From Muribaculum gordoncarteri (lineage in GTDB: Bacteria; Bacteroidota; Bacteroidia; Bacteroidales; Muribaculaceae), in the NCBI RefSeq assembly GCF_004803695.1, contig NZ_CP039393.1, positions 2,728,001 to 2,792,000 of the forward strand: a stretch of DNA of 64,000 bases, in the 5' to 3' direction. The position numbers and the translations under genes are program-made. Every line of letters begins with the position of its first letter. The first letter of the stretch is position 1. Below, one piece after another: positions 1 through 64,000 of this stretch. The notes below the pieces were generated by a model. That model was not told the origin of the DNA, did not search any database, and was given only the letters and a program-made list of their open reading frames with translations.

Positions 1-606
1 TTTACGCAGACATTGTGCCACAGTCTTGCTTATCGGGGCATTGTCGGCAGAATATGTCCTTTCTGTAAAGACATTGGCCGCCACAACGTTGAGTCCGTTA
101 TAAGCCATGGTGTACTTGAGTTGTCTCCGGTCTGAAGATGTATTTTTTGTCATGCCGGTAGAGAAACCCTCCACAAGTTTGTTTGAGGTCTCGGCGACCA
201 TGGTGCTGTCAACGCGTATTATTTGCATGTCATCCAGTACAGCATCGGGTACATACTTAAGATATTTGGAGCATATCAGTGCATATGCCTCTTTGAAAAA
301 ATCTATATTTATCCTGGTCAGCCGCTCGCTGAAAGATGAATGAACCACCACTGTGCGCTTGCTGTCAGAGGTGCCATTTGTGTCCGTCATCAGCGGGATG
401 CCATTTTTTATCGATATAATCCTTTGACTGACCTGAGATGAAGACAGCATTGCAAATATGCAGTCGTCCATCATGTCTACTCCACGTAATTTTTTTGCTT
501 TGTAATCGACCTTTGTTTTGGCCGCTATCTCTGAGATTTTATCGTATGGGAGGTTTTTTATCACCCCGATGGCTGTTACATTATCTTTTGGGTGCTGTGT
601 AGTCAT
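1..606 (-). CDS. IS4-like transposase, N-terminal part (runs off left edge)
   Basis: An open frame starts with ATG at 606 on the minus strand and continues without a stop for 202 codons to the window edge. The protein begins MTTQHPKDNVTAIG and carries IIRVDSTMV around residue 140, which fits the first catalytic Asp (DST) of IS4-type DDE transposases. It is followed by a basic stretch and KYTMAYNG. The C-terminal half with the remaining catalytic residues lies outside the window, so whether the element is active cannot be judged. The right end of the element must lie between about 610 and 710, just upstream of the phage-like operon; no terminal inverted repeat can be confirmed with only one end visible. 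Family assignment is by motif recognition. Confidence 0.72.
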   Translation of the reverse strand, partial: MTTQHPKDNVTAIGVIKNLPYDKISEIAAKTKVDYKAKKLRGVDMMDDCIFAMLSSSQVSQRIISIKNGIPLMTDTNGTSDSKRTVVVHSSFSERLTRINIDFFKEAYALICSKYLKYVPDAVLDDMQIIRVDSTMVAETSNKLVEGFSTGMTKNTSSDRRQLKYTMAYNGLNVVAANVFTERTYSADNAPISKTVAQCLRK

Positions 607-713
607 ATCTGTTTTTTTGATATAACAACCAGGCTCGACTTTTTGCTGTGTCTTCCGACCACTAGAACCCTTGCGGGTTGCACAACACCACCCACACCCC
701 CCCCATACCCATC

Positions 714-739
714 GCTTCGCGACATTATGGGGTGAAATC
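714..739 (+). promoter_or_regulatory. 26-base promoter element, copy 1
   Basis: This 26-base stretch (core GCGACATTATGGGGTGAAAT) is repeated without a mismatch at 58438-58463. In both places it ends exactly 16 bases before a TAnnTTTG -7 box. The position about 20 bases upstream of the -7 box, where TTTG is usually found, reads GTGA inside the element, so the element replaces a normal -33 box. This looks like an activator site or an alternative -35 recognition sequence. Confidence 0.75.
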
Positions 740-755
740 CGCCCTTTCCCGATAT

Positions 756-763
756 TATATTTG
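756..763 (+). promoter_or_regulatory. -7 box of the phage-like operon promoter
   Basis: TATATTTG matches the Bacteroidetes TAnnTTTG consensus and is followed by CAG, as at the second copy near 58480. Transcription would start near 770, leaving a leader of about 20 bases before the ATG at 792. Confidence 0.7.
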
Positions 764-791
764 CAGAAAAAAATTTTTAATCCGTAAAACT

Positions 792-3245
792 ATGAAAGAC
801 TCCTGTCTAACCATTCCGGCCAAGCTCTCAGCCTTCGCCGACCCCGACAACTCCGTGATTAACCTCCGCGAAAACAACGGAATCCTCAATCCCGTAGGCA
901 TGCCCTCGACCGTGGTCGATCTCCCCGGGTCGTTGCTCACCTCATTCAGCCACGACGACGGCACCGAAACCCTCTTTATCGTTGATAGACTTGCACTTTC
1001 GGCTGTCCGTGGAGGCCGTGTGACCAAAATTGCCACACTACCTTCGGCGCCTGGTTGTGCCGTTGTCGACGGCCCAATGTTGATTGTCATGACCGATGAA
1101 GGCCCTTGGAGAGCCTGTTACGACATGATTTCGGAGCAGTGGCGCGAATTGGGATTGAATCCCGATTTCCCTGCCGTAGGGATTGAAATAGCCAATGAAC
1201 GTGAATTCCGTGAAACCTCCGGATTTCTCGATTTTGACGACGAATACTCGCCGGCCGGCATGACTATGCAGCCCGGCGACAGTCGCATGCTCAACCGTCT
1301 GCTTATGGAGTCCTACGACCGTTTGAGCAATTCGGCTCTCTCGCAGGACTACTACGTGCATCCCGTCCTTGCTGCCTATCGTATAATCGGCGACGATGGC
1401 GCCGTGTTGTATCGTTCCACCCCGGTTCTCGTTTCGCCACGAGGCTTTGAAATCGTGAAGCCGCTTAACGCAAGGCTCTACACAAGCGGCGGCAACATGT
1501 CGATGAGCAGTGGAGTTGACATTTCGCTCACCGGTTTCCGGCTTGCATTGCGTTCGCCCGCCGTTGTTGATTCGCCGTGGGCCGACAAGGCTGTTGCTCT
1601 CGAACTGCTCGTCACTCCACCGCTCGACCCTGTGCGCCGCTCCGAGTCGGCCCGTGTTTCACTTGGCTCTCCCGATGGCTCGATTCGTCCCTTTTCTGTC
1701 AGGATGCCTCTTGTCGGCGAATATCCCTCGATGGTTCAGCGTGCTTTTGAACGCTTTGACCTGATTGCCAAGGTAGCCGCCCGCTATACCAATCCCTTCA
1801 AGGGCGGAATAGCCCCCGAAGGCGGCACTCTTGTTCCTCTCCCTTGGTCCTACAAATACAATGTGCCCTACGATGGCCGCTCGGTGCAGATTGCTCTTGC
1901 CGTAAAGTCCATTCCCGAAACTCCTCCCTTTGAGCTCTCGCTTCCTCACACATTTACGGCCGCTTCCGCCGCACTTGTAGGCGACATGGCGGTATGGGGC
2001 GACATAACCCCCGTTCACGCCTTGCCCTCGGGAGCCGACCAGCTTGCCGCATCGACCACGGGCGGTGTGGGATGGAATGCGGTGACTCGTGTCACGATAA
2101 CCTCACGCGACGGTCGCAAGGAGATTATTTCGCGCTCCTCGGGTGGCGATGACAATGCACCCGCTTCGCTATGGCCTGTGGTGGCCTATCCCCACCCCGA
2201 TGCAACGAAGATGGAGGTGCGCATCACCCGCACCGACGGCATCGTGTTTACACGCACTTTCATGCTTGCTCCCGGTCCTGACGGCACGGTGGCCTGTTCA
2301 TCGGCTGTCGACTGCACCCCCGTTGCGGTTGAGGACAACTCCACGGCTCACGAAGTTATATCGCCTCTGATGGAGCGTGTCAGCTCGCGCCGTCCCGGAT
2401 TGATTGTTGCCGCTTCGGCCTCCTCTCCGCTTGCTCCGCTCTCGCAGCTTCCCGTGTCGCAGGGCGCCGTTACGGCCCTTACCGCCGCCTCAGGGTCGTC
2501 GAGTGCATGGGACTTCGCTCGCCGTCATCTCTACGCATTCACCTCGTCGGGAATATATGCCGTGGCGGTGAACTCCTCTATGTCGCTCGCCTCGGCCCAC
2601 ATCATCGACAGCCGGTGTGTGATGTCGCGCGACTGCGTGGCCTTTTCACCCGATGGTGTATATGCCGTGGCCTCAGGCGACCTGCTGAAAGTCACCGGTT
2701 CGAGGGCTCAAACCGTTGTGCGCTCTTGCGGCGGCGATGCTGTGGCCTGGAGCGTGTCGCGCGGCGAGTTGTGGCATGTTGCGGCCGACGGCACCGTCAG
2801 GGTCATGAATCCACGTTCGTTGTGGTATGTGCGCAAGGGCGTCGTTCCGCAGTCGATGCTTTCGTCGGGCAGCCGCCTTTACATCACCACCGGCACAGCA
2901 TTGCTCGATGCCTCGGTCGAGAGTGTCGGCGAGGTCGATGTGGCGTTGCATTCGCGTGTCGAGCTGCCTGAGCCGTATGCCCTGCGCCACTGTTCACGGC
3001 TGTCGTGTGTCATGTCGGCCGGTCGTGGCAAGTTGACCATGAACCTGTCGGGCGACAATGGCTCGGGACATCCCCACAACCTTTTGTCGGTCGATTTTGA
3101 GGCCCCTGTGTGGAATGTCGTCACTCGCCGCATTCTCGGGCCGGCGCGCCGTTTCCTCACTGTGAGCTTGGCGGGCACCGTTGACTCCGGGGCCTTGATT
3201 GCTCGGTTTTTAGTTGACTTCGGCGATGGAAGGCGTAAATATTGA
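792..3245 (+). CDS. Large unrecognised protein, probably phage-derived structural protein
   Basis: I do not recognise a named family. The frame is open from further upstream, but ATG at 792 (MKDSCLTIPAKLSAF) fits the promoter at 756 and gives 817 residues. There is no signal peptide or membrane segment. The sequence is rich in short beta-type segments, with Ser/Val/Ala-rich repeats in the C-terminal half that read like beta-propeller blades (HLYAFTSSGIYAVAV, CVAFSPDGVYAVASGD, ELWHVAADGTVRVM). Its stop overlaps the start of the terminase gene by 20 bases, so the two are one translational unit. That coupling suggests a virion or packaging-related role, for example a stem or tail-stabilising protein, but this is inference from context only. 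Confidence 0.55.
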   Translation: MKDSCLTIPAKLSAFADPDNSVINLRENNGILNPVGMPSTVVDLPGSLLTSFSHDDGTETLFIVDRLALSAVRGGRVTKIATLPSAPGCAVVDGPMLIVMTDEGPWRACYDMISEQWRELGLNPDFPAVGIEIANEREFRETSGFLDFDDEYSPAGMTMQPGDSRMLNRLLMESYDRLSNSALSQDYYVHPVLAAYRIIGDDGAVLYRSTPVLVSPRGFEIVKPLNARLYTSGGNMSMSSGVDISLTGFRLALRSPAVVDSPWADKAVALELLVTPPLDPVRRSESARVSLGSPDGSIRPFSVRMPLVGEYPSMVQRAFERFDLIAKVAARYTNPFKGGIAPEGGTLVPLPWSYKYNVPYDGRSVQIALAVKSIPETPPFELSLPHTFTAASAALVGDMAVWGDITPVHALPSGADQLAASTTGGVGWNAVTRVTITSRDGRKEIISRSSGGDDNAPASLWPVVAYPHPDATKMEVRITRTDGIVFTRTFMLAPGPDGTVACSSAVDCTPVAVEDNSTAHEVISPLMERVSSRRPGLIVAASASSPLAPLSQLPVSQGAVTALTAASGSSSAWDFARRHLYAFTSSGIYAVAVNSSMSLASAHIIDSRCVMSRDCVAFSPDGVYAVASGDLLKVTGSRAQTVVRSCGGDAVAWSVSRGELWHVAADGTVRVMNPRSLWYVRKGVVPQSMLSSGSRLYITTGTALLDASVESVGEVDVALHSRVELPEPYALRHCSRLSCVMSAGRGKLTMNLSGDNGSGHPHNLLSVDFEAPVWNVVTRRILGPARRFLTVSLAGTVDSGALIARFLVDFGDGRRKY

Positions 3246-5130
3246 CGAAATCCTGCGCGAGAACGTGCGTCGCAACCGCAGTCGCGTTGTCGATTACGAC
3301 CCGATTAGAGGTATCGGTTGCCTCGGCGTGCGCCGTGAGGTTGACAGCCCCGACTCTCATTTGCCGGAACTGGTGCCTGAGGCCATGCTCGACGACCGTT
3401 GCTACATTGCCGCGTCGGGCGATGCCGTGGGATGGGTGAAACTGCGCTCGATCTACGACTTCGAGTACTGGGCGGCCAAGTGCGTCAAGATTAAGGACAA
3501 GCTCACGGGGCGCGATGTGCCATTCGTGCTTAATCGTCCGCAGCGTCGAGTGCTTGGCGTGCTCGAGAAGCAGCGCCTTGCCGGCCGACCGTTGAGGCTG
3601 ATTATGCTAAAGGCGCGTCAGTGGGGCGGCTCCACGCTTGTGCAGATGTATATGGCATGGATTCAGTGTACGCAGTGTCGCAACTGGCACTCGCTCATCT
3701 GCGCCCATGTCAAGGACACTGCCGCATCCATCAGGGGCATGTACACCAAGATGCTTGCCTGCTATCCGCAGGAGTATTGGGCCGAAGAGTCGCCTCCGCA
3801 GTTCCGTCCCTACGAGCGGTCGATCAACACCCGTGTCATCTCGGGGCGTGATTGCCGTGTCACCGTTGGATCGAGCGAGGGGCAGGAGGCTGTGCGCGGT
3901 TCCGACTATGCAATGGCTCATCTCAGCGAGGTGGCTTTCTGGCCCGATACCGCCATGCGCTCGCCCGAAGGGTTCATCCGTGCCGTGTGCGGAGGCATAG
4001 CGCGTGCTCCGCTCACCCTCATCGTGCTTGAAAGCACCGCCAACGGCGTGGGCAACTATTTCCATGCCGAGTGGCTGCGCTCGGTGCGCGGCGAGAGCGA
4101 CAAGGCCGCCGTGTTTGTACCGTGGACCGAAATCGACATCTACGCCGACGAGGTGCGCGATGCCGCTGCGCTATGGGAGGCGATGGACGACTATGAGCGC
4201 AAGCTGTGGGACGACGGCTGCACGCTGGAGCAGATTCAGTGGTATCACGACAAGCGCCGTGAGTATCCGTCGCGCGAGCTGATGGCCGCCGAGTATCCTT
4301 TAGACGATGTGGAGGCATTTGCCAACACCGGCTACGGTGTATTTGGCATCGACCTTGTGAGCCGTCTGCGCGAGCGATGCCTGCCGCCCGTGGCTGTGGG
4401 CGATGTGACAGCTCTCTCGCTCAAGGGATTCGGTGCGCTGGAGGGTGTGCGCTTTGTCGCCGACTCGCGCGGGCCGCTCAAGGTGTGGCATTTTCCTGAC
4501 AACGGGATGTCGCGTTGGAACAACCGCTATGTCGTGGCGGTTGACATCGGAGGCCGCTCGGCTGCAAGCGACTTCTCGGTCATCGCCGTGATCGACCGCA
4601 TGGGTGCGTCGGGCAAGCCGGAGATTGCCGCACAGTGGCGCGGACACATCGACCACGACCTGCTCACATGGCGTGCCGCGTCAATAGCGCAGTGGTATGA
4701 CTCGGCTCTGTTGGTAATCGAGAGCAACACTCTTGAAACCGAAAACACCGACGGCGAGCACTCACTCTACATGTTGTCGGAGCTGAATCATGTCTACCCC
4801 AATCTCTACCGTCGACCGCTGCTCGACAGCGTGCGAGGCGGCGAGGAGCTTCGCGTGGGATTTCACACCAACCGCTCGACCAAGAGCATCGTCATAAATC
4901 ATCTCATAGGCGTGGTGCGCGACGATGCCTATGTGGAGCGCGATGTCGATGCGTGTGACGAACTGGCCGTCTATGAGTGCCGGCAGTCGGGCCGATTCGC
5001 GGCAAAGCCCGGCCACCATGACGACATTCTCATGACTCGTGCCATAGGGCTTTATGTGGCGTCGGGGATGCCCGAGCCGGTGCTGCGCCGTCGCAGTCCG
5101 TTTTCCCGCCGTTATGTCAAGATTGTGTGA
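3226..5130 (+). CDS. Phage terminase large subunit (TerL), complete
   Basis: TerL is the ATP-driven DNA packaging motor of tailed phages, with an N-terminal ATPase and a C-terminal RNase H-like nuclease. Both halves look intact. The ATPase has MLKARQWGGST (deviant Walker A, about residues 126-136), AHLSEVAFW (Walker B region, about 230) and ESTANG (coupling motif, about 268). The nuclease has VVAVDIGGRS (about 436), LLVIESN (about 495) and GHHDDILMTRA (about 596), supplying three acidic positions. ATG 3226 (MEGVNIDEILREN) is preferred to an in-frame TTG at 3214. It overlaps the preceding gene. No small terminase, portal or capsid gene follows: the next genes are metabolic. Intact motifs without a prophage suggest domestication or a dispersed phage-like system. 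Confidence 0.85.
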   Translation: MEGVNIDEILRENVRRNRSRVVDYDPIRGIGCLGVRREVDSPDSHLPELVPEAMLDDRCYIAASGDAVGWVKLRSIYDFEYWAAKCVKIKDKLTGRDVPFVLNRPQRRVLGVLEKQRLAGRPLRLIMLKARQWGGSTLVQMYMAWIQCTQCRNWHSLICAHVKDTAASIRGMYTKMLACYPQEYWAEESPPQFRPYERSINTRVISGRDCRVTVGSSEGQEAVRGSDYAMAHLSEVAFWPDTAMRSPEGFIRAVCGGIARAPLTLIVLESTANGVGNYFHAEWLRSVRGESDKAAVFVPWTEIDIYADEVRDAAALWEAMDDYERKLWDDGCTLEQIQWYHDKRREYPSRELMAAEYPLDDVEAFANTGYGVFGIDLVSRLRERCLPPVAVGDVTALSLKGFGALEGVRFVADSRGPLKVWHFPDNGMSRWNNRYVVAVDIGGRSAASDFSVIAVIDRMGASGKPEIAAQWRGHIDHDLLTWRAASIAQWYDSALLVIESNTLETENTDGEHSLYMLSELNHVYPNLYRRPLLDSVRGGEELRVGFHTNRSTKSIVINHLIGVVRDDAYVERDVDACDELAVYECRQSGRFAAKPGHHDDILMTRAIGLYVASGMPEPVLRRRSPFSRRYVKIV

Positions 5131-5235
5131 CGACATGCTCCCTACATTGCAATTTGTTGCTCTGTCGCCCGTTATGCTGCTACTTTTTTCACAATGATGC
5201 TTGAAATCGGTGTAATTTATAATGTCACAGGCCTT

Positions 5236-5266
5236 TATGGCACATTTTTCCGCATAATGTGCCATA
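5236..5266. terminator. Inverted repeat between terL and the oxidoreductase operon
   Basis: TATGGCACA (5236-5244) pairs perfectly with TGTGCCATA (5258-5266) around a 13-base loop. The downstream sequence GGTTAAGGTTTTGTT is only moderately T-rich. It could terminate the phage-like operon, or be an operator for the promoter that follows at 5286-5318. Confidence 0.5.
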
Positions 5267-5285
5267 GGTTAAGGTTTTGTTAAAA

Positions 5286-5318
5286 TTTGCTAAGCAATGG
5301 AATAAATTCTTATATTTG
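5286..5318 (+). promoter_or_regulatory. Promoter of the 2-oxoacid:ferredoxin oxidoreductase operon
   Basis: TTTG at 5286-5289 and TATATTTG at 5311-5318 are separated by 21 bases, matching the Bacteroidetes primary sigma consensus. The first gene starts at 5349. Confidence 0.7.
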
Positions 5319-5348
5319 CTGACGCATTTTCAACTAAATCATACATAT

Positions 5349-5579
5349 ATGGCAAAAGTTCAAGGGGCGGTGGTAATAAACGAGGAGCGTTGCAAAGGCT
5401 GCAACCTGTGCGTCATGGCCTGTCCTGCCGATGTTTTGGCTCTCCAGTCAAAGGAAGTAAACAACCGTGGTTATCATTTTGCCTACATGGCCAATGAGCA
5501 AGCCTGTATAGGATGCTCGAGCTGTGCAGTTGTCTGTCCCGACGGGTGCATCGAGGTGTACCGTGTGGTTATAAAATAA
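5349..5579 (+). CDS. 2[4Fe-4S] ferredoxin subunit of 2-oxoacid:ferredoxin oxidoreductase
   Basis: A 76-residue ferredoxin with two cluster motifs, CKGCNLCVMACP and CIGCSSCAVVCP, each followed by the usual Pro. It is the delta/KorD-type electron-carrying subunit of the complex encoded by the next three genes. ATG 5349 (MAKVQGAVV) is chosen because the longer upstream frame would begin inside the promoter. The four genes are closely spaced in one operon (delta, alpha, beta, gamma). Confidence 0.9.
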   Translation: MAKVQGAVVINEERCKGCNLCVMACPADVLALQSKEVNNRGYHFAYMANEQACIGCSSCAVVCPDGCIEVYRVVIK

Positions 5580-5606
5580 ATGATCAATCGTGGTATCGCA
5601 TAAATT

Positions 5607-6701
5607 ATGAAAGAAGATATAAAATTGATGAAAGGCAATGAGGCTATAGCCCATGCCGCAATTAGATACGGAGCCGACGGTTACTTCGGCTATCCCATTA
5701 CGCCGCAGAGCGAAATCCTTGAAACCCTCGAGGAGCTGATGCCCTGGGAGTCAACCGGCATGGTTGTGCTTCAGGCCGAGAGCGAAATCGCGGCCATCAA
5801 CATGGTGTATGGCGGTGCCGCCTGTGGCAAGGCTGTTTTCACCTCATCCTCTTCGCCCGGCGTAAGCCTGAAGCAGGAGGGTATAAGCTATATAGCCGCC
5901 GGCGAGCTGCCCGCTCTCATCATCAACGTGATGCGCGGAGGCCCCGGACTCGGCACCATACAGCCCTCGCAAGCCGACTATTTCCAGGCTACCAAGGGCG
6001 GCGGTCACGGCGACTACAAGCTCATAACTCTTGCTCCCTCATCGGTGCAGGAGATGGCCGATTTCGTGGGACTCGGATTTGACCTGGCGTTCAAGTACAG
6101 GACTCCCTCAATCATTCTTGCCGACGGAATCGTGGGACAGATGATGGAGAAGGTGGTGCTGCCTACCCAGCGCAAGCGTCGCACCGACGCCGAGATTGCC
6201 GAGCAGTGTCCCTGGGCGGTGACCGGCAAGCCGTCGACCCGCTCGCGCAACGTGATGACAACCCTCGAGCTCGACCCGGCCGTGATGGAGGAGATCAACA
6301 ACCGCCTGCAGGCCAAGTACCGCATTATCGAGGAGAACGAGGTGCGCTTCCAGAGCTACGACACCGACGATGCCGATTACCTGATTGTGGCTTTCGGCTC
6401 AATCGCCCGCATCTGTCAGAAGTGTGTCGAGGAGGCCCGTGCACAAGGGGTGAAGATAGGACTGCTTCGCCCGATAACGCTGTGGCCGTTCCCCACCGAG
6501 GAGATCAAGCGCCTCGCTTCGCATGTCAAGGGAATCCTCGTGGTGGAGATAAACGCCGGCCAGATGATAGAGGATGTGCGCCTCGCATGCCACGACTCGG
6601 TGCCCGTGTACCACTACGGCCGTCTTGGCGGCATCGTTCCCAATCCGCAGGAGGTTGTCGACGCGTTCTTCAACTATTTCCCCGAGGCCAATAAACAATA
6701 G
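5607..6701 (+). CDS. vorB: 2-oxoacid:ferredoxin oxidoreductase alpha subunit (VorB type)
   Basis: The alpha subunit carries the pyrimidine-binding and transketolase-C parts of a TPP-dependent enzyme that oxidatively decarboxylates a 2-oxoacid to its acyl-CoA while reducing ferredoxin. At 364 residues it has the family's usual length. Recognisable segments are GNEAIAHAAIRYGADGYFGYPITPQSE at the start, ESEIAAINMVYGGAACG, and FTSSSSPGVSLKQEGISY. The set resembles enzymes annotated as 3-methyl-2-oxobutanoate (branched-chain) oxidoreductase in Bacteroidetes, but substrate choice between 2-oxoglutarate and branched-chain 2-oxoacids cannot be settled from sequence. It starts 27 bases after the ferredoxin gene. 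Confidence 0.88.
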   Translation: MKEDIKLMKGNEAIAHAAIRYGADGYFGYPITPQSEILETLEELMPWESTGMVVLQAESEIAAINMVYGGAACGKAVFTSSSSPGVSLKQEGISYIAAGELPALIINVMRGGPGLGTIQPSQADYFQATKGGGHGDYKLITLAPSSVQEMADFVGLGFDLAFKYRTPSIILADGIVGQMMEKVVLPTQRKRRTDAEIAEQCPWAVTGKPSTRSRNVMTTLELDPAVMEEINNRLQAKYRIIEENEVRFQSYDTDDADYLIVAFGSIARICQKCVEEARAQGVKIGLLRPITLWPFPTEEIKRLASHVKGILVVEINAGQMIEDVRLACHDSVPVYHYGRLGGIVPNPQEVVDAFFNYFPEANKQ

Positions 6702-6730
6702 TCAATAATGCTGTTACCGACTAAACGACA

Positions 6731-7501
6731 ATGGATATCAAAGATATAATCAAACCTGAGAACAAGGTCTACACCAAGCCTCGCCTGCTCAACGACAACC
6801 ACATGCACTACTGCCCCGGATGCAGCCACGGCGTTGTGCACAAGCTGATTGCCGAGATTGTGGATGAGATGGGCCTTGAGGACAAGACGATAGGAATCGC
6901 ACCGGTGGGATGCGCCGTGTTTGCTTACAATTATGTCGACATCGACTGGATCGAGGCCGCCCACGGTCGTGCTCCGGCAATTGCGACTGCCGTTAAGCGA
7001 CTGTCGCCCGACCGCATGGTGTTCACCTATCAGGGCGACGGCGACCTTGCCGCAATAGGAACCTGCGAGTCGATTCACGCTGCCAACCGTGGCGAGAACA
7101 TCACCATCATATTCATCAACAACGGCATATACGGCATGACGGGCGGCCAGATGGCGCCCACCACGCTTGAAGGCATGAAGACATCTACCACCCCCTACGG
7201 CCGCCGTGTTGACCTTAACGGCTATCCGCTGAAGATAGGCCCCATATTCGCCATGCTGGAGGGTACGTGCTATGTCACCCGTCAGTCGGTGCACACCCCG
7301 GCCAATGTGCGCAAGACCAAGGCCGCGCTTAAGCAGGCGTTCCGCAACTCGATGGAGGGCCTCGGCACCTCGGTGGTGGAGATCGTGAGCACATGCAGCT
7401 CGGGATGGAAGATGACTCCTCACGAAGCCAATGTGTGGATGGAAGAAAACATGTTTGCCCACTATCCGCTGGGCGACCTTAAAAACACAGTGAAGAAATG
7501 A
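6731..7501 (+). CDS. 2-oxoacid:ferredoxin oxidoreductase beta subunit (TPP-binding)
   Basis: This 256-residue subunit binds thiamine diphosphate. HYCPGCSHGVVHKLIAE near the N-terminus and GDGDLAAIGTCESIHAANRGENITIIFINNG (residues about 99-128) form the TPP/Mg site, with GDGD then NNG about 27 residues later. It sits 29 bases after the alpha gene, and its stop codon overlaps the ATG of the gamma gene by 4 bases, so the two are translationally coupled. The C-terminal segment with CSSGWKMTPHEA is typical of the family. Confidence 0.9.
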   Translation: MDIKDIIKPENKVYTKPRLLNDNHMHYCPGCSHGVVHKLIAEIVDEMGLEDKTIGIAPVGCAVFAYNYVDIDWIEAAHGRAPAIATAVKRLSPDRMVFTYQGDGDLAAIGTCESIHAANRGENITIIFINNGIYGMTGGQMAPTTLEGMKTSTTPYGRRVDLNGYPLKIGPIFAMLEGTCYVTRQSVHTPANVRKTKAALKQAFRNSMEGLGTSVVEIVSTCSSGWKMTPHEANVWMEENMFAHYPLGDLKNTVKK

Positions 7502-8040
7502 AGGAAGAGATAATCATAGCCGGATTTGGCGGACAGGGTGTGCTGTCGATGGGCAAAATACTTGCCTACGCCGCTTTAATGAACGACCTTGAGGTGAGCT
7601 GGATGCCGGCCTACGGCCCGGAACAGCGCGGAGGTACGGCCAATGTGACCGTGATACTCAGCGACACTCCCATAAGCTCGCCCGTGCTCGACAGCTACGA
7701 CATAGCCGTGGTGCTTAACCAGCAGAGCCTCGACAAGTTTGAGCCTAAGGTGAAGCCCGGCGGACTGCTGATATATGACTCCTACGGCATACACCGCGCT
7801 CCCCAACGCGGCGACATCACCGTACACGAGATAAAGGCGATGGACGCGACATTTGACATGGGCAACAGCAAGGCCTACAACATGGTTGTGCTTGGCGCAC
7901 TTCTCGGCATACGCGACCTTGTGCCTCTCGACGCCGTGATGCGCGGATTGAAGAAGACTCTTCCCGAGCGTCATCATCACCTGCTGCCGATGAATGAGGA
8001 GGCGATACAGCTTGGCATGACACTTGTCAACGAAAAATAA
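7498..8040 (+). CDS. 2-oxoacid:ferredoxin oxidoreductase gamma subunit
   Basis: A 180-residue gamma subunit opening with EIIIAGFGGQGVLSMGKILAYA and containing AYGPEQRGGTANVTVILS, both signatures of the pyruvate/ketoisovalerate oxidoreductase gamma family. It completes the four-subunit complex. The start overlaps the beta gene (ATGA). The operon ends 50 bases later at a strong hairpin. Confidence 0.9.
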   Translation: MKEEIIIAGFGGQGVLSMGKILAYAALMNDLEVSWMPAYGPEQRGGTANVTVILSDTPISSPVLDSYDIAVVLNQQSLDKFEPKVKPGGLLIYDSYGIHRAPQRGDITVHEIKAMDATFDMGNSKAYNMVVLGALLGIRDLVPLDAVMRGLKKTLPERHHHLLPMNEEAIQLGMTLVNEK

Positions 8041-8090
8041 ACCCGAAAAGGATGAAATGGATACCTTCACCAAGGTCAAACCTTACATAA

Positions 8091-8138
8091 ATGCAAAGCA
8101 GCGGATTCCGGCCCCCCCGAAGTCCGCTGCTTTTGCAT
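8091..8138. terminator. Bidirectional terminator
   Basis: ATGCAAAGCAGCGGA pairs with TCCGCTGCTTTTGCAT around a GC-rich loop, giving A- and T-rich flanks on both sides. It lies between the convergent ends of the oxidoreductase operon (plus) and the peptide-export operon (minus) and can serve both. Confidence 0.85.
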
Positions 8139-8149
8139 AAGAGAGCTGC

Positions 8150-8365
8150 TCAGGGGAGCAGACGCTGTAACAGGGTTGTGCCATCGGGAGAATATGGAAT
8201 TATAGCGGCGGCAATCATAATCAATGCCATGACGACTACGACGATAAGCGTTCCGTAGCGCACGGCTGCGGGCGGACGCGTGCCGATGATGTGACGCACC
8301 TTGTCGGAGCGCAGCTCTATGCGGTCGTGAGTGTCAGCAGGTTGTCGGCCATGATTGTTTTCCAT
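8150..8365 (-). CDS. Truncated HlyD-like membrane-fusion stub
   Basis: A 71-residue protein, MENNHGRQPAD..., with DRIELRSDKVRHIIGTRPP followed by one membrane segment (about residues 37-57) and a short tail. The IELRS-KVR-IIG-PP-RYG block is, as far as I recognise it, the N-terminal signature of HlyD-type accessory proteins paired with peptidase-containing ABC exporters in Bacteroidetes. The periplasmic hairpin, lipoyl and barrel domains that normally follow (more than 300 residues) are absent, and only the terminator lies downstream. The ATG at 8365 begins one base after the exporter stop; a longer frame would overlap the exporter by 32 bases. It is either a truncation or a natural anchor-only adaptor. 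Confidence 0.6.
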   Translation of the reverse strand: MENNHGRQPADTHDRIELRSDKVRHIIGTRPPAAVRYGTLIVVVVMALIMIAAAIIPYSPDGTTLLQRLLP

Positions 8366-8366
8366 C

Positions 8367-10595
8367 TCAGTTTCCAAGTTCAAGTTGGTTTTTAACAAGG
8401 TTATAGTAGTGTCCGCGGGCCGCTATCAGCGAGTCGTGGTTGCCCGACTCTACAATTCGCCCTGCATCGAGCACGATTATGTTGTCGGCGTCACGCACCG
8501 TCGACAGTCGATGGGCCACTACCACCACCGTGCGACCACGGTAGAACCGTGACAGGTTGCTCACGATTTCCCGCTCGTTGCGAGCGTCGAGCGAGTTGGT
8601 GGCCTCGTCGAGAAATATGTAGTCGGGGTTGCGGTACACGGCACGGGCAATGAGTATGCGCTGTTTCTGTCCCTGGCTCAGGCCCACCCCGTCGCGTCCT
8701 ATCTTGGTGTTGTATCTCAGCGGCAGCGACATGATGTAGTCATGGATGCATGCCGTTCGGGCGGCCTCCTCGAGCCGGGCCTCGTCGATATCGCCGTCGC
8801 TCACCGCTATGTTGCGCGCTATCGATTCCGAAAATATGACACCCTCCTGCATCACCACTCCGCACCGCCTGCGCCACCATGTCATGCTGTAGCGGTTGAT
8901 GTCGGCACCGGCTATGTCTATGCTCCCGCAATTGACCGGGTAATAGCCGAGCATCAGTTTAATCAGCGTGGTCTTTCCGCTGCCCGACGCCCCAACTATG
9001 GCCGTCACTTGCCCCTGAGGCACCGTAAAGGTTATGTTGTCGAGGGTGTTCTTCAGCGCATGGAGGTCATACCTGAAGTCGATGCCGTTCAACGTTATCG
9101 AACGATTCATGTCGTCGGCATAGCGGGTTAGGAGCTCTCCGTCGTCCTCCTCGTTGCGTCGGCCGTGTATCTCGTTGATGCGTTCAAGCGATATCTTCAC
9201 ATCCTGAAGCGAGTAGATGAAGCTCATGATTTGTGCCACGGGCGAGTTGAGCTGTCCGATGACATATTGCACGGCGAGCATGGCTCCGAGAGTCATGTCA
9301 CCGTTGATTACGGCAGTAGCGGCAAACACCGTTATGACGATGTTCTTGACCTCGTTGATGAATATCGAACCGGCTTCCTGGGTCTGCTGAAGGCTCAGCG
9401 AGCGCATCTGCACCTCAAAGAGGTCGGCCTGCGCATCCTCCCACTCCCAGCGTCGTCGACGCTCACAGTCCTGCAGCTTTATCTCCTGCATGGTGGTGAT
9501 GAACTGGTAGGTGCGGTTCTGGTTCACGGCCTGACACTCAAACAGTTCATAGTCGATCACCTTGCGTCGACGCAGGAATGCCGATATCCACAGGGCATAA
9601 CAGAGGCTGCCGATGACAAACACCATGAAAATCAATTGACTGTAGACAAACAGCACGACTCCAAACACAATGAAGCTCAGCATCGTAAACATTACGCCGA
9701 GAGTCTGCCCGGTAAGAAACGACTGCACGCGCGAGTGGTCGCTCATGCGTTGCAGCAGATCGCCCATAAGCTTTGTGTCGAAGAACGACATAGGCAGCTT
9801 GAGCAGCTTGATGAAAAAGTCGCTCACAAGCGAGATGTTGATGCGCATCGAGATGTGGAGCAGGAGCCAGCGGCGTATAAAGTCGGTGGCGGTGCGTCCG
9901 GTCACTATCATGAGTTCGCCGAGCAGGATGAGCCATATAAGGCCTATGTCGGCATCGTGGATGCCACGGTCGACAATGGCCTGTGTGAGAAACGGCATGG
10001 CAAGCTGCAGCACGCATCCGAGCAGAAGCCCGAGGAATATCTGGGCGAAGTAACCCCGATACTGCTTTATGTAGCCGACGAGAAACCTGAACGAGCGACG
10101 CTCACCCGCCTGTTCCGATTCAGCGTCCGATTGCCCGAAGCGGGGTCCGGGCTGAAGTAGCAGGGCTATGCCCCGGTCCTCGTCGCCGCTTCGTGTGCTT
10201 GCCCATCGCCGCATGAACTCATCACGGCTGTAGGTTAGCAGCCCCTTGCCAGGGTCGGCTATGTGATAACGGCCCCGGCGGTCGATGCGGTAGAGCACCA
10301 CGAAGTGGTTTTGGTTCCAATGCAAGATGGCCGGCAGTGGCGACTGTGACAGCTCACCCGGAGAGAGGCGCACCGAAGCGGTTTCAAATCCGAGTTCCGA
10401 AGCCGCTTGCGACATACCGCGCAGCGACACTCCTTCGGTAGTGGCGTGGCATAGCTCTTCAATCTGCGACAACGTACAGGCCCATCCGTAGTGGCGGCAT
10501 ACCATGGTGAGGCATGCCACGCCACATTGCATCGAGTCGCGCTGTTTTATCCAGGGAAACCGCCTGAATCGCCGTCCGATTGATTGAAAGTCCAT
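8367..10595 (-). CDS. Peptidase-containing ABC exporter (C39, bacteriocin/RiPP type)
   Basis: At 742 residues this is a full PCAT: it cleaves double-glycine leaders and exports the core peptide across the inner membrane. The C39 peptidase (about residues 12-145) has the catalytic Cys in QRDSMQCGVACL, His in WNQNHFVVLY and Asp in HIADPGKG. A six-helix membrane domain follows (about 165-460). The ATPase has Walker A GASGSGKTT (about 535), signature LSQGQKQR (about 638) and Walker B YIFLDEATNSLD (about 658). It is the only exporter beside two GG-leader precursor genes, so it probably serves both cassettes. It lies on the same strand downstream of the left cassette, with a fossil gene end in between. 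Confidence 0.93.
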   Translation of the reverse strand: MDFQSIGRRFRRFPWIKQRDSMQCGVACLTMVCRHYGWACTLSQIEELCHATTEGVSLRGMSQAASELGFETASVRLSPGELSQSPLPAILHWNQNHFVVLYRIDRRGRYHIADPGKGLLTYSRDEFMRRWASTRSGDEDRGIALLLQPGPRFGQSDAESEQAGERRSFRFLVGYIKQYRGYFAQIFLGLLLGCVLQLAMPFLTQAIVDRGIHDADIGLIWLILLGELMIVTGRTATDFIRRWLLLHISMRINISLVSDFFIKLLKLPMSFFDTKLMGDLLQRMSDHSRVQSFLTGQTLGVMFTMLSFIVFGVVLFVYSQLIFMVFVIGSLCYALWISAFLRRRKVIDYELFECQAVNQNRTYQFITTMQEIKLQDCERRRRWEWEDAQADLFEVQMRSLSLQQTQEAGSIFINEVKNIVITVFAATAVINGDMTLGAMLAVQYVIGQLNSPVAQIMSFIYSLQDVKISLERINEIHGRRNEEDDGELLTRYADDMNRSITLNGIDFRYDLHALKNTLDNITFTVPQGQVTAIVGASGSGKTTLIKLMLGYYPVNCGSIDIAGADINRYSMTWWRRRCGVVMQEGVIFSESIARNIAVSDGDIDEARLEEAARTACIHDYIMSLPLRYNTKIGRDGVGLSQGQKQRILIARAVYRNPDYIFLDEATNSLDARNEREIVSNLSRFYRGRTVVVVAHRLSTVRDADNIIVLDAGRIVESGNHDSLIAARGHYYNLVKNQLELGN

Positions 10596-10609
10596 CGCCG
10601 TATATCTAA

Positions 10610-10665
10610 TTGGTGACTAAAGGTTTATCAGTAGGTTATGTTGACGCCGGAGTCGATACCATAGC
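10610..10665 (-). pseudogene. Fossil 3' end of a cassette-B type outer-membrane gene
   Basis: This 56-base stretch matches the 3' end and flank of the outer-membrane gene at 17417-17472 with only 4 differences by eye. On the minus strand it still reads YGIDSGVNITY and a stop (TGA here, TAA in the intact gene); the coding differences are synonymous. It shows that a gene of the cassette-B type once ended directly upstream of the exporter. Confidence 0.75.
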
Positions 10666-10718
10666 AAAGCTTGTTTAGAATACATGCCTATGTATCATTT
10701 CTTTAAGCAAGGGCGGGA

Positions 10719-12806
10719 TTAATCCTGCTTGGCGGTGTTGGAGTCGATCAGGCCTGAGTCATTGTCGCTGTTGTTGAGCGACTTCTTGGCTTGCTTTCGT
10801 GCCTTTCCCTTTGAGAAGAAGTATGTCAGGTTTATGGCGACAAGATTCTTCATCCCCTTCCAGCATGTCGATTCCGTGGCCGAGAAGCCTATGCCGCGGT
10901 AACGCACGTAGTCGTTCTGAGAGGCATACCGCCACTCCACGCCGGCCGATAACGCCCCCTTTTTCCATGACACCGAAGCGTAGTACTGCCAGCCGCTGCG
11001 GGTGACCATGTCGCCGCTAAATGACTTGTCGGGCGAGTTGACGGATGCGATGAACTGCAAGCGGCGATAGGACATCGCCACCATGCCTCCTATGCGGTGA
11101 TAGTTGTGCCGTATGGTTGAGCTTGGCGTTGAGTATCCGTCGTGGAAGTACTGGTAATAGCTCTGCAGCATCATCCAGTTGCATGGCGAGTAGTTGACTA
11201 TCATCGTGCCGTTGAGCTCGTTGCGTGCATTTATCCTCATCGGCATCATGACGATGTTGTCGCCATCCGACAGCAGGCACGGCACGTTGGGATGATGGGA
11301 GTAGAGGTACTCGATTGACGGAGAGAGCGACAACCACCCGTCGGATGTAGAGTACTGGGGCTTAAATGTCAGCGAGAATGTCCTGTAGGGCTTCAGGGCG
11401 GGATTTCCCGTAGCGATGAAGCGTGAGTCGATGTTGACCCGGTTTTCGGCAAGGTCGCCGGTAGTGGGTCGCGTTCCCTTAAGCTTGGCGATGAGGCGTG
11501 TAGAGAATGTGCGCGTAAACCGATAGAAGAGTGTGAGCGACGAATAGGGTATCACGTTGACGAAGCTCTGGCCCGATACGGGGTGCTGTGCAACCGCATT
11601 GGCACCGAGCGACGCGTAGTAACTCAGTCGCTTATAGCGTCCGGTGTAGGCGATGTAGGCGTAGTGCTGGCGCATGTTGAGATAGGATTCGGGGCCGCCG
11701 TTGTAGGACTGGCGCAGCTCCTTGTAGTTGAAGTAGGCGCCTGTGTTGAGCTCGCCTTTCCACAGCGGCGTGGTGTAGTCGGCCTGTGCTATTATCGAAT
11801 AGTAGCGGTTGTCGATGTTGTTGAGTATATCGTAGTCCATCGACGAGTATTGCTCCGGCATCTTGAGCCACAGCCGGTTGTGGGATTCCGATGAGGAGAA
11901 TGTGTTTACCACATTCACCGCAAGGGAGCGTTTGCCGGCAAAGTCATGCCTGAAGTAGAGGTCGGCGCTCCAGCGGTCGTCGTCGCTGCGCAGGTCATGG
12001 TCCCTGAGTCCTGACAAGTCGCGTGCATTGTCGGTGTAAAGAGTCGACTGCTTGTTCCTTATGTGTCCCGGACGGTTGCCGTAGCGCACATTGGCGTTGA
12101 ACAGGTTGGCTCCCTGGTAGCGCTGATATATGAGCTGTCCGTATTGGTAATGTCCCGAATATTGTCCGTCGCGGCTTCGGTAGGATGACAGTGCCGACCG
12201 GTAGTCGTAGTCGGCATTGGTGCTTCGGTCGACATTGCGGTAGTCGATGAAGTAGTTGGCCGTGAGCATATTGAGCGAGTCGGCATAGGTAAGGCTTGCC
12301 TGATCGGTGCCGTAACCGGTGGTCACTGCGTTAAGGGCGTTTATGTAGGCGCTGTAGAGGCGGTCCTTGCGGCGGCGTATCGTCACGTCGATAACCGGGC
12401 CTGAGGCCATCATCTGGTATTTGGCCGGCGGCTCATGGTAGTAGGTCACCTTCTTTATGTCGTTACCCTGATAGGTGCGCAGTGTGGCTGCGTCGGACGG
12501 CATGCCGTTGATGAATATCGCCACGCTCCTCATGTCGGCCGTTTGCAGTGAAGTAGCGCTTATGGCGGTCGAGAACTGGGGCAGGCTTGAGATTGCATCA
12601 AGTGCGTTGGTGCCGAATTCGCGTTGTTTTTTCGTAAGGATTATCTCGTCGCGGTTGCCTACCGACTGCACAAACTCAGCCTGTACGGTCACCTCCTTCA
12701 GCGATATTGTGGTGTCGTTTTTCTCGCGATTGTCGCTTAGGGCGTAGTCGGGAACCGAGATGAAGAGCAGGCACAGCAGGGCTTTTATAATCATGGCAGT
12801 CTTCAT
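10719..12806 (-). CDS. Outer-membrane beta-barrel protein, cassette A
   Basis: ATG 12806 (MKTAMIIKALLCLLFIS) gives a clear signal peptide and 695 residues; it begins 7 bases after the maturase stop. A TonB-plug-like segment (ISLKEVTVQAEF, then NALDAISSLPQF, VAIFINGMPSDAATLR, about residues 30-150) is followed by a long series of Tyr-rich alternating beta-strands, as in the outer-membrane beta-barrel family related to TonB receptors. Unlike its cassette-B paralogue it lacks an N-terminal carboxypeptidase-regulatory-like domain, and its C-terminus is a Lys/Asn-rich tail (KARKQAKKSLNNSDND). It may pass the peptide through the outer membrane or act as receptor; sequence does not decide. It is GC-richer than the maturase next to it. 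Confidence 0.75.
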   Translation of the reverse strand: MKTAMIIKALLCLLFISVPDYALSDNREKNDTTISLKEVTVQAEFVQSVGNRDEIILTKKQREFGTNALDAISSLPQFSTAISATSLQTADMRSVAIFINGMPSDAATLRTYQGNDIKKVTYYHEPPAKYQMMASGPVIDVTIRRRKDRLYSAYINALNAVTTGYGTDQASLTYADSLNMLTANYFIDYRNVDRSTNADYDYRSALSSYRSRDGQYSGHYQYGQLIYQRYQGANLFNANVRYGNRPGHIRNKQSTLYTDNARDLSGLRDHDLRSDDDRWSADLYFRHDFAGKRSLAVNVVNTFSSSESHNRLWLKMPEQYSSMDYDILNNIDNRYYSIIAQADYTTPLWKGELNTGAYFNYKELRQSYNGGPESYLNMRQHYAYIAYTGRYKRLSYYASLGANAVAQHPVSGQSFVNVIPYSSLTLFYRFTRTFSTRLIAKLKGTRPTTGDLAENRVNIDSRFIATGNPALKPYRTFSLTFKPQYSTSDGWLSLSPSIEYLYSHHPNVPCLLSDGDNIVMMPMRINARNELNGTMIVNYSPCNWMMLQSYYQYFHDGYSTPSSTIRHNYHRIGGMVAMSYRRLQFIASVNSPDKSFSGDMVTRSGWQYYASVSWKKGALSAGVEWRYASQNDYVRYRGIGFSATESTCWKGMKNLVAINLTYFFSKGKARKQAKKSLNNSDNDSGLIDSNTAKQD

Positions 12807-12813
12807 GTGCGCG

Positions 12814-14091
12814 TTATTTGCAATGTTCAATGAAATCTATTAAAGAAGTTTCGATATTTGAATCTTGAGCATCCATTTTGCAATAATTACGTTTTTTTGC
12901 ATGGTCACGAGGACAAATTCCCATACATACGGGTAAATACTTGCAATTTAGACATTTGGGATTCTCATAGCTTTTTTCTTGATACAATTTGTCAAAATTG
13001 TTTTTCCATTCAATTTTTCCGTCTTCCTGTAGCTGTCCGGGAGGATTGCTTTCATATAAATCATTGCAAGCAGTGCATTTTACAACACCGCCATTATAAT
13101 TTATAGCATTGTAATACTCCCTATTAGCATAACAGGGCACGAAATTGTCAACGATTTCCATTCGTGCTGCATTATATCCGTAATCATTGAATTCATCAAG
13201 AATTGAAATAGTTGACAATTGGAAATTTTTGTCAACACTTTCCTGCCATACTTTTTTAGGTGTTATGGTCAATTGTTTTCTGTTTTCCGGCGAGATGTAT
13301 TCATTGATTTGACTTACTATTTTGTTAGTTAATGTTTTATGCGTATAATTTATGCGTAGAACAATATTCATATCCTTTAACGCCGACAATATTTTGTCGA
13401 TGTTGCCCAATGTATGTACAAATGCTGAATCGCAGCCGTTTTGGAATTTTACTTTGTCATGGTTCCCTTTATCCCCGTCCAAAGTTATCTGAAATCCGGA
13501 AAATTTCAACCGTTTTAAATCTTTGATTTTATCAGAGGATAGAAAATATCCGTTTGTGGTTGCTGAATTTAGAAATGGAATTTTAGCTTTATCACATTTT
13601 TCTATTGCGTATTCGCTAATTGGAGCTATCACTTGTTTAAAGTACATGAATGGCTCTCCTCCAAACCATTCTATGTGGAGAGATGTGATATTTCGCTCAT
13701 CAATCATGTAATCAATGTGTTTCTTTACTCGAGTTATAGTTTCCTGCGACATCATTGACGGAATGTGATTCTGTATGCAGTACCAGCATTTGTAATTGCA
13801 ATTCAGTGTCGGTAAAATTACTAAAAAATAATCTTTTGAATGTATTGTTTCAAGATTTCTTTTTCGGATTACCTCAATTTCATCAACATTATCATCAATT
13901 ATAAACTCATTGTCGACTAATTTTTGATAAAAGGATGGTGCCGATTCTTTTAATATTTCAGGGTTGCAAATTAAAGGTTTTATCTTATTACCCAATTCTA
14001 TAGGGAGAGTAAAGAATTTATGTGATACCCCGTTATACCAATAGCTTTTTGAGTCTTTAGATAGGATATAGTTGTAATGACTTGGTTTCAT
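12814..14091 (-). CDS. Radical SAM/SPASM peptide maturase, cassette A
   Basis: A 425-residue enzyme of the radical SAM peptide-modifying type. The SAM cluster motif is CNYKCWYC (CX3CX2C, about residues 98-105), followed by EWFGGEPFMYF and a TTNGYFLS segment. The C-terminal SPASM part carries many Cys: CYANREYYN, VVKCTACND, NPKCLNCKYLPVCMGICP, NYCKMD, enough for two auxiliary clusters. Residues 1-90 form a precursor-recognition-like N-domain. Such enzymes form Cys-to-carbon thioether or related crosslinks; the Cys-rich precursor encoded 53 bases upstream is the obvious substrate (inference). The gene is AT-rich compared with its surroundings. Confidence 0.9.
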   Translation of the reverse strand: MKPSHYNYILSKDSKSYWYNGVSHKFFTLPIELGNKIKPLICNPEILKESAPSFYQKLVDNEFIIDDNVDEIEVIRKRNLETIHSKDYFLVILPTLNCNYKCWYCIQNHIPSMMSQETITRVKKHIDYMIDERNITSLHIEWFGGEPFMYFKQVIAPISEYAIEKCDKAKIPFLNSATTNGYFLSSDKIKDLKRLKFSGFQITLDGDKGNHDKVKFQNGCDSAFVHTLGNIDKILSALKDMNIVLRINYTHKTLTNKIVSQINEYISPENRKQLTITPKKVWQESVDKNFQLSTISILDEFNDYGYNAARMEIVDNFVPCYANREYYNAINYNGGVVKCTACNDLYESNPPGQLQEDGKIEWKNNFDKLYQEKSYENPKCLNCKYLPVCMGICPRDHAKKRNYCKMDAQDSNIETSLIDFIEHCK

Positions 14092-14107
14092 AATTATATG
14101 GTTTTAA

Positions 14108-14134
14108 TAGGAGCAATATTTTATATTGCTCCTA
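14108..14134 (-). terminator. Hairpin between precursor A and maturase A
   Basis: TAGGAGCAATAT pairs perfectly with ATATTGCTCCTA around three bases, followed on the minus strand by TTAAAACC. It lies in the 53-base gap between precursor and maturase, where a partial terminator or RNA-stabilising hairpin would raise precursor over enzyme. Cassette B has an unrelated hairpin in the same place. Confidence 0.7.
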
Positions 14135-14144
14135 AATAGTAAAA

Positions 14145-14372
14145 TTAAGGTTCTTCTACCTTGCCTCCTCCGGCTTCAAATCCGTCCTCGTTTTCATCGA
14201 CAGGACAAGCGCATCCCGCTTTGCGATTGACACATTGCATGTCCAATTCGCAAGCACATCCTACTACTGAATTGGAGCATTGATACTGTAAAGTTATGCC
14301 TGAACGACCTCCTTTAACCTCCAATGCTTCTAACTCTGAGAGTTCTTGAAATGAAAATATACTCTTAAGCAT
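14145..14372 (-). CDS. Double-glycine RiPP precursor peptide A (Cys-rich)
   Basis: A 75-residue peptide. Leader residues 1-22 (MLKSIFSFQELSELEALEV then KGG) end in Gly-Gly with the hydrophobic spacing typical of C39-processed leaders. The 53-residue core holds six Cys in two similar units: QCSNSVVGCAC and QCVNRKAGCAC, i.e. Q-C-x-N-x3-G-C-A-C, separated by ELDM. The tail is acidic and Gly-rich (DENEDGFEAGGGKVEEP). It sits between a secreted DUF3244-like gene and the maturase. I infer Cys-based crosslinks placed by the adjacent radical SAM enzyme and leader removal by the C39 exporter. Confidence 0.85.
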   Translation of the reverse strand: MLKSIFSFQELSELEALEVKGGRSGITLQYQCSNSVVGCACELDMQCVNRKAGCACPVDENEDGFEAGGGKVEEP

Positions 14373-14457
14373 AGTTGTTACTAATTATTAAATGCTTCCT
14401 ATTAACGTAATTCGGCATCCACGACATTTTTTACCCTGTTATGTTCAGTATATAACG

Positions 14458-14464
14458 TGCGCAT
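14458..14464. promoter_or_regulatory. Single GTGCGCA site upstream of precursor A
   Basis: The 7-base core found six times at 14911-15011 occurs once more here, in the gap between the DUF3244-like gene and the precursor. A single 7-mer can occur by chance. Confidence 0.3.
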
Positions 14465-14471
14465 ATTATAT

Positions 14472-14846
14472 CTATTTTACAAAATTTCCTATATAGGTTG
14501 TTTCATCGATGTTAAGGTATAGGGTGTAGCTTATGCCTTTAGTCAATCCTGTTATTGTAAACTCTTGGCATTGATTATTGGTGCTTGACGGATACCCGCT
14601 CCACACCATGTTGTTATTTTTTAAAACAACTACAGTTACATTATCACTGTATTCGCCATATACGCGTAACACATCATTGTCATCGATGGTGACATAAGGA
14701 GAATGTTTTGACGGCATTCTTTTGGGAAGGTTTTTATTATCTGGATGGTCATTTTCAGTGCATACAGGAATAATATCTTCTCCTAATAGCATTATATTCA
14801 TTGAACATATAGCAGCAATAATTAATGATATAAATCTAGTTTTCAT
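14472..14846 (-). CDS. Secreted DUF3244-like protein, cassette A
   Basis: A 124-residue protein with an N-terminal signal peptide (MKTRFISLIIAAICSMNIMLL) and a small beta-sandwich-like C-terminal domain (SPYVTIDDNDVLRVYGEYSDN to the end) of the kind called DUF3244 in Bacteroidetes. The last 76 residues are nearly identical to those of the cassette-B protein, while the N-terminal parts are unrelated. It is the first gene of the peptide operon, 98 bases before the precursor. Its role is unknown; a periplasmic chaperone, immunity or binding protein are all possible. Confidence 0.65.
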   Translation of the reverse strand: MKTRFISLIIAAICSMNIMLLGEDIIPVCTENDHPDNKNLPKRMPSKHSPYVTIDDNDVLRVYGEYSDNVTVVVLKNNNMVWSGYPSSTNNQCQEFTITGLTKGISYTLYLNIDETTYIGNFVK

Positions 14847-14872
14847 TTTATAAAGTGTTAAAAATTATATCA

Positions 14873-14880
14873 CAAATATA
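14873..14880 (-). promoter_or_regulatory. -7 box of the cassette A peptide operon
   Basis: Read on the minus strand this is TATATTTG (TAnnTTTG). It lies 26 bases upstream of the DUF3244-like start, and the operator array begins 31 bases upstream of it, a usual activator position. Confidence 0.65.
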
Positions 14881-14910
14881 AAATGAGGCTTTATTCTATC
14901 CAAGATTTTT

Positions 14911-15011
14911 AGTGCGCAAAAAGTGCGCATTTTCAAAAAATGTTATTCTTTAGTGCGCAAAAAGTGCGCATTTTCAAAAAATGTTATTCTTTAGTGCGCA
15001 AAAAGTGCGCA
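14911..15011. repeat. Operator-like iteron array, cassette A (period 41)
   Basis: AGTGCGCA occurs six times at 14911, 14922, 14952, 14963, 14993 and 15004. The two copies in each pair are 11 bases apart (one helical turn) and pairs repeat every 41 bases (about four turns). The array lies between the TPR-HTH regulator stop and the peptide operon promoter, so all sites face the same side of the helix. I infer a cooperative binding site, most simply for the regulator encoded next to it. Confidence 0.75.
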
Positions 15012-15029
15012 AAAAACGTATTAATACAT

Positions 15030-16799
15030 TTATAATGAGCGGATAAATGAGTCCCAATCTCGGGCTGACGCTTTCTCAATTTTGAATACTTTTGCATATA
15101 GTCTAGATCTAATAGATGTTACGGTTTCTTTTGAGCGATTAACCATTTTGCTGATGTTGGACGGGCTAATGCCTATCTTTATGAGCATTGTCACTCTCCA
15201 TTCCAATGCACTCATGAATCTGTCGGGATGCAGTTTTTTATAAAAATCAGGACAATTGGAAATTATGGATTTTTCAAGAGCTTTCCACTCATTATATGAT
15301 AGATTGAAATTATTATCCGAAATATTTCTTTTTATCTTCCCAACAATCTCGCTTGACATTAATTTATTGTCGGAAATTTGTTTGGAACTTGTCAAATCTT
15401 CCAGTTGTGCCGTGGTTTGATTTAATGTGTTTTCTAATTCGGTAATGTAGTCGGTCAATGAATTTACTTTCTCATTATATGAATGGTTTTCTAAAAGCAG
15501 ATTTGTTATTTTCGCATGCAATTCTTCCGTTACTTTCAATTTTTCATTGAGAATATTCTCAGTTTCGCTCTCATGTAAGAATTTCATATTATTAAGTAAT
15601 TCTATTTGGTGTTGTGATTTCAATTTTATTGATTTCCACCAAAAGAATATAAAGAGCATAATCAATATAGATATAGCTGACAATATTATTATAATCTTGT
15701 TTTTGCGCGCATTATTGACTTTTAAGTCGCTGTTTTCTATTTTATATAGTGAATAGTCATAATTTGCCTTTACACGAGCTACAGCTTCAGCACCCTCTAT
15801 CTTTCTAATTGAATCAACCGCATCGAACGCTTTGTTATTGTATTTTAAAGCATCATGCCATTGCATTTTTTGTATGTGATACAGTGTAATATTTCTATAA
15901 GCATTCCTTTTTGCATATATAGAGCCGTTATCACATAACCATAATAGATATGGCAATGCTTGTTGTGATTTGCCCCGTTGCATATAAATTTTGGATGTTA
16001 TAGCATATAATACACTTTTTAAATTCTCGGTTTTATAATCATACATAAGAGCTTTCTCTATTAGAGAATCGGCTACCTCTTTGTTGCCCAATGAGTTTTC
16101 AAGATATGCATATTGTGAGAGTAGACATCCAGATAATTCCTCTTCATTGATACTTTGTGATAACTCATATGCTTTCTTATAACAGATTAATGCGCTATCT
16201 TCATGATTCATGTTAATGTAAGTGTGAGCTATCTCTTTCAATCCATCAATTATAAACAATGTGTCGTTTAGCGCATAGGATAAATCCAATGATTTTTTAT
16301 TAGCGTTAAGCGCATATTCAAAAAGACCTTGTCTATAATATAAATCACCGATTTGGGTATATATGTACGTTCTTAATCTGTCATTATCGTTTGAAATGAG
16401 GGAGTTGACTGCTTTCTGGTAGTAGTCGAGGGCGCGGGGAGCGTCGCCGAGGTCGCTGTAGACTCGTCCGGCGTAATATAGGGCAAGCGGTGTGAGATCG
16501 GGGTCGGAGTGGCCGGTGAAGTACTCGACCACGGGGGCTATCATCGAGTCGTTGCGGTGCTCGATGTAGGCCTTGTCGCGTGACTTTATAAGCATCAGGT
16601 CGTAACGCATCCGCGTTGCCTTGTCGGCTTGATTGATGGCGGGTGACAGTGAGTCGAGGAGCGCGATTGCGCTGTCGGGGCAGGTGTCGGCGAGCCGTCC
16701 GGCGCGGTCGATGTCGTCGCGCAGACGCGAGTTGTCGGCACACCCGGCGACGACGGCGATGCACACGACGGTGATGAATATGTGTAACAAATGCTTCAT
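15030..16799 (-). CDS. TPR lipoprotein-type membrane regulator with C-terminal HTH, cassette A
   Basis: A 589-residue protein. The signal sequence ends in a lipobox (VVAGC, Cys20). TPR-like helical repeats fill about residues 25-360 (LALYYAGRVYSDLGDAPRALDYY and similar). One membrane segment (about 366-388, IIIILSAISILIMLFIFF) is followed by a coiled coil (about 395-470) and a C-terminal helix-turn-helix-like domain (MLIKIGISPSNISKMVNRS, then SIRSRLYAKVF) ending DWDSFIRSL. This fits a sensor outside the inner membrane joined directly to a DNA-binding domain. The first 126 codons are almost identical to cassette B and GC-rich; the remainder is AT-rich and divergent, so the gene is a chimera. 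Confidence 0.8.
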   Translation of the reverse strand: MKHLLHIFITVVCIAVVAGCADNSRLRDDIDRAGRLADTCPDSAIALLDSLSPAINQADKATRMRYDLMLIKSRDKAYIEHRNDSMIAPVVEYFTGHSDPDLTPLALYYAGRVYSDLGDAPRALDYYQKAVNSLISNDNDRLRTYIYTQIGDLYYRQGLFEYALNANKKSLDLSYALNDTLFIIDGLKEIAHTYINMNHEDSALICYKKAYELSQSINEEELSGCLLSQYAYLENSLGNKEVADSLIEKALMYDYKTENLKSVLYAITSKIYMQRGKSQQALPYLLWLCDNGSIYAKRNAYRNITLYHIQKMQWHDALKYNNKAFDAVDSIRKIEGAEAVARVKANYDYSLYKIENSDLKVNNARKNKIIIILSAISILIMLFIFFWWKSIKLKSQHQIELLNNMKFLHESETENILNEKLKVTEELHAKITNLLLENHSYNEKVNSLTDYITELENTLNQTTAQLEDLTSSKQISDNKLMSSEIVGKIKRNISDNNFNLSYNEWKALEKSIISNCPDFYKKLHPDRFMSALEWRVTMLIKIGISPSNISKMVNRSKETVTSIRSRLYAKVFKIEKASARDWDSFIRSL

Positions 16800-17203
16800 A
16801 GCTTCCGCGAATATACGAATAATCCGCGAAATTCACCCAATAAAAGTGGCGGGCGGAGGGGAGGGATATGCGGCGTGCGTGTGCTCCGCGTGACCTCCGC
16901 TCAATCATCAAATCCCCGCGATAGCGTGAGAGCTGCGTAGCTGCTCAATAAGTTTAGCCTCATGCAAATACGCCCTTGGGTGCGTGCAGCGTGAGGTCAT
17001 GTCGTGCCCCCACCATCCCCGAGGGCTGCGTTAGCTGCCCAATAAAATGTTATCGTTGCCGGGTGGAGCGTTTTATTGGGCAACTACGTAGCCCTTTTCC
17101 TTTTTTGTTATCGCTTTTTACCCGTGCTGCGGACGCCTAACGGCGGCCTTGCGCGGGCCTAACGTTATTAAGCAGCTAACGCAGCTTTGGCGCTAACGCG
17201 GGG
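16421..17203. repeat. Long direct repeat, left copy
   Basis: This segment is nearly identical by eye to 23321-24104, with scattered substitutions and one 1-base indel. It covers the first 126 codons of the regulator and about 400 bases of upstream DNA. Identity stops abruptly at both ends: on the left inside the regulator reading frame (after LDYY), on the right in GC-rich filler. Confidence 0.9.
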
Positions 17204-17434
17204 TCCACGGGTAGGCCTACGGCCAACCCGCGGTTAAATACATGTAATGCCTTCGGCATATACCGGGTGGGTATTTGCGCTGACGCGGGAGCGGACGCGG
17301 TGCGGGAGCTGACGCGGGGGGCTGCGGACGCATTCGCCCTGCGCTGCGCGGGGCGAGGGCACGGGCATTTGCGGGTGCGCTGCGCGGGGAGAGGCGCGAG
17401 GCGGATGCGTGGTTATTTGGTGGCTAAAGGTTTA
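16800..17434. other. Intergenic region between cassettes, no gene seen
   Basis: The 635 bases contain no convincing gene. The first 400 belong to the long direct repeat and hold four related palindromic units. From 17204 to 17416 the sequence is GC-rich degenerate filler built from variants of GCGGACGCGG and CTGACGCGGG. The same kind of filler follows the right copy. Confidence 0.7.
16931..17186. repeat. Four-unit nested palindromic element (left copy)
   Basis: Four variants of a roughly 23-base unit, GCTGCGTTAGCTGCcCAATAA, occur in the order forward (16931), forward (17024), reverse (17071-17093), reverse (17163-17186). The inner pair (17023-17047 with 17071-17094) forms a long imperfect stem. 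It resembles a small non-autonomous mobile element or a REP-like structure. The same structure recurs in the right copy (inner pair 23924-23948 and 23972-23995). Confidence 0.6.
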
Positions 17435-17472
17435 TTAGTAGGTTATGTTGACGCCGGAGTCGATGCCGTAGC
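17417..17472 (-). repeat. 3'-end repeat of outer-membrane gene (intact copy)
   Basis: This covers the last 12 codons, the stop and 18 bases beyond. It is the partner of the fossil at 10610-10665 (52 of 56 bases the same by eye). Confidence 0.75.
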
Positions 17473-19744
17473 TTGAGGTTGAGCGGTTGCCCTTGCGGAG
17501 CCTTTTTCCGAAGTTAAGGCTGTAGCGCACGCCTATGCTTACGAGGTTGGCAAAGTTCTTCAGGTAATAGTCGGAGTACTCGGGGTGTACGCTTGACAGC
17601 ACCCAGTTTCGCTGCCTGATGCCGTGCTTTGAGAATATTTGTGATATCGATGCCGAGAATGTCCATTGGCGATAGCGGTAGCTGACATCCACACTGCTGA
17701 ATCGTGATCTTTCGTTGAGATTGTTGGTGCTCAACTGGTATCCCGGGATGAGGGTGAAGTTGGCGTTTACCGTCCATGTGTCCCAGTAGAAGGATGCCTG
17801 TGCATCGGCATTCCAGGTGCATTTATCATATCGGAATCCCTCGCCTCGGGTGGAGTATTTGCCCCATCCGCCCCACACTGCGAGCGACAGATGGTTGAGA
17901 AGGTTGTTGACGCTCATCGAGAGTGACATGCCCATTCGGCGGTTGTTGTGGCAGTTCTCGGGACGCATTAGAAACTTGCCGGCGATTTCCGACGAGGGGT
18001 CGTCGACATAGCTGTAAACGTTCATTATCGGTCGCTTTACATAATTGTAGAACACTTCGCCCGAAGCGTAGAACTTTCCGTGGCCGTATTGGATCGACAG
18101 TCGGTTGGAGGTGGTTGTCGTCGACTTGAGATCGGGATTACCGGTGCGGTATAGAAGCTCGTTTACGGGTGTGAACACATTGGAATAGCGTGACAGGCCC
18201 GGTGACGACGGCTGCCACTGAAGCTGGTATCCCGCACTGAAGTCGTTGCCGAAATAGCGGTTTAGCGACATAGTAAAGCTGGGCCTGAGCATTGAGCTTG
18301 TGACCCGATTATAGCGAAGTCCGGCAGCAAACGAGTAGCCGATGTCGAGCAGTCGTCCGCCAATTGAGGCGTAGCCGTAGAAGACATGCGAACTTGCATC
18401 GTCGGCAATCGGGTTGCCGTTGTTTATCGTGGTCTTTCGGTCGGAGTTGGTGAATCGGTATTGGATTCCGTATCGGGTGCTTACCGACGAGTAGCGGTGG
18501 GAGTAGAGGGCCTCACCGCCGATGAACCATGCTGTGTTGTTGATTTTGTTGAGGTCGGAGTAGCCCGTGGTGTTGACTATGTCGCGGTAGTAGTCGCCAC
18601 GGCTGAGCGAGGTTGTGACATTCAGCTCCATCACGCCGTTGGCGCTTGTGTTTTCGCGATAGTATAGGTCGAGAGTGGGCGCGAGCGACTTGAAGTCGCG
18701 ACTTGTGCGTTCGGTGTAGGAGGAACTTATCTCCTGCACTTCGGTGTCCTCGTCTTGATTCTGGCTATGCTGGTCAAGCAGCAGCGACGCGATGAATATG
18801 CGCTTGTCGGACGGCTGTCGCGTGTAGTCGATGCGCAGGCTGTTGTAGCGGTCGATTGTTGTCGACGGAAGTCCGTGATAGTACAGGCGGGTGACGTTGC
18901 CGCCTCCTATGTACTCTTCCTCCTTGTGGGAATACTCCTTGTCGGAGTCGCGGAACCCTCCCGAGTAGTTGATTGACACCTCATTGGCTCCGTGTCGGTA
19001 GGATGCCGCCACCTGCTGCGAGGTGCGTTTTGCGGTCAATGCCGGATTCAGGTAGGCCATTACGCTTCCTCCCTTGTCGACAGGCACGGTTATGATGTTG
19101 ACCCAGCATGCCCCGTAGCGCACATCGGGGTAGCTGCAGTACTCTACTCTGGCAATGTTTTCAGGAATCAGAGCCGTGAGGTCCTCGATTCGGCGCTGTA
19201 CGCCGTTGATGAGTATCTTTGCGCTCTGCCCGTTGATTGTTATCGTGTTGGTGAGTGAGTTTACTTTCAGTTCAAGCGACTTGAACGACAATGAGTTCAG
19301 TAGTCCCATCATGCCCGGCGCGCGCTTAATCTCCTCAGCCGATGGAATGAGGATGGTGCGGTCGGTAAGCCGATTTACGGCCTTGGCCGACACGGTCACT
19401 TCGGCCAGCCCGATTGTTGAGGGTGACATGGCCACGCTTCCAAGGTCGATGTCGCTGCCGGCCCCTGAAAGTGAGAGCGACAGGCGGCTATAGGAGGTGG
19501 CGTCCACTGTGATGATGAGCTGCTCAGTGACACTGTCGACATTGACGGTAAATGTTCCTTTGCCGTCGGATGTTCCGCGTGCTATTACGGTTGAGTCAGG
19601 TGATGCGATTGTCACTATGGCTCCCGGCACCGGGTCCTTGAGGGTGTTGTCGACTATGCGTCCGCGCACTGTGAAAGCCTCGGCGGTCAATGCCGAAATG
19701 ATTGCAACTAATGTGATAGATAGAATTTTTATACTGATGCGCAT
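17435..19744 (-). CDS. Outer-membrane beta-barrel protein with N-terminal CarboxypepD-regulatory-like domain, cassette B
   Basis: 769 residues with signal peptide (MRISIKILSITLVAIISALTAEA). An Ig-like carboxypeptidase-regulatory domain (FTVRGRIVDNTLKDPVPGA to about 110) precedes a plug-like segment (LAEVTVSAKAVNRLTD, ILINGVQRRIEDL, about 115-220) and a C-terminal barrel of Tyr/Ser-rich strands, ending YGIDSGVNITY. It belongs to the same broad family as the cassette-A barrel but is clearly divergent and has the extra domain. It starts 70 bases downstream of the cassette-B maturase. A role in passing the mature peptide across the outer membrane, or in its uptake, is inferred from context only. 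Confidence 0.77.
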   Translation of the reverse strand: MRISIKILSITLVAIISALTAEAFTVRGRIVDNTLKDPVPGAIVTIASPDSTVIARGTSDGKGTFTVNVDSVTEQLIITVDATSYSRLSLSLSGAGSDIDLGSVAMSPSTIGLAEVTVSAKAVNRLTDRTILIPSAEEIKRAPGMMGLLNSLSFKSLELKVNSLTNTITINGQSAKILINGVQRRIEDLTALIPENIARVEYCSYPDVRYGACWVNIITVPVDKGGSVMAYLNPALTAKRTSQQVAASYRHGANEVSINYSGGFRDSDKEYSHKEEEYIGGGNVTRLYYHGLPSTTIDRYNSLRIDYTRQPSDKRIFIASLLLDQHSQNQDEDTEVQEISSSYTERTSRDFKSLAPTLDLYYRENTSANGVMELNVTTSLSRGDYYRDIVNTTGYSDLNKINNTAWFIGGEALYSHRYSSVSTRYGIQYRFTNSDRKTTINNGNPIADDASSHVFYGYASIGGRLLDIGYSFAAGLRYNRVTSSMLRPSFTMSLNRYFGNDFSAGYQLQWQPSSPGLSRYSNVFTPVNELLYRTGNPDLKSTTTTSNRLSIQYGHGKFYASGEVFYNYVKRPIMNVYSYVDDPSSEIAGKFLMRPENCHNNRRMGMSLSMSVNNLLNHLSLAVWGGWGKYSTRGEGFRYDKCTWNADAQASFYWDTWTVNANFTLIPGYQLSTNNLNERSRFSSVDVSYRYRQWTFSASISQIFSKHGIRQRNWVLSSVHPEYSDYYLKNFANLVSIGVRYSLNFGKRLRKGNRSTSSYGIDSGVNITY

Positions 19745-19814
19745 TGTTGTTATTGGTTTGTTATCGTTGTAAATTGGTAATTATATTACGAATATAATCA
19801 AATTTTTGAATATA

Positions 19815-21062
19815 TTAACACGATGTCACGTTTAATAATATTCGATTAGTTACAATGCTGTCCTTTTCATCATCATCGAAGTTGTGCATACAATAGTCGG
19901 TTGATCCCATTGATTGCTTTGTACAACCACCATGGCACAATGGAAATATTCTACAATGACGGCAATTGGGATTTTTAAATTTTGAAGCCATTCGTTTTTC
20001 CAATGAGTCGTTTTCCCAGATGATTTCTCCTTCCGATGAAAGATATCCGTCCCTTGGTGTCTTTGCAAAGTCAACCGCTGTACATTTGTAGATATCTCCG
20101 TTGTAATTTATCATACAGCTGTTTCTTATGTCCCCATAACAAAAACTACGGAAATCCATTTTGGCTGAAGGGATACCCTCGTTACTGAATGCGGTGATCA
20201 TGTTATCCATGTAGGCATATATTTCCTTGCGATTGTTATCCTGCCATACAATCTGTAAGTCTACACGAATCAGTTTCTTTTCATCACAAGTCAGTTCATT
20301 GAAATAAGCGGGAATCTGCCCTATTGATGCCATGTTGTCCTTTGAACAGTTCACTCTCAATGTTACGCTCATTCCGTTTTTAACCATTAATTTTATATTA
20401 TTCACTATATGAGTGAATGTGTCATCGCCCTTATGGCGAAAACGTATGCTGTTGTGTATATCTTTGTCGCCGTCAAGAGTTATTTGCGCTCCAGTGAAAT
20501 TCAACATTTTCATTGCCTTTATTCTTTTTTCCGACAGGAGGAAACCGTTGGATGTCATGTTGGCCGAGAACGGAATTTGGGCTTCAGATGATTTGTCATA
20601 GGCATGTTTTAATATTGGCACCATGACTTCGTTATAATATAGCATTGGCTCTCCACCGAAAAATGATATTGTCAAATTTTTGCCCTCATTTATTATTTTG
20701 TCAATCAGCGACTTGACGCGTTCAATCATTTCAGGTGCCATTTTTGATGCAATGTGTGATTCATAGCAGTACCAACAATGAAAATTACAGTTAATCGTAG
20801 GATTTATTATTAGATGAAAACTTGTGTCATTTTTTTCGATTGTCAATGCTCTCTTAATAAACTCATCACGTTCATCTACAATGTCATCAACAATGAATCC
20901 CTCCGTTACAAGTTTACTTAACAACGACTCATTTACATCAAGGATGTTGGTGTCACATATAATTTTATCGGGTATAACTACTGTAGTATCGGTCAATGCA
21001 TTATAGATTACCGTAGAATTTTCAGTAGGGTGCAGATATGTGTTGTATATGCTTTTTTTCAT
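19815..21062 (-). CDS. Radical SAM/SPASM peptide maturase, cassette B
   Basis: 415 residues, paralogous to the cassette-A enzyme. The cluster motif is CNFHCWYC (about residues 91-98), followed by FFGGEPMLYY and TSNGFLLS; the A and B enzymes share TLDGD around the middle. The SPASM part contains SFCYGDIRNSC, YKCTAV, NPNCRHCRIFPLCHGGC and DYCMH, enough Cys for two auxiliary clusters. The N-terminal 85 residues differ from cassette A, as expected if they read different leaders. The gene is AT-rich. The NCQC-repeat precursor is encoded immediately upstream, separated by a strong hairpin. Confidence 0.9.
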   Translation of the reverse strand: MKKSIYNTYLHPTENSTVIYNALTDTTVVIPDKIICDTNILDVNESLLSKLVTEGFIVDDIVDERDEFIKRALTIEKNDTSFHLIINPTINCNFHCWYCYESHIASKMAPEMIERVKSLIDKIINEGKNLTISFFGGEPMLYYNEVMVPILKHAYDKSSEAQIPFSANMTSNGFLLSEKRIKAMKMLNFTGAQITLDGDKDIHNSIRFRHKGDDTFTHIVNNIKLMVKNGMSVTLRVNCSKDNMASIGQIPAYFNELTCDEKKLIRVDLQIVWQDNNRKEIYAYMDNMITAFSNEGIPSAKMDFRSFCYGDIRNSCMINYNGDIYKCTAVDFAKTPRDGYLSSEGEIIWENDSLEKRMASKFKNPNCRHCRIFPLCHGGCTKQSMGSTDYCMHNFDDDEKDSIVTNRILLNVTSC

Positions 21063-21093
21063 TGTAAGGATTGATTTGGGGTGTATTTAATTA

Positions 21094-21132
21094 AGATGTG
21101 TCTGGACATATATTAATTGTCCAGACACATCT
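21094..21132 (-). terminator. Hairpin between precursor B and maturase B
   Basis: AGATGTGTCTGGACA (21094-21108) pairs perfectly over 15 bases with TGTCCAGACACATCT (21118-21132) around a 9-base loop, followed on the minus strand by TTAATTAAATA. It is placed exactly like the cassette-A hairpin and likely lets most transcripts stop or be stabilised after the precursor. Confidence 0.75.
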
Positions 21133-21144
21133 ATTAATTGAGGT

Positions 21145-21402
21145 CTATTCTAAACTGGGATCTGTTGAAATGTAACGACATTGACAATTGTTACCATTAC
21201 ATTGGCAGTTATTGGAACTTTCTGAACCACATTGACAATTATTGCTTCTACATTGGCAATTGTTACCATTGCATTGGCAGTTATCGGTTGTTTCATGTCC
21301 TGTGTGGTCTAAGCCTCCAAACACAAAACATTCTTCTTCTTCAGAGAGCCGATTTTGTACATTCGCGACCAATTCTTTTAATGATAGAAATGTTGTTTGC
21401 AT
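21145..21402 (-). CDS. Double-glycine RiPP precursor peptide B with NCQC repeats
   Basis: 85 residues. The leader (MQTTFLSLKELVANVQNRLS, then EEEECFVFGG, residues 1-30) ends in Gly-Gly. The core contains five NCQC units (Cys 42/44, 49/51, 56/58, 66/68, 73/75), mostly with a seven-residue period (CQCNGNN, CQCRSNN) and one longer spacer, GSESSN. That gives ten core Cys in CXC pairs, plus one Cys in the leader. No family name comes to mind for this core. The order precursor then radical SAM/SPASM enzyme is the same as in cassette A. Regular CXC spacing suits repeated thioether or ring formation by the maturase; simple metal binding is the main alternative. Confidence 0.85.
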   Translation of the reverse strand: MQTTFLSLKELVANVQNRLSEEEECFVFGGLDHTGHETTDNCQCNGNNCQCRSNNCQCGSESSNNCQCNGNNCQCRYISTDPSLE

Positions 21403-21427
21403 ATCATTTGTTATTTAATTAGTAATT

Positions 21428-21465
21428 ATGCGAACTTTGAACCGCGCGTATCTCTTGGTTCGCAT
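21428..21465. promoter_or_regulatory. Inverted repeat upstream of precursor B
   Basis: ATGCGAAC (21428-21435) and GTTCGCAT (21458-21465) form a perfect 8-base inverted repeat with a 22-base loop that itself contains GAACCGCGCG. It lies in the 100-base gap between the DUF3244-like gene and the precursor. It could be an operator or an RNA hairpin. Confidence 0.4.
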
Positions 21466-21502
21466 TGTTATTTTATACTAAGATTATAACCTTATATCTT
21501 TA

Positions 21503-21856
21503 TTATTTAGTGAATTCACCGATGTAGGTTGTTTCATCGATGTTAAGGTATAGGGTGTAGTTTATGCCTTTAGTCAATCCTGTTACTGTAAACTCTTGGC
21601 ATTGATTATTGGAGCTTGACGGGTACCCGCTCCACACCATGCTGTTATTGTTAAAAACAACTACAGTTACATTATCACTGTATTCGCCATATACGCGTAA
21701 CACATCATTGTCATCGATGGTGACATAAGGAGAATAACCTAATGAACGATCAACAATCGTTTGTTGCTCTTTGCTTTGTTCAACGCTTATTGGCTTTTCT
21801 TTTGCAAATAGTGCTAATGAAAATATCATCATTATTGCACAAAGGAAATGTTTCAT
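21503..21856 (-). CDS. Secreted DUF3244-like protein, cassette B
   Basis: ATG 21856 (MKHFLCAIMMIFSLALFAKE) gives a signal peptide and 117 residues. From SPYVTIDDNDVLRVYG to the end it is nearly identical to the cassette-A protein (changes such as LKNNN to FNNNS, ISYT to INYT). Upstream of that point the two are unrelated. The sharply bounded similarity in a region where neighbouring genes differ strongly points to gene conversion or a strict functional constraint. It is the first gene of the cassette-B peptide operon. Confidence 0.65.
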   Translation of the reverse strand: MKHFLCAIMMIFSLALFAKEKPISVEQSKEQQTIVDRSLGYSPYVTIDDNDVLRVYGEYSDNVTVVVFNNNSMVWSGYPSSSNNQCQEFTVTGLTKGINYTLYLNIDETTYIGEFTK

Positions 21857-21880
21857 AATTTTAGGGTTATTGGTTTCTTG

Positions 21881-21888
21881 CAAAGAAA
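21881..21888 (-). promoter_or_regulatory. Possible -7 box of the cassette B peptide operon
   Basis: The minus-strand reading TTTCTTTG differs from TAnnTTTG at one position. It is 24 bases upstream of the start codon and 34 bases from the nearest repeat site, matching the cassette-A geometry. Confidence 0.4.
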
Positions 21889-21922
21889 TGAATGCTCGTT
21901 TATACTTGCAAGTTTTTAATTA

Positions 21923-21979
21923 CGCAAAATTTTACAAAACCATTAATTTAACGAGTGTTAATCTCGCAAAATTTTACAA
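21923..21979. repeat. Operator-like direct repeat, cassette B (period 42)
   Basis: CGCAAAATTTTACAA occurs exactly at 21923-21937 and 21965-21979. The sequence differs from the cassette-A sites, but the 42-base spacing and the position (between regulator stop and DUF3244-like promoter) are the same. This fits a cassette-specific site for the cassette-B regulator. Confidence 0.7.
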
Positions 21980-21995
21980 GCTCTCAATAACTCCT

Positions 21996-23699
21996 TTATA
22001 ATGAACCTATAAAGTCATCCCAATTCTTAAATGCAGAATCCTCTTTTTTAAAGTACCTTTGATATAATCGTGATCGTATCGATGAAATTGAGCTAAAGCT
22101 TTTCATCATTATCGGGGCTATTTCACCTGGAGCAAACCCCACTTTTATAAGCATAGATACTCTAAGATCGCTAGTTTTATGTACTCCGATATAACTCAAT
22201 GTTTCAAAAAATGATGGGTATGCTGATTCTATCTCTTTCATAAGCTCTCCCCAATCCGTTTCCTGAGGTCGAAATCCATTACTTTTGAATTTAAGTAGTA
22301 TTGGGCTTAGGAATATGGAAACCGCAGGTTCGCTATCAATGATTGCATCGTGTTTGTTGCAAAATTGAGAACTGATTTGAACGCTTTTATCGTTGACGGA
22401 TGTATAATTCTGTATCAAATCAAGTTCTTCTTTTTTCTTTGAGAGGTGCTTTTTAACACCAATGTCGCTGTTGTCGATTATACGTTGTATCTTTTGATAT
22501 TCATTGATAGCTTGCAAACGCTTGTTCTTTAGATATATGATGCATGCAGTTGCCGATACAGCCACGATTATGAGTATTAACAGCAATGTCAGGATATAGA
22601 ATTGATTTCTTGCGTTTTGCGCTGACAATTTCTCATTTTCTCGTTCGCGAATAGCGAAGTTGTATTTTGCATTTATTTTAGCAAGTTCCTCATTGTTATA
22701 ACTTTTATTCAATGAATCGTTATATAGTATATACATGTTTATGTATTCTACTGTTTGCGACACATCTTCTTTTGCCATTGCAATGTTGGCCAATAAACCG
22801 CTTGCCGATTTTTTGTTGAGCAATGAACCACTGTCGAGCATCCAATGGATGTGAGGCAGTGCCTTGGCTGTGTCATTTAGTTCGATATAAATATTGGAAG
22901 CTATTGAGTGTACCTGCTGCTCTATGTCGGAAGGATAGCATTCCAAAACCGGTTTGAATATTGAATCGGCCTTCTCAAACATATCCAATTGAATGTAGTA
23001 TGATGCAATTTGCGAACGTACTCGGTTAAGTCCTTTTAGGTCATTTAGCCTCAATTGATTTTCCAAAGCTTTGTTATAGCATATTAGTGCGCTGTCTGGT
23101 TTGCCAAGTTGGCGAAAGCATATCGCAGATTGAAGAAGTATCCTGACAATGCGTGTTGTGTCATGCATTTCTTTAGCACATTTGTGGGCAATGTCAAAAT
23201 AATATTTTGCATTTACGTATATGTCCTGTTGTTGAAAAATTGTTCCAATCTGTCCGGAGATTAGATATCGCATCATATTGTTTTCCGGATTGTCATTGAG
23301 GGAATTAAGTGCGTTATAATAGTAGTCGAGGGCGCGGGGGGCGTCGCCGAGGTCGCTGTAGACTCGTCCGGCGTAGTATAGGGCAAGCGGGGTGAGATCG
23401 GGGTCGGTGTGGTCGGTGAAGTATTCGACCACGGGGGCTATCATTGAGTCGTTGCGGTGCTCGATGTAGGCCTTGTCGCGTGATTTTATTAGCATCAGGT
23501 CGTAACGCATCCGCGTTGCCTTGTCGGCTTGATTGATGGCGGGTGACAGTGAGTCGAGGAGCGCGATTGCGCTGTCGGGACGGGTGTCGGCGAGCCGTCC
23601 GGCGCGGTCGATGTCGTCGCGCAGACGCGAGTTGTCGGCACATCCGGCGACGACGGCGATGCACACGACGGTGATGAATATGTGTAACAAATGCTTCAT
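21996..23699 (-). CDS. TPR lipoprotein-type membrane regulator with C-terminal HTH, cassette B
   Basis: ATG 23699 (MKHLLHIFIT) is chosen by identity with cassette A, giving 567 residues; an upstream in-frame ATG at 23732 is possible. Lipobox Cys20, TPR-like repeats to about 350, membrane segment about 363-388 (ILTLLLILIIVAVSATACIIYL), coiled coil, and a C-terminal HTH-like part (MLIKVGFAPGEIAPIMMKS, SIRSRLYQRYF, ending NWDDFIGSL). The first 126 codons are nearly the same as in cassette A; the rest is AT-rich and only distantly similar, including the HTH, in line with the different operator sequence. Proposed role: senses a signal outside the inner membrane and switches its own peptide operon. 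Confidence 0.8.
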   Translation of the reverse strand: MKHLLHIFITVVCIAVVAGCADNSRLRDDIDRAGRLADTRPDSAIALLDSLSPAINQADKATRMRYDLMLIKSRDKAYIEHRNDSMIAPVVEYFTDHTDPDLTPLALYYAGRVYSDLGDAPRALDYYYNALNSLNDNPENNMMRYLISGQIGTIFQQQDIYVNAKYYFDIAHKCAKEMHDTTRIVRILLQSAICFRQLGKPDSALICYNKALENQLRLNDLKGLNRVRSQIASYYIQLDMFEKADSIFKPVLECYPSDIEQQVHSIASNIYIELNDTAKALPHIHWMLDSGSLLNKKSASGLLANIAMAKEDVSQTVEYINMYILYNDSLNKSYNNEELAKINAKYNFAIRERENEKLSAQNARNQFYILTLLLILIIVAVSATACIIYLKNKRLQAINEYQKIQRIIDNSDIGVKKHLSKKKEELDLIQNYTSVNDKSVQISSQFCNKHDAIIDSEPAVSIFLSPILLKFKSNGFRPQETDWGELMKEIESAYPSFFETLSYIGVHKTSDLRVSMLIKVGFAPGEIAPIMMKSFSSISSIRSRLYQRYFKKEDSAFKNWDDFIGSL

Positions 23700-24104
23700 A
23701 GCTTCCGCGAATATACGAATAATCCGCGACATTCGCCCAATAAATGTGGCGAGGCGGCGGGGAGGGATATGCGGCGTGCGTGTGCTCCGCGTGACCTCCG
23801 CTCAATCATCAAATCCCCGCGATAGCGTGAGAGCTGCGTAGCTGCTCAATAGGGTTAGCCTCATGCAAACGCGCCTTTAGGTGCATGCAGCGTGAGGTCA
23901 TGTCGCGCCCCCACCATCCCCGAGGGCTGCGTTAGCTGCCCAATAAAATGTTATCGTTGCCGGGTGGAGCGTTTTATTGGGCAACTACGTAGCCCTTTTT
24001 CTTTTTTGTTATCGCTTTTTACCCGTGCTGCGGACGCCTAACGGCGGCCTTGCGCGGGCCTAACGTTATTAAGCAGCTAACGCAGCTTTGGCGCTAACGC
24101 GGGG
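23321..24104. repeat. Long direct repeat, right copy
   Basis: Partner of 16421-17203. It includes the regulator 5' part, upstream region and nested palindromic units. Confidence 0.9.
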
Positions 24105-24293
24105 ATGTGCGGGTGGGGTGCGCCCTGCGCGGCGCGGGGCTAACGCGGGGGTGTGCTGGGCGAATGCGGAGCAGGGCGAATGCTTGGACGGAAGTGGGGG
24201 CGAATGCGGGGTGGGGCTTGGGAGAATGGATTTAAATTTTTATCTTTGTATCAGTTAAGTTAACCCAATATTAAATCATCATTATCCATAACC
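23700..24293. other. Intergenic region upstream of cassette B and the GH51 gene
   Basis: No gene is seen. The first 400 bases are the repeat copy; 24105-24220 is GC-rich filler with variants of CGAATGCGGAG; the promoter of the next gene follows. Confidence 0.7.
24241..24248 (+). promoter_or_regulatory. -7 box of the GH51/GH43-GH16 operon
   Basis: TATCTTTG fits the TAnnTTTG consensus, 45 bases before the GH51 start. Upstream sequence is AAATTTT; no clear -33 TTTG. Confidence 0.65.
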
Positions 24294-26765
24294 ATGCTAC
24301 CAACCAAAATCATTGCAATTGCATTAATGTGCGCCGCTTCGTGGTTGTCGATGACAGCACAAGTGCCCGACTCTGTTTACATATTCTCCTACGCCGAATC
24401 AGGCAAGAGCGGTCTGCGCCTCGCCGTGAGCGACAACGGCGTCAACTGGACCTCGCTCGGCGACGGAATGAATTTCGTGACATCGGACTTCGGTTCGTGG
24501 GGCGGTTCGGCTACATCCAAGAAGATGTATTCGCCCCGACTCTATTTCTCCAACGGCGACAAGAAGTGGCACGCCATCTGGCAGGTGACTCCTTCGGGAG
24601 GCACATACGCCCACGCTGTTTCGGACAACTTAATCGACTGGCGTCCGCAGACATTCTTCCGTGAAAGCGACATGTCGAAATATCGCCCGACATCGTACCG
24701 CAAGGTGGACAGCCGCGAGGCCTACATCAACGGGAAGGCACAATACGGCTCGGTTCAGAAAATATCGAAGGCCGAAGCCGACTACATAAACAAACGCATC
24801 GCCGAGCGCAAGGCTGCCGACGCACGCCACGGCGAACAGGCCAAGGACGATCCCACCCGCTTTGCCGGGCTTAAGGATGTCAACGCCACCATCGACATTA
24901 CCGACAACTCAAAGGCAATCAGCGACAAGCTGATAGGAATATTCTTTGAGGACATCAACTACGCGGCCGACGGCGGCCTCTATGCCGAACTGGTGCGCAA
25001 CCGCGACTTTGAGTTCAGCAGCAACGACCGTCACGGCTGGAACCCCACAACCGGATGGGCCATCGAGGGCGCAGAGCTCACCATCGACACCGTGGCTCCC
25101 ATTCATCCCAACAACCCCCACTATGCGGCCATCGACGCATCGAACGGAGCTGTAGAGCTTGTCAACAACGGATTTGACGGCATCAAGCTGACCAAGGGCG
25201 AGGGCTACAACTTCTCGATATTCGGTCGCTCAAAGGGTGCAACTCCCGGCTCAATCAATGTGTCGCTCGTGACACCCGACGGCGCAACAGCCGCCAACGC
25301 CACAGTGAAGATAGCATCGAAGGAGTGGCGCAAATACGAAGTGAGCATGAAGTCGCGCATCAACGCCGACTCGGCCCGCCTCGTGGTCAAGATACCCGCC
25401 AACGCCCGTGTCGACCTCGACATGGTGTCGCTCTTCCCCCAAAACACATTCAAGAACCGCCGCAACGGCCTGCGCAAAGACCTTGCACAGACGCTCGCCG
25501 ACCTGAAGCCCCGATTTGTACGCTTCCCCGGCGGATGCGTGGCTCACGGCCAGGGCATCGACAACATCTACGACTGGAAAGGCTCGGTGGGCCCGCTTGA
25601 AGCCCGCAAGCCACTCTCCAACCTGTGGGGCTATCACCAGACACGCGGACTCGGCTATCACGAATATTTCCAATTCTGCGAGGACATAAACGCCGAACCG
25701 CTGCCCGTGCTTGCCGCCGGCGTACCCTGCCAGAACTCCAACCACGCCGCCCACCACACCCATGACGAGCTGACCCTCTTCGGTCAGCAGGACGGAATAC
25801 CGATGGAGGAGATGGACGCCTACGTTCAGGATGTGCTCGACCTCATCGAATATGCCAACGGCGACGCCAAGAGCACCGAATGGGGACGCAAACGCGCTGA
25901 AGCAGGACATCCCAAGCCTTTCAACCTGAAATATATAGGAATAGGCAACGAAGACCTCATATCGCCCGCCTTCAAGGTGCGATTCAAGATGATCAACGAC
26001 GCAGTGCGCGAGAAGTATCCCGACATAACGGTTGTGGGTACGGTGGGACCTTTCTATGAAGGAGCCGACTATATCGAGGGCTGGGAATTTGCCCGCGAGG
26101 AGAATGTGCCGATGGTCGACGAGCACTACTATGTGTCGCCCGGATGGATGATTCACAACCAGCACTACTACGACAACTACGACCGCAAGGGCCCGAAGGT
26201 GTATCTCGGCGAATATGCGGCTCACCTGCCCGGCCGTCCCAGCAACATCGAAACCGCTCTTGCCGAAGCCCTCTACCTTACCTCGGTAGAACGTAACGCC
26301 GATGTGGTAGAGATGACAAGCTACGCTCCCCTGCTGGCCAAAGACCGCAACACACAGTGGACTCCCGACCTCATCTACTTCAGCAACAACGATGTGCGCC
26401 CCACCGTCGACTACTATGTCCAGAAACTTTACGGCAACAACAGCGGCAACCGCTATGTCGACTCGAAGGTGACGCTCGACAACAACGACGATGCAGTGTC
26501 GAAGCGAATAGGCGTATCAGTGGTTACCGACGACAAGAGCGGCGACATGATCATCAAGCTCGTCAACATGCTTCCGGTGAACGTGAACACTACCGTCAAC
26601 CTACCCTACTCGGCCAAGAGCGCTACCTTGACACGCCTTTCGGGCAGCCCCGTCGACAAGGATGTAAAGCCCGTGACCTCGACACTGAAGGTTAACGGCT
26701 CAGCCATTCCCACGACGCTGCCCAAGTACTCAATGACCGTGATAAGGCTAAAAAACGGAAAATAA
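24294..26765 (+). CDS. GH51 alpha-L-arabinofuranosidase with N-terminal GH43-like fragment
   Basis: 823 residues with a signal peptide (MLPTKIIAIALMCAASWLSMTAQ). Residues about 25-130 resemble part of a five-bladed GH43-type propeller (SPRLYFSNGDKKWHAIW, AHAVSDNLIDW). The GH51 part spans about 200-820: VRFPGGC, the acid/base Glu in IGIGNEDL (about 550) and the nucleophile Glu in YLGEYAAH (about 637). It should remove arabinofuranosyl side chains from plant arabinans or arabinogalactans, probably in the periplasm or at the cell surface. It is the first gene of an operon with the GH43-GH16 enzyme 37 bases downstream. No SusC/D pair is present in the window. Confidence 0.88.
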   Translation: MLPTKIIAIALMCAASWLSMTAQVPDSVYIFSYAESGKSGLRLAVSDNGVNWTSLGDGMNFVTSDFGSWGGSATSKKMYSPRLYFSNGDKKWHAIWQVTPSGGTYAHAVSDNLIDWRPQTFFRESDMSKYRPTSYRKVDSREAYINGKAQYGSVQKISKAEADYINKRIAERKAADARHGEQAKDDPTRFAGLKDVNATIDITDNSKAISDKLIGIFFEDINYAADGGLYAELVRNRDFEFSSNDRHGWNPTTGWAIEGAELTIDTVAPIHPNNPHYAAIDASNGAVELVNNGFDGIKLTKGEGYNFSIFGRSKGATPGSINVSLVTPDGATAANATVKIASKEWRKYEVSMKSRINADSARLVVKIPANARVDLDMVSLFPQNTFKNRRNGLRKDLAQTLADLKPRFVRFPGGCVAHGQGIDNIYDWKGSVGPLEARKPLSNLWGYHQTRGLGYHEYFQFCEDINAEPLPVLAAGVPCQNSNHAAHHTHDELTLFGQQDGIPMEEMDAYVQDVLDLIEYANGDAKSTEWGRKRAEAGHPKPFNLKYIGIGNEDLISPAFKVRFKMINDAVREKYPDITVVGTVGPFYEGADYIEGWEFAREENVPMVDEHYYVSPGWMIHNQHYYDNYDRKGPKVYLGEYAAHLPGRPSNIETALAEALYLTSVERNADVVEMTSYAPLLAKDRNTQWTPDLIYFSNNDVRPTVDYYVQKLYGNNSGNRYVDSKVTLDNNDDAVSKRIGVSVVTDDKSGDMIIKLVNMLPVNVNTTVNLPYSAKSATLTRLSGSPVDKDVKPVTSTLKVNGSAIPTTLPKYSMTVIRLKNGK

Positions 26766-26802
26766 CACGACACAAATATCCAAATTCAGATATATATAGA
26801 TT

Positions 26803-28713
26803 ATGAAGAAATTAGTGATTGCGGCAATGATGCTTGCCGCAACCGGAGTGACGGCAATGTGCGCCGTCACTCCCCCGATTGTCAACGGCGAGGTTTTTCC
26901 CGACACCGAGGGCAATCACATCAACGCCCACGGCGGCGCGATAATGGAGTATGACGGCACCTACTACTGGTATGGCGAACACCGCGGCGAAGGGCGTCCC
27001 GGCAAGGGACAGCGCGGAGTCGCCTGCTACACCTCGACCGACCTGCGCAACTGGACCAACCGCGGCATCGTGCTTTCGGTTACCGACGAAGCCGGCAGCC
27101 CCATCGAGGAGGGATGCATAATCGAGCGTCCCAAGGTGATCTACTGCCCCGCCACGGGACGGTTTGTAATGTGGTTTCACAACGAGCTGAAGGGACAGGG
27201 CTATGCCGCCGCCCAAGCCGGAGTGGCCACGAGCGACAATCCGCTCGGGCCGTTCAAGCTTTCGGCATCGTCACGCGTCAATCCGGGCATATATCCGCTC
27301 AACATGAGTGAAGCCGACCGCGCCCGCAACTGGGACGGCGTAGAGCTCGAGTGGTGGACACCCGATTGGTATGAAGCCATAAACCAAGGAATGCTCAACA
27401 AGCGCGACCACGAGAGCGGACAGATGTCGCGCGACATGACCGTATTTATCGACGACGACGGCAAAGCCTACCACATCTACTCGGCCGAGGAGAACCTCAC
27501 ACTCAACATAGCCGAGCTCGACTCGACCTACGAGCGTCACACGGGCCGCTACATACGTATATTCCCCGGCGGCCACAACGAGGCACCGGCCATATTCAAG
27601 AAGGACGGCACCTACTGGATGATAACATCGGGATGCACCGGCTGGGCACCCAACACCGCCCGCCTCATGCGCGCCGACTCCATCATGGGCACGTGGACAC
27701 AGCTTCCCAACCCCTGCGTGGGACCGGGCGCCGACATAACCTTCGGCGGCCAAAGCACCTATATAATGCCTCACGAGGGAGGATTCACCTTCATGGCCGA
27801 TATATGGAACCCCAAGGACCTCGGCAACTCACGCCATATATGGCTGCCGATAGAGTTCCGCACCGACGGCACACCCTATATAATGGGACGCGAGCGAGGC
27901 GAGGCATCGGGCGACGAGGCATGGCGCATGGTGTGGAGCGACGAGTTTGACCGCGACGGCAAGCCCGACCCCAAGATATGGAGCTACGAGAACGGATTTG
28001 TGCGTAATCACGAGCTGCAGTGGTATCAGCCTGAAAACGCCAACTGCCGCGACGGCCTCCTCGTAATCGAGGCCCGCAGCGAAAACCGTCCCAATCCCAC
28101 CTACTCGGCCAATGCCGACGCCAACGACTGGCGCAAGTCGCGCAAGACGATCGACTACACATCGGCCTGCGTCAAGACACGCGGCACCAAGGATATGCTC
28201 TACGGACGACTGGATGTGCGCGCACGCATACCGGTAGGCGGCGGTTCATGGCCCGCAATATGGCTACTGGGCGAGAAGCAGCCCTGGCCCTCGTGCGGCG
28301 AAATAGATGTAATGGAGTACTACCGCATAAACGGCGAGCCCCACATACTCGCCAACGCAGCCTGGGGCACCGACAAGCCGCATCAGGCCAAGTGGAACAG
28401 CCAGCGCATACCCTACAGCCACTTCACCGACGCCGACCCCTTCTGGGCCGAGAAGTTCCACATCTGGCGCATGGACTGGGACGAGGAGAACATCAAGCTC
28501 TATCTCGACGGCGAGCTGCTCAACACAATACCCCTCAGCAGCACCGTAAACGGAAAGCAGGGCAACGGCACCAACCCCTTCACCTCACCGCAGTATATCC
28601 TGCTCAATCTCGCCATAGGAGGTGACAACGGCGGCACTCCCGATCCCGAGTGTTTTCCGATGAAATATGAAATCGATTATGTCAGACTATACGAGCCCGC
28701 AGCCCGAAAGTGA
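26803..28713 (+). CDS. GH43-GH16 fusion glycoside hydrolase
   Basis: 636 residues with signal peptide (MKKLVIAAMMLAATGVTAMCA). The GH43-type propeller covers about 25-370 (INAHGGAIMEYDGTYYWYGEH, ERPKVIYCPATGRFVMW, GHNEAPAIFKKDGTYWMITS). The C-terminal domain (about 375-632) is GH16: WSDEFDRDGKPDPKIW, SWPAIWLLG and the catalytic GEIDVMEYY with E-x-D-x-x-E near 500. Both domains look catalytically complete. Together with GH51 this suggests attack on type II arabinogalactan: endo-cleavage of a beta-1,3 backbone by GH16 plus exo or side-chain cleavage by GH43. Exact linkage is not determined by sequence. Confidence 0.85.
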   Translation: MKKLVIAAMMLAATGVTAMCAVTPPIVNGEVFPDTEGNHINAHGGAIMEYDGTYYWYGEHRGEGRPGKGQRGVACYTSTDLRNWTNRGIVLSVTDEAGSPIEEGCIIERPKVIYCPATGRFVMWFHNELKGQGYAAAQAGVATSDNPLGPFKLSASSRVNPGIYPLNMSEADRARNWDGVELEWWTPDWYEAINQGMLNKRDHESGQMSRDMTVFIDDDGKAYHIYSAEENLTLNIAELDSTYERHTGRYIRIFPGGHNEAPAIFKKDGTYWMITSGCTGWAPNTARLMRADSIMGTWTQLPNPCVGPGADITFGGQSTYIMPHEGGFTFMADIWNPKDLGNSRHIWLPIEFRTDGTPYIMGRERGEASGDEAWRMVWSDEFDRDGKPDPKIWSYENGFVRNHELQWYQPENANCRDGLLVIEARSENRPNPTYSANADANDWRKSRKTIDYTSACVKTRGTKDMLYGRLDVRARIPVGGGSWPAIWLLGEKQPWPSCGEIDVMEYYRINGEPHILANAAWGTDKPHQAKWNSQRIPYSHFTDADPFWAEKFHIWRMDWDEENIKLYLDGELLNTIPLSSTVNGKQGNGTNPFTSPQYILLNLAIGGDNGGTPDPECFPMKYEIDYVRLYEPAARK

Positions 28714-28762
28714 CACAACGATGACAATCGGCGACAAGATTTATCATTTTTTTGGCGATTTA

Positions 28763-28794
28763 TTTGCGTTATATTTCAAAATGTAATAAATTTG
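28763..28794 (+). promoter_or_regulatory. Promoter of the ilv operon
   Basis: TTTG at 28763-28766 and TAAATTTG at 28787-28794 are 20 bases apart. The leader peptide begins 27 bases downstream. Confidence 0.75.
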
Positions 28795-28820
28795 CGCCAC
28801 TAACTTACAATTAAGAATTA

Positions 28821-28898
28821 ATGAACAGCATCAACACGCATCTTTCGTCGATTATTCAAGTCGTCGTCATTACCGTCCTAAGCCAACAGGAGGGGTAA
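28821..28898 (+). CDS. ilv leader peptide (attenuation)
   Basis: A 25-codon frame reading MNSINTHLSSIIQVVVITVL then SQQEG. It packs Ile, Ile, Val, Val, Val, Ile, Val and Leu codons into one short run, which is the control signature of branched-chain amino acid attenuation. It lies between the promoter and a terminator hairpin that precedes ilvD. Slow translation at scarce Ile/Val/Leu-tRNA would favour read-through. Confidence 0.85.
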   Translation: MNSINTHLSSIIQVVVITVLSQQEG

Positions 28899-28933
28899 GC
28901 GGTTGCGTGTAATGTAAATGTCAAACCATATAG

Positions 28934-28986
28934 AGATGCCTCTCCATTCGCCGTAAGCGACTTGAGAGGCATCTTGATTAATTTTT
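28934..28986 (+). terminator. ilv attenuator terminator
   Basis: AGATGCCTCTC pairs with GAGAGGCATCT (11 perfect base pairs, 28934-28944 with 28964-28974), followed by TGATTAATTTTT. It sits after the leader peptide and 23 bases before the ilvD start. Confidence 0.85.
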
Positions 28987-29008
28987 GAAGGAAAGGAAAT
29001 ATTCACTT

Positions 29009-30832
29009 ATGAGCAGACCACTACGCAGTGCCACAAGCACCCAAGGCCGTCGCATGGCCGGAGCCCGCGCCCTATGGCGCGCCAACGGCATGAAAGAGGA
29101 GCAGATAGGCAAGCCTATAATAGCCATAGTCAACTCATTCACCCAATTTGTTCCGGGTCACACGCATCTGCACAACATAGGGCAGATTGTAAAGGAAGAG
29201 ATTGAACGACAGGGATGCTTCGCCGCCGAATTCAACACCATAGCCATCGACGACGGCATAGCGATGGGACATGACGGAATGCTCTATTCGCTCCCGTCGC
29301 GCGACCTCATCGCCGACTCGGTAGAGTACATGGTCAACGCCCACAAGGCCGACGCGATGGTGTGCATATCCAACTGCGACAAAGTGACCCCGGGAATGCT
29401 CATGGCAGCCATGCGACTCAACATCCCGGCGATATTCGTGTCGGGAGGCCCCATGGAGGCAGGCCGCCTCGGCGACCGTCCGCTCGACCTCATCGACATA
29501 ATGATCGATGCCGCCGACGACACTGTGAGCGACGACACCGTCACTCTGCTCGAACAGAAAGGCTGCCCCACCTGCGGTTCCTGCTCGGGAATGTTCACAG
29601 CCAACTCGATGAACTCGCTCAACGAGGCCATAGGCCTTGCGCTGCCCGGCAACGGCACCATAGTAGCCACCCACCGTCAGCGCGAAGAGCTGTTCCGCAA
29701 GGCCGCCCGCCAAATCGTAAAGAACACCCTCGCCTACTACAACGACGATGACGAGAGCGTGCTTCCCCGCAACATAGCCACCCGCGAGGCGATGCTCAAC
29801 GCAATGACACTCGACATAGCGATGGGCGGCTCCACCAACACCGTGCTTCACCTGCTGGCCATAGCCCACGAGGCCGAAGCCGACTTCACGATGGACGACA
29901 TCGACCGCCTGTCGCGCGTCACTCCGGTGCTGTGCAAGGTGGCTCCCAACTCAAAATACCACATCCAGGATGTGAACCGCGCAGGCGGCATCCTGTCGAT
30001 AATGAAGATACTCGCCGACCGCGGCTTGCTCGACACCTCGGTCAAGCGTGTCGACGGCCACACCCTTGCCGAAGCCGTAAAGCTATATGCAATCGACGGC
30101 GAGAAGGTGAGCGACGAGGCCCGCACACTGTGGCTGAGCGCACCCGGCGGAGGCCGCAACCTGGTGCTCGGCTCGCAGAACAGCACCTATTCGGAGCTTG
30201 ACACCGACCGTGCAGGAGGCTGCATACGCGACTTCGACCACGCCTATGTGAAGGACGGCGGCCTTGCAGTGCTGCGAGGAAACATAGCCGCCGACGGATG
30301 CGTTGTAAAAACCGCCGGAGTTGATGAGAGCATATTCCACTTCCGCGGCCCGGCCAAGGTGTTCCAGTCGCAGGAAGAGGCCGTTGACGGAATACTCCGC
30401 GACAAGGTAGTGAGCGGCGATGTCGTAGTCATCACCCACGAAGGCCCCAAGGGAGGCCCCGGAATGCAGGAGATGCTCTACCCCACCAGTTACATCAAGT
30501 CGAAGCACCTCGGCAAGGAGTGCGCACTCATAACCGACGGCCGATTCTCGGGCGGCACCTCGGGCCTGTCGATAGGCCACATATCGCCCGAAGCCGCCGC
30601 AGGAGGCAACATAGGACTTGTGCGCGACGGCGACATGATCGACATCAACATACCCGAGCGCACTATCAACGTGCTCATCAGCGACGAAGAGCTTGCCGAA
30701 CGCCGCAAGCAGGAGGAGGCGCGCGGAAAGGATGCGTTCACACCCGTGTCGCGCGACCGCGTCATATCGAAGGCCCTCAAGGCCTACGCCTCGATGGTGA
30801 CTTCGCCCGACAAGGGCGGAGTGAGAGAGTAG
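29009..30832 (+). CDS. ilvD: Dihydroxy-acid dehydratase
   Basis: 607 residues from ATG 29009 ([20 protein letters not shown]); an in-frame TTG at 28985 overlaps the attenuator and is less likely. IlvD dehydrates 2,3-dihydroxy-acids to 2-oxoacids in valine, leucine and isoleucine synthesis. The Fe-S and active-site segments [15 protein letters not shown] and [18 protein letters not shown] are present, with [15 protein letters not shown] near the C-terminus. It is the first structural gene of ilvD-ilvB-ilvN-thioesterase-ilvC, all on the plus strand and closely spaced. Confidence 0.97.
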
Positions 30833-30880
30833 CACGACATAACACATCTACTGTCAAAAAAAGGATAAAGACATATATAT

Positions 30881-32596
30881 ATGAAAGAAAAAATTTCAGG
30901 AGCCGATGCATTGCTTCAATCGCTGATATGCGAAGGTGTAGACCTCGTTTTCGGATATCCGGGCGGATCAATCATCCCCGTATATGACAGGCTCTATGAC
31001 TACCAGGACCAGATAAAGCATGTGCTCGTGCGCCATGAACAGGGCGCGACACACGCCGCACAAGGATATGCCCGCGTTACGGGACGCCCGGGCGTTGTAA
31101 TAGTGACCTCGGGCCCGGCGGCGACCAATGTCATCACCGGCCTCAGCGACGCGCTGATGGACAGCACACCGCTTGTGGTCATCACCGGTCAGGTGGCCAC
31201 CCCCTTCCTGGGCTTCGACGCCTTCCAGGAAACCGATGTTGTGGGCATCACACAGCCCATCACTAAATGGAGCTACCAGATACGCCGTCCCGAGGATGTA
31301 GCTCCGGCCGTAGCGAGAGCATTCTACATCGCATCGACAGGCCGTCCCGGCCCTGTGGTGCTCGACTTTGCCAAGGACGCACAGGTGGGACTCACGGAGT
31401 TCAACTACAAAAAGTGTGACTACATACGCTCCTACATCCCCTATCCCGAAATCGACGACGCCGACCTTCAGCGGGCCGCCGACATAATAAACGCCTCGGA
31501 ACGCCCCATGATTCTGTCGGGTCACGGCGTGATGATAGCCAATGCCGAGAAGGAGCTTGCCGAGTTTGCCGAAAAAGGCGACATTCCGGTAGCCGCAACC
31601 CTCCTGGGACTGTCGACAATGCCGTCGTCACACAGGCTATACAAAGGCATGCTGGGAATGCACGGCAACATAGGCCCCAACATCAACACCAACCGCGCCG
31701 ACGCGATAATAGCGATAGGAATGCGATTTGACGACCGCATCACGGGCAATGTGAAGACCTATGCCCCGAATGCCAAAATCATACACATCGACATCGACTC
31801 GTCGGAATTTGACAAGAACATCGCCACCACCGCCACGGTCCACGGCGACGCCCGTGAGGTGCTCAAGAAGCTCATTCCGCTCATCGAGCCGAAAAAGCGC
31901 ACCGAGTGGCTCGGTGCATTCGAGCAGCCCGAGAAGGTTGAGCTTGAGAAGGTAATCGAGCCGGCCATCCATCCCACCGGCGAGCGCATGACGATGGGCG
32001 AGGTTGTCAACCGCGTGTCGGAAGCCACGGGACACAATGCAATCGTGGTGACCGATGTAGGTCAGAACCAGATGCTCTCGGCCCGCTACTTCAAGTACAC
32101 CGAGCCCCGAAGCATACTCACATCGGGCGGCCTCGGCACAATGGGATTCGGACTTCCGGCAGCCATAGGCGCGAAGATGGGCGCCCCCGACCGCACTGTG
32201 TGCTTCTTCACCGGCGACGGCGGCCTTCAGATGACCATACAGGAGCTCGGCACGATACTCGAGTACCACACCGATGTGAAGATAATATTGCTCAACAACA
32301 ACTTCCTGGGCAACGTGCGCCAGTGGCAGGCACTATTCTTCAACGACCGATTCTCGCAGACACCGCTCGTAAATCCCGACTTCGTGATGATAGCCAAGGC
32401 CTACGGGCTCGGCGCCGAAGAGGTAAAGTGCCGCGAGGAGCTTGACGGAGCGATAGAGCGCATGCTCAACCACGACGGAGCCTATCTCATCAACGTAAAT
32501 ATCGACGAGCACGACATGATATTCCCCATGACGCCCGCGGGCTCCAATGTGGACCACATCATGATCAACGCGTCGGAATGTTATCCAACCGACTAA
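30881..32596 (+). CDS. ilvB: Acetolactate synthase large (catalytic) subunit
   Basis: 571 residues; a TPP-dependent enzyme that condenses two pyruvates, or pyruvate with 2-oxobutanoate. It has the three expected domains: N-terminal GYPGGSIIPVYDRL with the catalytic Glu in RHEQGATHAAQGYAR, the central domain with MLGMHGN, and the C-terminal TPP/Mg site GDGGLQMTIQELGTI ending in NNN. It starts 48 bases after ilvD, and the small subunit follows. Confidence 0.97.
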   Translation: MKEKISGADALLQSLICEGVDLVFGYPGGSIIPVYDRLYDYQDQIKHVLVRHEQGATHAAQGYARVTGRPGVVIVTSGPAATNVITGLSDALMDSTPLVVITGQVATPFLGFDAFQETDVVGITQPITKWSYQIRRPEDVAPAVARAFYIASTGRPGPVVLDFAKDAQVGLTEFNYKKCDYIRSYIPYPEIDDADLQRAADIINASERPMILSGHGVMIANAEKELAEFAEKGDIPVAATLLGLSTMPSSHRLYKGMLGMHGNIGPNINTNRADAIIAIGMRFDDRITGNVKTYAPNAKIIHIDIDSSEFDKNIATTATVHGDAREVLKKLIPLIEPKKRTEWLGAFEQPEKVELEKVIEPAIHPTGERMTMGEVVNRVSEATGHNAIVVTDVGQNQMLSARYFKYTEPRSILTSGGLGTMGFGLPAAIGAKMGAPDRTVCFFTGDGGLQMTIQELGTILEYHTDVKIILLNNNFLGNVRQWQALFFNDRFSQTPLVNPDFVMIAKAYGLGAEEVKCREELDGAIERMLNHDGAYLINVNIDEHDMIFPMTPAGSNVDHIMINASECYPTD

Positions 32597-32609
32597 ACCC
32601 GCTTTGAAA

Positions 32610-33161
32610 ATGGAAGAGAAATTATACACCGTGACAGTCTTCTCGGAAAATCAGGTGGGACTGCTCAATCAGATTTCAATCATATTCACCCGCCGCTGCC
32701 TCAACATCGAGAGCCTGTCGGTGAGCCCCTCGTCGATCAAGGGAATACACAAGTTCACAATAACCTGCTACAGTAACCGTGACATGATGGAGCGTGTGGT
32801 TAAGCAGATAGAGAAGCGCATCGATGTGCTGAAATCGTTTCTTTACACCGATGACGAGATAGTGTATCAGGAAGTGGCACTCTACAAAGTGCCTACTCTT
32901 CAGTTGCTCGACGACAAGAATGTGGAACTCATAATACGCGCCCACAACGCGCGCATCCTTGAGATTACGCGTGAATACACCGTGCTTGAAAAGACCGGCC
33001 ATTCCGACGAAACCGAAGCTCTGTTTGAGGAGCTGAAGAAATATGACATCCGTCAGTTTGTGCGCTCGGGACGCGTGGCAATCACCAAGTCGCCCCACGA
33101 GTACCTGACGATGTATCTTGAGGACCAGGACAAACGCAAGGAGAAGCAATGCAACGGGTAA
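32610..33161 (+). CDS. ilvN: Acetolactate synthase regulatory (small) subunit
   Basis: 183 residues from ATG 32610 (MEEKLYTVTVFSENQVGLLNQ); a TTG six bases earlier is a weaker alternative. An N-terminal ACT domain (about 6-80: GLLNQISIIFTRRCLNIESLSV) should bind valine for feedback control, followed by the usual C-terminal ALS_ss domain. The end overlaps the thioesterase start by 13 bases, implying coupling. Confidence 0.93.
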   Translation: MEEKLYTVTVFSENQVGLLNQISIIFTRRCLNIESLSVSPSSIKGIHKFTITCYSNRDMMERVVKQIEKRIDVLKSFLYTDDEIVYQEVALYKVPTLQLLDDKNVELIIRAHNARILEITREYTVLEKTGHSDETEALFEELKKYDIRQFVRSGRVAITKSPHEYLTMYLEDQDKRKEKQCNG

Positions 33162-33913
33162 AAGAGTACACCGAATCCTATTTCCTCCCGGCTGGCGAGT
33201 GCAATCCGCAGCAGGAGATGCCTGTGACACTCGTTGCCCGTCGCATCATCGACATAGCCACGATGCATGCCAACCTGCTCGATGTGGGTTATGCGCGCCT
33301 TGTGGAGGACGGCCTCACATGGGTGCTGTCGCGACTGTCGATTGAGATGTACCGATATCCGGGCATCAACGAGAGTTACTCGCTCAGCACCTGGATCGAA
33401 GGATTCAACCGTCACTTCTCGGAACGTAACTTCGAGCTGACCGCCGAGTCGGGCGAAGTGCTGGGATACTGCCGCTCGGTGTGGGTGCCCATCAATATAC
33501 GCCGTCGCGAGAGCGGAGCGCTTGAGGCTCTTGAATCGCTGAGCGATGTAGTGTCGGAGCGACGCTGCCCTATCGAGAAGCAGCCGCGCATGACAGCCGT
33601 AGGCGACGAGGGCACACGCAGCAACGACTATCGGTTCCGATACTGCGACTGCGACTTCAACCGTCACGTGAACGCCGTGCGCTACATGGAGCTGTATCTC
33701 AACCAATGGGACATGGATTTCCATGACGAATATCGCATCAAGAGGTTTGACATATCCTATCAGCACGAAGCCTATTGCGGCGACGAGGTCAAGGTAAAGA
33801 CCCACGATGCAGGCAATGACACCTATCTGTGTGAAATAGCCGGTAAGGAGTCGGTTCACACACGTGCACGCATCATATATACAAAACGCAACAACAGCAA
33901 TAACGACAATTAA
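33149..33913 (+). CDS. Acyl-ACP thioesterase (FatA/FatB-like, double hotdog)
   Basis: 254 residues. Two hotdog halves are visible: N-terminal TLVARRIIDIATMHANLLDVG ... TWVLSRLSIEM, and C-terminal FRYCDCDFNRHVNAVRYMELYLN, where N and H of NRHVN match the catalytic positions of the acyl-ACP thioesterase family. It releases fatty acids from acyl-ACP in the cytoplasm. Its place inside the ilv operon, overlapping ilvN and 20 bases before ilvC, links branched-chain precursor supply with fatty acid release; what it does for the pathway is not known from sequence. Confidence 0.87.
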   Translation: MQRVKEYTESYFLPAGECNPQQEMPVTLVARRIIDIATMHANLLDVGYARLVEDGLTWVLSRLSIEMYRYPGINESYSLSTWIEGFNRHFSERNFELTAESGEVLGYCRSVWVPINIRRRESGALEALESLSDVVSERRCPIEKQPRMTAVGDEGTRSNDYRFRYCDCDFNRHVNAVRYMELYLNQWDMDFHDEYRIKRFDISYQHEAYCGDEVKVKTHDAGNDTYLCEIAGKESVHTRARIIYTKRNNSNNDN

Positions 33914-33933
33914 TCACTATAATACATATAATT

Positions 33934-34977
33934 ATGGCAAAAATGAATTTTGGCGGAGTAGAAGAGAATGTAATCATCCGCGAAGAGTTTCCTTTGGAAA
34001 AGGCAAGAGAGATACTTAAGGACGAAACCATTGCCGTTATAGGTTACGGCGTACAGGGTCCCGGCCAGAGCATGAACCTGCGTGACAACGGCTTCAACGT
34101 AATCGTGGGCCAGCGCGAAGGCAAGACCTATCAGAAGGCTGTAGCCGACGGATGGGTTCCCGGAGAAACACTGTTCAGCATCGAAGAGGCCTGCAAGCGC
34201 GGCACAATCATCATGTGCCTCCTTTCCGATGCAGCCGTAATGTCGGTTTGGCCCAAAATCAAGGAGTATCTCACTCCCGGCAAGGCACTCTATTTCTCAC
34301 ACGGCTTTGCAATCACCTGGAGCGACCGCACAGGCGTAGTTCCTCCCAAGGATATCGATGTAATACTCGTTGCACCCAAGGGATCGGGCACATCACTGCG
34401 CACCATGTTCCTTGAAGGCCGCGGCTTGAACTCATCCTACGCTATCTATCAGGATGCCACCGGCCGTGCCGAAGCTCGCACAATCGCCCTCGGAATCGGT
34501 ATCGGTTCAGGCTATCTTTTTGAAACCACATTCCAGCGTGAGGCTACATCAGACCTTACCGGTGAGCGCGGCTCATTGATGGGCGCAATCCAGGGATTGC
34601 TCCTTGCACAGTATGAAGTGCTTCGCGAAAACGGCCACACTCCCTCGGAGGCTTTCAATGAAACCGTAGAGGAGCTCACTCAGTCGCTGATGCCTCTCTT
34701 TGCTAAGAACGGTATGGACTGGATGTATGCCAACTGCTCGACCACCGCACAGCGCGGCGCACTCGACTGGATGGGCCCGTTCCACGATGCCATCAAGCCC
34801 GTTGTACAGAAGCTCTACGAGAGTGTAAAGAGCGGTAACGAAGCTCAGATTTCAATCGACAGCAACTCCAAGCCCGACTATCGCGAAAAACTTGAGGAGG
34901 AACTCAAGGCACTCCGCGAAAGCGAAATGTGGCAGACTGCCGTTACAGTGCGCAAGCTCCGTCCCGAGAACAACTAA
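33934..34977 (+). CDS. ilvC: Ketol-acid reductoisomerase
   Basis: 347 residues. It isomerises and reduces acetolactate using NAD(P)H and Mg. The N-terminal Rossmann motif is GYGVQGPGQSMNLRDNG; the GVQGPG loop and the substrate segment APKGSGTSLR are family features, and the C-terminal knotted domain has SDLTGERGSLMGA with the metal-binding acidic residues. It is the last gene of the ilv operon, followed by a strong terminator. Confidence 0.96.
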   Translation: MAKMNFGGVEENVIIREEFPLEKAREILKDETIAVIGYGVQGPGQSMNLRDNGFNVIVGQREGKTYQKAVADGWVPGETLFSIEEACKRGTIIMCLLSDAAVMSVWPKIKEYLTPGKALYFSHGFAITWSDRTGVVPPKDIDVILVAPKGSGTSLRTMFLEGRGLNSSYAIYQDATGRAEARTIALGIGIGSGYLFETTFQREATSDLTGERGSLMGAIQGLLLAQYEVLRENGHTPSEAFNETVEELTQSLMPLFAKNGMDWMYANCSTTAQRGALDWMGPFHDAIKPVVQKLYESVKSGNEAQISIDSNSKPDYREKLEEELKALRESEMWQTAVTVRKLRPENN

Positions 34978-35006
34978 TCAACATTTCGACATGAAATGAT
35001 ACAGGC

Positions 35007-35054
35007 ATGACGAGCCCGGAGCAACAGGAATCCGGACTCGTCATGTGTTTTTAA
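35007..35054 (+). terminator. Terminator of the ilv operon
   Basis: ATGACGAGCCCGGA pairs with TCCGGACTCGTCAT (one unpaired base) around GCAACAGGAA and is followed by GTGTTTTT. Confidence 0.85.
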
Positions 35055-35181
35055 GACGGATGACAGCGATATTGCACAAAAGCTAACAATGTATGCAACA
35101 AATAGTTGCACAAAGTTTCAAATTGTGTGCAACACTGTTATTTTTATAACAATCCGTCAACTTTAATATAAAAAGTTTGTT

Positions 35182-35189
35182 TAACTTTG
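35182..35189 (+). promoter_or_regulatory. -7 box of the XRE-cupin / acyl-CoA ligase operon
   Basis: TAACTTTG fits TAnnTTTG, 28 bases before the ATG at 35218. Confidence 0.65.
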
Positions 35190-35217
35190 CGTAACAAAAA
35201 ATAGGCGACATTACATT

Positions 35218-35769
35218 ATGGACCATATAAAACAAGTAGCAAAACGACTGCGCGGCCTGCGCGACGCCATCGATCTTACAGTTGAAGAGATGGCTGTTCA
35301 GTGTGGAATCGGTCCCGAAACACTTGCCCTCTATGAGAGCGGCACATCCGACATACCGGTGAGCTTTCTTCATCAGCTCGCCACTACCTACGGAGTAGAA
35401 CTCACCGCCCTGCTTTTTGGCGAAGAGCCCAAAATGCACTCCTACTATATAACCCGTGCCGGCCGAGGCGTTAAGGTGGAACGCACCAAAGCCTACAGCT
35501 ACCAGGACATCGCCGCCGGATTCCAGCACAGGATAATGGCTCCCTTTATCGTAACAGTGGAGCCAACAGAATCCGACAGTCAGATAACGCTCAATACACA
35601 TCTGGGACAGGAGTTCAACTACATTCTTGAAGGCGAGCTTGAAATATCGATTGCCGGCAAGGTCAATGTACTGTATCCCGGCGACAGCATCATGTTTGAC
35701 GCACGCCGTCCCCACGGACTGCGAGCCATGGGAGGAAAACGTGTGAGATTGATAGCCATAATATCATAA
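35218..35769 (+). CDS. XRE-family regulator with C-terminal cupin domain
   Basis: 183 residues. The N-terminal XRE-type helix-turn-helix (about 6-65: LRGLRDAIDLTVEEMAVQCGIGPETLALYESG) is followed by a cupin barrel (about 100-180: HLGQEFNYILEGELEISIAGKVNVLYPGDSIMFDARRPHG). Such proteins bind DNA and sense a small ligand in the cupin. It stands 37 bases upstream of an acyl-CoA ligase gene and probably controls it, perhaps sensing a carboxylic acid or its CoA ester (inference). Confidence 0.88.
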   Translation: MDHIKQVAKRLRGLRDAIDLTVEEMAVQCGIGPETLALYESGTSDIPVSFLHQLATTYGVELTALLFGEEPKMHSYYITRAGRGVKVERTKAYSYQDIAAGFQHRIMAPFIVTVEPTESDSQITLNTHLGQEFNYILEGELEISIAGKVNVLYPGDSIMFDARRPHGLRAMGGKRVRLIAIIS

Positions 35770-35806
35770 CCAACGGAAAAATATCTACAGTCTATTACAT
35801 ACAATC

Positions 35807-37465
35807 ATGCTTGAGAAATTTCTTGACAAGACCAGCTTTGAGTCCTACGAGGACTTTATGGAGAATTTCCATGTAAACGTGCCGGAGAACTTCAACTTCG
35901 GATACGATGTAGTCGATGAATGGGCAGCTATAGAGCCCGACAAACCGGCCCTGCTATGGACCAACGACCGTGGAGAGAAGATTCAATTTACATTTGCCGA
36001 CATAAAGCGCGAGAGCGATAAGACGGCATCATTTTTCCAGTCACTCGGAATAGGGCGCGGCGATATGGTTATGCTCATTCTCAAGCGACACTATCAGTTC
36101 TGGTTCTCGATAATAGCCCTTCACAAGCTCGGAGCTACAGTGATTCCGGCAACCCACCTTCTCACCGAGAAGGACATCATCTACCGCTGCAAAATGGCCG
36201 GCATCAAGGCTATCGTGGCCACGGGCGACAAAATAGTCGTGGATCACATCCAGAAGGCCATGCCCGACTGCCCTACGGTAAAGGCACTCATCTCCACCGG
36301 ACCGATAGTACCCGAAGGATGGTACGATTTCAACAAGTCAATCGACGAGGCAAAGCCGTTTGTCCGTCCCGAACAGGTCAACATCAACGACGACATATCG
36401 CTTCTCTACTTCACATCGGGCACAACAGGCGAGCCTAAAATGGTGGCTCACGACTTCACCTATCCCCTCGGTCACATAATCACCGGAAGCTTCTGGCACA
36501 ACCTGAATGAAAAGAGCCTGCACCTGACACTCGCCGACACCGGCTGGGGAAAGGCAGTGTGGGGAAAGCTCTACGGACAGTGGCTGGCCGGAGCCAACGT
36601 ATTCGTATATGACTTTGAGAAATTTGAGCCGGTCGATGTGCTCCACATGATACACAACTACGGCATCACCTCATTCTGTGCGCCTCCCACAGTGTTCCGC
36701 TTCCTCATACGCGAGGATCTCTCAAAATTTGACCTGTCGACGCTCAAATACTGCACAATCGCCGGCGAGGCACTCAACCCGAGCGTCTACGAGGAGTGGC
36801 TGAAGCTTACAGGCATCAAGCTGATGGAGGGATTCGGACAGACCGAAACCACACTCACCATAGCCACCTACCCCTGGATTGAGCCGAAACCCGGCTCGAT
36901 GGGCAAGAAGGGCCCGCAATATGACATCGACCTTATAGCTCCCGACGGCCGTCCGGTCGAAGATGGAGAGCAGGGCGAAATCGTGGTGCGCACTCACGGC
37001 AAGAAGCAGCTCGGCCTGTTTAAGGAGTATCTCCACGACCCCGAACTCACCCACGAGGCATATCACGACGACATCTACCACACCGGCGATGTTGCATGGC
37101 GCGACGAGGACGGCTACTTCTGGTTTGTAGGCCGTACCGACGATGTGATAAAGTCATCGGGCTACCGCATCGGCCCGTTTGAGGTGGAAAGTGCGCTCAT
37201 GACTCACCCCGCTGTAGTGGAATGTGCAATCACCGGTGTCCCCGACGAAATACGCGGTCAGGTTGTCAAGGCAACAATCGTGCTTGCGAAGGATTATCTG
37301 GAATACGAAAAAGAGAAGCTCGTAAAAGAGATACAGGATCATGTAAAGCATGTGACGGCACCTTACAAGTATCCGCGCATAGTGGAATTTGTGGAGGAAC
37401 TACCCAAGACAATAAGTGGAAAAATACGCCGAGTAGCCATTCGCGACAACAAAGCGGGTAAATAA
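35807..37465 (+). CDS. AMP-forming acyl-CoA ligase
   Basis: 552 residues, a complete ANL-superfamily enzyme: P-loop LLYFTSGTTGEPKMVAH (about 200), GFGQTETT (about 343), YHTGDVAWRDEDGYFWFVGRTDDVIKSSGYRIGP (about 425-455) and the catalytic Lys in TISGKIRRVAIR near the C-terminus. It activates a carboxylate to acyl-AMP and then acyl-CoA. Length and motifs suit a medium-chain or aromatic acid ligase, but the substrate is not evident. It is cotranscribed with the XRE-cupin gene, and proB starts 17 bases downstream. Confidence 0.9.
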   Translation: MLEKFLDKTSFESYEDFMENFHVNVPENFNFGYDVVDEWAAIEPDKPALLWTNDRGEKIQFTFADIKRESDKTASFFQSLGIGRGDMVMLILKRHYQFWFSIIALHKLGATVIPATHLLTEKDIIYRCKMAGIKAIVATGDKIVVDHIQKAMPDCPTVKALISTGPIVPEGWYDFNKSIDEAKPFVRPEQVNINDDISLLYFTSGTTGEPKMVAHDFTYPLGHIITGSFWHNLNEKSLHLTLADTGWGKAVWGKLYGQWLAGANVFVYDFEKFEPVDVLHMIHNYGITSFCAPPTVFRFLIREDLSKFDLSTLKYCTIAGEALNPSVYEEWLKLTGIKLMEGFGQTETTLTIATYPWIEPKPGSMGKKGPQYDIDLIAPDGRPVEDGEQGEIVVRTHGKKQLGLFKEYLHDPELTHEAYHDDIYHTGDVAWRDEDGYFWFVGRTDDVIKSSGYRIGPFEVESALMTHPAVVECAITGVPDEIRGQVVKATIVLAKDYLEYEKEKLVKEIQDHVKHVTAPYKYPRIVEFVEELPKTISGKIRRVAIRDNKAGK

Positions 37466-37481
37466 GTGTTGTTGATATTGT

Positions 37482-38570
37482 ATGACACAGAAATCGCTCC
37501 GACGCATCGCCGTTAAGATAGGCTCCAACGTACTGACGAGAAAGGACGGTACGCTCGACATCACGCGCATGTCGTCAATTGTCGATCAGGTTGCCGAACT
37601 GCATCGCCGAGGCATGGAGATCATATTGATATCCTCGGGTGCGGTAGCGTCGGGACGAAGCGAACTGCGACTTTCACAATCGCTCGACTCGGTGTCGGCA
37701 CGGCAGCTCTATTCGGCGGTGGGCCAGGCAAAGCTCATCAACCGTTACTATGAGCTGTTTCGCGACCACGGCATTGCGTGCGGACAGATTCTCACCACAA
37801 AGGAGAATTTCTCCACACGACGCCACTATCTCAATCAGAAGCATTGCATGGATGTGATGCTCGCCAACAATGTCATTCCTATCGTAAACGAGAACGACAC
37901 AGTGTCGGTGACCGAGCTGATGTTTACCGACAATGACGAGCTTTCGGGGCTCATAGCCTCGATGATGGGGATGCAGGCGCTGATAATACTGAGCAATATC
38001 GACGGAGTATATGACGGTGACCCGTTCAGCCCCGGCACAAGGCTCATATCCGACATTCATGACGCTGCCGATGCATCGGGCTGCATAGCCAAGAGCAAGT
38101 CGTCGGCCGGTCGTGGAGGCATGGCCACAAAATATCGCATAGCGTGCAAAGTGGCATCGGAGGGCATCGCCGTTATCATCGCCAACGGTAAGCGCGACGA
38201 CATTCTGCTCGACCTGATGGACAAAAAGAACACGGTGCCGCACACCCTGTTTCACGCCGCAGCCACTCCAACATCAAGCGTCAAGAAATGGATCGCCCAC
38301 AGCGAGGGATTTGCCAAAGGGAGCATCACTGTCAACGAGGGAGCCGCCGAGGCGATGCTTGCGCCTACACGTGCGAGTCTTCTTCCGGTAGGTGTCACAG
38401 CCATCGACGGTGACTTTGAAAAGGACGACATTGTGCGTGTGGTCGATGCCGACGGAAAGGTCATAGCATGGGGCCGCACAAGCTACAAGTCAGACGACGC
38501 GCGCAAGCTCATGGGTGGTCGCGGAGGCCGTCCGCTCATTCACAGCGATTATCTGTATATCGACGATTAA
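37482..38570 (+). CDS. proB: Glutamate 5-kinase
   Basis: 362 residues including the C-terminal PUA domain (about 280-360). The kinase begins RIAVKIGSNVLTRKDG and contains ILISSGAVASGRSEL, NENDTVSVTELMFTDNDELSGLIA and GRGGMATKYRIACKVASEG. It phosphorylates glutamate in the first step of proline synthesis; ProA, encoded two genes downstream, does the second. It follows the ligase gene by 17 bases with no promoter seen between. Confidence 0.95.
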   Translation: MTQKSLRRIAVKIGSNVLTRKDGTLDITRMSSIVDQVAELHRRGMEIILISSGAVASGRSELRLSQSLDSVSARQLYSAVGQAKLINRYYELFRDHGIACGQILTTKENFSTRRHYLNQKHCMDVMLANNVIPIVNENDTVSVTELMFTDNDELSGLIASMMGMQALIILSNIDGVYDGDPFSPGTRLISDIHDAADASGCIAKSKSSAGRGGMATKYRIACKVASEGIAVIIANGKRDDILLDLMDKKNTVPHTLFHAAATPTSSVKKWIAHSEGFAKGSITVNEGAAEAMLAPTRASLLPVGVTAIDGDFEKDDIVRVVDADGKVIAWGRTSYKSDDARKLMGGRGGRPLIHSDYLYIDD

Positions 38571-38602
38571 CCCACTTAAACTAAAAATAATATTACAACC
38601 GT

Positions 38603-39151
38603 ATGAAACGCTTATCTATCACACTCATCACTGTTGCAATCGCACTGTTTTCAACTTATGCAGCCGAGAAGCTCACCGGAGTCAACGGCATAAAATTCGG
38701 ATGGAAGTTTGACCGTTGCGTCGAGGCAATCGGCGATGTTCCGCGCAAGCACACCAATAGCGACAACGAAAACGAGAAGAAGTTCTACTATTCACCCGCA
38801 CAATGGGCCGGCATAGAATGGAACGGCGGAGTGCTCGACTTCTTCAACGACAAACTATATCAGGTGGGCTTCCTGAAGTCGACAGCCAACGACGACAAGA
38901 CGACATTCAACACTGCCCGCACACATCTCACCGACCTCTACGGCGATCCCATAAAGATTCAGTCGATGGAATCCAACCTGATGTGGCGATCAAAGAACGG
39001 CAACATCGTTATGCTCGAATATGTCAAGGACTCCAATAAGGATGGCGCGACACAGTTTACAACCTGCGTATATTTCATCGACAACAAGGAGGTGGTAAAG
39101 AAAGCCAAGAAAGTTGACGGTGAGTTGCGTGAACTACTAAAAGGAAGATGA
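38603..39151 (+). CDS. Unrecognised secreted protein between proB and proA
   Basis: 182 residues with signal peptide (MKRLSITLITVAIALFSTYAAE). The mature part (LTGVNGIKFGWKFDRCVEAIG ... AQWAGIEWNGGVLDFFNDKLYQVGF ... TCVYFIDNKEVV) looks like a small alpha/beta domain; I do not recognise a family. Its stop overlaps the proA start by 4 bases (ATGA), so it is translated in step with proA although it is predicted to leave the cytoplasm. No function can be given. Confidence 0.75.
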   Translation: MKRLSITLITVAIALFSTYAAEKLTGVNGIKFGWKFDRCVEAIGDVPRKHTNSDNENEKKFYYSPAQWAGIEWNGGVLDFFNDKLYQVGFLKSTANDDKTTFNTARTHLTDLYGDPIKIQSMESNLMWRSKNGNIVMLEYVKDSNKDGATQFTTCVYFIDNKEVVKKAKKVDGELRELLKGR

Positions 39152-40401
39152 CCGAAATGACATCACAAAAACCGATTTTCGAGGCTGCACGCCATGCGGC
39201 ACGCAGCCTCGCTTTGCGCAGCGATGAACAGATTTCATCGCTGCTGCGTCATGTAGCCGATGCTGTTGACCGTAACGCAGCGGAAATACTGGAGGCCAAC
39301 AGTCGTGACTTATCGCGAATGGCCGAGGACAATCCTATGCGTGACCGCCTTCAGCTTACACCGGAGCGAATAAGCGACATAACATCCGACATGAGGACGG
39401 TAGCATCGTTGCCGTCGCCTCTCGGCCGAGTGCTGTCGTCGACGGTGCGTCCCAACGGGATGAAAATTGACAAGGTGAGTGTGCCCTTTGGAGTAATCGG
39501 CGTGGTGTATGAGGCTCGACCCAATGTCACGCTGGATATCTTCTCGCTATGCATGAAGGCAGGAAGCGCATGTCTGCTGAAAGGTGGAAGCGAGGCTTAC
39601 AATACCAATGAATGTATCGTGACACTGGTGCGTGACACGCTCATTCAACAGGGATGGGACGAAGCTACGGTGACACTGATGCCTCCGTCACATGAAGCGA
39701 CTACCGAGATGCTTAATGCCGTAGGTTATGTAGACCTTGTAATTCCGCGCGGATCGAAGAAGCTTATCGAATATGTGCGTGACACGGCACGTGTTCCTGT
39801 CATCGAAACGGGAGCAGGAGTATGTCACACCTATTTCCACGAGTCGGGTGACATAAAGAAAGGGCGTGACATCGTGTTCAACGCAAAGACAAGACGCGTC
39901 AGCGTGTGCAACGCACTTGACACCCTCGTCATCGACCGCTCGCGACTCGATGCTCTTGTGGAGATATGCAGCCAACTCGCGACAAAGAACGTTACGATAT
40001 ATGCCGACGATGAAGCCTACGCCGTTCTCTATGGCAAATATCCTCACCTATGTCATGCAACCGAAAGCGATTTCGGTCGTGAATGGCTCGACTATAAAAT
40101 GTCGATAGCCACGGTGGAGGGAATTGACGAGGCAATAAATTTCATTAACGAGCACACATCGCGCCACAGCGAGTGCATAGTATCCGAAGACAAAGCGGCA
40201 GTCGACCGATTCTTAAAGGAGGTTGACGCAGCGTGTGTATATGCCAATGTTTCCACCTCATTCACTGACGGAGGGCAATTCGGATTCGGAGCCGAAATAG
40301 GTATTTCGACCCAGAAGCTGCATGCACGCGGCCCTATGGGAATTCCCGAGATAACGACCTATAAATACATAATCACAGGCGACGGCCAGACCCGCTGGTA
40401 A
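39148..40401 (+). CDS. proA: Gamma-glutamyl phosphate reductase
   Basis: 417 residues. An aldehyde-dehydrogenase-like enzyme reducing glutamyl phosphate to the semialdehyde. Characteristic parts are VPFGVIGVVYEARPNVTLDIFSLCMKAGSACLLKGGSEA, the catalytic Cys region NAKTRRVSVCNALDTLVI, and the end GPMGIPEITTYKYIITGDGQTR. Its last 29 bases overlap tail-to-tail with the convergent methyltransferase gene. Confidence 0.95.
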   Translation: MTEMTSQKPIFEAARHAARSLALRSDEQISSLLRHVADAVDRNAAEILEANSRDLSRMAEDNPMRDRLQLTPERISDITSDMRTVASLPSPLGRVLSSTVRPNGMKIDKVSVPFGVIGVVYEARPNVTLDIFSLCMKAGSACLLKGGSEAYNTNECIVTLVRDTLIQQGWDEATVTLMPPSHEATTEMLNAVGYVDLVIPRGSKKLIEYVRDTARVPVIETGAGVCHTYFHESGDIKKGRDIVFNAKTRRVSVCNALDTLVIDRSRLDALVEICSQLATKNVTIYADDEAYAVLYGKYPHLCHATESDFGREWLDYKMSIATVEGIDEAINFINEHTSRHSECIVSEDKAAVDRFLKEVDAACVYANVSTSFTDGGQFGFGAEIGISTQKLHARGPMGIPEITTYKYIITGDGQTRW

Positions 40402-41743
40402 CGACTGTCGGGGCCGATTCGGGAATGTGTCCCGACAATATACGCCAGTTTTGAGGATATAGATTATTGGCGCGCTTTCCCAAATTTTTCACAAATCCAA
40501 GCGGAGCGCCATCGTATAGAAGGAGGATGTAGCCCGACGGCGCATCCTCCAATGTTATTGTTTCGCGCCTTAGATAGCTCATTGCCGCAGGATAGTCAAT
40601 CTCCACCGTGGGGAAAGCATCACTACGCAGCAGCTGTGACATAGCCAAGGCGTGGGAGGGGACAAGGTCACGCCCCTTGATCACGGCCACCTCCACTCCC
40701 TTATAGAGCACATCAAGGGTATCGGAAAGCTTCTTTACAAGTGCGACACGGTCAGCAGGCAATGCAATCACCCTGTCGTTCTCGACAATAAGGTTATAGT
40801 CGTCAGGATTGGTAATCCATTCACGGCACCGGCTCACATCGACAGCGGCCTTGGAGCGCTTTTCAGCTTTCACTGGCTTCTCACTGCGACCGCCGGGATT
40901 TCCGCCCTTGCGCAGCACTGCAACACATAATCCCTCGCCTCTTACGCGTCCCGGTATGAAATGATAACAACCGTCACGTTCAATCACATTCCACTCGGCA
41001 GGAAAATCCATGTCGACAACCTCACAATCGTAGTTGTCGAGAATATAACGCACCACATCCTCATTTTCCCGAGCATTGAAAGTGCATGTGGAGTAAATGA
41101 AATAACCGCCTTCGCGCAATGAGGGCCATATATTGTCGACAATCTCACGCTGACGCACGGCACATTCTTCGACAAGCGCAGGCGACCATTGCTTCACCGC
41201 TTCGGGCTCCTTGCGGAACATACCTTCACCCGAACAGGGAACATCGGCCATGACAATGTCAAACACCGATTTCAATTTGGAAAAGCGTGCCGTGTCGCCG
41301 CGACTTACAAGAGTGTGCGGAAAACCCCATTTAATCAAGTTCTCCCGCAATATCTCGGCTCGGGCGGGCACATATTCATTAGCGACGACAAACGCGTCGT
41401 GAGGCAAAGAATCAATGGCAGCCGTGGTCTTTCCACCGGGAGCCGCACACGCATCAAGGAGCGTCAGATGACTGCGATTTGCGGCAATACGGTTTACGAT
41501 ATGCGAATGTATCATCGACGAGGCATCCTGAACGTAGTACAATCCCTGATGCATCGCAGGATCAAAAGTAAATGCGGGGCGTTGGTCCAGATAAAATCCC
41601 GAACCGCACCACGGCACAAGTGAAGCATCACACAATGGCGAAACACCCTTGCCCGTATTGCAGCGCACACTCACCGACGGCTCCATCAGCAAGCCCTCGG
41701 CCAACCCTTCAAATTCACATACAAAACCTTCAGGAAGCGTCAT
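40373..41743 (-). CDS. RNA (cytosine-5) methyltransferase, RsmB/RsmF type
   Basis: 456 residues. The SAM-binding core has LLDACAAPGGKTTAAIDSL (motif I, about 93), ADVPCSGEGMFRKEP (motif IV Cys) and YFIYSTCTFNARENEDVV (motif VI Cys); both catalytic cysteines are present. The C-terminal part after about 300 (WITNPDDYNLIVENDRVIALP) resembles the extra domain of RsmF-type enzymes. It methylates C5 of a cytosine in rRNA, most likely 16S. It lies next to the rRNA operon on the same strand, after its terminator, and converges on proA. Confidence 0.88.
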   Translation of the reverse strand: MTLPEGFVCEFEGLAEGLLMEPSVSVRCNTGKGVSPLCDASLVPWCGSGFYLDQRPAFTFDPAMHQGLYYVQDASSMIHSHIVNRIAANRSHLTLLDACAAPGGKTTAAIDSLPHDAFVVANEYVPARAEILRENLIKWGFPHTLVSRGDTARFSKLKSVFDIVMADVPCSGEGMFRKEPEAVKQWSPALVEECAVRQREIVDNIWPSLREGGYFIYSTCTFNARENEDVVRYILDNYDCEVVDMDFPAEWNVIERDGCYHFIPGRVRGEGLCVAVLRKGGNPGGRSEKPVKAEKRSKAAVDVSRCREWITNPDDYNLIVENDRVIALPADRVALVKKLSDTLDVLYKGVEVAVIKGRDLVPSHALAMSQLLRSDAFPTVEIDYPAAMSYLRRETITLEDAPSGYILLLYDGAPLGFVKNLGKRANNLYPQNWRILSGHIPESAPTVVTSGSGRRL

Positions 41744-41830
41744 ATCTTATAGCGTATTAATTATGCAAATATAGCATATCACGTTGTAGCGTTCAAATAA
41801 TAAAACCAAAAACAGGCATGGGTATAAAAA

Positions 41831-41867
41831 GAATCAGGCCGGCTGCGATGTGCAGTCGGCCTGATTG
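41831..41867 (-). terminator. rRNA operon terminator
   Basis: AATCAGGCCG pairs perfectly with CGGCCTGATT around a GC-rich loop. On the minus strand it is followed by CTTTTTAT. It lies a few bases after the 5S gene. Confidence 0.88.
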
Positions 41868-41873
41868 TGAAGG

Positions 41874-41980
<107 letters not shown>

Positions 41981-42157
41981 TTTTTCTCTTTTTCCTGTCG
42001 TCGCCATCTCTAAGGCGACCGGTGTGGTGGAGGAAGCGGACTTCCTGGAAGCTGATACGAGGTCGACTCAATCGAAGCCTCGGACTGTGCACTGCGACCG
42101 TCCCGAGGCGGCGTGGCCTGCGGAACCTTTGCATTGAGCACGGGGGACTTGCGTCCC

Positions 42158-45054
<2,897 letters not shown>

Positions 45055-45192
45055 TTTATTTTTTTCGCCTACTCAATCTGTCGCATCGTATATGCATACC
45101 TAATGCTTTGATTTCGTCATTTGTTTCACTCGTATCTTGATTCTGATTACTCAGAATCGCTTCCAGCATGTCAATGTCCTCTTCCTTTATCG

Positions 45193-45266
45193 TAGTCCCT
45201 GGCAGAGTTGAACTGCCGACCTCTACATTATCAGTGTAGCGCTCTAACCAACTGAGCTAAGGGACT
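45193..45266 (-). tRNA. tRNA-Ile (GAT)
   Basis: A complete cloverleaf on the minus strand: acceptor AGTCCCT with AGGGACT, D-arm AGCTCAGTTGGTTAGAGCG, anticodon loop CTGATAA (anticodon GAT) and T-arm GGCAGTTCAACTCTGCC. CCA is not encoded. It lies in the 16S-23S spacer. No tRNA-Ala follows. Confidence 0.95.
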
Positions 45267-45398
45267 GCACTTCAACCTCCGTCAAGGAGGATAATGCGTT
45301 ATATAAAACAATAGACGAAGCAGTACCGAAGGGATTGTCCACTCGGTCGTGCGTTAGCCTCCGTTTTCTCCAGGGGAACCGAGCTCGCGCTCCGCTCC

Positions 45399-46939
<1,541 letters not shown>

Positions 46940-47133
46940 TGTATCTTTTTTTTATTTTTTCTGTGTCTTGACGGAAACGCTTTCCATCTCGACCCCCTGG
47001 CCGGAGTGTTGTGCTATCGCAGAATTGACAGAGTGGCAATCATGTTTAACATGACCCTTCTCTTGTACTACTTCTTGTCTATTGTAATAATTTCAATGTC
47101 CTCGCTCTCTCGGGCTTTCCGGGAAAAGCGTTG

Positions 47134-47165
47134 CAAAGTTACAACGTTTTTTTCATTCCCGCAAA
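47134..47165 (-). promoter_or_regulatory. rRNA promoter P2 (proximal)
   Basis: On the minus strand TTTG is followed after exactly 20 bases by TAACTTTG (plus-strand CAAAGTTA at 47134-47141). This is a full Bacteroidetes promoter about 200 bases upstream of 16S. Confidence 0.8.
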
Positions 47166-47244
47166 CTTTTTATTCAAAATTTTGTTGCCGCCCTTCCGGA
47201 GCGTCCCGGCCTCCGCCGGATGACCGCTTTCTCAAAAGCGAGTG

Positions 47245-47276
47245 CAAAGTTACACCCTTTACCCGTAACCACCAAA
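47245..47276 (-). promoter_or_regulatory. rRNA promoter P1 (distal)
   Basis: A second TTTG, 20 bases, TAACTTTG arrangement on the minus strand (CAAAGTTA at 47245-47252) lies 111 bases upstream of the first. Confidence 0.8.
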
Positions 47277-47354
47277 TTTTTTCGCCACTTTTTTAGCCGA
47301 AATCCCAAACAAATTCACAACCACCTGTGAATCAACACCCGCAAAACACAAAAA

Positions 47355-47390
47355 AAAGATGACCACACATTGAAAGCAGGGTCATCTTTT
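47355..47390 (-). terminator. Terminator of the endonuclease-like gene
   Basis: AAGATGACC pairs with GGTCATCTT with A- and T-rich flanks, 45 bases after the stop at 47435. Confidence 0.7.
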
Positions 47391-47434
47391 CTAAATATTT
47401 GTGTCGCAAAAAAATCGACAGACTAATTATATTT

Positions 47435-48520
47435 TCATTCGGTCACCTCGCGGAGCAGAAAAATCTCGGTAGGGAAATGGTCGGAATAGCCATTCAGGAA
47501 CTCTCCGCGTGAATAAGTACGCAACGGAGTGTCCTTATATTGACCCGAAGGCGTGCGCAGGAATCGCTTGTTAAACACAGTGCATTTCCAATACTGCAGC
47601 CCCACATCCTCGCCGTCGACAAGATTTCCCGAGAGGATAATCTGATCAAACAGGTTCCACTTGCCGCGATAGGACAATGTGCCGACACCATGGTCGATGA
47701 CTCTCCAGAAGGGATTATAGAATCCGTGGGGCTTGGCCTTCTTCATGTCACGCACCGCACCGAGCGACTTGGCACACGACTTGTCGAACGGATCATCGTT
47801 CAAGTCGCCCATCACGATTACACCCTGATCGGGGTTTACGGTCCAAAGCGAATCGGCGATATGCTTCGACAGCTCGCCGGCAGCCTCACGCAGGTAGCTC
47901 GACTCATCCTGTCCGCCAAGGCGCGAAGGCCAGTGGTTGACAATAAAGCTCATGGGCTTGTCAAGCAACGAACCGGTAACGCACAGCTGGTCGCGAGTAC
48001 GAAAATCGGGGTTATCGGGAATCACGAGAGTGTGAGCCGTAACATTCTCCACGGCAAAATAGAGCGGATTGTAAAGCAACGCCACATCGATACCGCGAAG
48101 GTCGGGCGACTCATGATGTACAATCTGCAATCCCCACGGGTCGCGGCCCTCCTCGGCAAGACGATTGTCGACAGCCTTGACAAGGTCCTCAACCACGCTG
48201 CGGTTCTCGACCTCACTGATGCCTATTATGGCAGGCCCGAGCGGAGTTTCGGGTGTAGCCATGGCCGATATGGCTCGCGCAAGGTTGTTGACTTTTTTCC
48301 AATATTTGTCGCTATCCCACTTACGGGCACCTTGAGGCGAAAACTCAAGGTCATACTTGCCGTTGGCATTTATCGTGTCAAATAGATTCTCCAAGTTATA
48401 GAAGGCGACACCCACGATAAGATATTGCTTATCGGAATCAGACGAAGCGTCACGCTTACCGGCCACGGCATTTAATGCCACAATCAGTGCCAAAAAGGAT
48501 ATGAATATTAGTCGACGCAT
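47435..48520 (-). CDS. Secreted endonuclease/exonuclease/phosphatase family protein
   Basis: 361 residues with signal peptide (MRRLIFISFLALIVALNAVAG). The fold is recognisable from FYNLENLFDTIN (metal-binding Asn/Glu), IIGISEVENRSVVEDLV (catalytic Glu), FIVNHWPSRLGG, VIVMGDLNDDPFD and the final SDHFPTEIFL (catalytic Asp-His). It is predicted to act outside the cytoplasm on nucleic acid or a phosphoester. It is transcribed alone from a -7 box at 48569-48576. Confidence 0.87.
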   Translation of the reverse strand: MRRLIFISFLALIVALNAVAGKRDASSDSDKQYLIVGVAFYNLENLFDTINANGKYDLEFSPQGARKWDSDKYWKKVNNLARAISAMATPETPLGPAIIGISEVENRSVVEDLVKAVDNRLAEEGRDPWGLQIVHHESPDLRGIDVALLYNPLYFAVENVTAHTLVIPDNPDFRTRDQLCVTGSLLDKPMSFIVNHWPSRLGGQDESSYLREAAGELSKHIADSLWTVNPDQGVIVMGDLNDDPFDKSCAKSLGAVRDMKKAKPHGFYNPFWRVIDHGVGTLSYRGKWNLFDQIILSGNLVDGEDVGLQYWKCTVFNKRFLRTPSGQYKDTPLRTYSRGEFLNGYSDHFPTEIFLLREVTE

Positions 48521-48568
48521 GATAATGATTATGTATTTTCAATTAAAATCAGACATGAAAACATATTA

Positions 48569-48576
48569 CAAATATA
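48569..48576 (-). promoter_or_regulatory. -7 box of the endonuclease-like gene
   Basis: The minus strand reads TATATTTG, 48 bases upstream of the start. Confidence 0.55.
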
Positions 48577-48677
48577 TAACATTTCACGCAATCGCGCCAA
48601 CTTTACCATGCAAAAAGCAACCTCCATGCAGATAATATCGTTACATAATAATATATTAATGTATAGCTAACGGTGAT

Positions 48678-48711
48678 TTTGATGAAAATTCACCGATAAT
48701 TAGTAACTTTG
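48678..48711 (+). promoter_or_regulatory. Promoter of aroQ
   Basis: TTTG at 48678-48681 and TAACTTTG at 48704-48711 lie 22 bases apart, with the aroQ ATG 35 bases downstream. Confidence 0.65.
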
Positions 48712-48746
48712 CATGAATAAACGTTCAATGAACAAACAGATTTGAC

Positions 48747-49175
48747 ATGAACATAACCATCATCAACGGCCCAAACCTGAACCTGCTCGGAGTCAGAGAA
48801 CCGGGAATCTACGGCTCAAGAGGATTTGACTCCTACCTGGAGGAGTTGCGCAAGTTATACCCGCAAGTCGACATAGCCTACTTCCAGAGCAACCACGAGG
48901 GCGACATCATAGACAAGCTCCACGAAGTGGGGTTCGGAGCAACCGACGGCGTGGTGCTCAATGCCGGAGCCTACACCCACACCTCGCTCGCCATAGCCGA
49001 TGCCATATCAGCCATTAATGCGCCGGTGATAGAGGTACATATAAGTAATGTACACGCGCGAGAGGAAGTGCGTCACCACTCGATGATATCGGGAGTGTGC
49101 CGAGGAGTCATAGCAGGCTTCGGGCTCGACAGCTACCGACTTGCGTTGGAACACCTCTTAAACAGCCGGCAATAA
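48747..49175 (+). CDS. aroQ: 3-dehydroquinate dehydratase, type II
   Basis: 142 residues, the normal length for type II enzymes. Motifs are INGPNLNLLGVREPGIYG at the start, FQSNHEGDIIDKLHE, LNAGAYTHTSLAIADAI, and EVHISNVHAREEVRHHS with the catalytic His. It dehydrates 3-dehydroquinate in the shikimate pathway. The next gene, pyk, starts 52 bases downstream. Confidence 0.95.
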   Translation: MNITIINGPNLNLLGVREPGIYGSRGFDSYLEELRKLYPQVDIAYFQSNHEGDIIDKLHEVGFGATDGVVLNAGAYTHTSLAIADAISAINAPVIEVHISNVHAREEVRHHSMISGVCRGVIAGFGLDSYRLALEHLLNSRQ

Positions 49176-49227
49176 TGCCGAAGCTGTGTCACGCATATTT
49201 TTTCAAAATCCTATAATTCACTCTACA

Positions 49228-50688
49228 ATGAACAAATTTACAAAAATAGTAGCCACCATATCGGACCGTCGATGCGACATACCGTTCATTCAGTCGCTCT
49301 ACGACAACGGCCTCAATGTCGTGAGAATGAATTCGGCACACCTCCAGCTTGAAGGCTTCCGCCGCATAGTCGACAATGTTCGCGCAGTGTCGCCTTCGAT
49401 AGCCATACTCATGGACACGAAAGGGCCTGAGATACGCACTACGACCAACAAGGACGACCTTACGCTGTCGTTCTCGGCCGGCAACAAAGTGACATTCATC
49501 GGCGACCCCAACGGCACCACCGACAATGACACCATATACCTCTCCTACTCCAACATCGCCAACGATATCCGCTCCGGAATGCACCTGCTAATCGACGACG
49601 GCGAGCTGGACTTCCTCATCGACAGCATCGACGGATACCAAATATACGCAACAGCGCAGAACGGAGGCGAACTCGGTTCGCGCAAGAGCGTCAACATACC
49701 GGGAGCAAGCATAAACCTGCCGTCGCTCACCGAGCGCGACCGCACCAACATAGGATATGCCATAGACCTCGGACTCGACTTCATCGCACACTCATTTGTG
49801 CGCAGCGCACAGGACATACGCGACATTCAGGAGATACTTGACTCACGCAACAGCAGCATCAAGATAATCGCCAAAATAGAGAACCAGGAGGGCATCGACA
49901 ACTTCGACGAGATACTCGACGCCTCCTATGGCATCATGATAGCCCGCGGCGACCTCGGAATCGAAGTCCCGGCCGAACGCATTCCGGGCATACAGAGCTC
50001 GCTCATCAACAAGTGCATCCTCAAACACAAGCCGGTGATAGTGGCCACGCAAATGCTTCACTCGATGATAAACAGTCCGCGCCCGACACGCGCCGAAGTG
50101 AGCGACATTGCCAATGCAGTAAACCAGCACACCGACGCCCTCATGCTCAGCGGCGAAACGGCCTATGGCAAATATCCCGTAGAGGCGATAGCCACAATGT
50201 CGAGAGTAGCCTACGAAGTGGAAAAATCGCTTGCCAACACACGCATCACCCCGACAGTCGAAGCCGATGTCACATCGTTTCTTTCGCGACAGGCGGTAGC
50301 CTCATCGGAAACACTCGGCACCAAAGCCATAATAACCGACAGCTACACCGGGCGCACGGCACGCTACATATCATCCTACCGCGGCAGCTACCCCACCCTC
50401 GCAATATGCCATCACGAGCATGTGGTAAGATTACTCGCCCTATCCTATGGAGTAATAGCCATGTACCAGCATCGCGCCGAATCATCGCGCCGATACCTAA
50501 TAACCGGGCTTGAGCACCTGATTGAAGCCGGCTTGCTCACCCGCGAGGACGGCATAGCCTATCTCGGAGGATCATTCGGCGAAGGTCACGGCACATCGTT
50601 CCTTGAAATCAACCGCGTAGGGAAAATAATCGAGAACTACTCGTCATTTGAACTACCCAATCTTGAAGAAGCCAACACATGCAATTGA
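49228..50688 (+). CDS. pyk: Pyruvate kinase
   Basis: 486 residues from ATG 49228 (MNKFTKIVATISDRRCD), the usual N-terminus. It transfers phosphate from PEP to ADP. Visible motifs are LMDTKGPEIRTTT, IIAKIENQEGIDNFDEI with the catalytic Lys, IMIARGDLGIEVP, and VATQMLHSMINSPRPTRAEVSDIANAV. The C-terminal allosteric domain is present. The final codons overlap the O-methyltransferase start by 10 bases. Confidence 0.95.
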   Translation: MNKFTKIVATISDRRCDIPFIQSLYDNGLNVVRMNSAHLQLEGFRRIVDNVRAVSPSIAILMDTKGPEIRTTTNKDDLTLSFSAGNKVTFIGDPNGTTDNDTIYLSYSNIANDIRSGMHLLIDDGELDFLIDSIDGYQIYATAQNGGELGSRKSVNIPGASINLPSLTERDRTNIGYAIDLGLDFIAHSFVRSAQDIRDIQEILDSRNSSIKIIAKIENQEGIDNFDEILDASYGIMIARGDLGIEVPAERIPGIQSSLINKCILKHKPVIVATQMLHSMINSPRPTRAEVSDIANAVNQHTDALMLSGETAYGKYPVEAIATMSRVAYEVEKSLANTRITPTVEADVTSFLSRQAVASSETLGTKAIITDSYTGRTARYISSYRGSYPTLAICHHEHVVRLLALSYGVIAMYQHRAESSRRYLITGLEHLIEAGLLTREDGIAYLGGSFGEGHGTSFLEINRVGKIIENYSSFELPNLEEANTCN

Positions 50689-51320
50689 CAGTCGACGAAT
50701 ACATATTGTCGCACATCGACCAGGAACCAGCGCACCTGCAGAAGCTCAACCGCGACACACACGTGATGTGCCTCTACGCCAACATGTGTTCGGGGCATCT
50801 TCAGGGAAGACTCCTAAAGATGCTCACACGCATGATAAAGCCGAAGCGCTTGCTTGAGCTGGGCACATTCACCGGCTACTCGGCGCTATGCTTCGCCGAA
50901 GGGATGCCGGAAGGCGCCGAACTGCACACGGTGGAGATAAACGACGAGCTCGAGGATTTCATACGCCAACGATTTGACGAATCGCCTCAAGCCGGTCAGA
51001 TACACCTGCACATAGGCGATGCCGAAAAGATAGTGCCGTCGCTCGGAGGCAAGTGGGATCTTGTGTTCATCGACGCCAACAAGCGCAACTATCTCGACTA
51101 CTACAACCTCGTGCTGCCACATGTCAACGACGGCGGATTCATAATCGCCGACAACACGTTATGGTATGGCAAGGTGGCCGACGAAAGCGCACATGACGCA
51201 CAGACCGTAGGCATCCTCTCGTTCAATGACTTTGTAGCCGCCGACAACCGCGTCGAGAAGGTGATGCTGCCGTTGCGCGACGGCTTGACGATAATCTACA
51301 AGAAGCCTGCCGACAGTTAA
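50679..51320 (+). CDS. SAM-dependent O-methyltransferase (catechol-type family)
   Basis: 213 residues: LLELGTFTGYSALCFAEGMP (SAM motif I), LHTVEINDELEDFIRQRF, IHLHIGDAEKIVPSLGGKWDLVFIDANKRNYLDYYN (metal-binding Asp and adjacent Asn) and FIIADNTLWYGKVADES. This is the class I, Mg-dependent methyltransferase family 3, with unknown small-molecule substrate. It overlaps the end of pyk. Confidence 0.9.
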   Translation: MQLTVDEYILSHIDQEPAHLQKLNRDTHVMCLYANMCSGHLQGRLLKMLTRMIKPKRLLELGTFTGYSALCFAEGMPEGAELHTVEINDELEDFIRQRFDESPQAGQIHLHIGDAEKIVPSLGGKWDLVFIDANKRNYLDYYNLVLPHVNDGGFIIADNTLWYGKVADESAHDAQTVGILSFNDFVAADNRVEKVMLPLRDGLTIIYKKPADS

Positions 51321-51381
51321 CATTGCAGCAACCACGAGCGTTATTCATTATAAGAAGTTCAACCAAAAACAGTATATAATC

Positions 51382-51759
51382 ATGGAATCAACCCGTCAAG
51401 CAAAAATAGCACGACTCCTTCAGAAGGAGATGAGTGAAATATTCCGTCAGCAGACAGCCAAAACCCACGGCGTCATCGTGTCGGTGAGCGCAGTGCGCGT
51501 GTCGCCCGACTTAAGCATAGCTCGAGCTTACCTGTCGGTGTTCCCGTCGGACAAAGCCGCCGAAATGCTCGAAAGCATCAACCGCAGCGCGAAGACAATA
51601 CGCTACGAGCTGGCACAGAAGGTGCGCTACCAGTTGCGCAAGACACCCGAACTTGCATTCCACCTCGACGACTCGCTCGACTATCTTGAAAACATCGACA
51701 ACCTCCTGGCAAAGGACCACAAGGAAGACCAGAAGCCCACACAACAGCCCGAGCAGTAA
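51382..51759 (+). CDS. rbfA: Ribosome-binding factor A
   Basis: 125 residues with the KH-like RbfA fold: RQAKIARLLQKEMSEIFRQ at the start, VSAVRVSPDLSIARAYLSVFP in the middle, and the helical RYQLRKTPELAFHLDDSLDYLENIDNLL. It assists late 16S/30S maturation. The stop TAA runs directly into the ATG of the permease gene. Confidence 0.94.
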   Translation: MESTRQAKIARLLQKEMSEIFRQQTAKTHGVIVSVSAVRVSPDLSIARAYLSVFPSDKAAEMLESINRSAKTIRYELAQKVRYQLRKTPELAFHLDDSLDYLENIDNLLAKDHKEDQKPTQQPEQ

Positions 51760-52989
51760 ATGTTTACACTCCGAGTCGCCTTACGATACCTTTTCTCCAA
51801 GAAAACCCATAGTGCAGTCAATGTCATCTCCCTCATTTCGGTGACCGGGGTGGCTCTGGCATCTATGGCCATTGTGTGCGTGTTGTCGGTGTTCAACGGA
51901 TTCACCGACCTCGCATCAGATAAGATATCACAGCTGTCGCCCGACCTGCGCATAGAGCCCGTGCGGGGAAAGGCGATTGCCAACGCCGACTCGCTGTGTT
52001 CCGTCGTAGCCAATGTCGAGGGCGTCATGACGGCAGCTCCCACAATCGAGGAGCGGGCGCTTGCCATCTACGGGCCTCACCAGATGCCCGTGACTCTTAA
52101 AGGCGTCACATCAGACTACGACATACTGACCGGCATACGTGACATAGTGAAGGACGACGGCGACTTCCTGCTTACCGAGGACGACCTCGGCGATTTCGCC
52201 ACACTGAGCGTAGGTGCCGCCATAAGCCTGGAGGCACATCCCGGATTTGAACAGCAGCTGATGCTCTACGCACCCAAGCGCACTGGAAGGATAAATCCCG
52301 CCAATCCGGCAAGCTCGTTCCGCGCCGACTCGCTGCTTGTGGGCGGAGTGTTTCAGGTCGAGCAACCCGAATATGACACCGACCTCATACTCGTGCCAAT
52401 CGATGTCACGCGAAAGCTTCTCGACTACACCACCGAAGCCACAGCTCTTGAAATCAAATCCGACGACAACATCGAGTCGACCGCATCGCGGCTACGCGAA
52501 GCATTAGGCCCCGACTTCAAGGTGAAAAACCGCATGGCTCAGCAAGAGGAGTCGTTCAGGATGATAGCCATCGAAAAGTGGATAACATTCCTGCTGCTCG
52601 CATTCATTCTCATCATAGCATCGTTCAATGTCATATCAACACTGTCGATGCTCGTCATCGAGAAGGACGACAACATACGCACCCTCTATTCCCTCGGAGC
52701 GTCACGCAACACCATAGCCCGAATATTCCTGCTCGAAGGATGGCTCATATCGCTCCTTGGAGGAGTCATAGGCATCATCGCCGGAGTCATCCTCAGTCTT
52801 GCACAACAGTGGGGAGGATTCATCAAGCTCGGAGGCAATCATGACGCAATGTCGATCGACACCTATCCCGTGCGCGTCGAGTGGATCGACCTGCTTGCAG
52901 TGCTCGCCCTCGTGGCCCTCATCGGATGGCTCACATCGACCGTCACCTCGATATTCACACGCCGCCAACTCAACCGCAAGAGAGCGTAA
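51760..52989 (+). CDS. LolC/LolE-like lipoprotein-releasing ABC permease
   Basis: 409 residues with four membrane segments in the MacB/FtsX layout: one near the N-terminus (about 20-45), a large periplasmic domain, then three (about 270-295, 325-350, 370-395). The N-terminal RYLFSKKTHSAVNVISLISVTGVALASMAIVCVLSVFNGF is typical of LolC/E. It should extract lipoproteins from the inner membrane together with a LolD ATPase encoded elsewhere. It follows rbfA without a gap. Confidence 0.88.
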   Translation: MFTLRVALRYLFSKKTHSAVNVISLISVTGVALASMAIVCVLSVFNGFTDLASDKISQLSPDLRIEPVRGKAIANADSLCSVVANVEGVMTAAPTIEERALAIYGPHQMPVTLKGVTSDYDILTGIRDIVKDDGDFLLTEDDLGDFATLSVGAAISLEAHPGFEQQLMLYAPKRTGRINPANPASSFRADSLLVGGVFQVEQPEYDTDLILVPIDVTRKLLDYTTEATALEIKSDDNIESTASRLREALGPDFKVKNRMAQQEESFRMIAIEKWITFLLLAFILIIASFNVISTLSMLVIEKDDNIRTLYSLGASRNTIARIFLLEGWLISLLGGVIGIIAGVILSLAQQWGGFIKLGGNHDAMSIDTYPVRVEWIDLLAVLALVALIGWLTSTVTSIFTRRQLNRKRA

Positions 52990-53077
52990 TGCGACAGCCA
53001 AGGCCCTCGACAATAGTTAATATTTATTAAAATTTCGACATAACTCGACAATGCGACACTCCTCAAAAACCGTATAG

Positions 53078-53108
53078 TTGCATATCGTATAAATAAATCG
53101 TATCTTTG
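53078..53108 (+). promoter_or_regulatory. Promoter of the rimP-nusA-infB operon
   Basis: TTG at 53078-53080 and TATCTTTG at 53101-53108, separated by 20 bases. Confidence 0.75.
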
Positions 53109-53125
53109 CAAATAGATTCGACAAC

Positions 53126-53149
53126 CAGAGGGGGCGACAGTCCCCTCTG
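53126..53149 (+). promoter_or_regulatory. Leader hairpin of the rimP-nusA-infB operon
   Basis: CAGAGGGG pairs perfectly with CCCCTCTG around an 8-base loop, followed by ATTGTTTAT. It lies in the untranslated leader before rimP and could be an attenuator through which NusA controls its own operon (inference). Confidence 0.6.
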
Positions 53150-53183
53150 ATTGTTTATGTAATTCTCACTCAACAATCTCACG

Positions 53184-53651
53184 ATGATAGACAAGCAATT
53201 ACTTATCGACACCATCCAAGAGGCGATAGCCGATACCGATGTATTTCTCGTAGAGGTACAGGTGAAGCCCGACAACTCAATAATCGTGGAGCTTGACAGC
53301 GACACGGCAGTCGACATCGACACCTGCGCCGATCTTACCCGCCGCATCGAGGAAACATTTGACCGCGATGTCGAGGACTACGAGCTTGAGGTGGGTTCGG
53401 CAGGACTGACCTCACCGTTCAAGATACGCCGCCAATATGTAAAAAACATCGGCAACGAGGTGGAAGTGCTCACCGGCGACGGCCGCAAGCTCAAAGGCGT
53501 GCTCACCGAGGTGGGCGACGACGACTTCACCATCGAGGTACCCCGCAAGGTCAAGGAGCCCGGACAAAAACGCCCCGTCATCGTGAACGAGCCCTTGAAA
53601 ATGAAATTTACCGATAACAAATACGTGAAATATTTAATACAATTCAAATAA
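53184..53651 (+). CDS. rimP: Ribosome maturation factor RimP
   Basis: 155 residues. The N-terminal alpha/beta domain includes VFLVEVQVKPDNSIIVELDSDTAVDIDTCADLTRRIEE and YELEVGSAGLTSPFK; a C-terminal Sm-like barrel follows. It helps assemble the 30S subunit. It is the first gene of the conserved rimP-nusA-infB cluster; nusA begins 10 bases later. Confidence 0.92.
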   Translation: MIDKQLLIDTIQEAIADTDVFLVEVQVKPDNSIIVELDSDTAVDIDTCADLTRRIEETFDRDVEDYELEVGSAGLTSPFKIRRQYVKNIGNEVEVLTGDGRKLKGVLTEVGDDDFTIEVPRKVKEPGQKRPVIVNEPLKMKFTDNKYVKYLIQFK

Positions 53652-53661
53652 GATTACCCCT

Positions 53662-54918
53662 ATGGCTAAGAAAGAGGAAACCACCAACATGGTGGAACGA
53701 TTTGCCGAATTTAAGGAGCTTAAGCATATCGACAAGACAACGATGATCTCCGTGCTTGAGGAGTCATTTCGCAATGTGTTGGCCAAGATGTTTGGCACCG
53801 ATGAAAACCTCGATGTAATCATGAACCCCGACAAGGGCGATGTACAGATATTCCAGAACCTCGAAGTCGTTCCCGACGGAGAGGTGACGAATCCCTATAC
53901 CCAAATCTCGCTCAGCGATGCACGCGCCGACCAGAACCCCGAAGTGGAGATTGGCGAAGAGCACACCCGCGAGATCATATTCGAGAAGTTCGGCCGCCGC
54001 GCAATCCTGAACCTTCGCCAGACTCTTCAGTCCAAGATTCTCGACTTGCAGAAAGAGGCCATCTACTCGCAGTTCAAGGGACGCGAAGGCGACCTCGTGT
54101 CAGGCGAAGTTTATCAGACCTGGAGCAAAGAAACCCTCCTCATCGACTCAGAGGAAAACGAGCTTCTTCTTCCCAAGAGCGAAGCCATTCCCGGCGACTT
54201 CTTCCGCAAAGGCGAAACAGTGCGCGCCGTCATCCTTCGCGTCGACAACAAGAACAACAACATCCGCATCACCGTATCGCGCACATCCGACGAATTCCTG
54301 CGCCGCCTCTTTGAGCTTGAGGTTCCCGAAATACACGACGGCCTCATCAACATACGCGCCGTGGCACGCATCCCCGGCGAACGCGCCAAGATAGCCGTAG
54401 AGAGCTACGACGACCGCATCGACCCCGTAGGAGCATGCGTAGGCGTCAAGGGCTCACGCATCCACGGCATCGTGCGTGAATTGCGCAACGAAAACATCGA
54501 TGTAATCAACTATACATCCAATCCCGAACTATTCATCCAGCGAGCTCTCAGCCCCGCCAAGATATCGTCGATCAGGCTCAACACTGAGGAGAAACGCGCC
54601 GAAGTGTTCCTCCGTCCCGAGGAAGTGCCTCTTGCAATCGGTAAGGGCGCCCTTAACATCAAGCTCGCTTCAAAACTCACCGGCTACGTAATCGATGTAT
54701 ATCGCGACACCGGCGAGGAGTTCAACGACGACATCTATCTCGACGAGTTCAAGGACGAAATCGACGGATGGGTCATCGACGCACTCAAGAACATCGGATG
54801 CATCACCGCCAAAAACGTGCTTGCAATGCCGCGTGACCTTCTCATCGAGAAGGCCGACCTTGAAGAGGACACCGTTGATCAGGTGATTTCCATCCTCAAG
54901 GCTGAATTTGAAGACTAA
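53662..54918 (+). CDS. nusA: Transcription factor NusA
   Basis: 418 residues: N-terminal RNA-polymerase-binding domain (1-130), S1 domain (about 135-200), and two KH domains (about 205-345, with [34 protein letters not shown]). The C-terminal extension (about 350-418) holds one helix-hairpin-helix-like segment, [27 protein letters not shown]. It modulates pausing, termination and antitermination. Confidence 0.95.
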
Positions 54919-54944
54919 ATTTCGACAACCCCCTTTTCACATAT

Positions 54945-57900
54945 ATGGCGAGAATAAAGATAAGCAAAGTAGCAAAAGATTTAAACATTGCCCTTCCCAC
55001 AGTAATTGAATTTCTTCAATCCAAGGGCATCAACATCGACATGAATCCCAATTCACGTATCGATGAGGATGCTTACAACCTGTTGGTAGCGGCTTACAGC
55101 AGCGATAAAGCTCAAAAGAGCAAGTCGGAGAAGCTCTCGTCCGACCGCCAGAAAGAGAGAGCGGTAAAACCCGAACCCAAAGCCGAGCCCGAGGCTAAGG
55201 AGATAAAAATCCCCACAACCACAATCAAGCCCAAGGTAGTGGGACACATCGACCTTGACGCTCACGGTAAGCCCGTAAAGAAATCGGAGCCCGAGCCCAA
55301 GGCTGTAGAAACTCCCAAGCCCGAACCCAAGGCTGAACCTAAACCTGAGCCCAAGCCTCAGCCCCAACCCGAGGTAATCAAGCCCGAGCCTAAGGCTGTA
55401 GAAACGCCCAAACCCGAGCCCAAGGTTGAACCGAAGCCCGAGCCCAAGCCCCAACCTAAAGCCGAGCCCAAGCCCGAAAAGCCCGAACCCGCTGCAAAGC
55501 CCGTTCAGGAGCCTCGTGCCGAGGTAAAGCCCGAAGCTCCCAAGCCCGAGATGAAAAAAGCCGAAGCTCCCGCGCCCAAAGAAGAGCCCAAGCCTCAGCC
55601 CCAGAAGGAGCCGGTTCAGGATGAGCCCGCAGCCTCCGACGATGTGTTCACAATGGAGCGCACCGTTTCAGGTCCTCAGCTCAACGTAATCGGAAAAATC
55701 GACTTGTCGGCCATCAACCAGCAGACTCGTCCCAAGAAAAAGAGCAAGGAAGAGCGTCGCAACGAGCGTATAGCCAAGGATCGTGCAGCCCAGAACGCCC
55801 AGGGTGGTGCAGGTGCACAGCAGTCGGGCGACCGCAAAAAGCGTCGTCGCATCGGCAAGGAGAAGGTCGACATCGAAAAGACATCCAACCAGCAGCCCTC
55901 ACAGCGTGGCGGTGATTCGGAAAAAGGACAAGGGGGAGGTTCTCGCCACGAACGCAACCGTGAGCGCGACAGAGATCGCGAACGCGACCGTGAATGCGAA
56001 CGCGAAAGAGCGCCCAAATCCAAGGAGCGCAACAAGCGACCCATCCACGCCGAAGCCAATGAGGAGGATGTTCAGAAGCAGGTAAAAGAAGTGCTTGCAC
56101 GCCTCACCAACAAGGACAAAGGCCAGAAGAAAGGCGCGAAGTGGCGTAAGGAAAAACGCGAGGCCTTCCAGTCACGCGAGCGCGAAGCTGCCGAAATGGA
56201 AGCAGCTGAGAGCAAGGTGCTGAAGCTCACTGAATTTGTTACAGCCAACGACCTCGCTGTAATGATGGATGTACCCATCAACAACGTAATCGCAACGTGC
56301 ATGAATCTCGGCGTAATGGTGTCGATAAACCAGCGCCTTGATGCCGAAACCATAAACATTGTGGCCGAGGAGTTTGGCTACAAGACCGAATACGTTTCAG
56401 CCGAAGTGGTTGAAGCCATACATCAGGAAGAGGATGATGAGGACAACCTTACCACCCGTCCGCCGATTGTCACCGTAATGGGACACGTGGACCACGGTAA
56501 GACCTCGCTGCTCGACTACATCCGCAACGCCAACGTGATTGCAGGCGAGGCCGGAGGTATAACCCAGCACATCGGAGCCTACAATGTCAAGCTCGGCGAC
56601 GGCCGACGCGTTACATTCCTTGACACACCCGGTCACGAAGCGTTTACCGCCATGCGTGCCCGCGGAGCCAAGGTCACCGACTTGTGTATTATCATCGTCG
56701 CAGCCGACGACAACGTGATGCCCCAGACCGTTGAGGCCATCAACCACGCATCGGCAGCAGGCGTGCCTATAGTATTTGCCATCAACAAGATTGATAAGCC
56801 CACCGCCAATCCCGACAAGATCAAGGAGGAGCTCGCAGCCATGAACTACCTCGTTGAGGATTGGGGCGGAAAATACCAGTCGCAGGACATCTCGGCCAAG
56901 AAGGGCCTCGGAGTCGACGAACTCATGGAGAAAGTGCTCCTTGAAGCCGAAATGCTCGACCTTAAAGCCAATCCCGACCGTCCCGCAACAGGCTCAATCA
57001 TCGAGTCGTCGCTCGACAAGGGTCGCGGTTACGTAGCCACAGTGCTTGTCCAGAACGGAACTCTCCACGTTGGCGACATAATCCTTGCCGGAACTCACTT
57101 CGGAAAGGTGAAAGCTATGTTCAACGAGCGTAACCAGCGCATAAAGGAGGCCGGTCCGGCAGTTCCCGCACTTGTACTCGGTCTTAACGGAGCACCCACC
57201 GCAGGCGACACATTCAATGTAATGGCCACCGAGCAGGAAGCCCGCGAAATAGCCAACAAGCGCGAACAGCTTCAGCGCGAACTCGGACTACGCACCAACA
57301 AGCGTACAACCCTCGAGGAGATTGGCCGTCGTCGCGCCATAGGCAACTTCCACGAGCTCAACATCATCGTCAAGGGCGATGTCGACGGTTCGATTGAGGC
57401 CCTGTCCGATTCACTCATCAAGCTTTCGACCGAAGAGGTACAGATCAACGTGCTTCACAAGGCTGTGGGCGAGATTTCGGAAAGCGATGTCACTCTTGCT
57501 GCGGCATCCGACGCTATCATCATCGGCTTCCAGGTGCGTCCCTCACAGGCCGCCCGTCGTGCCGCCGAGCGTGAAGGCGTTGAAATACGACTCTATTCGG
57601 TTATCTATCAAGCCATCGAGGAGGTCAAGGACGCAATGGCCGGAATGCTTGCACCCGAGCTTAAGGAAGAGGTGCTCGGTACTGCCGAAGTATTGCAGAC
57701 CTACCACATCTCCAAGGTGGGCACAATCGCCGGAGCAATCGTGCGCGAAGGAAAAATCAAGCGTTCTTGCAAGGTGCGCCTGATTCGCGAAGGTATCGTG
57801 CGCTACACCGGCGAGCTCGGCTCTCTGAAACGCTTCAAGGACGATGTAAAGGAAGTGCTTACGGGTTATGACTGCGGTCTAAGCATAGCAGGCTACAACG

Positions 57901-57962
57901 ATCTTCAGGAAGGCGACTTCATTGAAGCGTTTGAGGAAGTTGAAGTAAAGAAGCAACTCTAA
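54945..57962 (+). CDS. infB: Translation initiation factor IF-2
   Basis: 1005 residues. An N-terminal IF2_N-like domain (1-50) is followed by a low-complexity linker of Pro-Glu-Pro-Lys repeats (about 65-220), then basic and RERDRDRE-rich parts, a second IF2_N-like domain (about 425-480), and the GTPase: [18 protein letters not shown] (G1), [17 protein letters not shown] (G3), FAINKIDKP (G4). Domains II to IV follow. It delivers initiator tRNA to the 30S subunit. It is 26 bases downstream of nusA. Confidence 0.97.
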
Positions 57963-57964
57963 TC

Positions 57965-58438
57965 TTGCATAAAGTCTACATAAACATAGGTTCCAATCAG
58001 GGCGATCGCGAAACTGCAATCGGCAGGGCGGTCGCCCTGATTGAGCATTTATGCGGTTCTCCCGCAAGGCGCTCGCCCATCATCGAAAGCGACCCGTGGG
58101 GCTACAAGTCGTCCAACCGATTCATGAACATGGGCATCGTGATCATGACCTCCATGCCACCTGAAAAAATGCTCAAGTCGCTGCTCGACATAGAGAAGTC
58201 GATATCCTCGGCATCGCATCGCGACGGGAGCGGCAACTATGTCGACCGCATAATCGACATCGACCTCATAGCCTACGACGACCTCATAATCGACTCCGAA
58301 TCGCTGACGCTTCCACATCCCCGCATGCACCTCAGGGAGTTTGTACTGCGTCCTCTCGCACTTCTGTGGCCCGATTGGCGGCATCCGATTCTCGACCTCA
58401 CAGCACAGGAATTGCTCGATTCAATGACCTCATTGTAG
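57965..58438 (+). CDS. folK: 6-hydroxymethyl-dihydropterin pyrophosphokinase
   Basis: 157 residues reading VYINIGSNQGDRETAIGRAV, SSNRFMNMGIVI, RDGSGNYVDRIIDIDLIAYDD and LPHPRMHLREFVLRPL, the folate-pathway HPPK motifs. The only suitable start is TTG at 57965, two bases after the infB stop; no ATG precedes the conserved VYINIGSN block. Expression is therefore probably coupled to infB. Its stop lies directly at the 26-base element used by the next promoter. Confidence 0.9.
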   Translation: MHKVYINIGSNQGDRETAIGRAVALIEHLCGSPARRSPIIESDPWGYKSSNRFMNMGIVIMTSMPPEKMLKSLLDIEKSISSASHRDGSGNYVDRIIDIDLIAYDDLIIDSESLTLPHPRMHLREFVLRPLALLWPDWRHPILDLTAQELLDSMTSL

Positions 58439-58463
58439 CTTCGCGACATTATGGGGTGAAATC
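58438..58463 (+). promoter_or_regulatory. 26-base promoter element, copy 2
   Basis: Exact copy of 714-739. It begins at the last base of folK and ends 16 bases before the -7 box of the M15 peptidase gene. Confidence 0.75.
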
Positions 58464-58479
58464 GAAGCATCCCCCACAC

Positions 58480-58487
58480 TATCTTTG
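58480..58487 (+). promoter_or_regulatory. -7 box of the M15 peptidase gene
   Basis: TATCTTTG followed by CAG; the same geometry as the terminase operon promoter. The start codon is 30 bases downstream. Confidence 0.7.
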
Positions 58488-58516
58488 CAGGCACAACCAC
58501 CAACTACTGTTCTGCA

Positions 58517-58945
58517 ATGAAAACACACATTCCCATCGCCGTAATAGCCACAATGGAGATAGCCACTCCGTTAAAAGCCAAAGAGGCCGTAAGCCACTTC
58601 ACCATCGCCGAGCTCTCACGAAGCACCATCGCACTGCGCCATGGCATTGACAACACTCCCCCTCCCGAAGCGGTGCTCAACATGCAGCGCCTCATCGACA
58701 ATGTTCTCGAGCCTGCGCGAAACCTGCTACAGAAACAGATAATCGTCAACAGCGGATATCGGTGCTCGAGGCTCAACTCCATGGTGGGCGGTGCGAAACG
58801 CTCCTATCACCTTAGCGGCCGGGCGGCCGACATAACCACAGGCAATATCGACGACAATCGACGACTCTTGGAGATACTGTCGCAACTCCCGCATGTCGAA
58901 TTGATTTCGGAGCACGGGGGACTATGGATTCATGTCGCCTTTTAA
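58517..58945 (+). CDS. Peptidase M15-type endolysin-like protein
   Basis: 142 residues. From VSHFTIAELSRSTIALRHGIDN onward it matches the short M15 D-Ala-D-Ala carboxypeptidase/endolysin family common in Bacteroidetes phages: IVNSGYRCSRLNSMVGGAKRS, YHLSGRAADI (zinc His and Asp), and HGGLWIHVAF (last zinc His). The first 25 residues are an extension of weak hydrophobic character; an internal ATG at 58550 would remove part of it. It should cleave peptidoglycan peptides. It is the only phage-like gene in this neighbourhood and shares its promoter element with the terminase operon. Confidence 0.87.
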   Translation: MKTHIPIAVIATMEIATPLKAKEAVSHFTIAELSRSTIALRHGIDNTPPPEAVLNMQRLIDNVLEPARNLLQKQIIVNSGYRCSRLNSMVGGAKRSYHLSGRAADITTGNIDDNRRLLEILSQLPHVELISEHGGLWIHVAF

Positions 58946-58965
58946 CAAAAGTTAAGAATCTATTG

Positions 58966-58973
58966 TAATTTTG
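58966..58973 (+). promoter_or_regulatory. Possible -7 box of manC
   Basis: TAATTTTG fits TAnnTTTG, 70 bases before the manC ATG. Confidence 0.5.
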
Positions 58974-59043
58974 AACACACTTAAAATTGTCGTTAGTGAT
59001 AAATTTACTAACTTAGCAAAATCGAATACCAAATTTTTATATC

Positions 59044-60126
59044 ATGACCGACAATCACAGATATTGCGTGATAATGTGTGGCGGTATCGGCAGCCGCTTT
59101 TGGCCATATAGCCGTACTGACCGTCCAAAACAATTTATCGACTTTTTCGGCACCGGTCGCTCTCTTCTCCAAATGAGTTACGACCGAATATCGCCGTTAG
59201 TACCTAAGGAAAACATCATAATCGTCACCAACAGCCACTATGCACCGCTGGTGAAAGAACAGCTTCCCGAACTTAACGACGACCAGATTCTTCTTGAACC
59301 CGCCCGTCGAAACACAGCCCCCTGCATTGCCTGGGCAGCCTACCACATCGCAGCCCGCGACCCTCAGGCATCAATGATCGTTACACCGAGCGACCATCTC
59401 ATTACCCGCGACGCTGAATTTGAAAAGTCAATCAGGCTCGGATTCAACTTCGTGGAGAAGCACGATGCACTCCTCACCCTCGGCATAAAGCCTACGCGCC
59501 CCGAAACCGGCTACGGATACATTCAAATCGGACAGCCTGTCGAGGATGATGTGTTGAAAGTAAAGACATTTACCGAGAAACCCGACCTCGACTTGGCAAA
59601 AGTGTTTGTCGAGAGTGGCGAATTTTTCTGGAACTCGGGAATATTCCTGTGGAGTGTGAAATCGATTCTTGAGGCACTGCACAACTACGCCCCCGACCTC
59701 ACCTCGACATTTGACCACGGATTGGCTGCTTTCGGCACTCCCGAAGAGAATGCCTTCATACAACGCGAATTCCCCGGATGTGTAAACATCTCCATCGACT
59801 ACGCCGTCATGGAACGCGCCTCCAACGTTTACGTAGAGTGTGTCGACTTCGGCTGGTCGGATCTCGGCACATGGAGCGCCCTGTATGAAAATTCGCCCAA
59901 AAACCGCGACTCAAATGTGGTTCAGAACTGTCAGGTTCTCGCCTATAACTCCTCGGGCAACATATTCGCCGTGCCCGGCAACAAACTCGTTGTCGTAAAC
60001 GGATTGCATGATTATGTCGTGGCCGATGCCGGCGATGTACTGCTCGTGTGCCCCAAGTCGGAGGAGCAGCACATCAAGCAATATGTCAACGATGTGAAGC
60101 TATCCTATAAGGACAAGTATCTCTAA
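59044..60126 (+). CDS. manC: Mannose-1-phosphate guanylyltransferase
   Basis: 360 residues. The nucleotide-binding start MCGGIGSRFWPYSRTDRPKQF, the segment ILLEPARRNTAPCIAWAAYHI and KTFTEKPDLDLAK identify the GDP-mannose pyrophosphorylase family. There is no fused isomerase domain. It makes GDP-mannose for glycans and fucose. It is transcribed alone; hairpins follow. Confidence 0.93.
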   Translation: MTDNHRYCVIMCGGIGSRFWPYSRTDRPKQFIDFFGTGRSLLQMSYDRISPLVPKENIIIVTNSHYAPLVKEQLPELNDDQILLEPARRNTAPCIAWAAYHIAARDPQASMIVTPSDHLITRDAEFEKSIRLGFNFVEKHDALLTLGIKPTRPETGYGYIQIGQPVEDDVLKVKTFTEKPDLDLAKVFVESGEFFWNSGIFLWSVKSILEALHNYAPDLTSTFDHGLAAFGTPEENAFIQREFPGCVNISIDYAVMERASNVYVECVDFGWSDLGTWSALYENSPKNRDSNVVQNCQVLAYNSSGNIFAVPGNKLVVVNGLHDYVVADAGDVLLVCPKSEEQHIKQYVNDVKLSYKDKYL

Positions 60127-60160
60127 TCATACCGCTCACTATCCATCCCAACCAATAAAG

Positions 60161-60203
60161 AGGCTCGGAGTCCTTTAGATTGTATATACAGGACTCCGGG
60201 CCT
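60161..60203 (+). terminator. Hairpin downstream of manC
   Basis: AGGCTCGGAGTCC pairs with GGACTCCGGGCCT around a 17-base AT-rich loop with one mismatch. No T-run follows directly. Confidence 0.6.
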
Positions 60204-60280
60204 CAACAATTAAAATCCCTATCTGTCGGGAATAAAAATCCGCAAAATATAACGCTAAAGTGTGATTATACCGTCACAAC

Positions 60281-60325
60281 ATAGCCCGGTTGACTACTAT
60301 AAAAAGTTAACCGGGCTATTTTTTC
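60281..60325 (+). terminator. Second terminator upstream of the kinase-like gene
   Basis: ATAGCCCGGTT pairs perfectly with AACCGGGCTAT and is followed by a TTTTTT run. Confidence 0.85.
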
Positions 60326-60359
60326 ATTCATTATCCTCTGTAGTATAAAAAAGCTTTTG

Positions 60360-60367
60360 TATTTTTG
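60360..60367 (+). promoter_or_regulatory. -7 box of the kinase-like gene
   Basis: TATTTTTG fits TAnnTTTG, 22 bases before the ATG. Confidence 0.6.
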
Positions 60368-60389
60368 CTAATTAAAGTTTAACTGTCGA

Positions 60390-61223
60390 ATGAGCAAGAA
60401 CATAGAACCTCCGGCACCAAATACCGAAAAATGGACTGAAATAACCCTGCTTCCCGAGTGGGAGGAGGAGTATTATCTCGTGTACACCGCCAAAAAGCAC
60501 GGCAAATGGGTAATGCTGAAGACGCTAAAACCGGAATTTGCCGACAAGCCGGAATTTCAGGCCATGATTGAAAAGGAGTTTGATGTGCGCTACAATCTTT
60601 CCCATCCGAGCATAGTGATGATCAACGACTTCGAGGATGTCCCCGGACTCGGCCGATGCATAATCACCGACGATGTCTACGGCGACTCACTGCGCAAGCT
60701 CATCAACGAAGGCAAGGTGACCCCCGCGATAATCGACAAGCTGCGACACGAGCTCGTCGATGCAATGGAGTATATACAGAACAACCATATCGTACACCAC
60801 CCGATACGCCCCGAAACAATCATTTTCACCGAAAATATCGGCAATCTGAAACTGATTGATGTAGGATTTGACCAGCTCCGTCATCTCGAACCCGCCGATG
60901 CGTCGGAGGACATATACAATTACGGTCTTGTGCTTAACGAGGCGCTCGACAACATCGACACAAAGTATCCGGCTCTGCGCAAGATAGCACAGCGTTGTGC
61001 CGATCCCGACCCCAAGAAGCGTTATCAAGATGTACAGGATCTGCATCTTGCCCTTGAGCATCGCTCGAGCAATCAGCTCTACATCCTGCTCATAGCGTTC
61101 ATGGCGGCAATGATAGTGATTCTTGCATGGCTCAACATACGTCGACCCAAACCCGACGGCTACACTACTCCTCAACAAAATGTTGAGCAGGTTATGCCCG
61201 CCAACACTTCGTCAGATAAATAA
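60390..61223 (+). CDS. Membrane-anchored protein kinase-like protein, probably a pseudokinase
   Basis: 277 residues. A kinase-like domain (about 15-225) keeps the ATP-anchoring Lys (WVMLKTL), a C-helix-like Glu and the metal-binding Asp (LIDVG for DFG), but the catalytic loop HRDxKPxN reads HHPIRPETI, so the catalytic Asp is missing. A membrane segment (about 231-250, LYILLIAFMAAMIVILAWL) and a short tail follow. The final helices (CADPDPKKRYQDVQDLHLAL) are typical of Ser/Thr kinases. It could bind nucleotide and act as a scaffold. It starts 22 bases after its promoter; the GNAT gene is 30 bases downstream. Confidence 0.8.
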   Translation: MSKNIEPPAPNTEKWTEITLLPEWEEEYYLVYTAKKHGKWVMLKTLKPEFADKPEFQAMIEKEFDVRYNLSHPSIVMINDFEDVPGLGRCIITDDVYGDSLRKLINEGKVTPAIIDKLRHELVDAMEYIQNNHIVHHPIRPETIIFTENIGNLKLIDVGFDQLRHLEPADASEDIYNYGLVLNEALDNIDTKYPALRKIAQRCADPDPKKRYQDVQDLHLALEHRSSNQLYILLIAFMAAMIVILAWLNIRRPKPDGYTTPQQNVEQVMPANTSSDK

Positions 61224-61253
61224 TATTCTCGAAAACGACTATAAAACATATAT

Positions 61254-62408
61254 ATGGCTGTAGAAATACGCGAAATAACCCCGACAAAAAGCAATCTGAA
61301 AAAATATACAAAATTCGGAATCGACCTTTACAAGGACAACGACTACTATGTGCCGCCGTTGATAATGGACGATGTCGAAACATTGTCGCCCGACAAGAAT
61401 CCGGCATTCGATTACTGCAAGGCTAAGTCATGGATGGCCTATCGTGACGGAAAGCCCGTAGGACGAATAACCGGCATAATCAACACCGTTGTCAACGAAC
61501 GCACCGGCAGTCGTGACCTTCGATTCGGATTTCTCGACTTCATCGACGACGAGGAAGTTGTCGACGCCCTTTTTGACGCGCTTGCCCAATGGGGCCGCAG
61601 TCAGGGACTCACATCAATGGTGGGCCCGATGGGCTTCAGCGACATGGATCATGAAGGAATGTTGACCGAGGGATTTGACGAACTCGGCACCATGGCCACC
61701 ATCTACAACTCCCCCTACTATCCGCGACACATGGAGCGCATGGGCTTCCACAAGGATGCCGAGTGGGTGGAGTATCGCATGACTGTTCCCGACAAAATCC
61801 CGGAGAAGATGCTGCGTGTAGCCGAAATCGTGAAAAAGAAATATGGCGTGCGCACCATCAAGTACACATCGGCCAAGAAAATCAAGGAGGAGTACGGCGT
61901 GGCGCTGTTTGAGCTTATAAACGAAGCCTACGACCAACTCTACGGTTACTCGCCGCTGTCACAGAAGCAGATTGAATATTACATCGACATATATCTCCCC
62001 ATACTTCGTCTTGAGAATGTGTGCCTCATCGTCGACAGCGACGACAAGCTCATAGGTGTAGGCATCTCGATTCCATCGATGTCACGCGCTTTGCAGAAAG
62101 GACGCGGACGACTCTTCCCCACAGGCTGGCTTCATCTGCTTAAAGCGATGTATATGCACAACGATGTTGTCGACCTGCTGCTCGTGGCCGTCAAGCCCGA
62201 ATATCAGAGCAAAGGAGTCAACGCACTACTTTTCGCCGACTTGCTTCCCGTCTACATCAAAAACGGATACCGCTGGGCCGAAAGCAACCCGGAGTTGGCC
62301 GACAACGAGAATGTGCAGCTGCAATGGCAATACTTCGAGCGCCGACAGCATCGCCGTCGCGCGGCATTCCGCAAGGATATTAAGAACCGGTTCGACAATA
62401 AATATTAA
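61254..62408 (+). CDS. GNAT-like acyltransferase family protein
   Basis: 384 residues. The N-terminal half (IREITPTKSNLKKYTKFGIDLYKDNDYYVPPLIMDD ... SWMAYRDGKPVGRITGIIN) and C-terminal half (CLIVDSDDKLIGVGISIPS ... LLLVAVKPEYQSKGVNALLFADL) each resemble a GNAT N-acyltransferase fold. The family is widespread in Bacteroidetes and has no known substrate that I can name. It follows the pseudokinase gene by 30 bases and is probably cotranscribed. Confidence 0.75.
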   Translation: MAVEIREITPTKSNLKKYTKFGIDLYKDNDYYVPPLIMDDVETLSPDKNPAFDYCKAKSWMAYRDGKPVGRITGIINTVVNERTGSRDLRFGFLDFIDDEEVVDALFDALAQWGRSQGLTSMVGPMGFSDMDHEGMLTEGFDELGTMATIYNSPYYPRHMERMGFHKDAEWVEYRMTVPDKIPEKMLRVAEIVKKKYGVRTIKYTSAKKIKEEYGVALFELINEAYDQLYGYSPLSQKQIEYYIDIYLPILRLENVCLIVDSDDKLIGVGISIPSMSRALQKGRGRLFPTGWLHLLKAMYMHNDVVDLLLVAVKPEYQSKGVNALLFADLLPVYIKNGYRWAESNPELADNENVQLQWQYFERRQHRRRAAFRKDIKNRFDNKY

Positions 62409-62414
62409 CGGCTC

Positions 62415-62762
62415 TTAAATAGGATAGAAGTAGATTGTCTGGGAGGTGAAGGTATCATATAGTTCAAGCTCCATATCGGGCGTGAAGTCCCATTGATAGT
62501 TCCATTCATCCTCAATGAAGTAGATATTCAGATACCAGTCATCATAGTCCCATGTGAATTCGACGACATCGCCGTCGTAATAGTTGGTGTAGTAGCCCGA
62601 ACCGTTTGAGAAGAAAGTGAATCCGGTGGCTCCGCTATCTTGAATCCATGAGCCCAGGAACGGGGCATCGGCGGGGTCATATTCCACATCATCGCATGAA
62701 GAGAGTCCTACGGCTAAGAATGCCATAACAAGGCTAAGAAGGAATGTCTTGGTCTTTGTCAT
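62415..62762 (-). CDS. Small lipoprotein of unknown function
   Basis: 115 residues. The signal sequence ends in a lipobox (VGLSSC, Cys about 23), followed by DDVEYDPADAPFLGSW and a mature domain of Tyr/Trp/Asp-rich beta-strands (GFTFFSNGSGYYTNYYDG, VVEFTWDYDDWYLNIYF). It is probably a small lipocalin-like or beta-sandwich lipoprotein; I do not recognise a named family. It converges on the GNAT gene with 6 bases between stops. A -7 box is at 62792-62799. Confidence 0.75.
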   Translation of the reverse strand: MTKTKTFLLSLVMAFLAVGLSSCDDVEYDPADAPFLGSWIQDSGATGFTFFSNGSGYYTNYYDGDVVEFTWDYDDWYLNIYFIEDEWNYQWDFTPDMELELYDTFTSQTIYFYPI

Positions 62763-62791
62763 TATTGCTGTGTAAAAAGTTTAAATTAGTG

Positions 62792-62799
62792 CAAATTTA
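62792..62799 (-). promoter_or_regulatory. -7 box of the small lipoprotein gene
   Basis: The minus strand reads TAAATTTG, 29 bases upstream of the start. Confidence 0.6.
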
Positions 62800-62821
62800 T
62801 AGAATTTAAACAAATTTACCG

Positions 62822-62829
62822 TACCTTTG
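62822..62829 (+). promoter_or_regulatory. -7 box of the GH3-like gene
   Basis: TACCTTTG fits TAnnTTTG, 23 bases before the ATG. Confidence 0.6.
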
Positions 62830-62852
62830 TTGAAATAGTCTGAAATTTTAGT

Positions 62853-64000
62853 ATGAGTGTCACCTCATTGATCAAGCCGGTTTTCATGCGACGCGTAAAG
62901 GCTGCACGCTACAACGCGACGCACACCGAGGCTGTGCAGCGCCAACAGCTGGCATGGCTTCTGAGTCGCGCGTCACGCACCGAAACAGGCCGCCGTTACG
63001 GATTTGACGCCATGTCGTCCTACGAGGATTTTGCCGCCAAAGTGCCCGTAATCGAATACCCCGACATGCGTCACAACGTAGAGCGCATGATACAAGGGGA
63101 GCGTGACATCCTGTGGCCCGGAGCTACGACACATTTCGCACAGTCATCGGGCACTTCCGACGGAAAAAGCAAATACATCCCCATAACGGCCGACTCCTTC
63201 AAGCTCACCCACTATCGCGGCGGATTTGATGTCGTGGCACACTATCTCAGCCTCTACCCCGACAGCCGCATATTCGACGGAAAGAGCTTCATTCTCGGAG
63301 GAAGCTATGCCAACGAGCTGACACTTCCCCGCGGAGTTGTGGTAGGCGACCTTTCGGCCAACCTCATCGACCGTATAAACCCGTTGGTCAATCTCGTGAG
63401 AGTGCCATCCAAGCGTGTCGCCCTCATGAAGGAGTGGAACGAAAAGCTTCCGGCGCTTGTCGAAGCCTCGATGCACGAAAACATCACCAACATATCGGGT
63501 GTGCCCTCATGGTTCATGACCGTTATAAAGAGCATCATCGAGCGAACAGGAGCCGACACCATTCACGATGTGTGGCCCAATCTCGAAGTGTTTTTCCACG
63601 GAGGAATATCATTTGAGCCCTATCGCGAACAGTATGCCCGGATAACCGACCCGTCACGCATGCGTTATCTCGAAACCTACAATGCGTCCGAAGGGTTCTT
63701 CGCCCTCCAGAACGACATCGACGACCACGCCATGATGCTGCTTCTCGACCTCGCCACATTCTACGAGTTCATCCCCATCGACCAGACCGGCATTCCGTTC
63801 CCCGAGGCACTTCCGGCATGGAAAGTCGAGCCGGGTCACACCTACGCACTGGCAATCACATCGTGCAACGGATTGTGGCGTTATGCAATCGGCGACACGG
63901 TGACCGTAGAGAGTGTCGAGCCGCTCAAAATAACCATCGCGGGACGCGTCAAGCACTTCATCAACGCATTCGGCGAGGAGCTTATGGTACATAACGCCGA
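62853..64000 (+). CDS. GH3 auxin-responsive promoter family-like protein (partial, runs off right edge)
   Basis: An open frame from ATG 62853 (MSVTSLIKPVFMRRVKAARYN) continues for 382 codons without a stop to the window edge. It contains FAQSSGTSDGKSKYIPIT, the ATP/AMP loop of the GH3 adenylating family (ANL superfamily), and YLETYNASEGFFALQ and LWRYAIGDTVTVES further on. Bacterial members are common in Bacteroidetes; they are presumed acyl-adenylating enzymes, possibly acyl-amino acid or aminolipid-related, but the substrate is unknown. The C-terminal domain is outside the window. Confidence 0.85.
   Translation, partial: MSVTSLIKPVFMRRVKAARYNATHTEAVQRQQLAWLLSRASRTETGRRYGFDAMSSYEDFAAKVPVIEYPDMRHNVERMIQGERDILWPGATTHFAQSSGTSDGKSKYIPITADSFKLTHYRGGFDVVAHYLSLYPDSRIFDGKSFILGGSYANELTLPRGVVVGDLSANLIDRINPLVNLVRVPSKRVALMKEWNEKLPALVEASMHENITNISGVPSWFMTVIKSIIERTGADTIHDVWPNLEVFFHGGISFEPYREQYARITDPSRMRYLETYNASEGFFALQNDIDDHAMMLLLDLATFYEFIPIDQTGIPFPEALPAWKVEPGHTYALAITSCNGLWRYAIGDTVTVESVEPLKITIAGRVKHFINAFGEELMVHNA

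Follow-up and report, generated by a model that had tools for sequence, protein, structure and literature searches.

In the chromosome of Muribaculum gordoncarteri, a gene for a phage-type terminase large subunit (TerL) forms an operon with one large partner gene among genes of the host, which raises the question of what such a packaging motor is kept for. The window analysed here is the whole stretch of 64,000 nucleotides at C1:2728001-2792000 of a genome (G000) of 3.43 Mb, which is 99.99% complete and comprises three contigs. The initial annotation of the window had described an orphan terminase operon, preserved by selection for DNA packaging or for a new use. The features of this operon and of its companion loci are listed in Table 1.

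Table 1. Features of the terL operon (window positions) and of the companion virion loci (positions on contig C1).
Feature	Position	Strand	Remarks
Insertion sequence (IS4-type, DDE_Tnp_1), right part	window 1..669	-	Whole element 1387 bp, 717 bp of it beyond the left edge of the window
Promoter-like site TATATTTG	window 756..763	+	Between insertion sequence and operon; consensus match only
Partner, virion-type structural protein, 817 aa	window 792..3245	+	Homologue of BF1-TP2 gp33
TerL, terminase large subunit, 634 aa	window 3226..5130	+	phrog_2 match; ATPase and RNase-H-like nuclease residues intact
Portal, 456 aa	C1:180174-181544	-	phrog_156; BF1-TP2 gp61 homologue
p182, 182 aa	C1:181563-182111	-	BF1-TP2 gp54 homologue
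Major capsid protein (MCP)	C1:182108-183328	-	PF17236; BF1-TP2 gp56 homologue
p138, 138 aa	C1:183337-183753	-	BF1-TP2 gp57 homologue
gp58-like	C1:2831896-2832429		BF1-TP2 gp58 homologue
p153, conserved, 151 aa	C1:2832474-2832929		Directly after gp58-like

Genomic neighbourhood of the terL operon

The partner stop and the terL ATG at 3226 overlap by 20 nt; this start (634 aa) is likelier than the alternative TTG at 3214 (638 aa). The site TATATTTG, which fits the Bacteroidales -7 promoter consensus TAnnTTTG, is a putative promoter of the operon. No phage genes adjoin the operon on either side. To its right a ferredoxin oxidoreductase operon is situated, and the synteny with it that had been proposed for comparison was found in the closest relatives and only there. 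On the left, the insertion sequence (IS; inverted repeat GGTTCTAGTGGTCGGAAGA, 5-bp target duplication CTTGC at 670-674) stands between the operon and susD and is not part of the packaging system. Its insertion point lies in intergenic DNA of the SusD operon, and a SusC/SusD carbohydrate-use locus and sugar-metabolism genes follow beyond it. Because the flanks are formed by SusC/SusD and oxidoreductase genes, no local prophage is present, and the IS hits only intergenic DNA.

According to the initial annotation, its reading would be refuted if the operon proved to belong to a complete prophage that assembly or a recent IS insertion to the left of the window had split. A clean target duplication abutting the operon could point in this direction, but the 1387-bp element is intergenic with the SusD gene and the carbohydrate-use locus beyond, and many other genomes, single-contig ones among them, also carry partner and terL away from any prophage; the probability of a split prophage is close to nil. 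A contiguous set of integrase, repressor, replication and virion genes, as expected of an intact prophage, was not encountered at the loci.

Elsewhere in the window (8367-23732, minus strand), a cluster that includes low-G+C stretches encodes a C39-peptidase ABC exporter along with two radical SAM proteins, TPR proteins and a TonB receptor; it looks like a locus for the biosynthesis and export of a RiPP (modified peptide).

The terminase large subunit and its partner

TerL matched the large terminase family phrog_2 (4.9e-18) as well as phrog_38407 and phrog_24361, and T4 gp17 was matched weakly; no Pfam model matched either TerL or the partner. The ATPase and nuclease residues that had been reported as retained are all present (P-loop LKARQWGGST, SEVAFW, D..G/D, E, HDD). 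In both domains the catalytic residues are invariant across 129-135 chromosomal relatives and follow the same pattern in phages, which also share the deviant P-loop with GGST instead of GK[ST]. Judged from these invariant active-site residues, TerL is predicted to be competent for packaging. The window genome holds one copy of such a TerL. The nearest viral TerLs, at about 41% identity, belong to the temperate Bacteroides phages BF1-TP2, BS-TP4 and BKO1-TP3 and to IMG/VR contigs. In the public records of these three phages the large terminase is labelled 'tail spike protein'; that of BF1-TP2 is PQ571263 gp60 (L125 20118-22145). On a small contig of the same genome (G000:C2:48913-49632, L001), possibly a plasmid-like phage or prophage, there is another terminase that is unrelated to this TerL (Terminase_6N, 497-aa frame).

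The initial annotation had coupled terL to a large protein of unknown nature. The coupling stands, given the overlapping 817-aa frame, but iterative profiles identified the partner as a homologue of BF1-TP2 gp33 (899 aa, phrog_32516). The partner evolves fast, and no match to solved structures (PDB) was obtained by sequence and profile search. HHalign comparison of the eight families with single T7 and P22 proteins was uninformative, for the TerL-TerL and portal-portal controls failed as well. Our guess is that the partner may be a tail nozzle or another tail part.

Virion genes at other chromosomal loci

The gene list of BF1-TP2 served as guide in the search for further virion genes. The matches to portal (phrog_156) and MCP (PF17236) fell into a single region, C1:180195-183034, which is remote from the window. 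They belong to a capsid operon with the order p138-MCP-p182-portal (C1:180174-183753), flanked by DNA polymerase I (polA), prenyl synthetase and ThiF genes on one side and by glycosyltransferase genes on the other. A gp58-like gene and p153 form a pair near 2.832 Mb, with a TIR/Sel1-protein gene on one side and a gene of CorC type on the other; MgtE is also in the flank. In many relatives the gp58-like gene stands immediately behind portal, often with p153 next, and in phage BF1-TP2 gp58 lies two genes upstream of terL. For seven of the eight genes BF1-TP2 holds a homologue (partner gp33, p138 gp57, MCP gp56, p182 gp54, portal gp61, TerL gp60 and the gp58-like gene), and the phage origin of the set is certain. 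Four of the products are shortened relative to the phage: besides the partner these are portal (456 versus about 645 aa), p138 (138 versus 283) and p182 (182 versus 222).

The terL operon thus looks orphan because its companion virion genes sit at other chromosomal sites. The earlier observation that portal, capsid and integrase genes are missing around terL is correct for the adjoining DNA, but portal and MCP are present elsewhere in the chromosome. The designation as an orphan operon has to be given up, as MCP, portal, p182, p138 and the gp58-like gene are conserved at two other loci.

Neither an integrase nor the giant virion protein was found in the flanks and stretches examined around the three loci, and no tail fibre, lysis or injection genes were recognised for the Muribaculaceae set in the loci examined. 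As tail parts, p182 and the partner are candidates.

Capsid-forming PICIs (cf-PICIs) do not amount to a full phage but carry genes for head and packaging; they are integrase-bearing islands that package themselves. The Muribaculaceae genes could by analogy belong to a satellite or capsid-forming island which packages DNA of its own and obtains its tails from a helper phage. A gene set for head and packaging that lacks complete tails would suit such an island, and helper-like prophages do occur in Muribaculaceae. However, the flanks examined hold no integrase or island gene, and three distant loci (polA/ThiF, MgtE/CorC and oxidoreductase) leave nothing coherent to package, which makes this explanation very unlikely. 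Unlike cf-PICI genes, those of Muribaculaceae are placed at fixed dispersed sites and form no island. A contiguous island with an integrase was not encountered; the three distant loci lie among housekeeping genes.

Compact clusters and sister families

In some relatives the genes are held together. MCP, p182, portal, partner and TerL are consecutive in two genomes (G042, L169; G069, L170), and in a third (G019, L171) partner, TerL, p138, MCP, p182 and portal lie inside 10 kb, as do five of these six in a fourth (G017, L156). Because such relatives hold the genes as one compact cluster, the simplest reading is that the cluster is ancestral and that the genes became dispersed later in the window genome. 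In a further genome (L152 14467-16885; G062:C1, ~379.5-381.9 kb) two ORFs of 533 and 262 aa, sizes typical of IS21 istA/istB, separate p182 from MCP, the capsid genes themselves being intact.

Among 296 Bacteroidales genomes, MCP was present in 27, with a concentration in Muribaculaceae and in a further five families (f17, f23, f48, f55 and f88); TerL and portal were found in 16 of 16 genomes tested from these five. The sister-family set is fuller, including gp55 and a full-length portal, with a fibre-like 367-aa gene in some. Near TerL, several sister-family loci encode an 83-aa protein, a gp70-like protein and a shortened relative (773-864 aa) of the giant protein. This set is dispersed too, as in G352, where portal, MCP and TerL lie at 1.149, 1.395 and 1.427 Mb. 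In loci of four sister families (L160, L161, L162, L164, L165 and L168) MCP is adjoined by a fumarase-type gene, the domain of which was identified in L160; in L219 a SecA gene was seen near TerL. In the sister families MCP and TerL thus have fixed addresses. Directly upstream of terL, a conserved gene of 78-141 aa occurs in L068 (7654-7905, 83 aa) and nine other sister-family loci; it is a candidate small terminase.

Occurrence in Muribaculaceae and comparison with true prophages

TerL was present in 140 of 147 Muribaculaceae genomes and 25 of 26 genera, although a few of the 140 may hold prophage copies only; the frame is almost always open, with broken copies in a few genomes. In the set of 59 genomes, MCP was found in 57, partner and portal in 56 each, and the gp58-like gene in 50. 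At least eight conserved genes are shown at three loci among host genes, most of them in nearly all sampled Muribaculaceae; many of the sampled genomes are MAGs, and chromosomal placement was seen in G000 (one large chromosomal contig), G062, G332 and G352.

As a marker of complete prophages of this lineage, the giant virion protein was searched with a homologue profile of reduced length. Clear matches were obtained in only five of 59 genomes (G001, G043, G046, G055 and G067), which are exactly those with extra full-length portals, and each of the five carries the domesticated portal too. In these Muribaculaceae prophages (L232-L236) the giant protein is a single ORF of 5000-6400 aa, versus 3633 aa in BF1-TP2.

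Low carbon content and high G+C are a bias reported for GTA (gene transfer agent) proteins. Within the prophage-carrying genomes, domesticated TerL (four of the five) contains 4.95-5.02 carbon atoms per residue versus 5.09-5.16 in the prophage copies, and domesticated portal 4.85-4.96 versus 5.22-5.25. The G+C content of the domesticated TerL and portal genes is higher than that of the prophage copies in the same genomes, and the carbon bias is partly circular because higher G+C by itself lowers carbon.

Selection and descent

The ratio of non-synonymous to synonymous change, proposed earlier as a check for terL across related genomes, had a median of 0.10 for TerL (55 pairs), 0.19 for partner (6 pairs) and 0.12 for MCP (6 pairs), with 0.13 for p138 (1 pair); the pairs are non-independent and some come from overlapping loci. 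Purifying selection acts on all three of TerL, partner and MCP. The TerL tree recovered the genera g1, g2, g4 and g11 as the rpoB tree did, and TerL and rpoB distances were correlated (rho 0.39, p 0.0065). In a quick tree of 61 rows with SH-aLRT support, the 28 domesticated Muribaculaceae TerLs formed one clade (100). A second clade (99) was made up of the sister-family TerLs and included L065, beforehand labelled as phage, while most phages and the five Muribaculaceae prophages formed a third (91).

These data bear directly on whether the genes are decaying prophage remnants, left independently in many genomes. Their certain phage origin, the scattering and shortening and the broken copies in a few genomes would agree with decay. 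Near-universal presence, a dN/dS of about 0.1, invariant active sites, trees that follow genera and a single TerL clade apart from current prophages argue against it, and this explanation is extremely unlikely. The initial suggestion that preservation reflects selection is borne out by the dN/dS of about 0.1, the invariant catalytic residues and the family-wide presence; what is selected is best understood as DNA packaging.

Proposed function of the gene set

Several criteria of a GTA are observed here: host chromosomes of many species encode head and packaging proteins of phage type, inheritance is vertical under purifying selection and, in the flanks examined, neither an integration or replication module nor a prophage organisation was found. 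A further GTA trait is a small terminase (TerS) without specific DNA binding; the gp58-like gene, by the position of its phage counterpart two genes upstream of terL, may at most be considered for this role. From the genes and their conservation, the terL operon probably belongs to a domesticated podovirus-like element that is spread over at least three chromosomal sites and would act as a GTA. The set kept at scattered sites is probably no phage wreckage but serves to build gene-transfer particles. In such a particle, p138 and MCP would assemble a small head, and TerL would dock on the shortened portal and load host DNA through headful packaging, with little preference for sequence. The head may then be sealed, and a short tail formed, by p182 and the partner, after which the cell would lyse and the particle carry the DNA to relatives.

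A phage-derived particle could also have been put to another use, as a DNA-filled or empty capsid, as a killing particle or by interference that poisons the assembly of related phages; TerL would then be kept because the particle needs its motor. No tail fibre or injection genes are recognisable in the set, intact phages of the same lineage infect Muribaculaceae, which makes capsid interference conceivable, and the fast evolution of the partner would fit as well. Against this stand the invariant ATPase and nuclease residues and the retention of portal, MCP and the scaffold-position gene, which correspond to the needs of DNA packaging; interference would not require these three genes all together. 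Such reuse is therefore considered rather unlikely. On balance, Muribaculaceae, and five sister families with a fuller version, seem to carry an ancient podovirus-derived GTA whose genes have drifted to separate addresses.

Comparison with known systems

The nearest functional precedent for the Muribaculaceae set is FpGTA of Faecalibacterium (PMC12946183), a podovirus-like GTA in two loci for which particles, about 9 kb of DNA and proteomics have been shown and which is conserved in all Faecalibacterium genomes examined in that study. Both occur in gut bacteria and combine podovirus-like TerL, portal, scaffold and MCP genes split over separate loci. FpGTA differs in its Bacillota host and its known lysis and tail-fibre genes, whereas the Muribaculaceae set belongs to Bacteroidota. 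For Bacteroides, lateral transduction and not GTAs was reported in the same paper (PMC12946183).

RcGTA and its relatives in Alphaproteobacteria (PMC7947584, PMC6854486) are likewise virus-derived, vertically inherited and located at dispersed loci, with TerL under constraint and without replication or integration genes (PMC7947584, PMC6854486). They differ in the lineage of capsid and TerL, and in RcGTA the TerS, tail and lysis genes are known. Compared with the Muribaculaceae set, phages BF1-TP2, BS-TP4 and BKO1-TP3 are complete genomes of 64-68 kb; BF1-TP2 has an integrase, a repressor, replication genes and a 3633-aa protein, whereas the Muribaculaceae loci examined stand without phage context. 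RcGTA is siphovirus-like, with a head-tail cluster of 14-15 genes. No GTA in Bacteroidota was found described in the literature searched, preprints and most subscription journals being outside its coverage.

Significance

Muribaculaceae are among the most abundant bacteria of the mouse gut and common in other mammals, and DNA exchange among them is poorly known. Where a genome shows a terminase gene that is isolated but intact, this can be the visible part of a dispersed system overlooked by prophage finders. The question lends itself to testing, as isolates are available, few genes are involved and existing virome reads can be searched for Muribaculaceae chromosomal DNA. If true, this would be the first GTA described in Bacteroidota, representing a new phylum and an independent GTA origin in a dominant gut lineage. 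Retention of capsid and packaging genes throughout the family, well beyond the time for which prophages usually survive, would mean that these bacteria have a built-in, particle-mediated route of gene exchange.

Follow-up and report, generated by a model that had tools for sequence, protein, structure and literature searches.

Two tandem RiPP-like peptide cassettes, apparently exchangeable, precede a single C39 exporter in a Bacteroidales genome

We identified, between positions 8150 and 24104 of the window, two paralogous five-gene units followed by a single C39 exporter and a short HlyD-like protein. The window is the whole 64,000-nucleotide stretch analysed here (G000:C1:2728001-2792000), part of a near-complete 3.43-Mb genome, and all features described between positions 8150 and 24104 lie on its minus strand. 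Both units have the order regulator, DUF3244-like secreted protein, GG-leader Cys-rich precursor, radical SAM (rSAM)/SPASM enzyme and outer-membrane barrel. We refer to the right unit as cassette A and to the left unit as cassette B; the exporter and its short companion, the mini-MFP, come after B. The best overall explanation appears to be an arrangement of two RiPP cassettes, exchangeable and placed one behind the other, in front of one exporter, a reading to which we assign a probability of about 0.6. It draws on the gene content, the pairing of precursor with maturase, the co-variation of receptor and maturase, the independence of the exporter, the geometry of the operators and the mosaic structure of the cassettes, each established by sequence comparison. 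The first-pass annotation had described the same order, twice on the minus strand, with one exporter, and every gene that it named was found in that order and on that strand; its right border, 24104, coincides exactly with the start of an 808-bp front-end repeat. The locus is flanked on the left by pyruvate/2-oxoacid oxidoreductase genes and on the right by an arabinofuranosidase. Elsewhere in the window, a complete rRNA operon (5S, LSU, tRNA, SSU) occupies 41871-46938 of the minus strand, where the listed ORFs are chance frames.

According to this reading, a lipobox-bearing TPR regulator would bind its own tandem operator and turn on an operon of DUF3244, precursor, maturase and receptor genes. 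The radical SAM/SPASM enzyme would modify the Cys-rich core, presumably by a crosslink. The shared C39 exporter, helped by a minimal HlyD-like transmembrane (TM) protein, would then cut the GG leader and move the core out of the cytoplasm, and the private TonB-dependent-type receptor of the cassette may handle the product at the outer membrane. The low-GC middle of each cassette (regulator 3' half, operator, DUF3244, precursor and maturase) would have been imported, through recombination, into a frame of constant ends, and cassette B would derive from a tandem duplication with later replacement of its interior.

Regulators A and B are clear paralogues (E=9e-129), as are the maturases (34% identity, E=2e-77) and, more distantly, the barrels (21%, E=1e-6), while the DUF3244-like proteins are 88% identical over 77 aa. 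The two precursors, when compared, had no alignable sequence in common. DUF3244-like protein A (21503-21856) matches PF11589 at E=8e-4 and 19.8 bits, below the Pfam gathering cut-off of 25, which relatives at L070, L102 and L034 exceed; copy B lies at 14472-14846. Used alone as a query against the PDB, the DUF3244-like protein gave no significant match.

Precursor A (21145-21402) is an 85-aa peptide with a GG leader and five NCQC blocks in its core, and precursor B (14145-14372) a 75-aa peptide with a GG leader and two CxNxxxGC core motifs. Maturases A (19815-21062) and B (12814-14091) both carry the CxxxCxxC motif and seven SPASM-region cysteines, all invariant across 18 maturases. Of 297 genomes of the family, 48 had strong matches to a profile of the two, and the relatives' set comprises 60 loci around maturases, mostly from draft genomes; a barrel follows the maturase in 47 of the 51 testable cases. 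We searched for precursors as GG-leader ORFs with at least 2 core cysteines no more than 450 bp upstream of a maturase. Such an ORF was present beside 35 of 61 maturases, compared with 16 of 255 (6%) other long ORFs used as a control, and upstream of only 10 of 112 barrels or exporters to which the same rule was applied; the other 26 maturases had no ORF satisfying it. Core type follows maturase type. The enzymes most closely related to maturase A (L068 and L075) adjoin cores with [N/D]NC-x-C blocks, the L068 core, next to the closest rSAM of all, being a precursor A homologue with [ND]NCPC repeats (NNCACGADNCPCKANNCPCKGDNCPC). Relatives of maturase B (L070, L071, L072, L073, L074 and the Prevotella locus L150) have C-x-N-x-x-x-(G/Q)-C cores, mostly in two copies. 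Because GG-leader, Cys-rich precursors adjoin the maturase in relatives as well, a RiPP role for the precursor-maturase pairs is well supported, and the locus has the sequence hallmark of a radical SAM RiPP cluster, a conserved precursor gene beside a peptide-modifying rSAM/SPASM enzyme. The earlier suggestion of two different GG-leader peptides, each with its own rSAM/SPASM maturase near a C39 exporter, is thus borne out at the level of sequence, and the conservation of precursors beside maturases in relatives, on which that suggestion had been made to depend, was found.

The solved enzyme nearest to the maturases is CteB (5wgg, E=5e-32), a thioether-forming ranthipeptide maturase, and a Cys-Asn C-beta thioether has a precedent in NxxcA (PMC8326336). 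Given these two analogies, our reasoned guess is that the crosslink is probably a thioether from Cys to nearby residues such as Asn. The likeness to the SCIFF/ranthipeptide maturases (CteB, PapB, NxxcB) lies in the Cys-rich cores and in CteB as nearest solved homologue; the difference is that the window enzymes score far under the NCBIfam cut-offs. Among the matches listed, no maturase of the set reached the ranthipeptide, SCIFF, PapB, CefB or TIGR04463 cut-off (62 against 425 bits for SCIFF, 107 against 340 for PapB, and likewise far below for CefB and TIGR04463), and membership in these named rSAM families was rejected. Members of family A4 match named maturase models as relatives only. Precursors P0005 and P0010 were also compared with the TIGR04149-type GG-Bacteroidales precursors and had no NCBIfam match at E<=0.1.

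The exporter (8367-10595) is a C39 peptidase-containing ABC exporter (PCAT), with Pfam matches to Peptidase_C39 (E=3e-34), ABC_membrane and ABC_tran, and it is the only one for both cassettes. A C39 peptidase fused to an ABC exporter, together with GG leaders in the precursors, is the combination expected of double-glycine export. Among 36 loci with maturase, barrel and exporter, the pairwise identities of maturase and exporter were uncorrelated (r=-0.05, a value reached by 704 of 1000 permutations), and those of maturase and barrel were correlated (r=0.57, reached by 0 of 1000), the latter by permutation of labels rather than on an explicit tree. On this measure the receptor belongs with the cassette, and the exporter behaves like a facility shared among cassettes, in keeping with a single exporter serving both. 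At L072, L088 and L108, three of the 60 relatives' loci, one exporter likewise accompanies two maturases. The proposal that one machine exports both peptides gains support from these loci and from the lack of correlation between exporter and maturase divergence. At L125, two maturases lie in tandem with separate short regulator-like ORFs, with no exporter in the 19 kb covered.

Barrel A (17435-19744) comprises a carboxypeptidase-regulatory-like domain, a plug and a barrel, and matches PF00593 above the cut-off. An AlphaFold model for barrel B (10719-12830), built from 29 homologues, predicts a plug and a barrel with moderate confidence (pLDDT 73.7). Every one of the 50 best PDB matches of the barrel was a TonB-dependent receptor, among them receptors for heme, siderophores, copper and colicins/microcins; the plug of YncD/PqqU was also matched by the family profile. 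The modelled plug domain and large beta barrel thus agree with a TonB-dependent receptor, and the fold search ruled out a TolC-like export channel. The first-pass annotation had peptides passed through or sensed at the outer membrane; the barrel there is predicted to have a plugged TonB-dependent-receptor fold and not that of a known export-type channel.

The mini-MFP (8150-8362; also open from a TTG at 8398, giving 8150-8398) is a protein of about 70 aa consisting of an HlyD cytoplasmic tail and one TM helix. It belongs to a conserved family (A3) of 48-97 aa proteins encoded directly after or close to the exporter. Where the exporter has at least 58% identity to that of the window, 16 of 20 testable loci had a member; below that value, 0 of 18 had one, which ties the mini-MFP to one exporter clade. 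The same tail and TM segment opens HlyD-type proteins of 433-461 aa in other families of the order; unlike these membrane fusion proteins (MFPs) of type I export, the mini-MFP ends after its TM helix and has no periplasmic hairpin, lipoyl or barrel domain. Adaptors of intermediate length (168-226 aa; L214, L215 and L216) have the HlyD tail and TM helix, and in them the long helical hairpin seems absent. The existence of intermediate and full-length forms in other families therefore suggests that the adaptor was cut down stepwise to tail and TM helix. A decayed full-length HlyD was ruled out, since at least 16 loci keep the short form and the genome studied here has two mini-MFP genes (one chromosomal, one on a plasmid) and no full-length protein with the mini-MFP N-terminus. 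What had been taken for an HlyD-like stub is better described as a conserved short gene, apparently a real minimal adaptor. As it has no periplasmic part, it is unlikely to connect to a TolC channel, and the peptide may instead be released into the periplasm.

Regulator A (21996-23699, with an alternative start at 23732) has a lipobox, a TPR domain, a TM helix and a C-terminal HTH, and regulator B (15030-16799) is its paralogue. The lipobox Cys is invariant in 18 of 18 regulators. A long TM helix separates the TPR superhelix, similar in fold to Rap pheromone receptors and LGN among others, from the C-terminal HTH-like domain; the TPR domain is predicted to be periplasmic and the HTH cytoplasmic. 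Tandem half-sites one helical turn apart, predicted to be operators, lie between the regulator and the DUF3244 gene. Operator A (21916-21979) has two copies of TTGTAAAATTTTGCG, 42 bp apart, the proximal one 49 bp upstream of a -7-like box (TTTCTTTG, 21881-21888) that precedes the DUF3244-like start by 32 bp. Operator B (14911-15015) has 2.5 copies of a 41-bp unit with tandem pairs of 11-bp period, and the -7 box of the cassette B operon (TATATTTG, 14873-14880) is 50 bp from the proximal pair and 34 bp from the start codon. The half-site pairs are TTTTTGCGCAC in B, a degenerate TTGTAAAAT/TTGCG in A and TTGTAAAAT at a third locus of the genome (L034); in relatives they are TGTCAACTT (L070), TTTGCAAAC (L102) and TTACGGAAAT (L085). 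Across 19 regulator regions, which count as an effective sample of fewer than 19 because some of the regulators are related, the mean self-match at lag 11 was 7.58, compared with 6.21 +/- 0.19 after shuffling (0 of 100 shuffles reached it). No excess was seen in these regions at lags 8-10 or 12-15.

The -7 consensus of Bacteroides promoters is TAnnTTTG. A simple motif scan, run with no formal null, placed the proximal pair about 44-54 bp upstream of a box of this kind in 9 of 10 cases (63 bp in L173); where a following start codon was called, the box lay 24-34 bp ahead of it. We read this as the layout of an activator site. The 11-bp pattern is absent with the other HTH type, found in about half of the regulators (e.g. 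L068, L073 and L109). That each cassette has its own membrane regulator, as first proposed, is supported by these comparisons and sharpened by the predicted private tandem operators.

Only three stretches of the cassettes are nearly identical. The 808-bp front-end repeat (24104-23297 in A, 17203-16397 in B, 95.9% identical) comprises the upstream region, whose repeated copies lie at 23700-24104 (the first half of the repeat) and 16800-17203, and the 5' end of the regulator. In the DUF3244 gene, 217 bp of the 3' half are likewise 95.9% identical. Finally, a 36-bp scar of the barrel A 3' end (10630-10665, 94% identical to 17437-17472, E=4e-10) lies between barrel B and the exporter. Outside these stretches the cassettes have diverged throughout. 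Third-position GC content (GC3) follows the same boundaries. It is 0.77-0.80 over regulator codons 1-130, which are common to A, B and L034, and 0.31-0.36 in the remainder (0.77, then 0.36 after codon 140, in A; 0.79, then 0.31, in B). It is 0.28-0.39 in the DUF3244, precursor and maturase genes and steps up at the maturase/barrel junction to 0.70-0.75 in barrels and exporter, against 0.66-0.74 in ordinary genes of the window. A weaker trend was seen in relatives, in which GC3 of the regulator 5' part exceeds that of the 3' part in 16 of 22 cases (0.55 compared with 0.45). Besides import, low GC3 could partly reflect low expression. The remnant of barrel A that lies ahead of the exporter is a sign of tandem duplication and module replacement; on the simplest reading, the cassettes are mosaics formed by tandem duplication of cassette A and later replacement of the interior of the second copy, with the constant regulator 5' end as a docking point. 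An invertible or shuffling locus was rejected, as no inversion is visible and the three front-end copies lie on one strand, one of them about 2 Mb away. The upstream elements (23730-24150 and 16830-17200) recur at more than 12 places in the genome, partly inverted, and have the look of an interspersed-repeat family.

The third front-end copy, at L034:3704-14237, has a regulator 5' end that is 96% identical, a DUF3244 gene and a different back end, which encodes a small secreted peptide, two Porph_ging/GLPGLI proteins, a TonB receptor and one more secreted protein. Its GC3 drops at the same position of the regulator, from 0.80 to 0.34. A further cassette is carried by a small, mobilisable plasmid (L035/L036; G000:C3, 28257 bases, internal period 14810) assembled as nearly two 14.8-kb circles. 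It has a precursor with three C-x-C-xxGAGQ repeats (L036:6567-6785), an rSAM enzyme, a TonB-type barrel, a C39 exporter and a mini-MFP, and lacks a regulator; its GC3 is about 0.26-0.35, compared with 0.63 for the relaxase. A 5.2-kb stretch of the plasmid is 92% identical to the Muribaculaceae plasmid CP061010.1, so the host probably belongs to the Muribaculaceae. The five-gene unit is not fixed among relatives, as DUF3244 or a regulator was detectable in about 50% or less of their loci. A scan of named genomes, with near relatives left out, gave matches of only 21-37%, spread from Flavobacteria to Prevotella.

Parts of this arrangement are known. Bacteroidales clusters that combine an rSAM enzyme and a GG precursor with a C39 transporter and an outer-membrane protein, and in some cases a TPR protein, are reported in the sections of Fernandez-Cantos et al. 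2023 (PMC10352776) considered here; BGC2 has a TPR protein, PCAT, MFP and OMP, and some clusters have a PCAT and an OMP and no MFP. The window shares all five of the former components, and differs from those clusters, as described in these sections, in its DUF3244 partner, tandem cassettes apparently sharing an exporter, probable module exchange, operator geometry and mini-MFP. In B. thetaiotaomicron, BT_3442/BT_3441 encode a multi-domain TPR protein followed by a small DUF3244-type Ig-like protein, ahead of a MACPF cluster (PMC2954219); this resembles the front end seen here, with the difference that pore-former genes are controlled there. The regulators match the BT3442 family (NF053779) over their full length (E=1e-22), and at 80 bits against a cut-off of 940 they are homologues, not members. 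Hence the first-pass view of an undescribed unit holds only in part, the component cluster and the TPR-DUF3244 front end having been described. The open-licence papers considered contain no account of this combination, of such a minimal adaptor, of paired receptors and maturases, of the operator code or of module exchange, and on that basis these appear new.

What the peptides do may be read in several ways. They could be narrow-spectrum bacteriocins, two cassettes widening the arsenal, with the receptor or the DUF3244-like protein protecting the producer or mimicking the target. We hold this only tentatively. The fast turnover of core, maturase and receptor and the plasmid-borne cassette in the same genome would fit an arms race, the best fold matches of the barrel include microcin/colicin receptors such as Cir, and a TPR and DUF3244-type front end precedes the MACPF pore-former cluster of B. 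thetaiotaomicron (PMC2954219); however, no immunity gene is recognisable at the locus, nor were any found in the similar clusters, in the sections of PMC10352776 considered. An autocrine signal, in which each peptide, once exported, returns to the periplasm by way of its cognate receptor and there binds the TPR domain of the regulator of its cassette, which then activates that cassette, seems somewhat unlikely. The invariant lipobox Cys in 18 regulators, the private operators and a receptor whose divergence tracks the maturase all agree with it, and the TPR fold is close to Rap pheromone receptors, among others; but TPR folds are generic, LGN and consensus TPRs matching equally well, and the plasmid cassette has no regulator. 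A fuller version, which we consider rather doubtful, has each low-GC module bringing peptide, maturase, operator and DNA-binding domain into constant ends, made up of promoter and regulator N-terminus on the upstream side and of receptor and exporter on the downstream side, and so creating a private peptide channel with an export-recapture-sensing loop, the minimal-adaptor exporter serving all.

Dense CxC/NCxC motifs, and receptor fold matches to OprC (copper), ZnuD (zinc) and siderophore receptors among others, would be expected if the Cys-rich products bound metal in the manner of methanobactin and the TonB-dependent receptor imported the complex. Yet these are the general matches of TonB receptors, there is no metal regulator, and the cores differ widely between cassettes, which makes metal acquisition improbable. 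It is still harder to credit that cassette A is a stranded remnant, deprived of its exporter by the insertion of cassette B and no longer yielding a secreted product. The scar does show that the end of barrel A once adjoined the exporter, but the five A genes are all undamaged and have their operator and -7 box, exporter type does not go with maturase type, and relatives also keep two maturases per exporter.

If two exchangeable cassettes do stand in series before one exporter, gut Bacteroidales would have a concrete means of widening their range of secreted modified peptides with the exporters they already possess, by swapping a specificity module between constant ends. The locus makes testable the export of two unrelated RiPPs by one C39 exporter, export with an HlyD protein cut down to tail and TM helix, and the reading of peptides by cassette-private TonB-type receptors and TPR regulators. 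The operator geometry may also offer a way to predict the target genes of orphan TPR-HTH regulators in this order.

Follow-up and report, generated by a model that had tools for sequence, protein, structure and literature searches.

The window, a stretch of 64,000 nucleotides from Muribaculum gordoncarteri, carries a group of minus-strand genes and intergenic elements that we refer to as cassette A:

15030-16799, minus strand: regulator A, with a lipobox signal, a periplasmic TPR sensor, one transmembrane (TM) helix, a coiled coil and a C-terminal helix-turn-helix (HTH) modelled as LuxR/NarL-like
14908-15011, minus strand: array A, predicted operators made of TGCGCAC(TTTT) in three pairs, each head-to-tail, 11 bp within a pair and 41 bp between pairs
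14912-14918, 14923-14929, 14953-14959, 14964-14970, 14994-15000 and 15005-15011, minus strand: the units of array A
14901-14904, minus strand: putative -33 element CTTG, read from the sequence, lying between array A and the -7 box, 20 bp upstream of the latter
14873-14880, minus strand: -7 box TATATTTG of the TAnnTTTG type, 31 bp past the last array A unit and 49 bp from where the proximal pair begins
14472-14846, minus strand: opening gene of the predicted controlled operon, coding for a small secreted DUF3244/Ig-like protein
14145-14372, minus strand: Cys-containing precursor peptide with a GG-type leader (...LEALEVKGG), an ORF whose motif was read directly
12814-14091, minus strand: radical SAM/SPASM peptide maturase (family match)
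10719-12830, minus strand: outer-membrane-barrel-like protein, a weak assignment with no family match
8367-10595, minus strand: C39-peptidase ABC exporter (PF03412, PF00664, PF00005)

Scanning the window for AGTGCGCA returned exact matches at 14911, 14922, 14952, 14963, 14993 and 15004, and on the coding (minus) strand each array A unit reads TGCGCACTTTT. Tandem Repeats Finder reported one 41-bp array at 14908-15011, with 2.5 copies, 100% matches and 0 indels. An earlier sequence-only reading had described six sites arranged as 11-bp pairs every 41 bp, beginning just past the regulator gene and ending about 30 bp upstream of a -7 box. The exact coordinates and the perfect copies bear this arrangement out; 18 bp separate the stop codon of regulator A from the array, and the measured distance to TATATTTG is 31 bp. 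TAnnTTTG is the established -7 box of Bacteroidota. A search of the 3.43 Mb genome for the doublet TGCGCAC-N4-TGCGCAC gave three occurrences with zero mismatch, every one in array A. Across the window, one-mismatch matches to AGTGCGCA show no excess (58 found versus 66 expected), and thus the signal of array A lies in clustering and spacing, not in the word itself. The same reading had called the repeats iterons, a label that we dropped as misleading: plasmid-type iterons are tandem repeats accompanied by a Rep initiator and an origin, whereas array A lies on a chromosomal contig of 3.3 Mb, its neighbours are the regulator and the peptide operon, and nothing points to replication.

The precursor peptide, the radical SAM/SPASM maturase and the C39 exporter share one predicted operon, which makes cassette A a radical-SAM RiPP cluster. 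The first gene encodes a small secreted protein in 43 homologous loci, and DUF3244 (PF11589) was matched in 13 of these 43; in Pfam, the cassette A protein had no DUF3244 match and its counterpart in a second cassette, B, reached E 6e-4, under the cut-off. The first-gene profile matched PDB 3sd2 at E 0.009. Two homologous loci (L190, L199) carry a radical SAM enzyme, an outer-membrane barrel, a C39 exporter and a Cys-rich GG peptide, L189 carries small NVEAL-motif peptides with a six-bladed propeller protein, and L194 a GLPGLI protein with a CarboxypepD_reg-domain protein. Since the later operon genes differ among loci, the module would govern secreted-peptide operons generally, not a single chemistry. 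Small secreted peptides with the NVEAL motif were seen in the operons of both L189 and L192, the propeller neighbour in L189. Elsewhere in the window, an unrelated 1005-aa ORF contains Pro/Lys/Glu-rich coding tandem repeats with periods of 12-93 (55288-55477).

Domains and modelled fold of the regulator

Besides its lipobox, regulator A has a TM helix near residue 369. Pfam placed TPR_2, TPR_12 and TPR_8 above cut-off, residues 24-345 form helical repeats in the structure model, and no NTPase/NOD domain was found with Pfam. The C-terminal HTH comprises residues 484-588 and was modelled with a pLDDT of 93; its helices span residues 531-541, 546-552, 557-572 and 579-588, the third being the recognition helix. 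The best structural matches of this domain were LuxR/NarL-type response regulators, NarL, DosR, LiaR, VraR, RcsB and VpsT among them. With Z 7.6 (rmsd 2.0 over 66) for VpsT and Z 6.5 (rmsd 2.0 over 59) for NarL, both below 8, the fold matches are suggestive only if taken alone. The four-helix HTH, and the location inside its third helix of the residues that covary with the DNA sites, agree with the LuxR/NarL fold. At the sequence level, the GerE profile gave no match in regulator A or B (Pfam, E<=0.1), and LuxR-type PDB chains matched the regulator HTH only at E 0.008 and above. On the structure model, the HTH of regulator A has a LuxR/NarL-like fold; because the GerE sequence-profile match was missing, we did not place it in the GerE Pfam family.

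Paired sites and promoter distance across the family

Relatives of regulator A were gathered with HTH profiles from the genus, the family and the order, and their 3' flanks were taken. This gave 118 distinct relatives of the lipobox-TPR-TM-HTH regulator (HTH differing by >5%), Muribaculaceae nearly throughout, and 104 non-redundant loci (HTH differing by >20%). A subclade query returned 8 loci, most of them again titled Muribaculaceae; one record each was titled Porphyromonadaceae and Oscillospiraceae. The contig titled Oscillospiraceae (L207, JAETSI010000059.1) carries a Muribaculaceae-type regulator together with its operator, and is probably mis-binned. A search of genome-contig and viral-contig collections with the regulator alignment returned no named relatives.

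We scanned the 160 bp downstream of each regulator stop codon for repeats at lags of 6-80. Lag 11 was the top repeat lag in 52 of the 104 non-redundant loci and scored at least 9 in 60 of them; its mean score was 9.5, versus a median of 4.1 over the other lags, and the runner-up mean was that of lag 41. Broader order-wide TPR-LuxR matches (L068-L095) are without the 11-bp pair and were used as controls. The lag-11 signal appeared in about 0.5 of 58 loci in dinucleotide shuffles and in 1 of 29 controls, while a scan for the pair rose above the shuffled 95% threshold in 76/104 loci versus 1/31 controls. A guided search found the pair plus a box in 82 of the 118 regulators, a count that is not independent evidence for the distance because the search was confined to 48-52 bp; under the criteria used, the combination was missing in the other 36 (~30%). 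Judged from these flanks, every regulator of this family would precede its own variant of a shared paired site.

When pairs and boxes were located independently, the last forward pair lay 49-52 bp from the next TAnnTTTG in 33 of 39 cases. Lag-11 identity over 66 loci, which is independent of pair calls, peaked at offset 49-50 (3.2, versus about -5.5 elsewhere). Further upstream copies were either direct, at 22, 31, 33, 41-43 and 62 bp, or inverted and convergent, with gaps mostly of 7-9 and 17-22 bp, and 10.5-bp phasing was seen for direct and inverted inter-pair spacings alike (Rayleigh p 0.006, n = 8, and 0.002, n = 27). We rejected the 41-bp period as a conserved element, given this range of direct and inverted layouts. 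Loss of the spacing among homologous cassettes had been named as a refuting outcome. The layout is in fact kept; from the aligned flanks we take the 11-bp pair and the distance between this pair and the promoter to be the invariants, and the 41-bp period to be one of several phased variants. In other genera (L030, L131, L140, L174 and others) we observed convergent inverted pairs, GTNCGGA ... TCCGNAC, in place of direct ones; these could fold into hairpins.

The sites sit between the regulator gene and the operon, and the sign of control is unreadable from sequence. The regulator might thus bind them as a repressor, or to autoregulate its own 3' end, rather than activate the operon. We consider this improbable. 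Repressor sites usually overlap the promoter, whereas here about 31 bp separate the end of the proximal pair from the -7 box, the -33/-7 region stays uncovered, and a constant pair-to-box distance is what contact with the polymerase requires. Sites placed upstream of -33 fit an activator. Activation of the DUF3244-like/peptide/radical-SAM operon by the neighbouring regulator is most likely, and the cooperative activator that had been proposed from helical phasing gains in silico support from the 10.5-bp phasing and from the position upstream of -33.

Covariation between recognition helix and paired site

The letters of the unit differ between regulators. We aligned it as T[G/C]NNNAC, with bases numbered 0-6, and compared it with the residues of the HTH. 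In the full HTH matrix the strongest residue-base pairs were 557-base 6 (z 6.5) and 563-base 1 (z 5.7), and both links recurred when unit 1 or unit 2 was used separately. Lys or Arg at residue 557 goes with C at base 6 (45/47), Pro, Asn, His or Ile with A (12/12) and Glu or Asp with G (6/8). Arg at residue 563 goes with C at base 1 (42/43), and any other residue with G or T (29/29). The 557-base 6 link held within clades (permutation p 0.0005 at every clustering level) and in a nearest-neighbour test (p 3e-4), while the 563-base 1 link was weaker within clades (p 0.03-0.05) and is largely one deep phylogenetic split.

Each base was then predicted after all similar HTHs had been removed. In this leave-out prediction, no HTH residue did better for bases 6, 1 and 4 than residues 557, 563 and 558, which scored 58/68, 67/68 and 46/70 against majority-class baselines of 50/72, 42/72 and 30/72, respectively. 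A link between residue 562 and base 2, strong in mutual information (MI) and in the nearest-neighbour test, did not rise above baseline in leave-out and is not claimed.

The genome holds two paralogues of cassette A, cassette B in the window and cassette C at 784 kb, and both were held out of the covariation training set. The features of cassette B are:

21996-23699, minus strand: regulator B, paralogue of regulator A with 45% overall identity and an almost identical stretch over the first 381 nt
21920-21978, minus strand: predicted operator array B, TGTAAAA/TGCGAGA + TGTAAAA/TGCGTAA, 10 bp within a pair and 42 bp between pairs
21881-21888, minus strand: -7 box TTTCTTTG, 38 bp from the start of the second unit
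21503-21856, minus strand: DUF3244-like secreted protein (PF11589, E 6e-4)
21145-21402, minus strand: Cys-rich precursor peptide with NNCQC repeats (ORF)
19815-21062, minus strand: radical SAM/SPASM maturase (family match)

The cassette C array reads TGTAAAA/TGTAAAA + TGTAAAA/TGCGCAA, with 11 bp within a pair and 41 bp between pairs, and its -7-like box TCTCTTTG, read by eye, is one base off TAnnTTTG. In both held-out cassettes the array lies in the gap past the regulator gene, its layout matches that of A and the letters differ; the pairs of B have a 10-bp lag and are imperfect repeats. From the second unit to the -7-like box, the distance is 38 bp in A, B and C. Cassette C obeys both covariation rules, with Pro557 facing base A and Ile563 facing base G.

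Several other features of the paralogues were observed. Over their first 381 nt, the three regulator genes share 92-100% identity, which then drops suddenly to ~60% (window 16419-17199 and 23319-24099; L004 13802-14582); this sharp boundary may reflect gene conversion, or an exchange of cassettes at a fixed border. The 400 bp upstream of regulators A and B are 96.5% identical, and this duplicated intergenic region contains 21-nt inverted repeats (GCTGCGTTAGCTGCCCAATAA) at 17025-17045/17165-17185 and 23926-23946/24066-24086. Over 232 nt, the 3' parts of the DUF3244-like genes of A and B share 93% identity (14473-14704, 21504-21735), although other cassette parts have diverged.

Three operator-promoters of the same geometry have no adjoining regulator (L212 8538-9013; ~964.0-964.5 kb of the M. 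gordoncarteri contig). Their pairs are TGTCAAG, spaced by 34 bp, TGCGAA, spaced by ~42 bp, and TGCACAC, spaced by 42 bp, and a -7-like box lies 48-49 bp from each; they resemble what lost cassettes would leave behind, or targets that are unlinked to their regulator. Regulator and operator can therefore be separate, which lends some room to the idea that another, unlinked regulator binds the array A sites. We regard this as very unlikely, since the bases covary one by one with the recognition helix of the adjacent gene, the sites are enriched behind this subfamily only, and the array A doublet is unique to this place in the genome. Less credible still are readings of the repeats as a neutral minisatellite, or as a terminator, hairpin or attenuator acting on the regulator transcript. 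The perfect tandem repetition of array A and the foldable inverted layouts elsewhere speak for such readings, but array A is direct, not inverted, fixed promoter spacing and HTH covariation extend over >70 loci, and a neutral minisatellite would not retain an 11-bp lag with different letters at each locus. The adjacent HTH-bearing membrane regulator, named as the candidate binder in the sequence-only reading, is thus favoured in silico by the covariation between its recognition helix and the operator bases.

A predicted membrane-bound activator and its counterparts

Because the layout is conserved with a fixed promoter distance, covaries with the recognition helix and fits the held-out cassettes B and C, we interpret the sites as operators of the neighbouring regulator. 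Geometry, conservation, restriction to this regulator subfamily, promoter distance and residue-base covariation all came directly from computation; from them we infer DNA binding, activation over repression and a periplasmic trigger. We put the probability that array A is the operator of the adjacent membrane regulator, acting as a cooperative activator of the peptide operon, at roughly 0.87.

Our model suggests that monomers of the C-terminal LuxR/NarL-like HTH would bind head-to-tail to two 7-bp units, the 11 bp between them corresponding to one helical turn. At the promoter-proximal pair, 49-51 bp upstream of the -7 box and just upstream of -33, the bound activator would contact RNA polymerase, and one or two extra pairs, whole helical turns away, would contribute cooperativity. 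The periplasmic TPR domain is proposed to sense a signal, upon which the dimerised or clustered membrane protein would fill the sites. Their occupancy would switch on the DUF3244-like protein, the Cys-rich peptide, the radical SAM maturase, the outer-membrane protein and the C39 exporter. In this model the regulator, divergently evolving and encoded just upstream of its operator, would in each cassette read its own site, and paralogous cassettes would consequently be insulated.

These observations suggest that the cassettes diversify their DNA recognition to remain insulated, a case rarely documented at this scale. A broader and more speculative possibility, which we consider less likely than not, is that Muribaculaceae have a large repertoire of insulated regulator-operator pairs that diversify fast, travel with secreted-peptide cassettes and have a readable residue-to-base code. 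Sensor, recognition helix, operator and cargo would be swapped together, as a single block that follows the homogenised 5' part of each regulator gene, and each cassette would sense its own product or partner as a private channel for kin or self recognition. The analysis offers an initial way to work out how dozens of orphan secreted-peptide/RiPP operons in gut Muribaculaceae may be switched on; operator, promoter and cognate regulator become predictable from sequence for most such clusters, and the residue-to-base rule could supply orthogonal regulator-operator pairs for Bacteroidales.

Open-access literature on this operator type, DUF3244 and NVEALA yielded nothing relevant, subscription papers being mostly outside its scope, and we found no description of the operator type in the open-access literature searched. 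The regulators have a weak full-length sequence relation to the BT3442 family of Bacteroides (NF053779), at 80.4 and 78.9 bits against a curated cut-off of 940 bits, which leaves them outside that family. BT_3442 contains TPRs and heads a cluster in which most genes encode lipoproteins and a homologue of the Ig-like BVU_0276 is present (PMC2954219), and the cluster of this family differs in having MACPF proteins. A search with the family returned weak relatives only, without the layout described here, and two of them (L094, L096) have no 11-bp pair. Bacteroidales RiPP clusters (PMC10352776) and graspetide loci that include a TPR cluster (PMC8939145) resemble cassette A in their cargo of peptide, radical SAM enzyme and C39 exporter, and some have TPR genes beside them; the relevant passages of the two papers describe no operators. 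There, the role of the TPR proteins is called unclear (PMC8939145) and a link to gene regulation is only suggested (PMC10352776).

LuxR/NarL response regulators share with regulator A the four-helix HTH and 7-bp half-sites read by the third helix. They differ in having a receiver domain, which is missing here, and the basic site here is a head-to-tail pair. NarL/DosR-type sites are typically inverted half-sites.

MalT of E. coli, a STAND activator, multimerises, binds cooperatively to several sites upstream of the promoter and recruits RNA polymerase (PMC4381067). Like regulator A, in which the TPR-like superhelical sensor was found, it joins a TPR-like sensor to a LuxR-type HTH (PMC4381067). 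In contrast, MalT resides in the cytoplasm and contains an ATPase/NOD module, whereas regulator A combines a lipobox with a single TM helix and lacks an NTPase domain. By analogy, we propose that the regulator would work like MalT, yet as a membrane-bound protein and not as a STAND protein.

Follow-up and report, generated by a model that had tools for sequence, protein, structure and literature searches.

A GG-leader peptide with a ladder of five NCQC units beside a CteB-like radical SAM/SPASM maturase in Muribaculum gordoncarteri

The window analysed here is a 64,000-nucleotide stretch of Muribaculum gordoncarteri DNA (contig NZ_CP039393.1), and it carries a RiPP locus whose genes all lie on the minus strand, arranged as two successive modules with one shared PCAT. 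In each module the order is a TPR/HTH regulator, a small secreted DUF3244-like protein, a GG precursor, a radical SAM/SPASM maturase, and an outer-membrane barrel. Module 2 (17435-23732) contains the precursor with the cysteine ladder, and module 1 spans 10719-16799. The features relevant to the analysis are the following.

21996-23732 (-), regulator with TPR and C-terminal HTH-like parts, BT3442-like
21503-21883 (-), small secreted protein of DUF3244-like type, encoded upstream of the precursor gene; the match (E 8e-4) does not reach the Pfam cut-off
21145-21402 (-), RiPP precursor peptide of 85 aa, almost certainly of the radical-SAM type; leader 1-30 ending in VFGG, core 31-85 with five [N/D]NCQC units
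21178-21282 (-), ladder of five NCQC units in the translation, residues 41-75
21094-21132 (-), strong RNA hairpin with a 15-bp stem between precursor stop and maturase start (-25.4 kcal/mol, z -6.9)
19815-21062 (-), radical SAM/SPASM maturase P0002, 415 aa; RRE-like domain at 1-77, Radical_SAM E 3e-16
17435-19744 (-), outer-membrane beta-barrel of module 2, TonB-dependent-receptor-like, at the same position in the related loci L058 and L302
14145-14372 (-), second GG precursor, in module 1; core with two imperfect CxNx4CxC repeats
12814-14091 (-), second radical SAM/SPASM maturase, P0003, in module 1; 34% identical to P0002 and in a different deep clade
10719-12830 (-), outer-membrane beta-barrel serving module 1
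8367-10595 (-), PCAT with C39 peptidase and ABC exporter (Peptidase_C39 E 3e-34), by sequence the likely leader protease and exporter

The precursors of the two modules are unrelated, the repeats of the module 1 core being CSNSVVGCAC and CVNRKAGCAC, and the maturases P0002 and P0003 share only the 34% identity listed above. The modules are nevertheless linked by two direct repeats of 96% identity, one of 808 bp (16397-17203 versus 23297-24104) that covers the promoter and the N-terminus of the regulator, and one of 217 bp (14488-14704 versus 21519-21735) that covers the C-terminus of the DUF3244-like gene. Such repeats on either side of unrelated precursor and maturase cassettes look as though cassettes had been exchanged, or gene conversion had occurred, beneath a common regulator front, and since unrelated precursors and unlike maturases are here combined with near-identical regulatory DNA, the pairing of leader and maturase can be tested within one genome. 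Small secreted DUF3244-like proteins recur beside these precursors (14472-14846 and 21503-21883 in the window; L196 1491-1868, L199 2041-2424, and L123 3677-4135 elsewhere), and a role as immunity or carrier proteins is possible; the listed start of 21503-21883 is TTG, with a later ATG as a possible alternative. The hairpin behind the precursor stop is probably an expression attenuator or a processing element. In most relatives examined the same intergenic position carries hairpins of unrelated sequence, and this conserved location would fit an element that sets the ratio of precursor to enzyme.

The 21145-21402(-) peptide starts as MQTTFLSLKELVANVQNRLSEEEECFVFGG and continues as LDHTGHETTDNCQCNGNNCQCRSNNCQCGSESSNNCQCNGNNCQCRYISTDPSLE. 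A first-pass annotation had described five NCQC units with ten paired core cysteines at a mostly seven-residue period, a GG leader, and an adjacent radical SAM/SPASM enzyme, and the translation agreed with this in coordinates and counts. The NCQC units start at residues 41, 48, 55, 65, and 72 (periods 7, 7, 10, and 7), the ten core cysteines are residues 42, 44, 49, 51, 56, 58, 66, 68, 73, and 75, the double glycine is Gly29-Gly30, and the P0002 gene lies 82 bp downstream of the precursor. The leader contains an eleventh cysteine, Cys25, which had been missed in that annotation. Also the regularity of the CxC ladder, pointed out before, stood up to scrutiny: when the 55-residue core was shuffled 200,000 times, no shuffle contained five NCxC motifs (mean 0.33, maximum 4), and pairwise comparison of the five [N/D]NCQC units gave 20 synonymous against 4 non-synonymous codon differences. 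Since the units differ mostly synonymously, the ladder is a protein repeat kept by selection, and not merely a young DNA repeat.

The precursor is matched by no model of NCBIfam or Pfam. The Pfam metallothionein models give nothing at E up to 1, and the CefA model (NF038108), which describes a Cys at every fifth residue and has a threshold of 30 bits, does not match at all. The context is that of a radical-SAM RiPP: a short precursor of leader and core adjoins a modifying enzyme with a leader-binding (RRE-like) domain, as defines a RiPP, and the GG at 29-30 is combined with a C39-ABC exporter in the cluster, as in other GG-leader, PCAT-exported peptides.

The maturase P0002 contains the radical-SAM motif CX3CX2C (CNFHCWYC, residues 92-99) and, with seven cysteines at 308, 327, 367, 370, 376, 380, and 391, the complete SPASM pattern CX9-15GX4C-gap-CX2CX5CX3C-gap-C, which places it among the SPASM enzymes. 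Both sets of cysteines are invariant or nearly so over 72 sequences. An AlphaFold2 model based on a 72-sequence alignment (mean pLDDT 92.6) begins with a beta-beta-beta-alpha-alpha-alpha arrangement (strands 7-13, 16-21, and 26-30, helices to residue 77). Three strands followed by three helices is the arrangement of an RRE, and the alignment with CteB starts at model residue 4, so that the N-terminal domain qualifies as RRE-like. CteB (5why) is also the best full-length solved fold for the model (Z 24.8, residues 4-413); TigE, also matched over the full length, comes next, and then ChlB and anSME, whose matches leave out the N-terminal part. In a sequence search with P0002, too, CteB was the first match. 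CteB is a maturase that forms cysteine thioethers. The nearest NCBIfam models, TIGR04463, CefB, Clo7bot, geopeptide, and PapB, all matched far under their cut-offs: the best, TIGR04463 (rSAM_vs_C_rich), gave 148.8 bits (E 2e-43) against a cut-off of 525, CefB (NF038107) 141 bits against 600, and the PapB equivalog NF047865 106.7 bits against 340. TIGR04463 is also the top NCBIfam match of most P0002 relatives, and its 525-bit cut-off was reached by no enzyme of the window and by no relative tested. Since P0002 stays under every NCBIfam equivalog cut-off, it belongs to no curated family.

A search with the maturase profile (threshold E 1e-60) found homologues in 73 of the 397 genomes of the window's family. 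A GG-type Cys-rich ORF lies no more than 400 nt from the maturase in 109 of 142 distinct maturases collected, these ORFs being automatic picks of which a few may be spurious, and a PCAT homologue, often directly downstream, is present in the fetched stretches of 69 out of 80 maturase loci from named Bacteroidota genomes (Bacteroides, Phocaeicola, Porphyromonas, Flavobacterium, Chryseobacterium, Mucilaginibacter, and others). The first-pass annotation had suggested a search for the ladder pattern near radical SAM genes. A pattern of three NCxC units matched 16 of the 397 family genomes, and in eight of them (G000, G080, G162, G173, G233, G281, G288, and G320) the ORF adjoins such a maturase, thus ladders do recur beside homologous maturases in other species. 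The closest relative, G281 (L302), has a maturase 57% and a PCAT 69% identical to those of the window, the same gene order (TPR, secreted protein, ladder precursor, radical SAM, outer-membrane protein, PCAT), and a ladder of five units with an exact period of seven, NNCAC-DNCPC-NNCPC-DNCPC-DNCPC. In L058, a Porphyromonadaceae MAG with a 51% identical maturase, the ladder has four units and the order is precursor, maturase, barrel, PCAT. Two- to four-unit ladders adjoin maturases in Bacteroidaceae too. In the window's family, every intact small GG ladder found adjoins a CteB-like radical SAM/SPASM maturase.

The NCxC motif as such turned out not to be a general marker, since those order-wide pattern matches outside the family that were retrieved proved to be repetitive DNA or unrelated proteins, and none had a radical SAM gene in its vicinity. 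In the viral contigs searched, the radical SAM proteins were all remote (no more than 38% identity over short stretches) and there was no phage version of the system, and for other members of the precursor family, the metallothionein, lantibiotic, and late-nodulin models gave only weak matches at chance level. In G288 (L045 1381-1791(+)), the ladder precursor continues directly into part of a maturase-like sequence; this broken, fused copy has decayed, and it looks as if a deletion had joined the precursor and maturase genes. Other types of cysteine ladder lie beside homologous maturases as well, such as GCGCGC blocks (L016 2776-3018(-), L017, and L184) and, in L178 1979-2227(-), a CTGNx ladder of period five with a weak CefA match.

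Comparison of these ladders redefined the repeated unit. In the window's maturase clade (L003, which is the window, L034, L058, L033, and L044), all 21 of 21 CxC units read [N/D]-N-C-x-C, in which x can be Q, P, K, N, R, or another residue, and the unit-to-unit distance is between 7 and 10. Apart from Cys, the unit has a single residue that never varies, Asn, with N or D at position -2. In 12 other ladder loci, Asn directly precedes the CxC in 33 of 34 units. From the NCQC motif proposed initially, the CxC pairs and the preceding Asn therefore hold, but the Gln is not conserved among relatives and [N/D]-N-C-x-C is the better description. Likewise, the statement that no RiPP class is defined by NCQC repeats remains correct insofar as no NCBIfam or Pfam model matches, but the [N/D]NCxC unit marks one subtype and no stand-alone class: the ladder peptide belongs to a large, Bacteroidota-wide, and mostly unstudied family of Asn/Cys-rich GG precursors that accompany CteB-like maturases. 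A tree that holds all precursors with two or more strict units in a single maturase clade was rejected (a cost of 192 log units, p-AU 2.3e-8), and the starred branches of the maturase tree require four or more changes. The occurrence of ladder precursors in several maturase lineages implies that the unit was either kept from a deep ancestor and repeatedly lost, or reached more than once.

The association of Asn with Cys extends beyond the ladders. Asn makes up 13.4% of the cores (n = 113) compared to 4.5% of the leaders and 4.9% of the long ORFs in the window, and its number tracks that of Cys (partial r 0.25, p 0.007). Compared with shuffles, Asn was enriched at -1/-3 from Cys in ladders (z about 7.7) and at +2 (z 7.3) and -5 (z 6.4) in non-ladder cores; these z-scores serve as guides only, since the shuffles ignore relatedness and the ORF picks are automatic. 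The companion residue of Cys is Asn, and not His, Asp, or Glu. The CxC spacing is unusually common among successive cysteine spacings (104 cases), the wider family being mostly non-CxC, and the Cys count is odd in 49 of the 113 cores.

Among known systems, the locus most resembles those of the ranthipeptides, radical non-alpha thioether peptides in which the Cys sulfur is attached to a non-alpha carbon. Like CteB/SCIFF and PapB-freyrasin, it combines a maturase consisting of RRE, radical SAM domain, and seven-Cys SPASM with a Cys-rich core that repeats a donor/acceptor motif, the unit being CX3D for PapB and [N/D]NCxC here. Unlike the CteB and PapB systems, it has a GG leader, a PCAT, and a Gram-negative outer-membrane barrel. 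With CefA/CefB ('Cys-every-fifth') it shares a regular Cys ladder and a homologous maturase, and Asn occurs in some related repeats (CTGNS in L178), but its ladder has CxC pairs at a period of 7-10 whereas CefA has one Cys per five residues. As in TIGR04463, the partner of the maturase is a Cys-rich peptide. GG/PCAT RiPP clusters of Bacteroidales have been mined by Fernandez-Cantos et al. 2023 (PMC10352776), and the accessible part of that survey describes, as in the window, radical SAM genes with GG precursors, several of them with a PCAT and an outer-membrane protein without a membrane-fusion protein, and some with TPR-domain genes. The radical SAM cluster characterised there, BGC8, differs in that it has two Cys and a YcaO, and an Asn-Cys ladder is not described in that part of the text. 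Our literature search, which covered subscription journals thinly, returned nothing on CefA/CefB or on a defined Cys-Asn ranthipeptide, and radical-SAM RiPPs of Muribaculaceae in one survey only.

Taken together, we consider it reasonably likely that the peptide and P0002 form a ranthipeptide-like system that makes rings within each unit and exports its product through the PCAT. By homology, the leader would be bound by the N-terminal RRE-like domain of P0002 and the core would be modified by the same enzyme, whose radical-SAM cluster and SPASM auxiliary clusters may attach the sulfur of Cys to a carbon in another residue close by in the same [N/D]-N-C-x-C unit. Every unit could then become an autonomous small thioether ring, one or possibly two per unit and five to ten overall, and the product would be a rigid ribbon of rings with short flexible spacers in between. 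Judging from their homologues, the C39 domain of the PCAT would cut after the GG and export the 55-residue core, which the outer-membrane barrel may carry across, or anchor at, the outer membrane. That the chemistry in the ladder consists of thioethers is, in our estimate, probable, and this is proposed because CteB, the nearest solved structure for the predicted fold, makes Cys thioethers. A modification within units is favoured since the unit is invariant while its period varies from 7 to 10, and since many precursors of the family have an odd number of Cys. Freyrasin-like CX3N links between units were also considered, the second Cys of a unit and the next Asn often being in a CX3N arrangement. 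They were rejected in view of the varying periods and of the last unit of L044, which has no following Asn and for the same reason argues for a linkage inside the unit.

The most likely acceptor in such a ring would be the invariant Asn, to which we give somewhat less than an even chance on the basis of the unit alignments; Asn beside Cys may instead serve turns or the geometry of a metal site. With an invariant Asn and N/D at -2, two donors could match two acceptors in every unit. PapB does not take Asn instead of Asp as acceptor (review PMC8172795), so P0002 would have a new specificity that PapB lacks. In the sactipeptide ruminococcin C, which opens with a CxC pair, sulfurs are linked to Asn and to Ala/Glu acceptors (PMC8172795), hence Asn is already known as a radical-SAM thioether (sactionine) acceptor. 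However, ruminococcin C has S-C(alpha) nested hairpins over 8-13 residues, for which the spacers of 3-6 residues in the window leave no room, so that the spacing seen in the sequence argues against sactipeptide nested hairpins within the ladder. The RumMC model is a remote match.

The first-pass annotation had set a ribbon of repeated rings against a metallothionein-like metal binder, and the latter is the main rival explanation: the CxC thiols are free, or are freed after another modification, and bind Zn, Cu, or Cd as in a metallothionein or metallophore, with the radical enzyme acting elsewhere or linking some of the cysteines. CxC ladders are classic metal ligands, and the CxC spacing is, as mentioned, overrepresented in the precursor family. 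Moreover, two non-RiPP proteins of the window's family have such ladders: an ArsR-like protein ends in repeated DNCQCG (L037 1099-1680(+)) and an FKBP-type protein has an NCGC tail (L039 1495-2130(-)), both tails possibly metal-binding and both genes without a radical SAM gene beside them, which means that a ladder alone is no proof of crosslinking. We nevertheless regard free-thiol metal binding as unlikely for the peptide, as all intact small GG ladders in the family adjoin a CteB-like maturase, the wider precursor family has mostly other spacings and often odd numbers of Cys, and it is Asn that accompanies Cys rather than His, Asp, or Glu.

Other known products of radical SAM/SPASM enzymes include C-C bonds, epimers, and cyclopropanes. 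P0002 could accordingly introduce a C-C cyclophane, an epimer, or a beta-functionalised Asn without crosslinking Cys, after which the CxC pairs would close as disulfides outside the cell. The invariance of Asn in the units and its covariation with Cys number would suit such chemistry, and SPASM enzymes of several chemistries are homologous to P0002 at a similar distance, but the full-length fold best matches the thioether-forming CteB, the ladders contain no aromatic residues for cyclophanes, and with odd Cys counts so frequent it is unlikely that all cysteines are generally paired as disulfides. This renders chemistry without Cys crosslinks quite unlikely. It is hardly credible that the neighbouring enzyme does not act on the peptide, or that the ORF arose by chance or is in decay: small repetitive ORFs can be accidents, and the pattern matches elsewhere in the order were mostly DNA repeats far from radical SAM genes, but this ladder is far above shuffles and synonymously biased, independent homologues keep its gene order, and the intergenic hairpin is present as in relatives.

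The locus type itself, a GG/PCAT-exported RiPP with a CteB-like radical SAM enzyme, is already known; the novelty lies in the [N/D]NCxC unit, in its occurrence with several lineages of maturases, and in the large family of Asn/Cys precursors, which no curated model covers. To our knowledge, radical-SAM RiPPs are abundant in gut Bacteroidales and hardly any has a known structure. Ten Cys in identical units provide an unusually clean substrate, in which one mass gives the number of crosslinks and unit-deletion variants would tell whether each unit is modified independently. The calculated monoisotopic mass is 6015.233 for the unmodified core, 6005.155 with five crosslinks, and 5995.077 with ten. 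If Asn is the acceptor, fixed Asn-Cys offsets would allow ring patterns to be predicted for many uncharacterised Bacteroidota precursors. A bolder, rather doubtful extension is a new radical-SAM RiPP class of Bacteroidota that joins Cys to Asn. Its ladder unit, with two donors and two acceptors, would form a fused bicycle (ten thioethers, -20 Da), so that the product would be a chain of identical small rings that grows or shrinks in evolution as units are gained or lost, and the Asn-Cys spacings CxN, NxxC, and Nx4C would encode different ring types of one enzyme superfamily.

Aside from the genes discussed above, GT2-family glycosyltransferases adjoin the ladder precursor and maturase in several related clusters (L303 7068-8018 and 15306-16829, L306 9834-12239, and homologous ORFs in L304 and L305), and the peptides of such clusters may be glycosylated as well. 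In the window, an ORF at 3214-5130(+) near the RiPP locus resembles, as judged by eye, a phage terminase large subunit and is possibly a prophage remnant.
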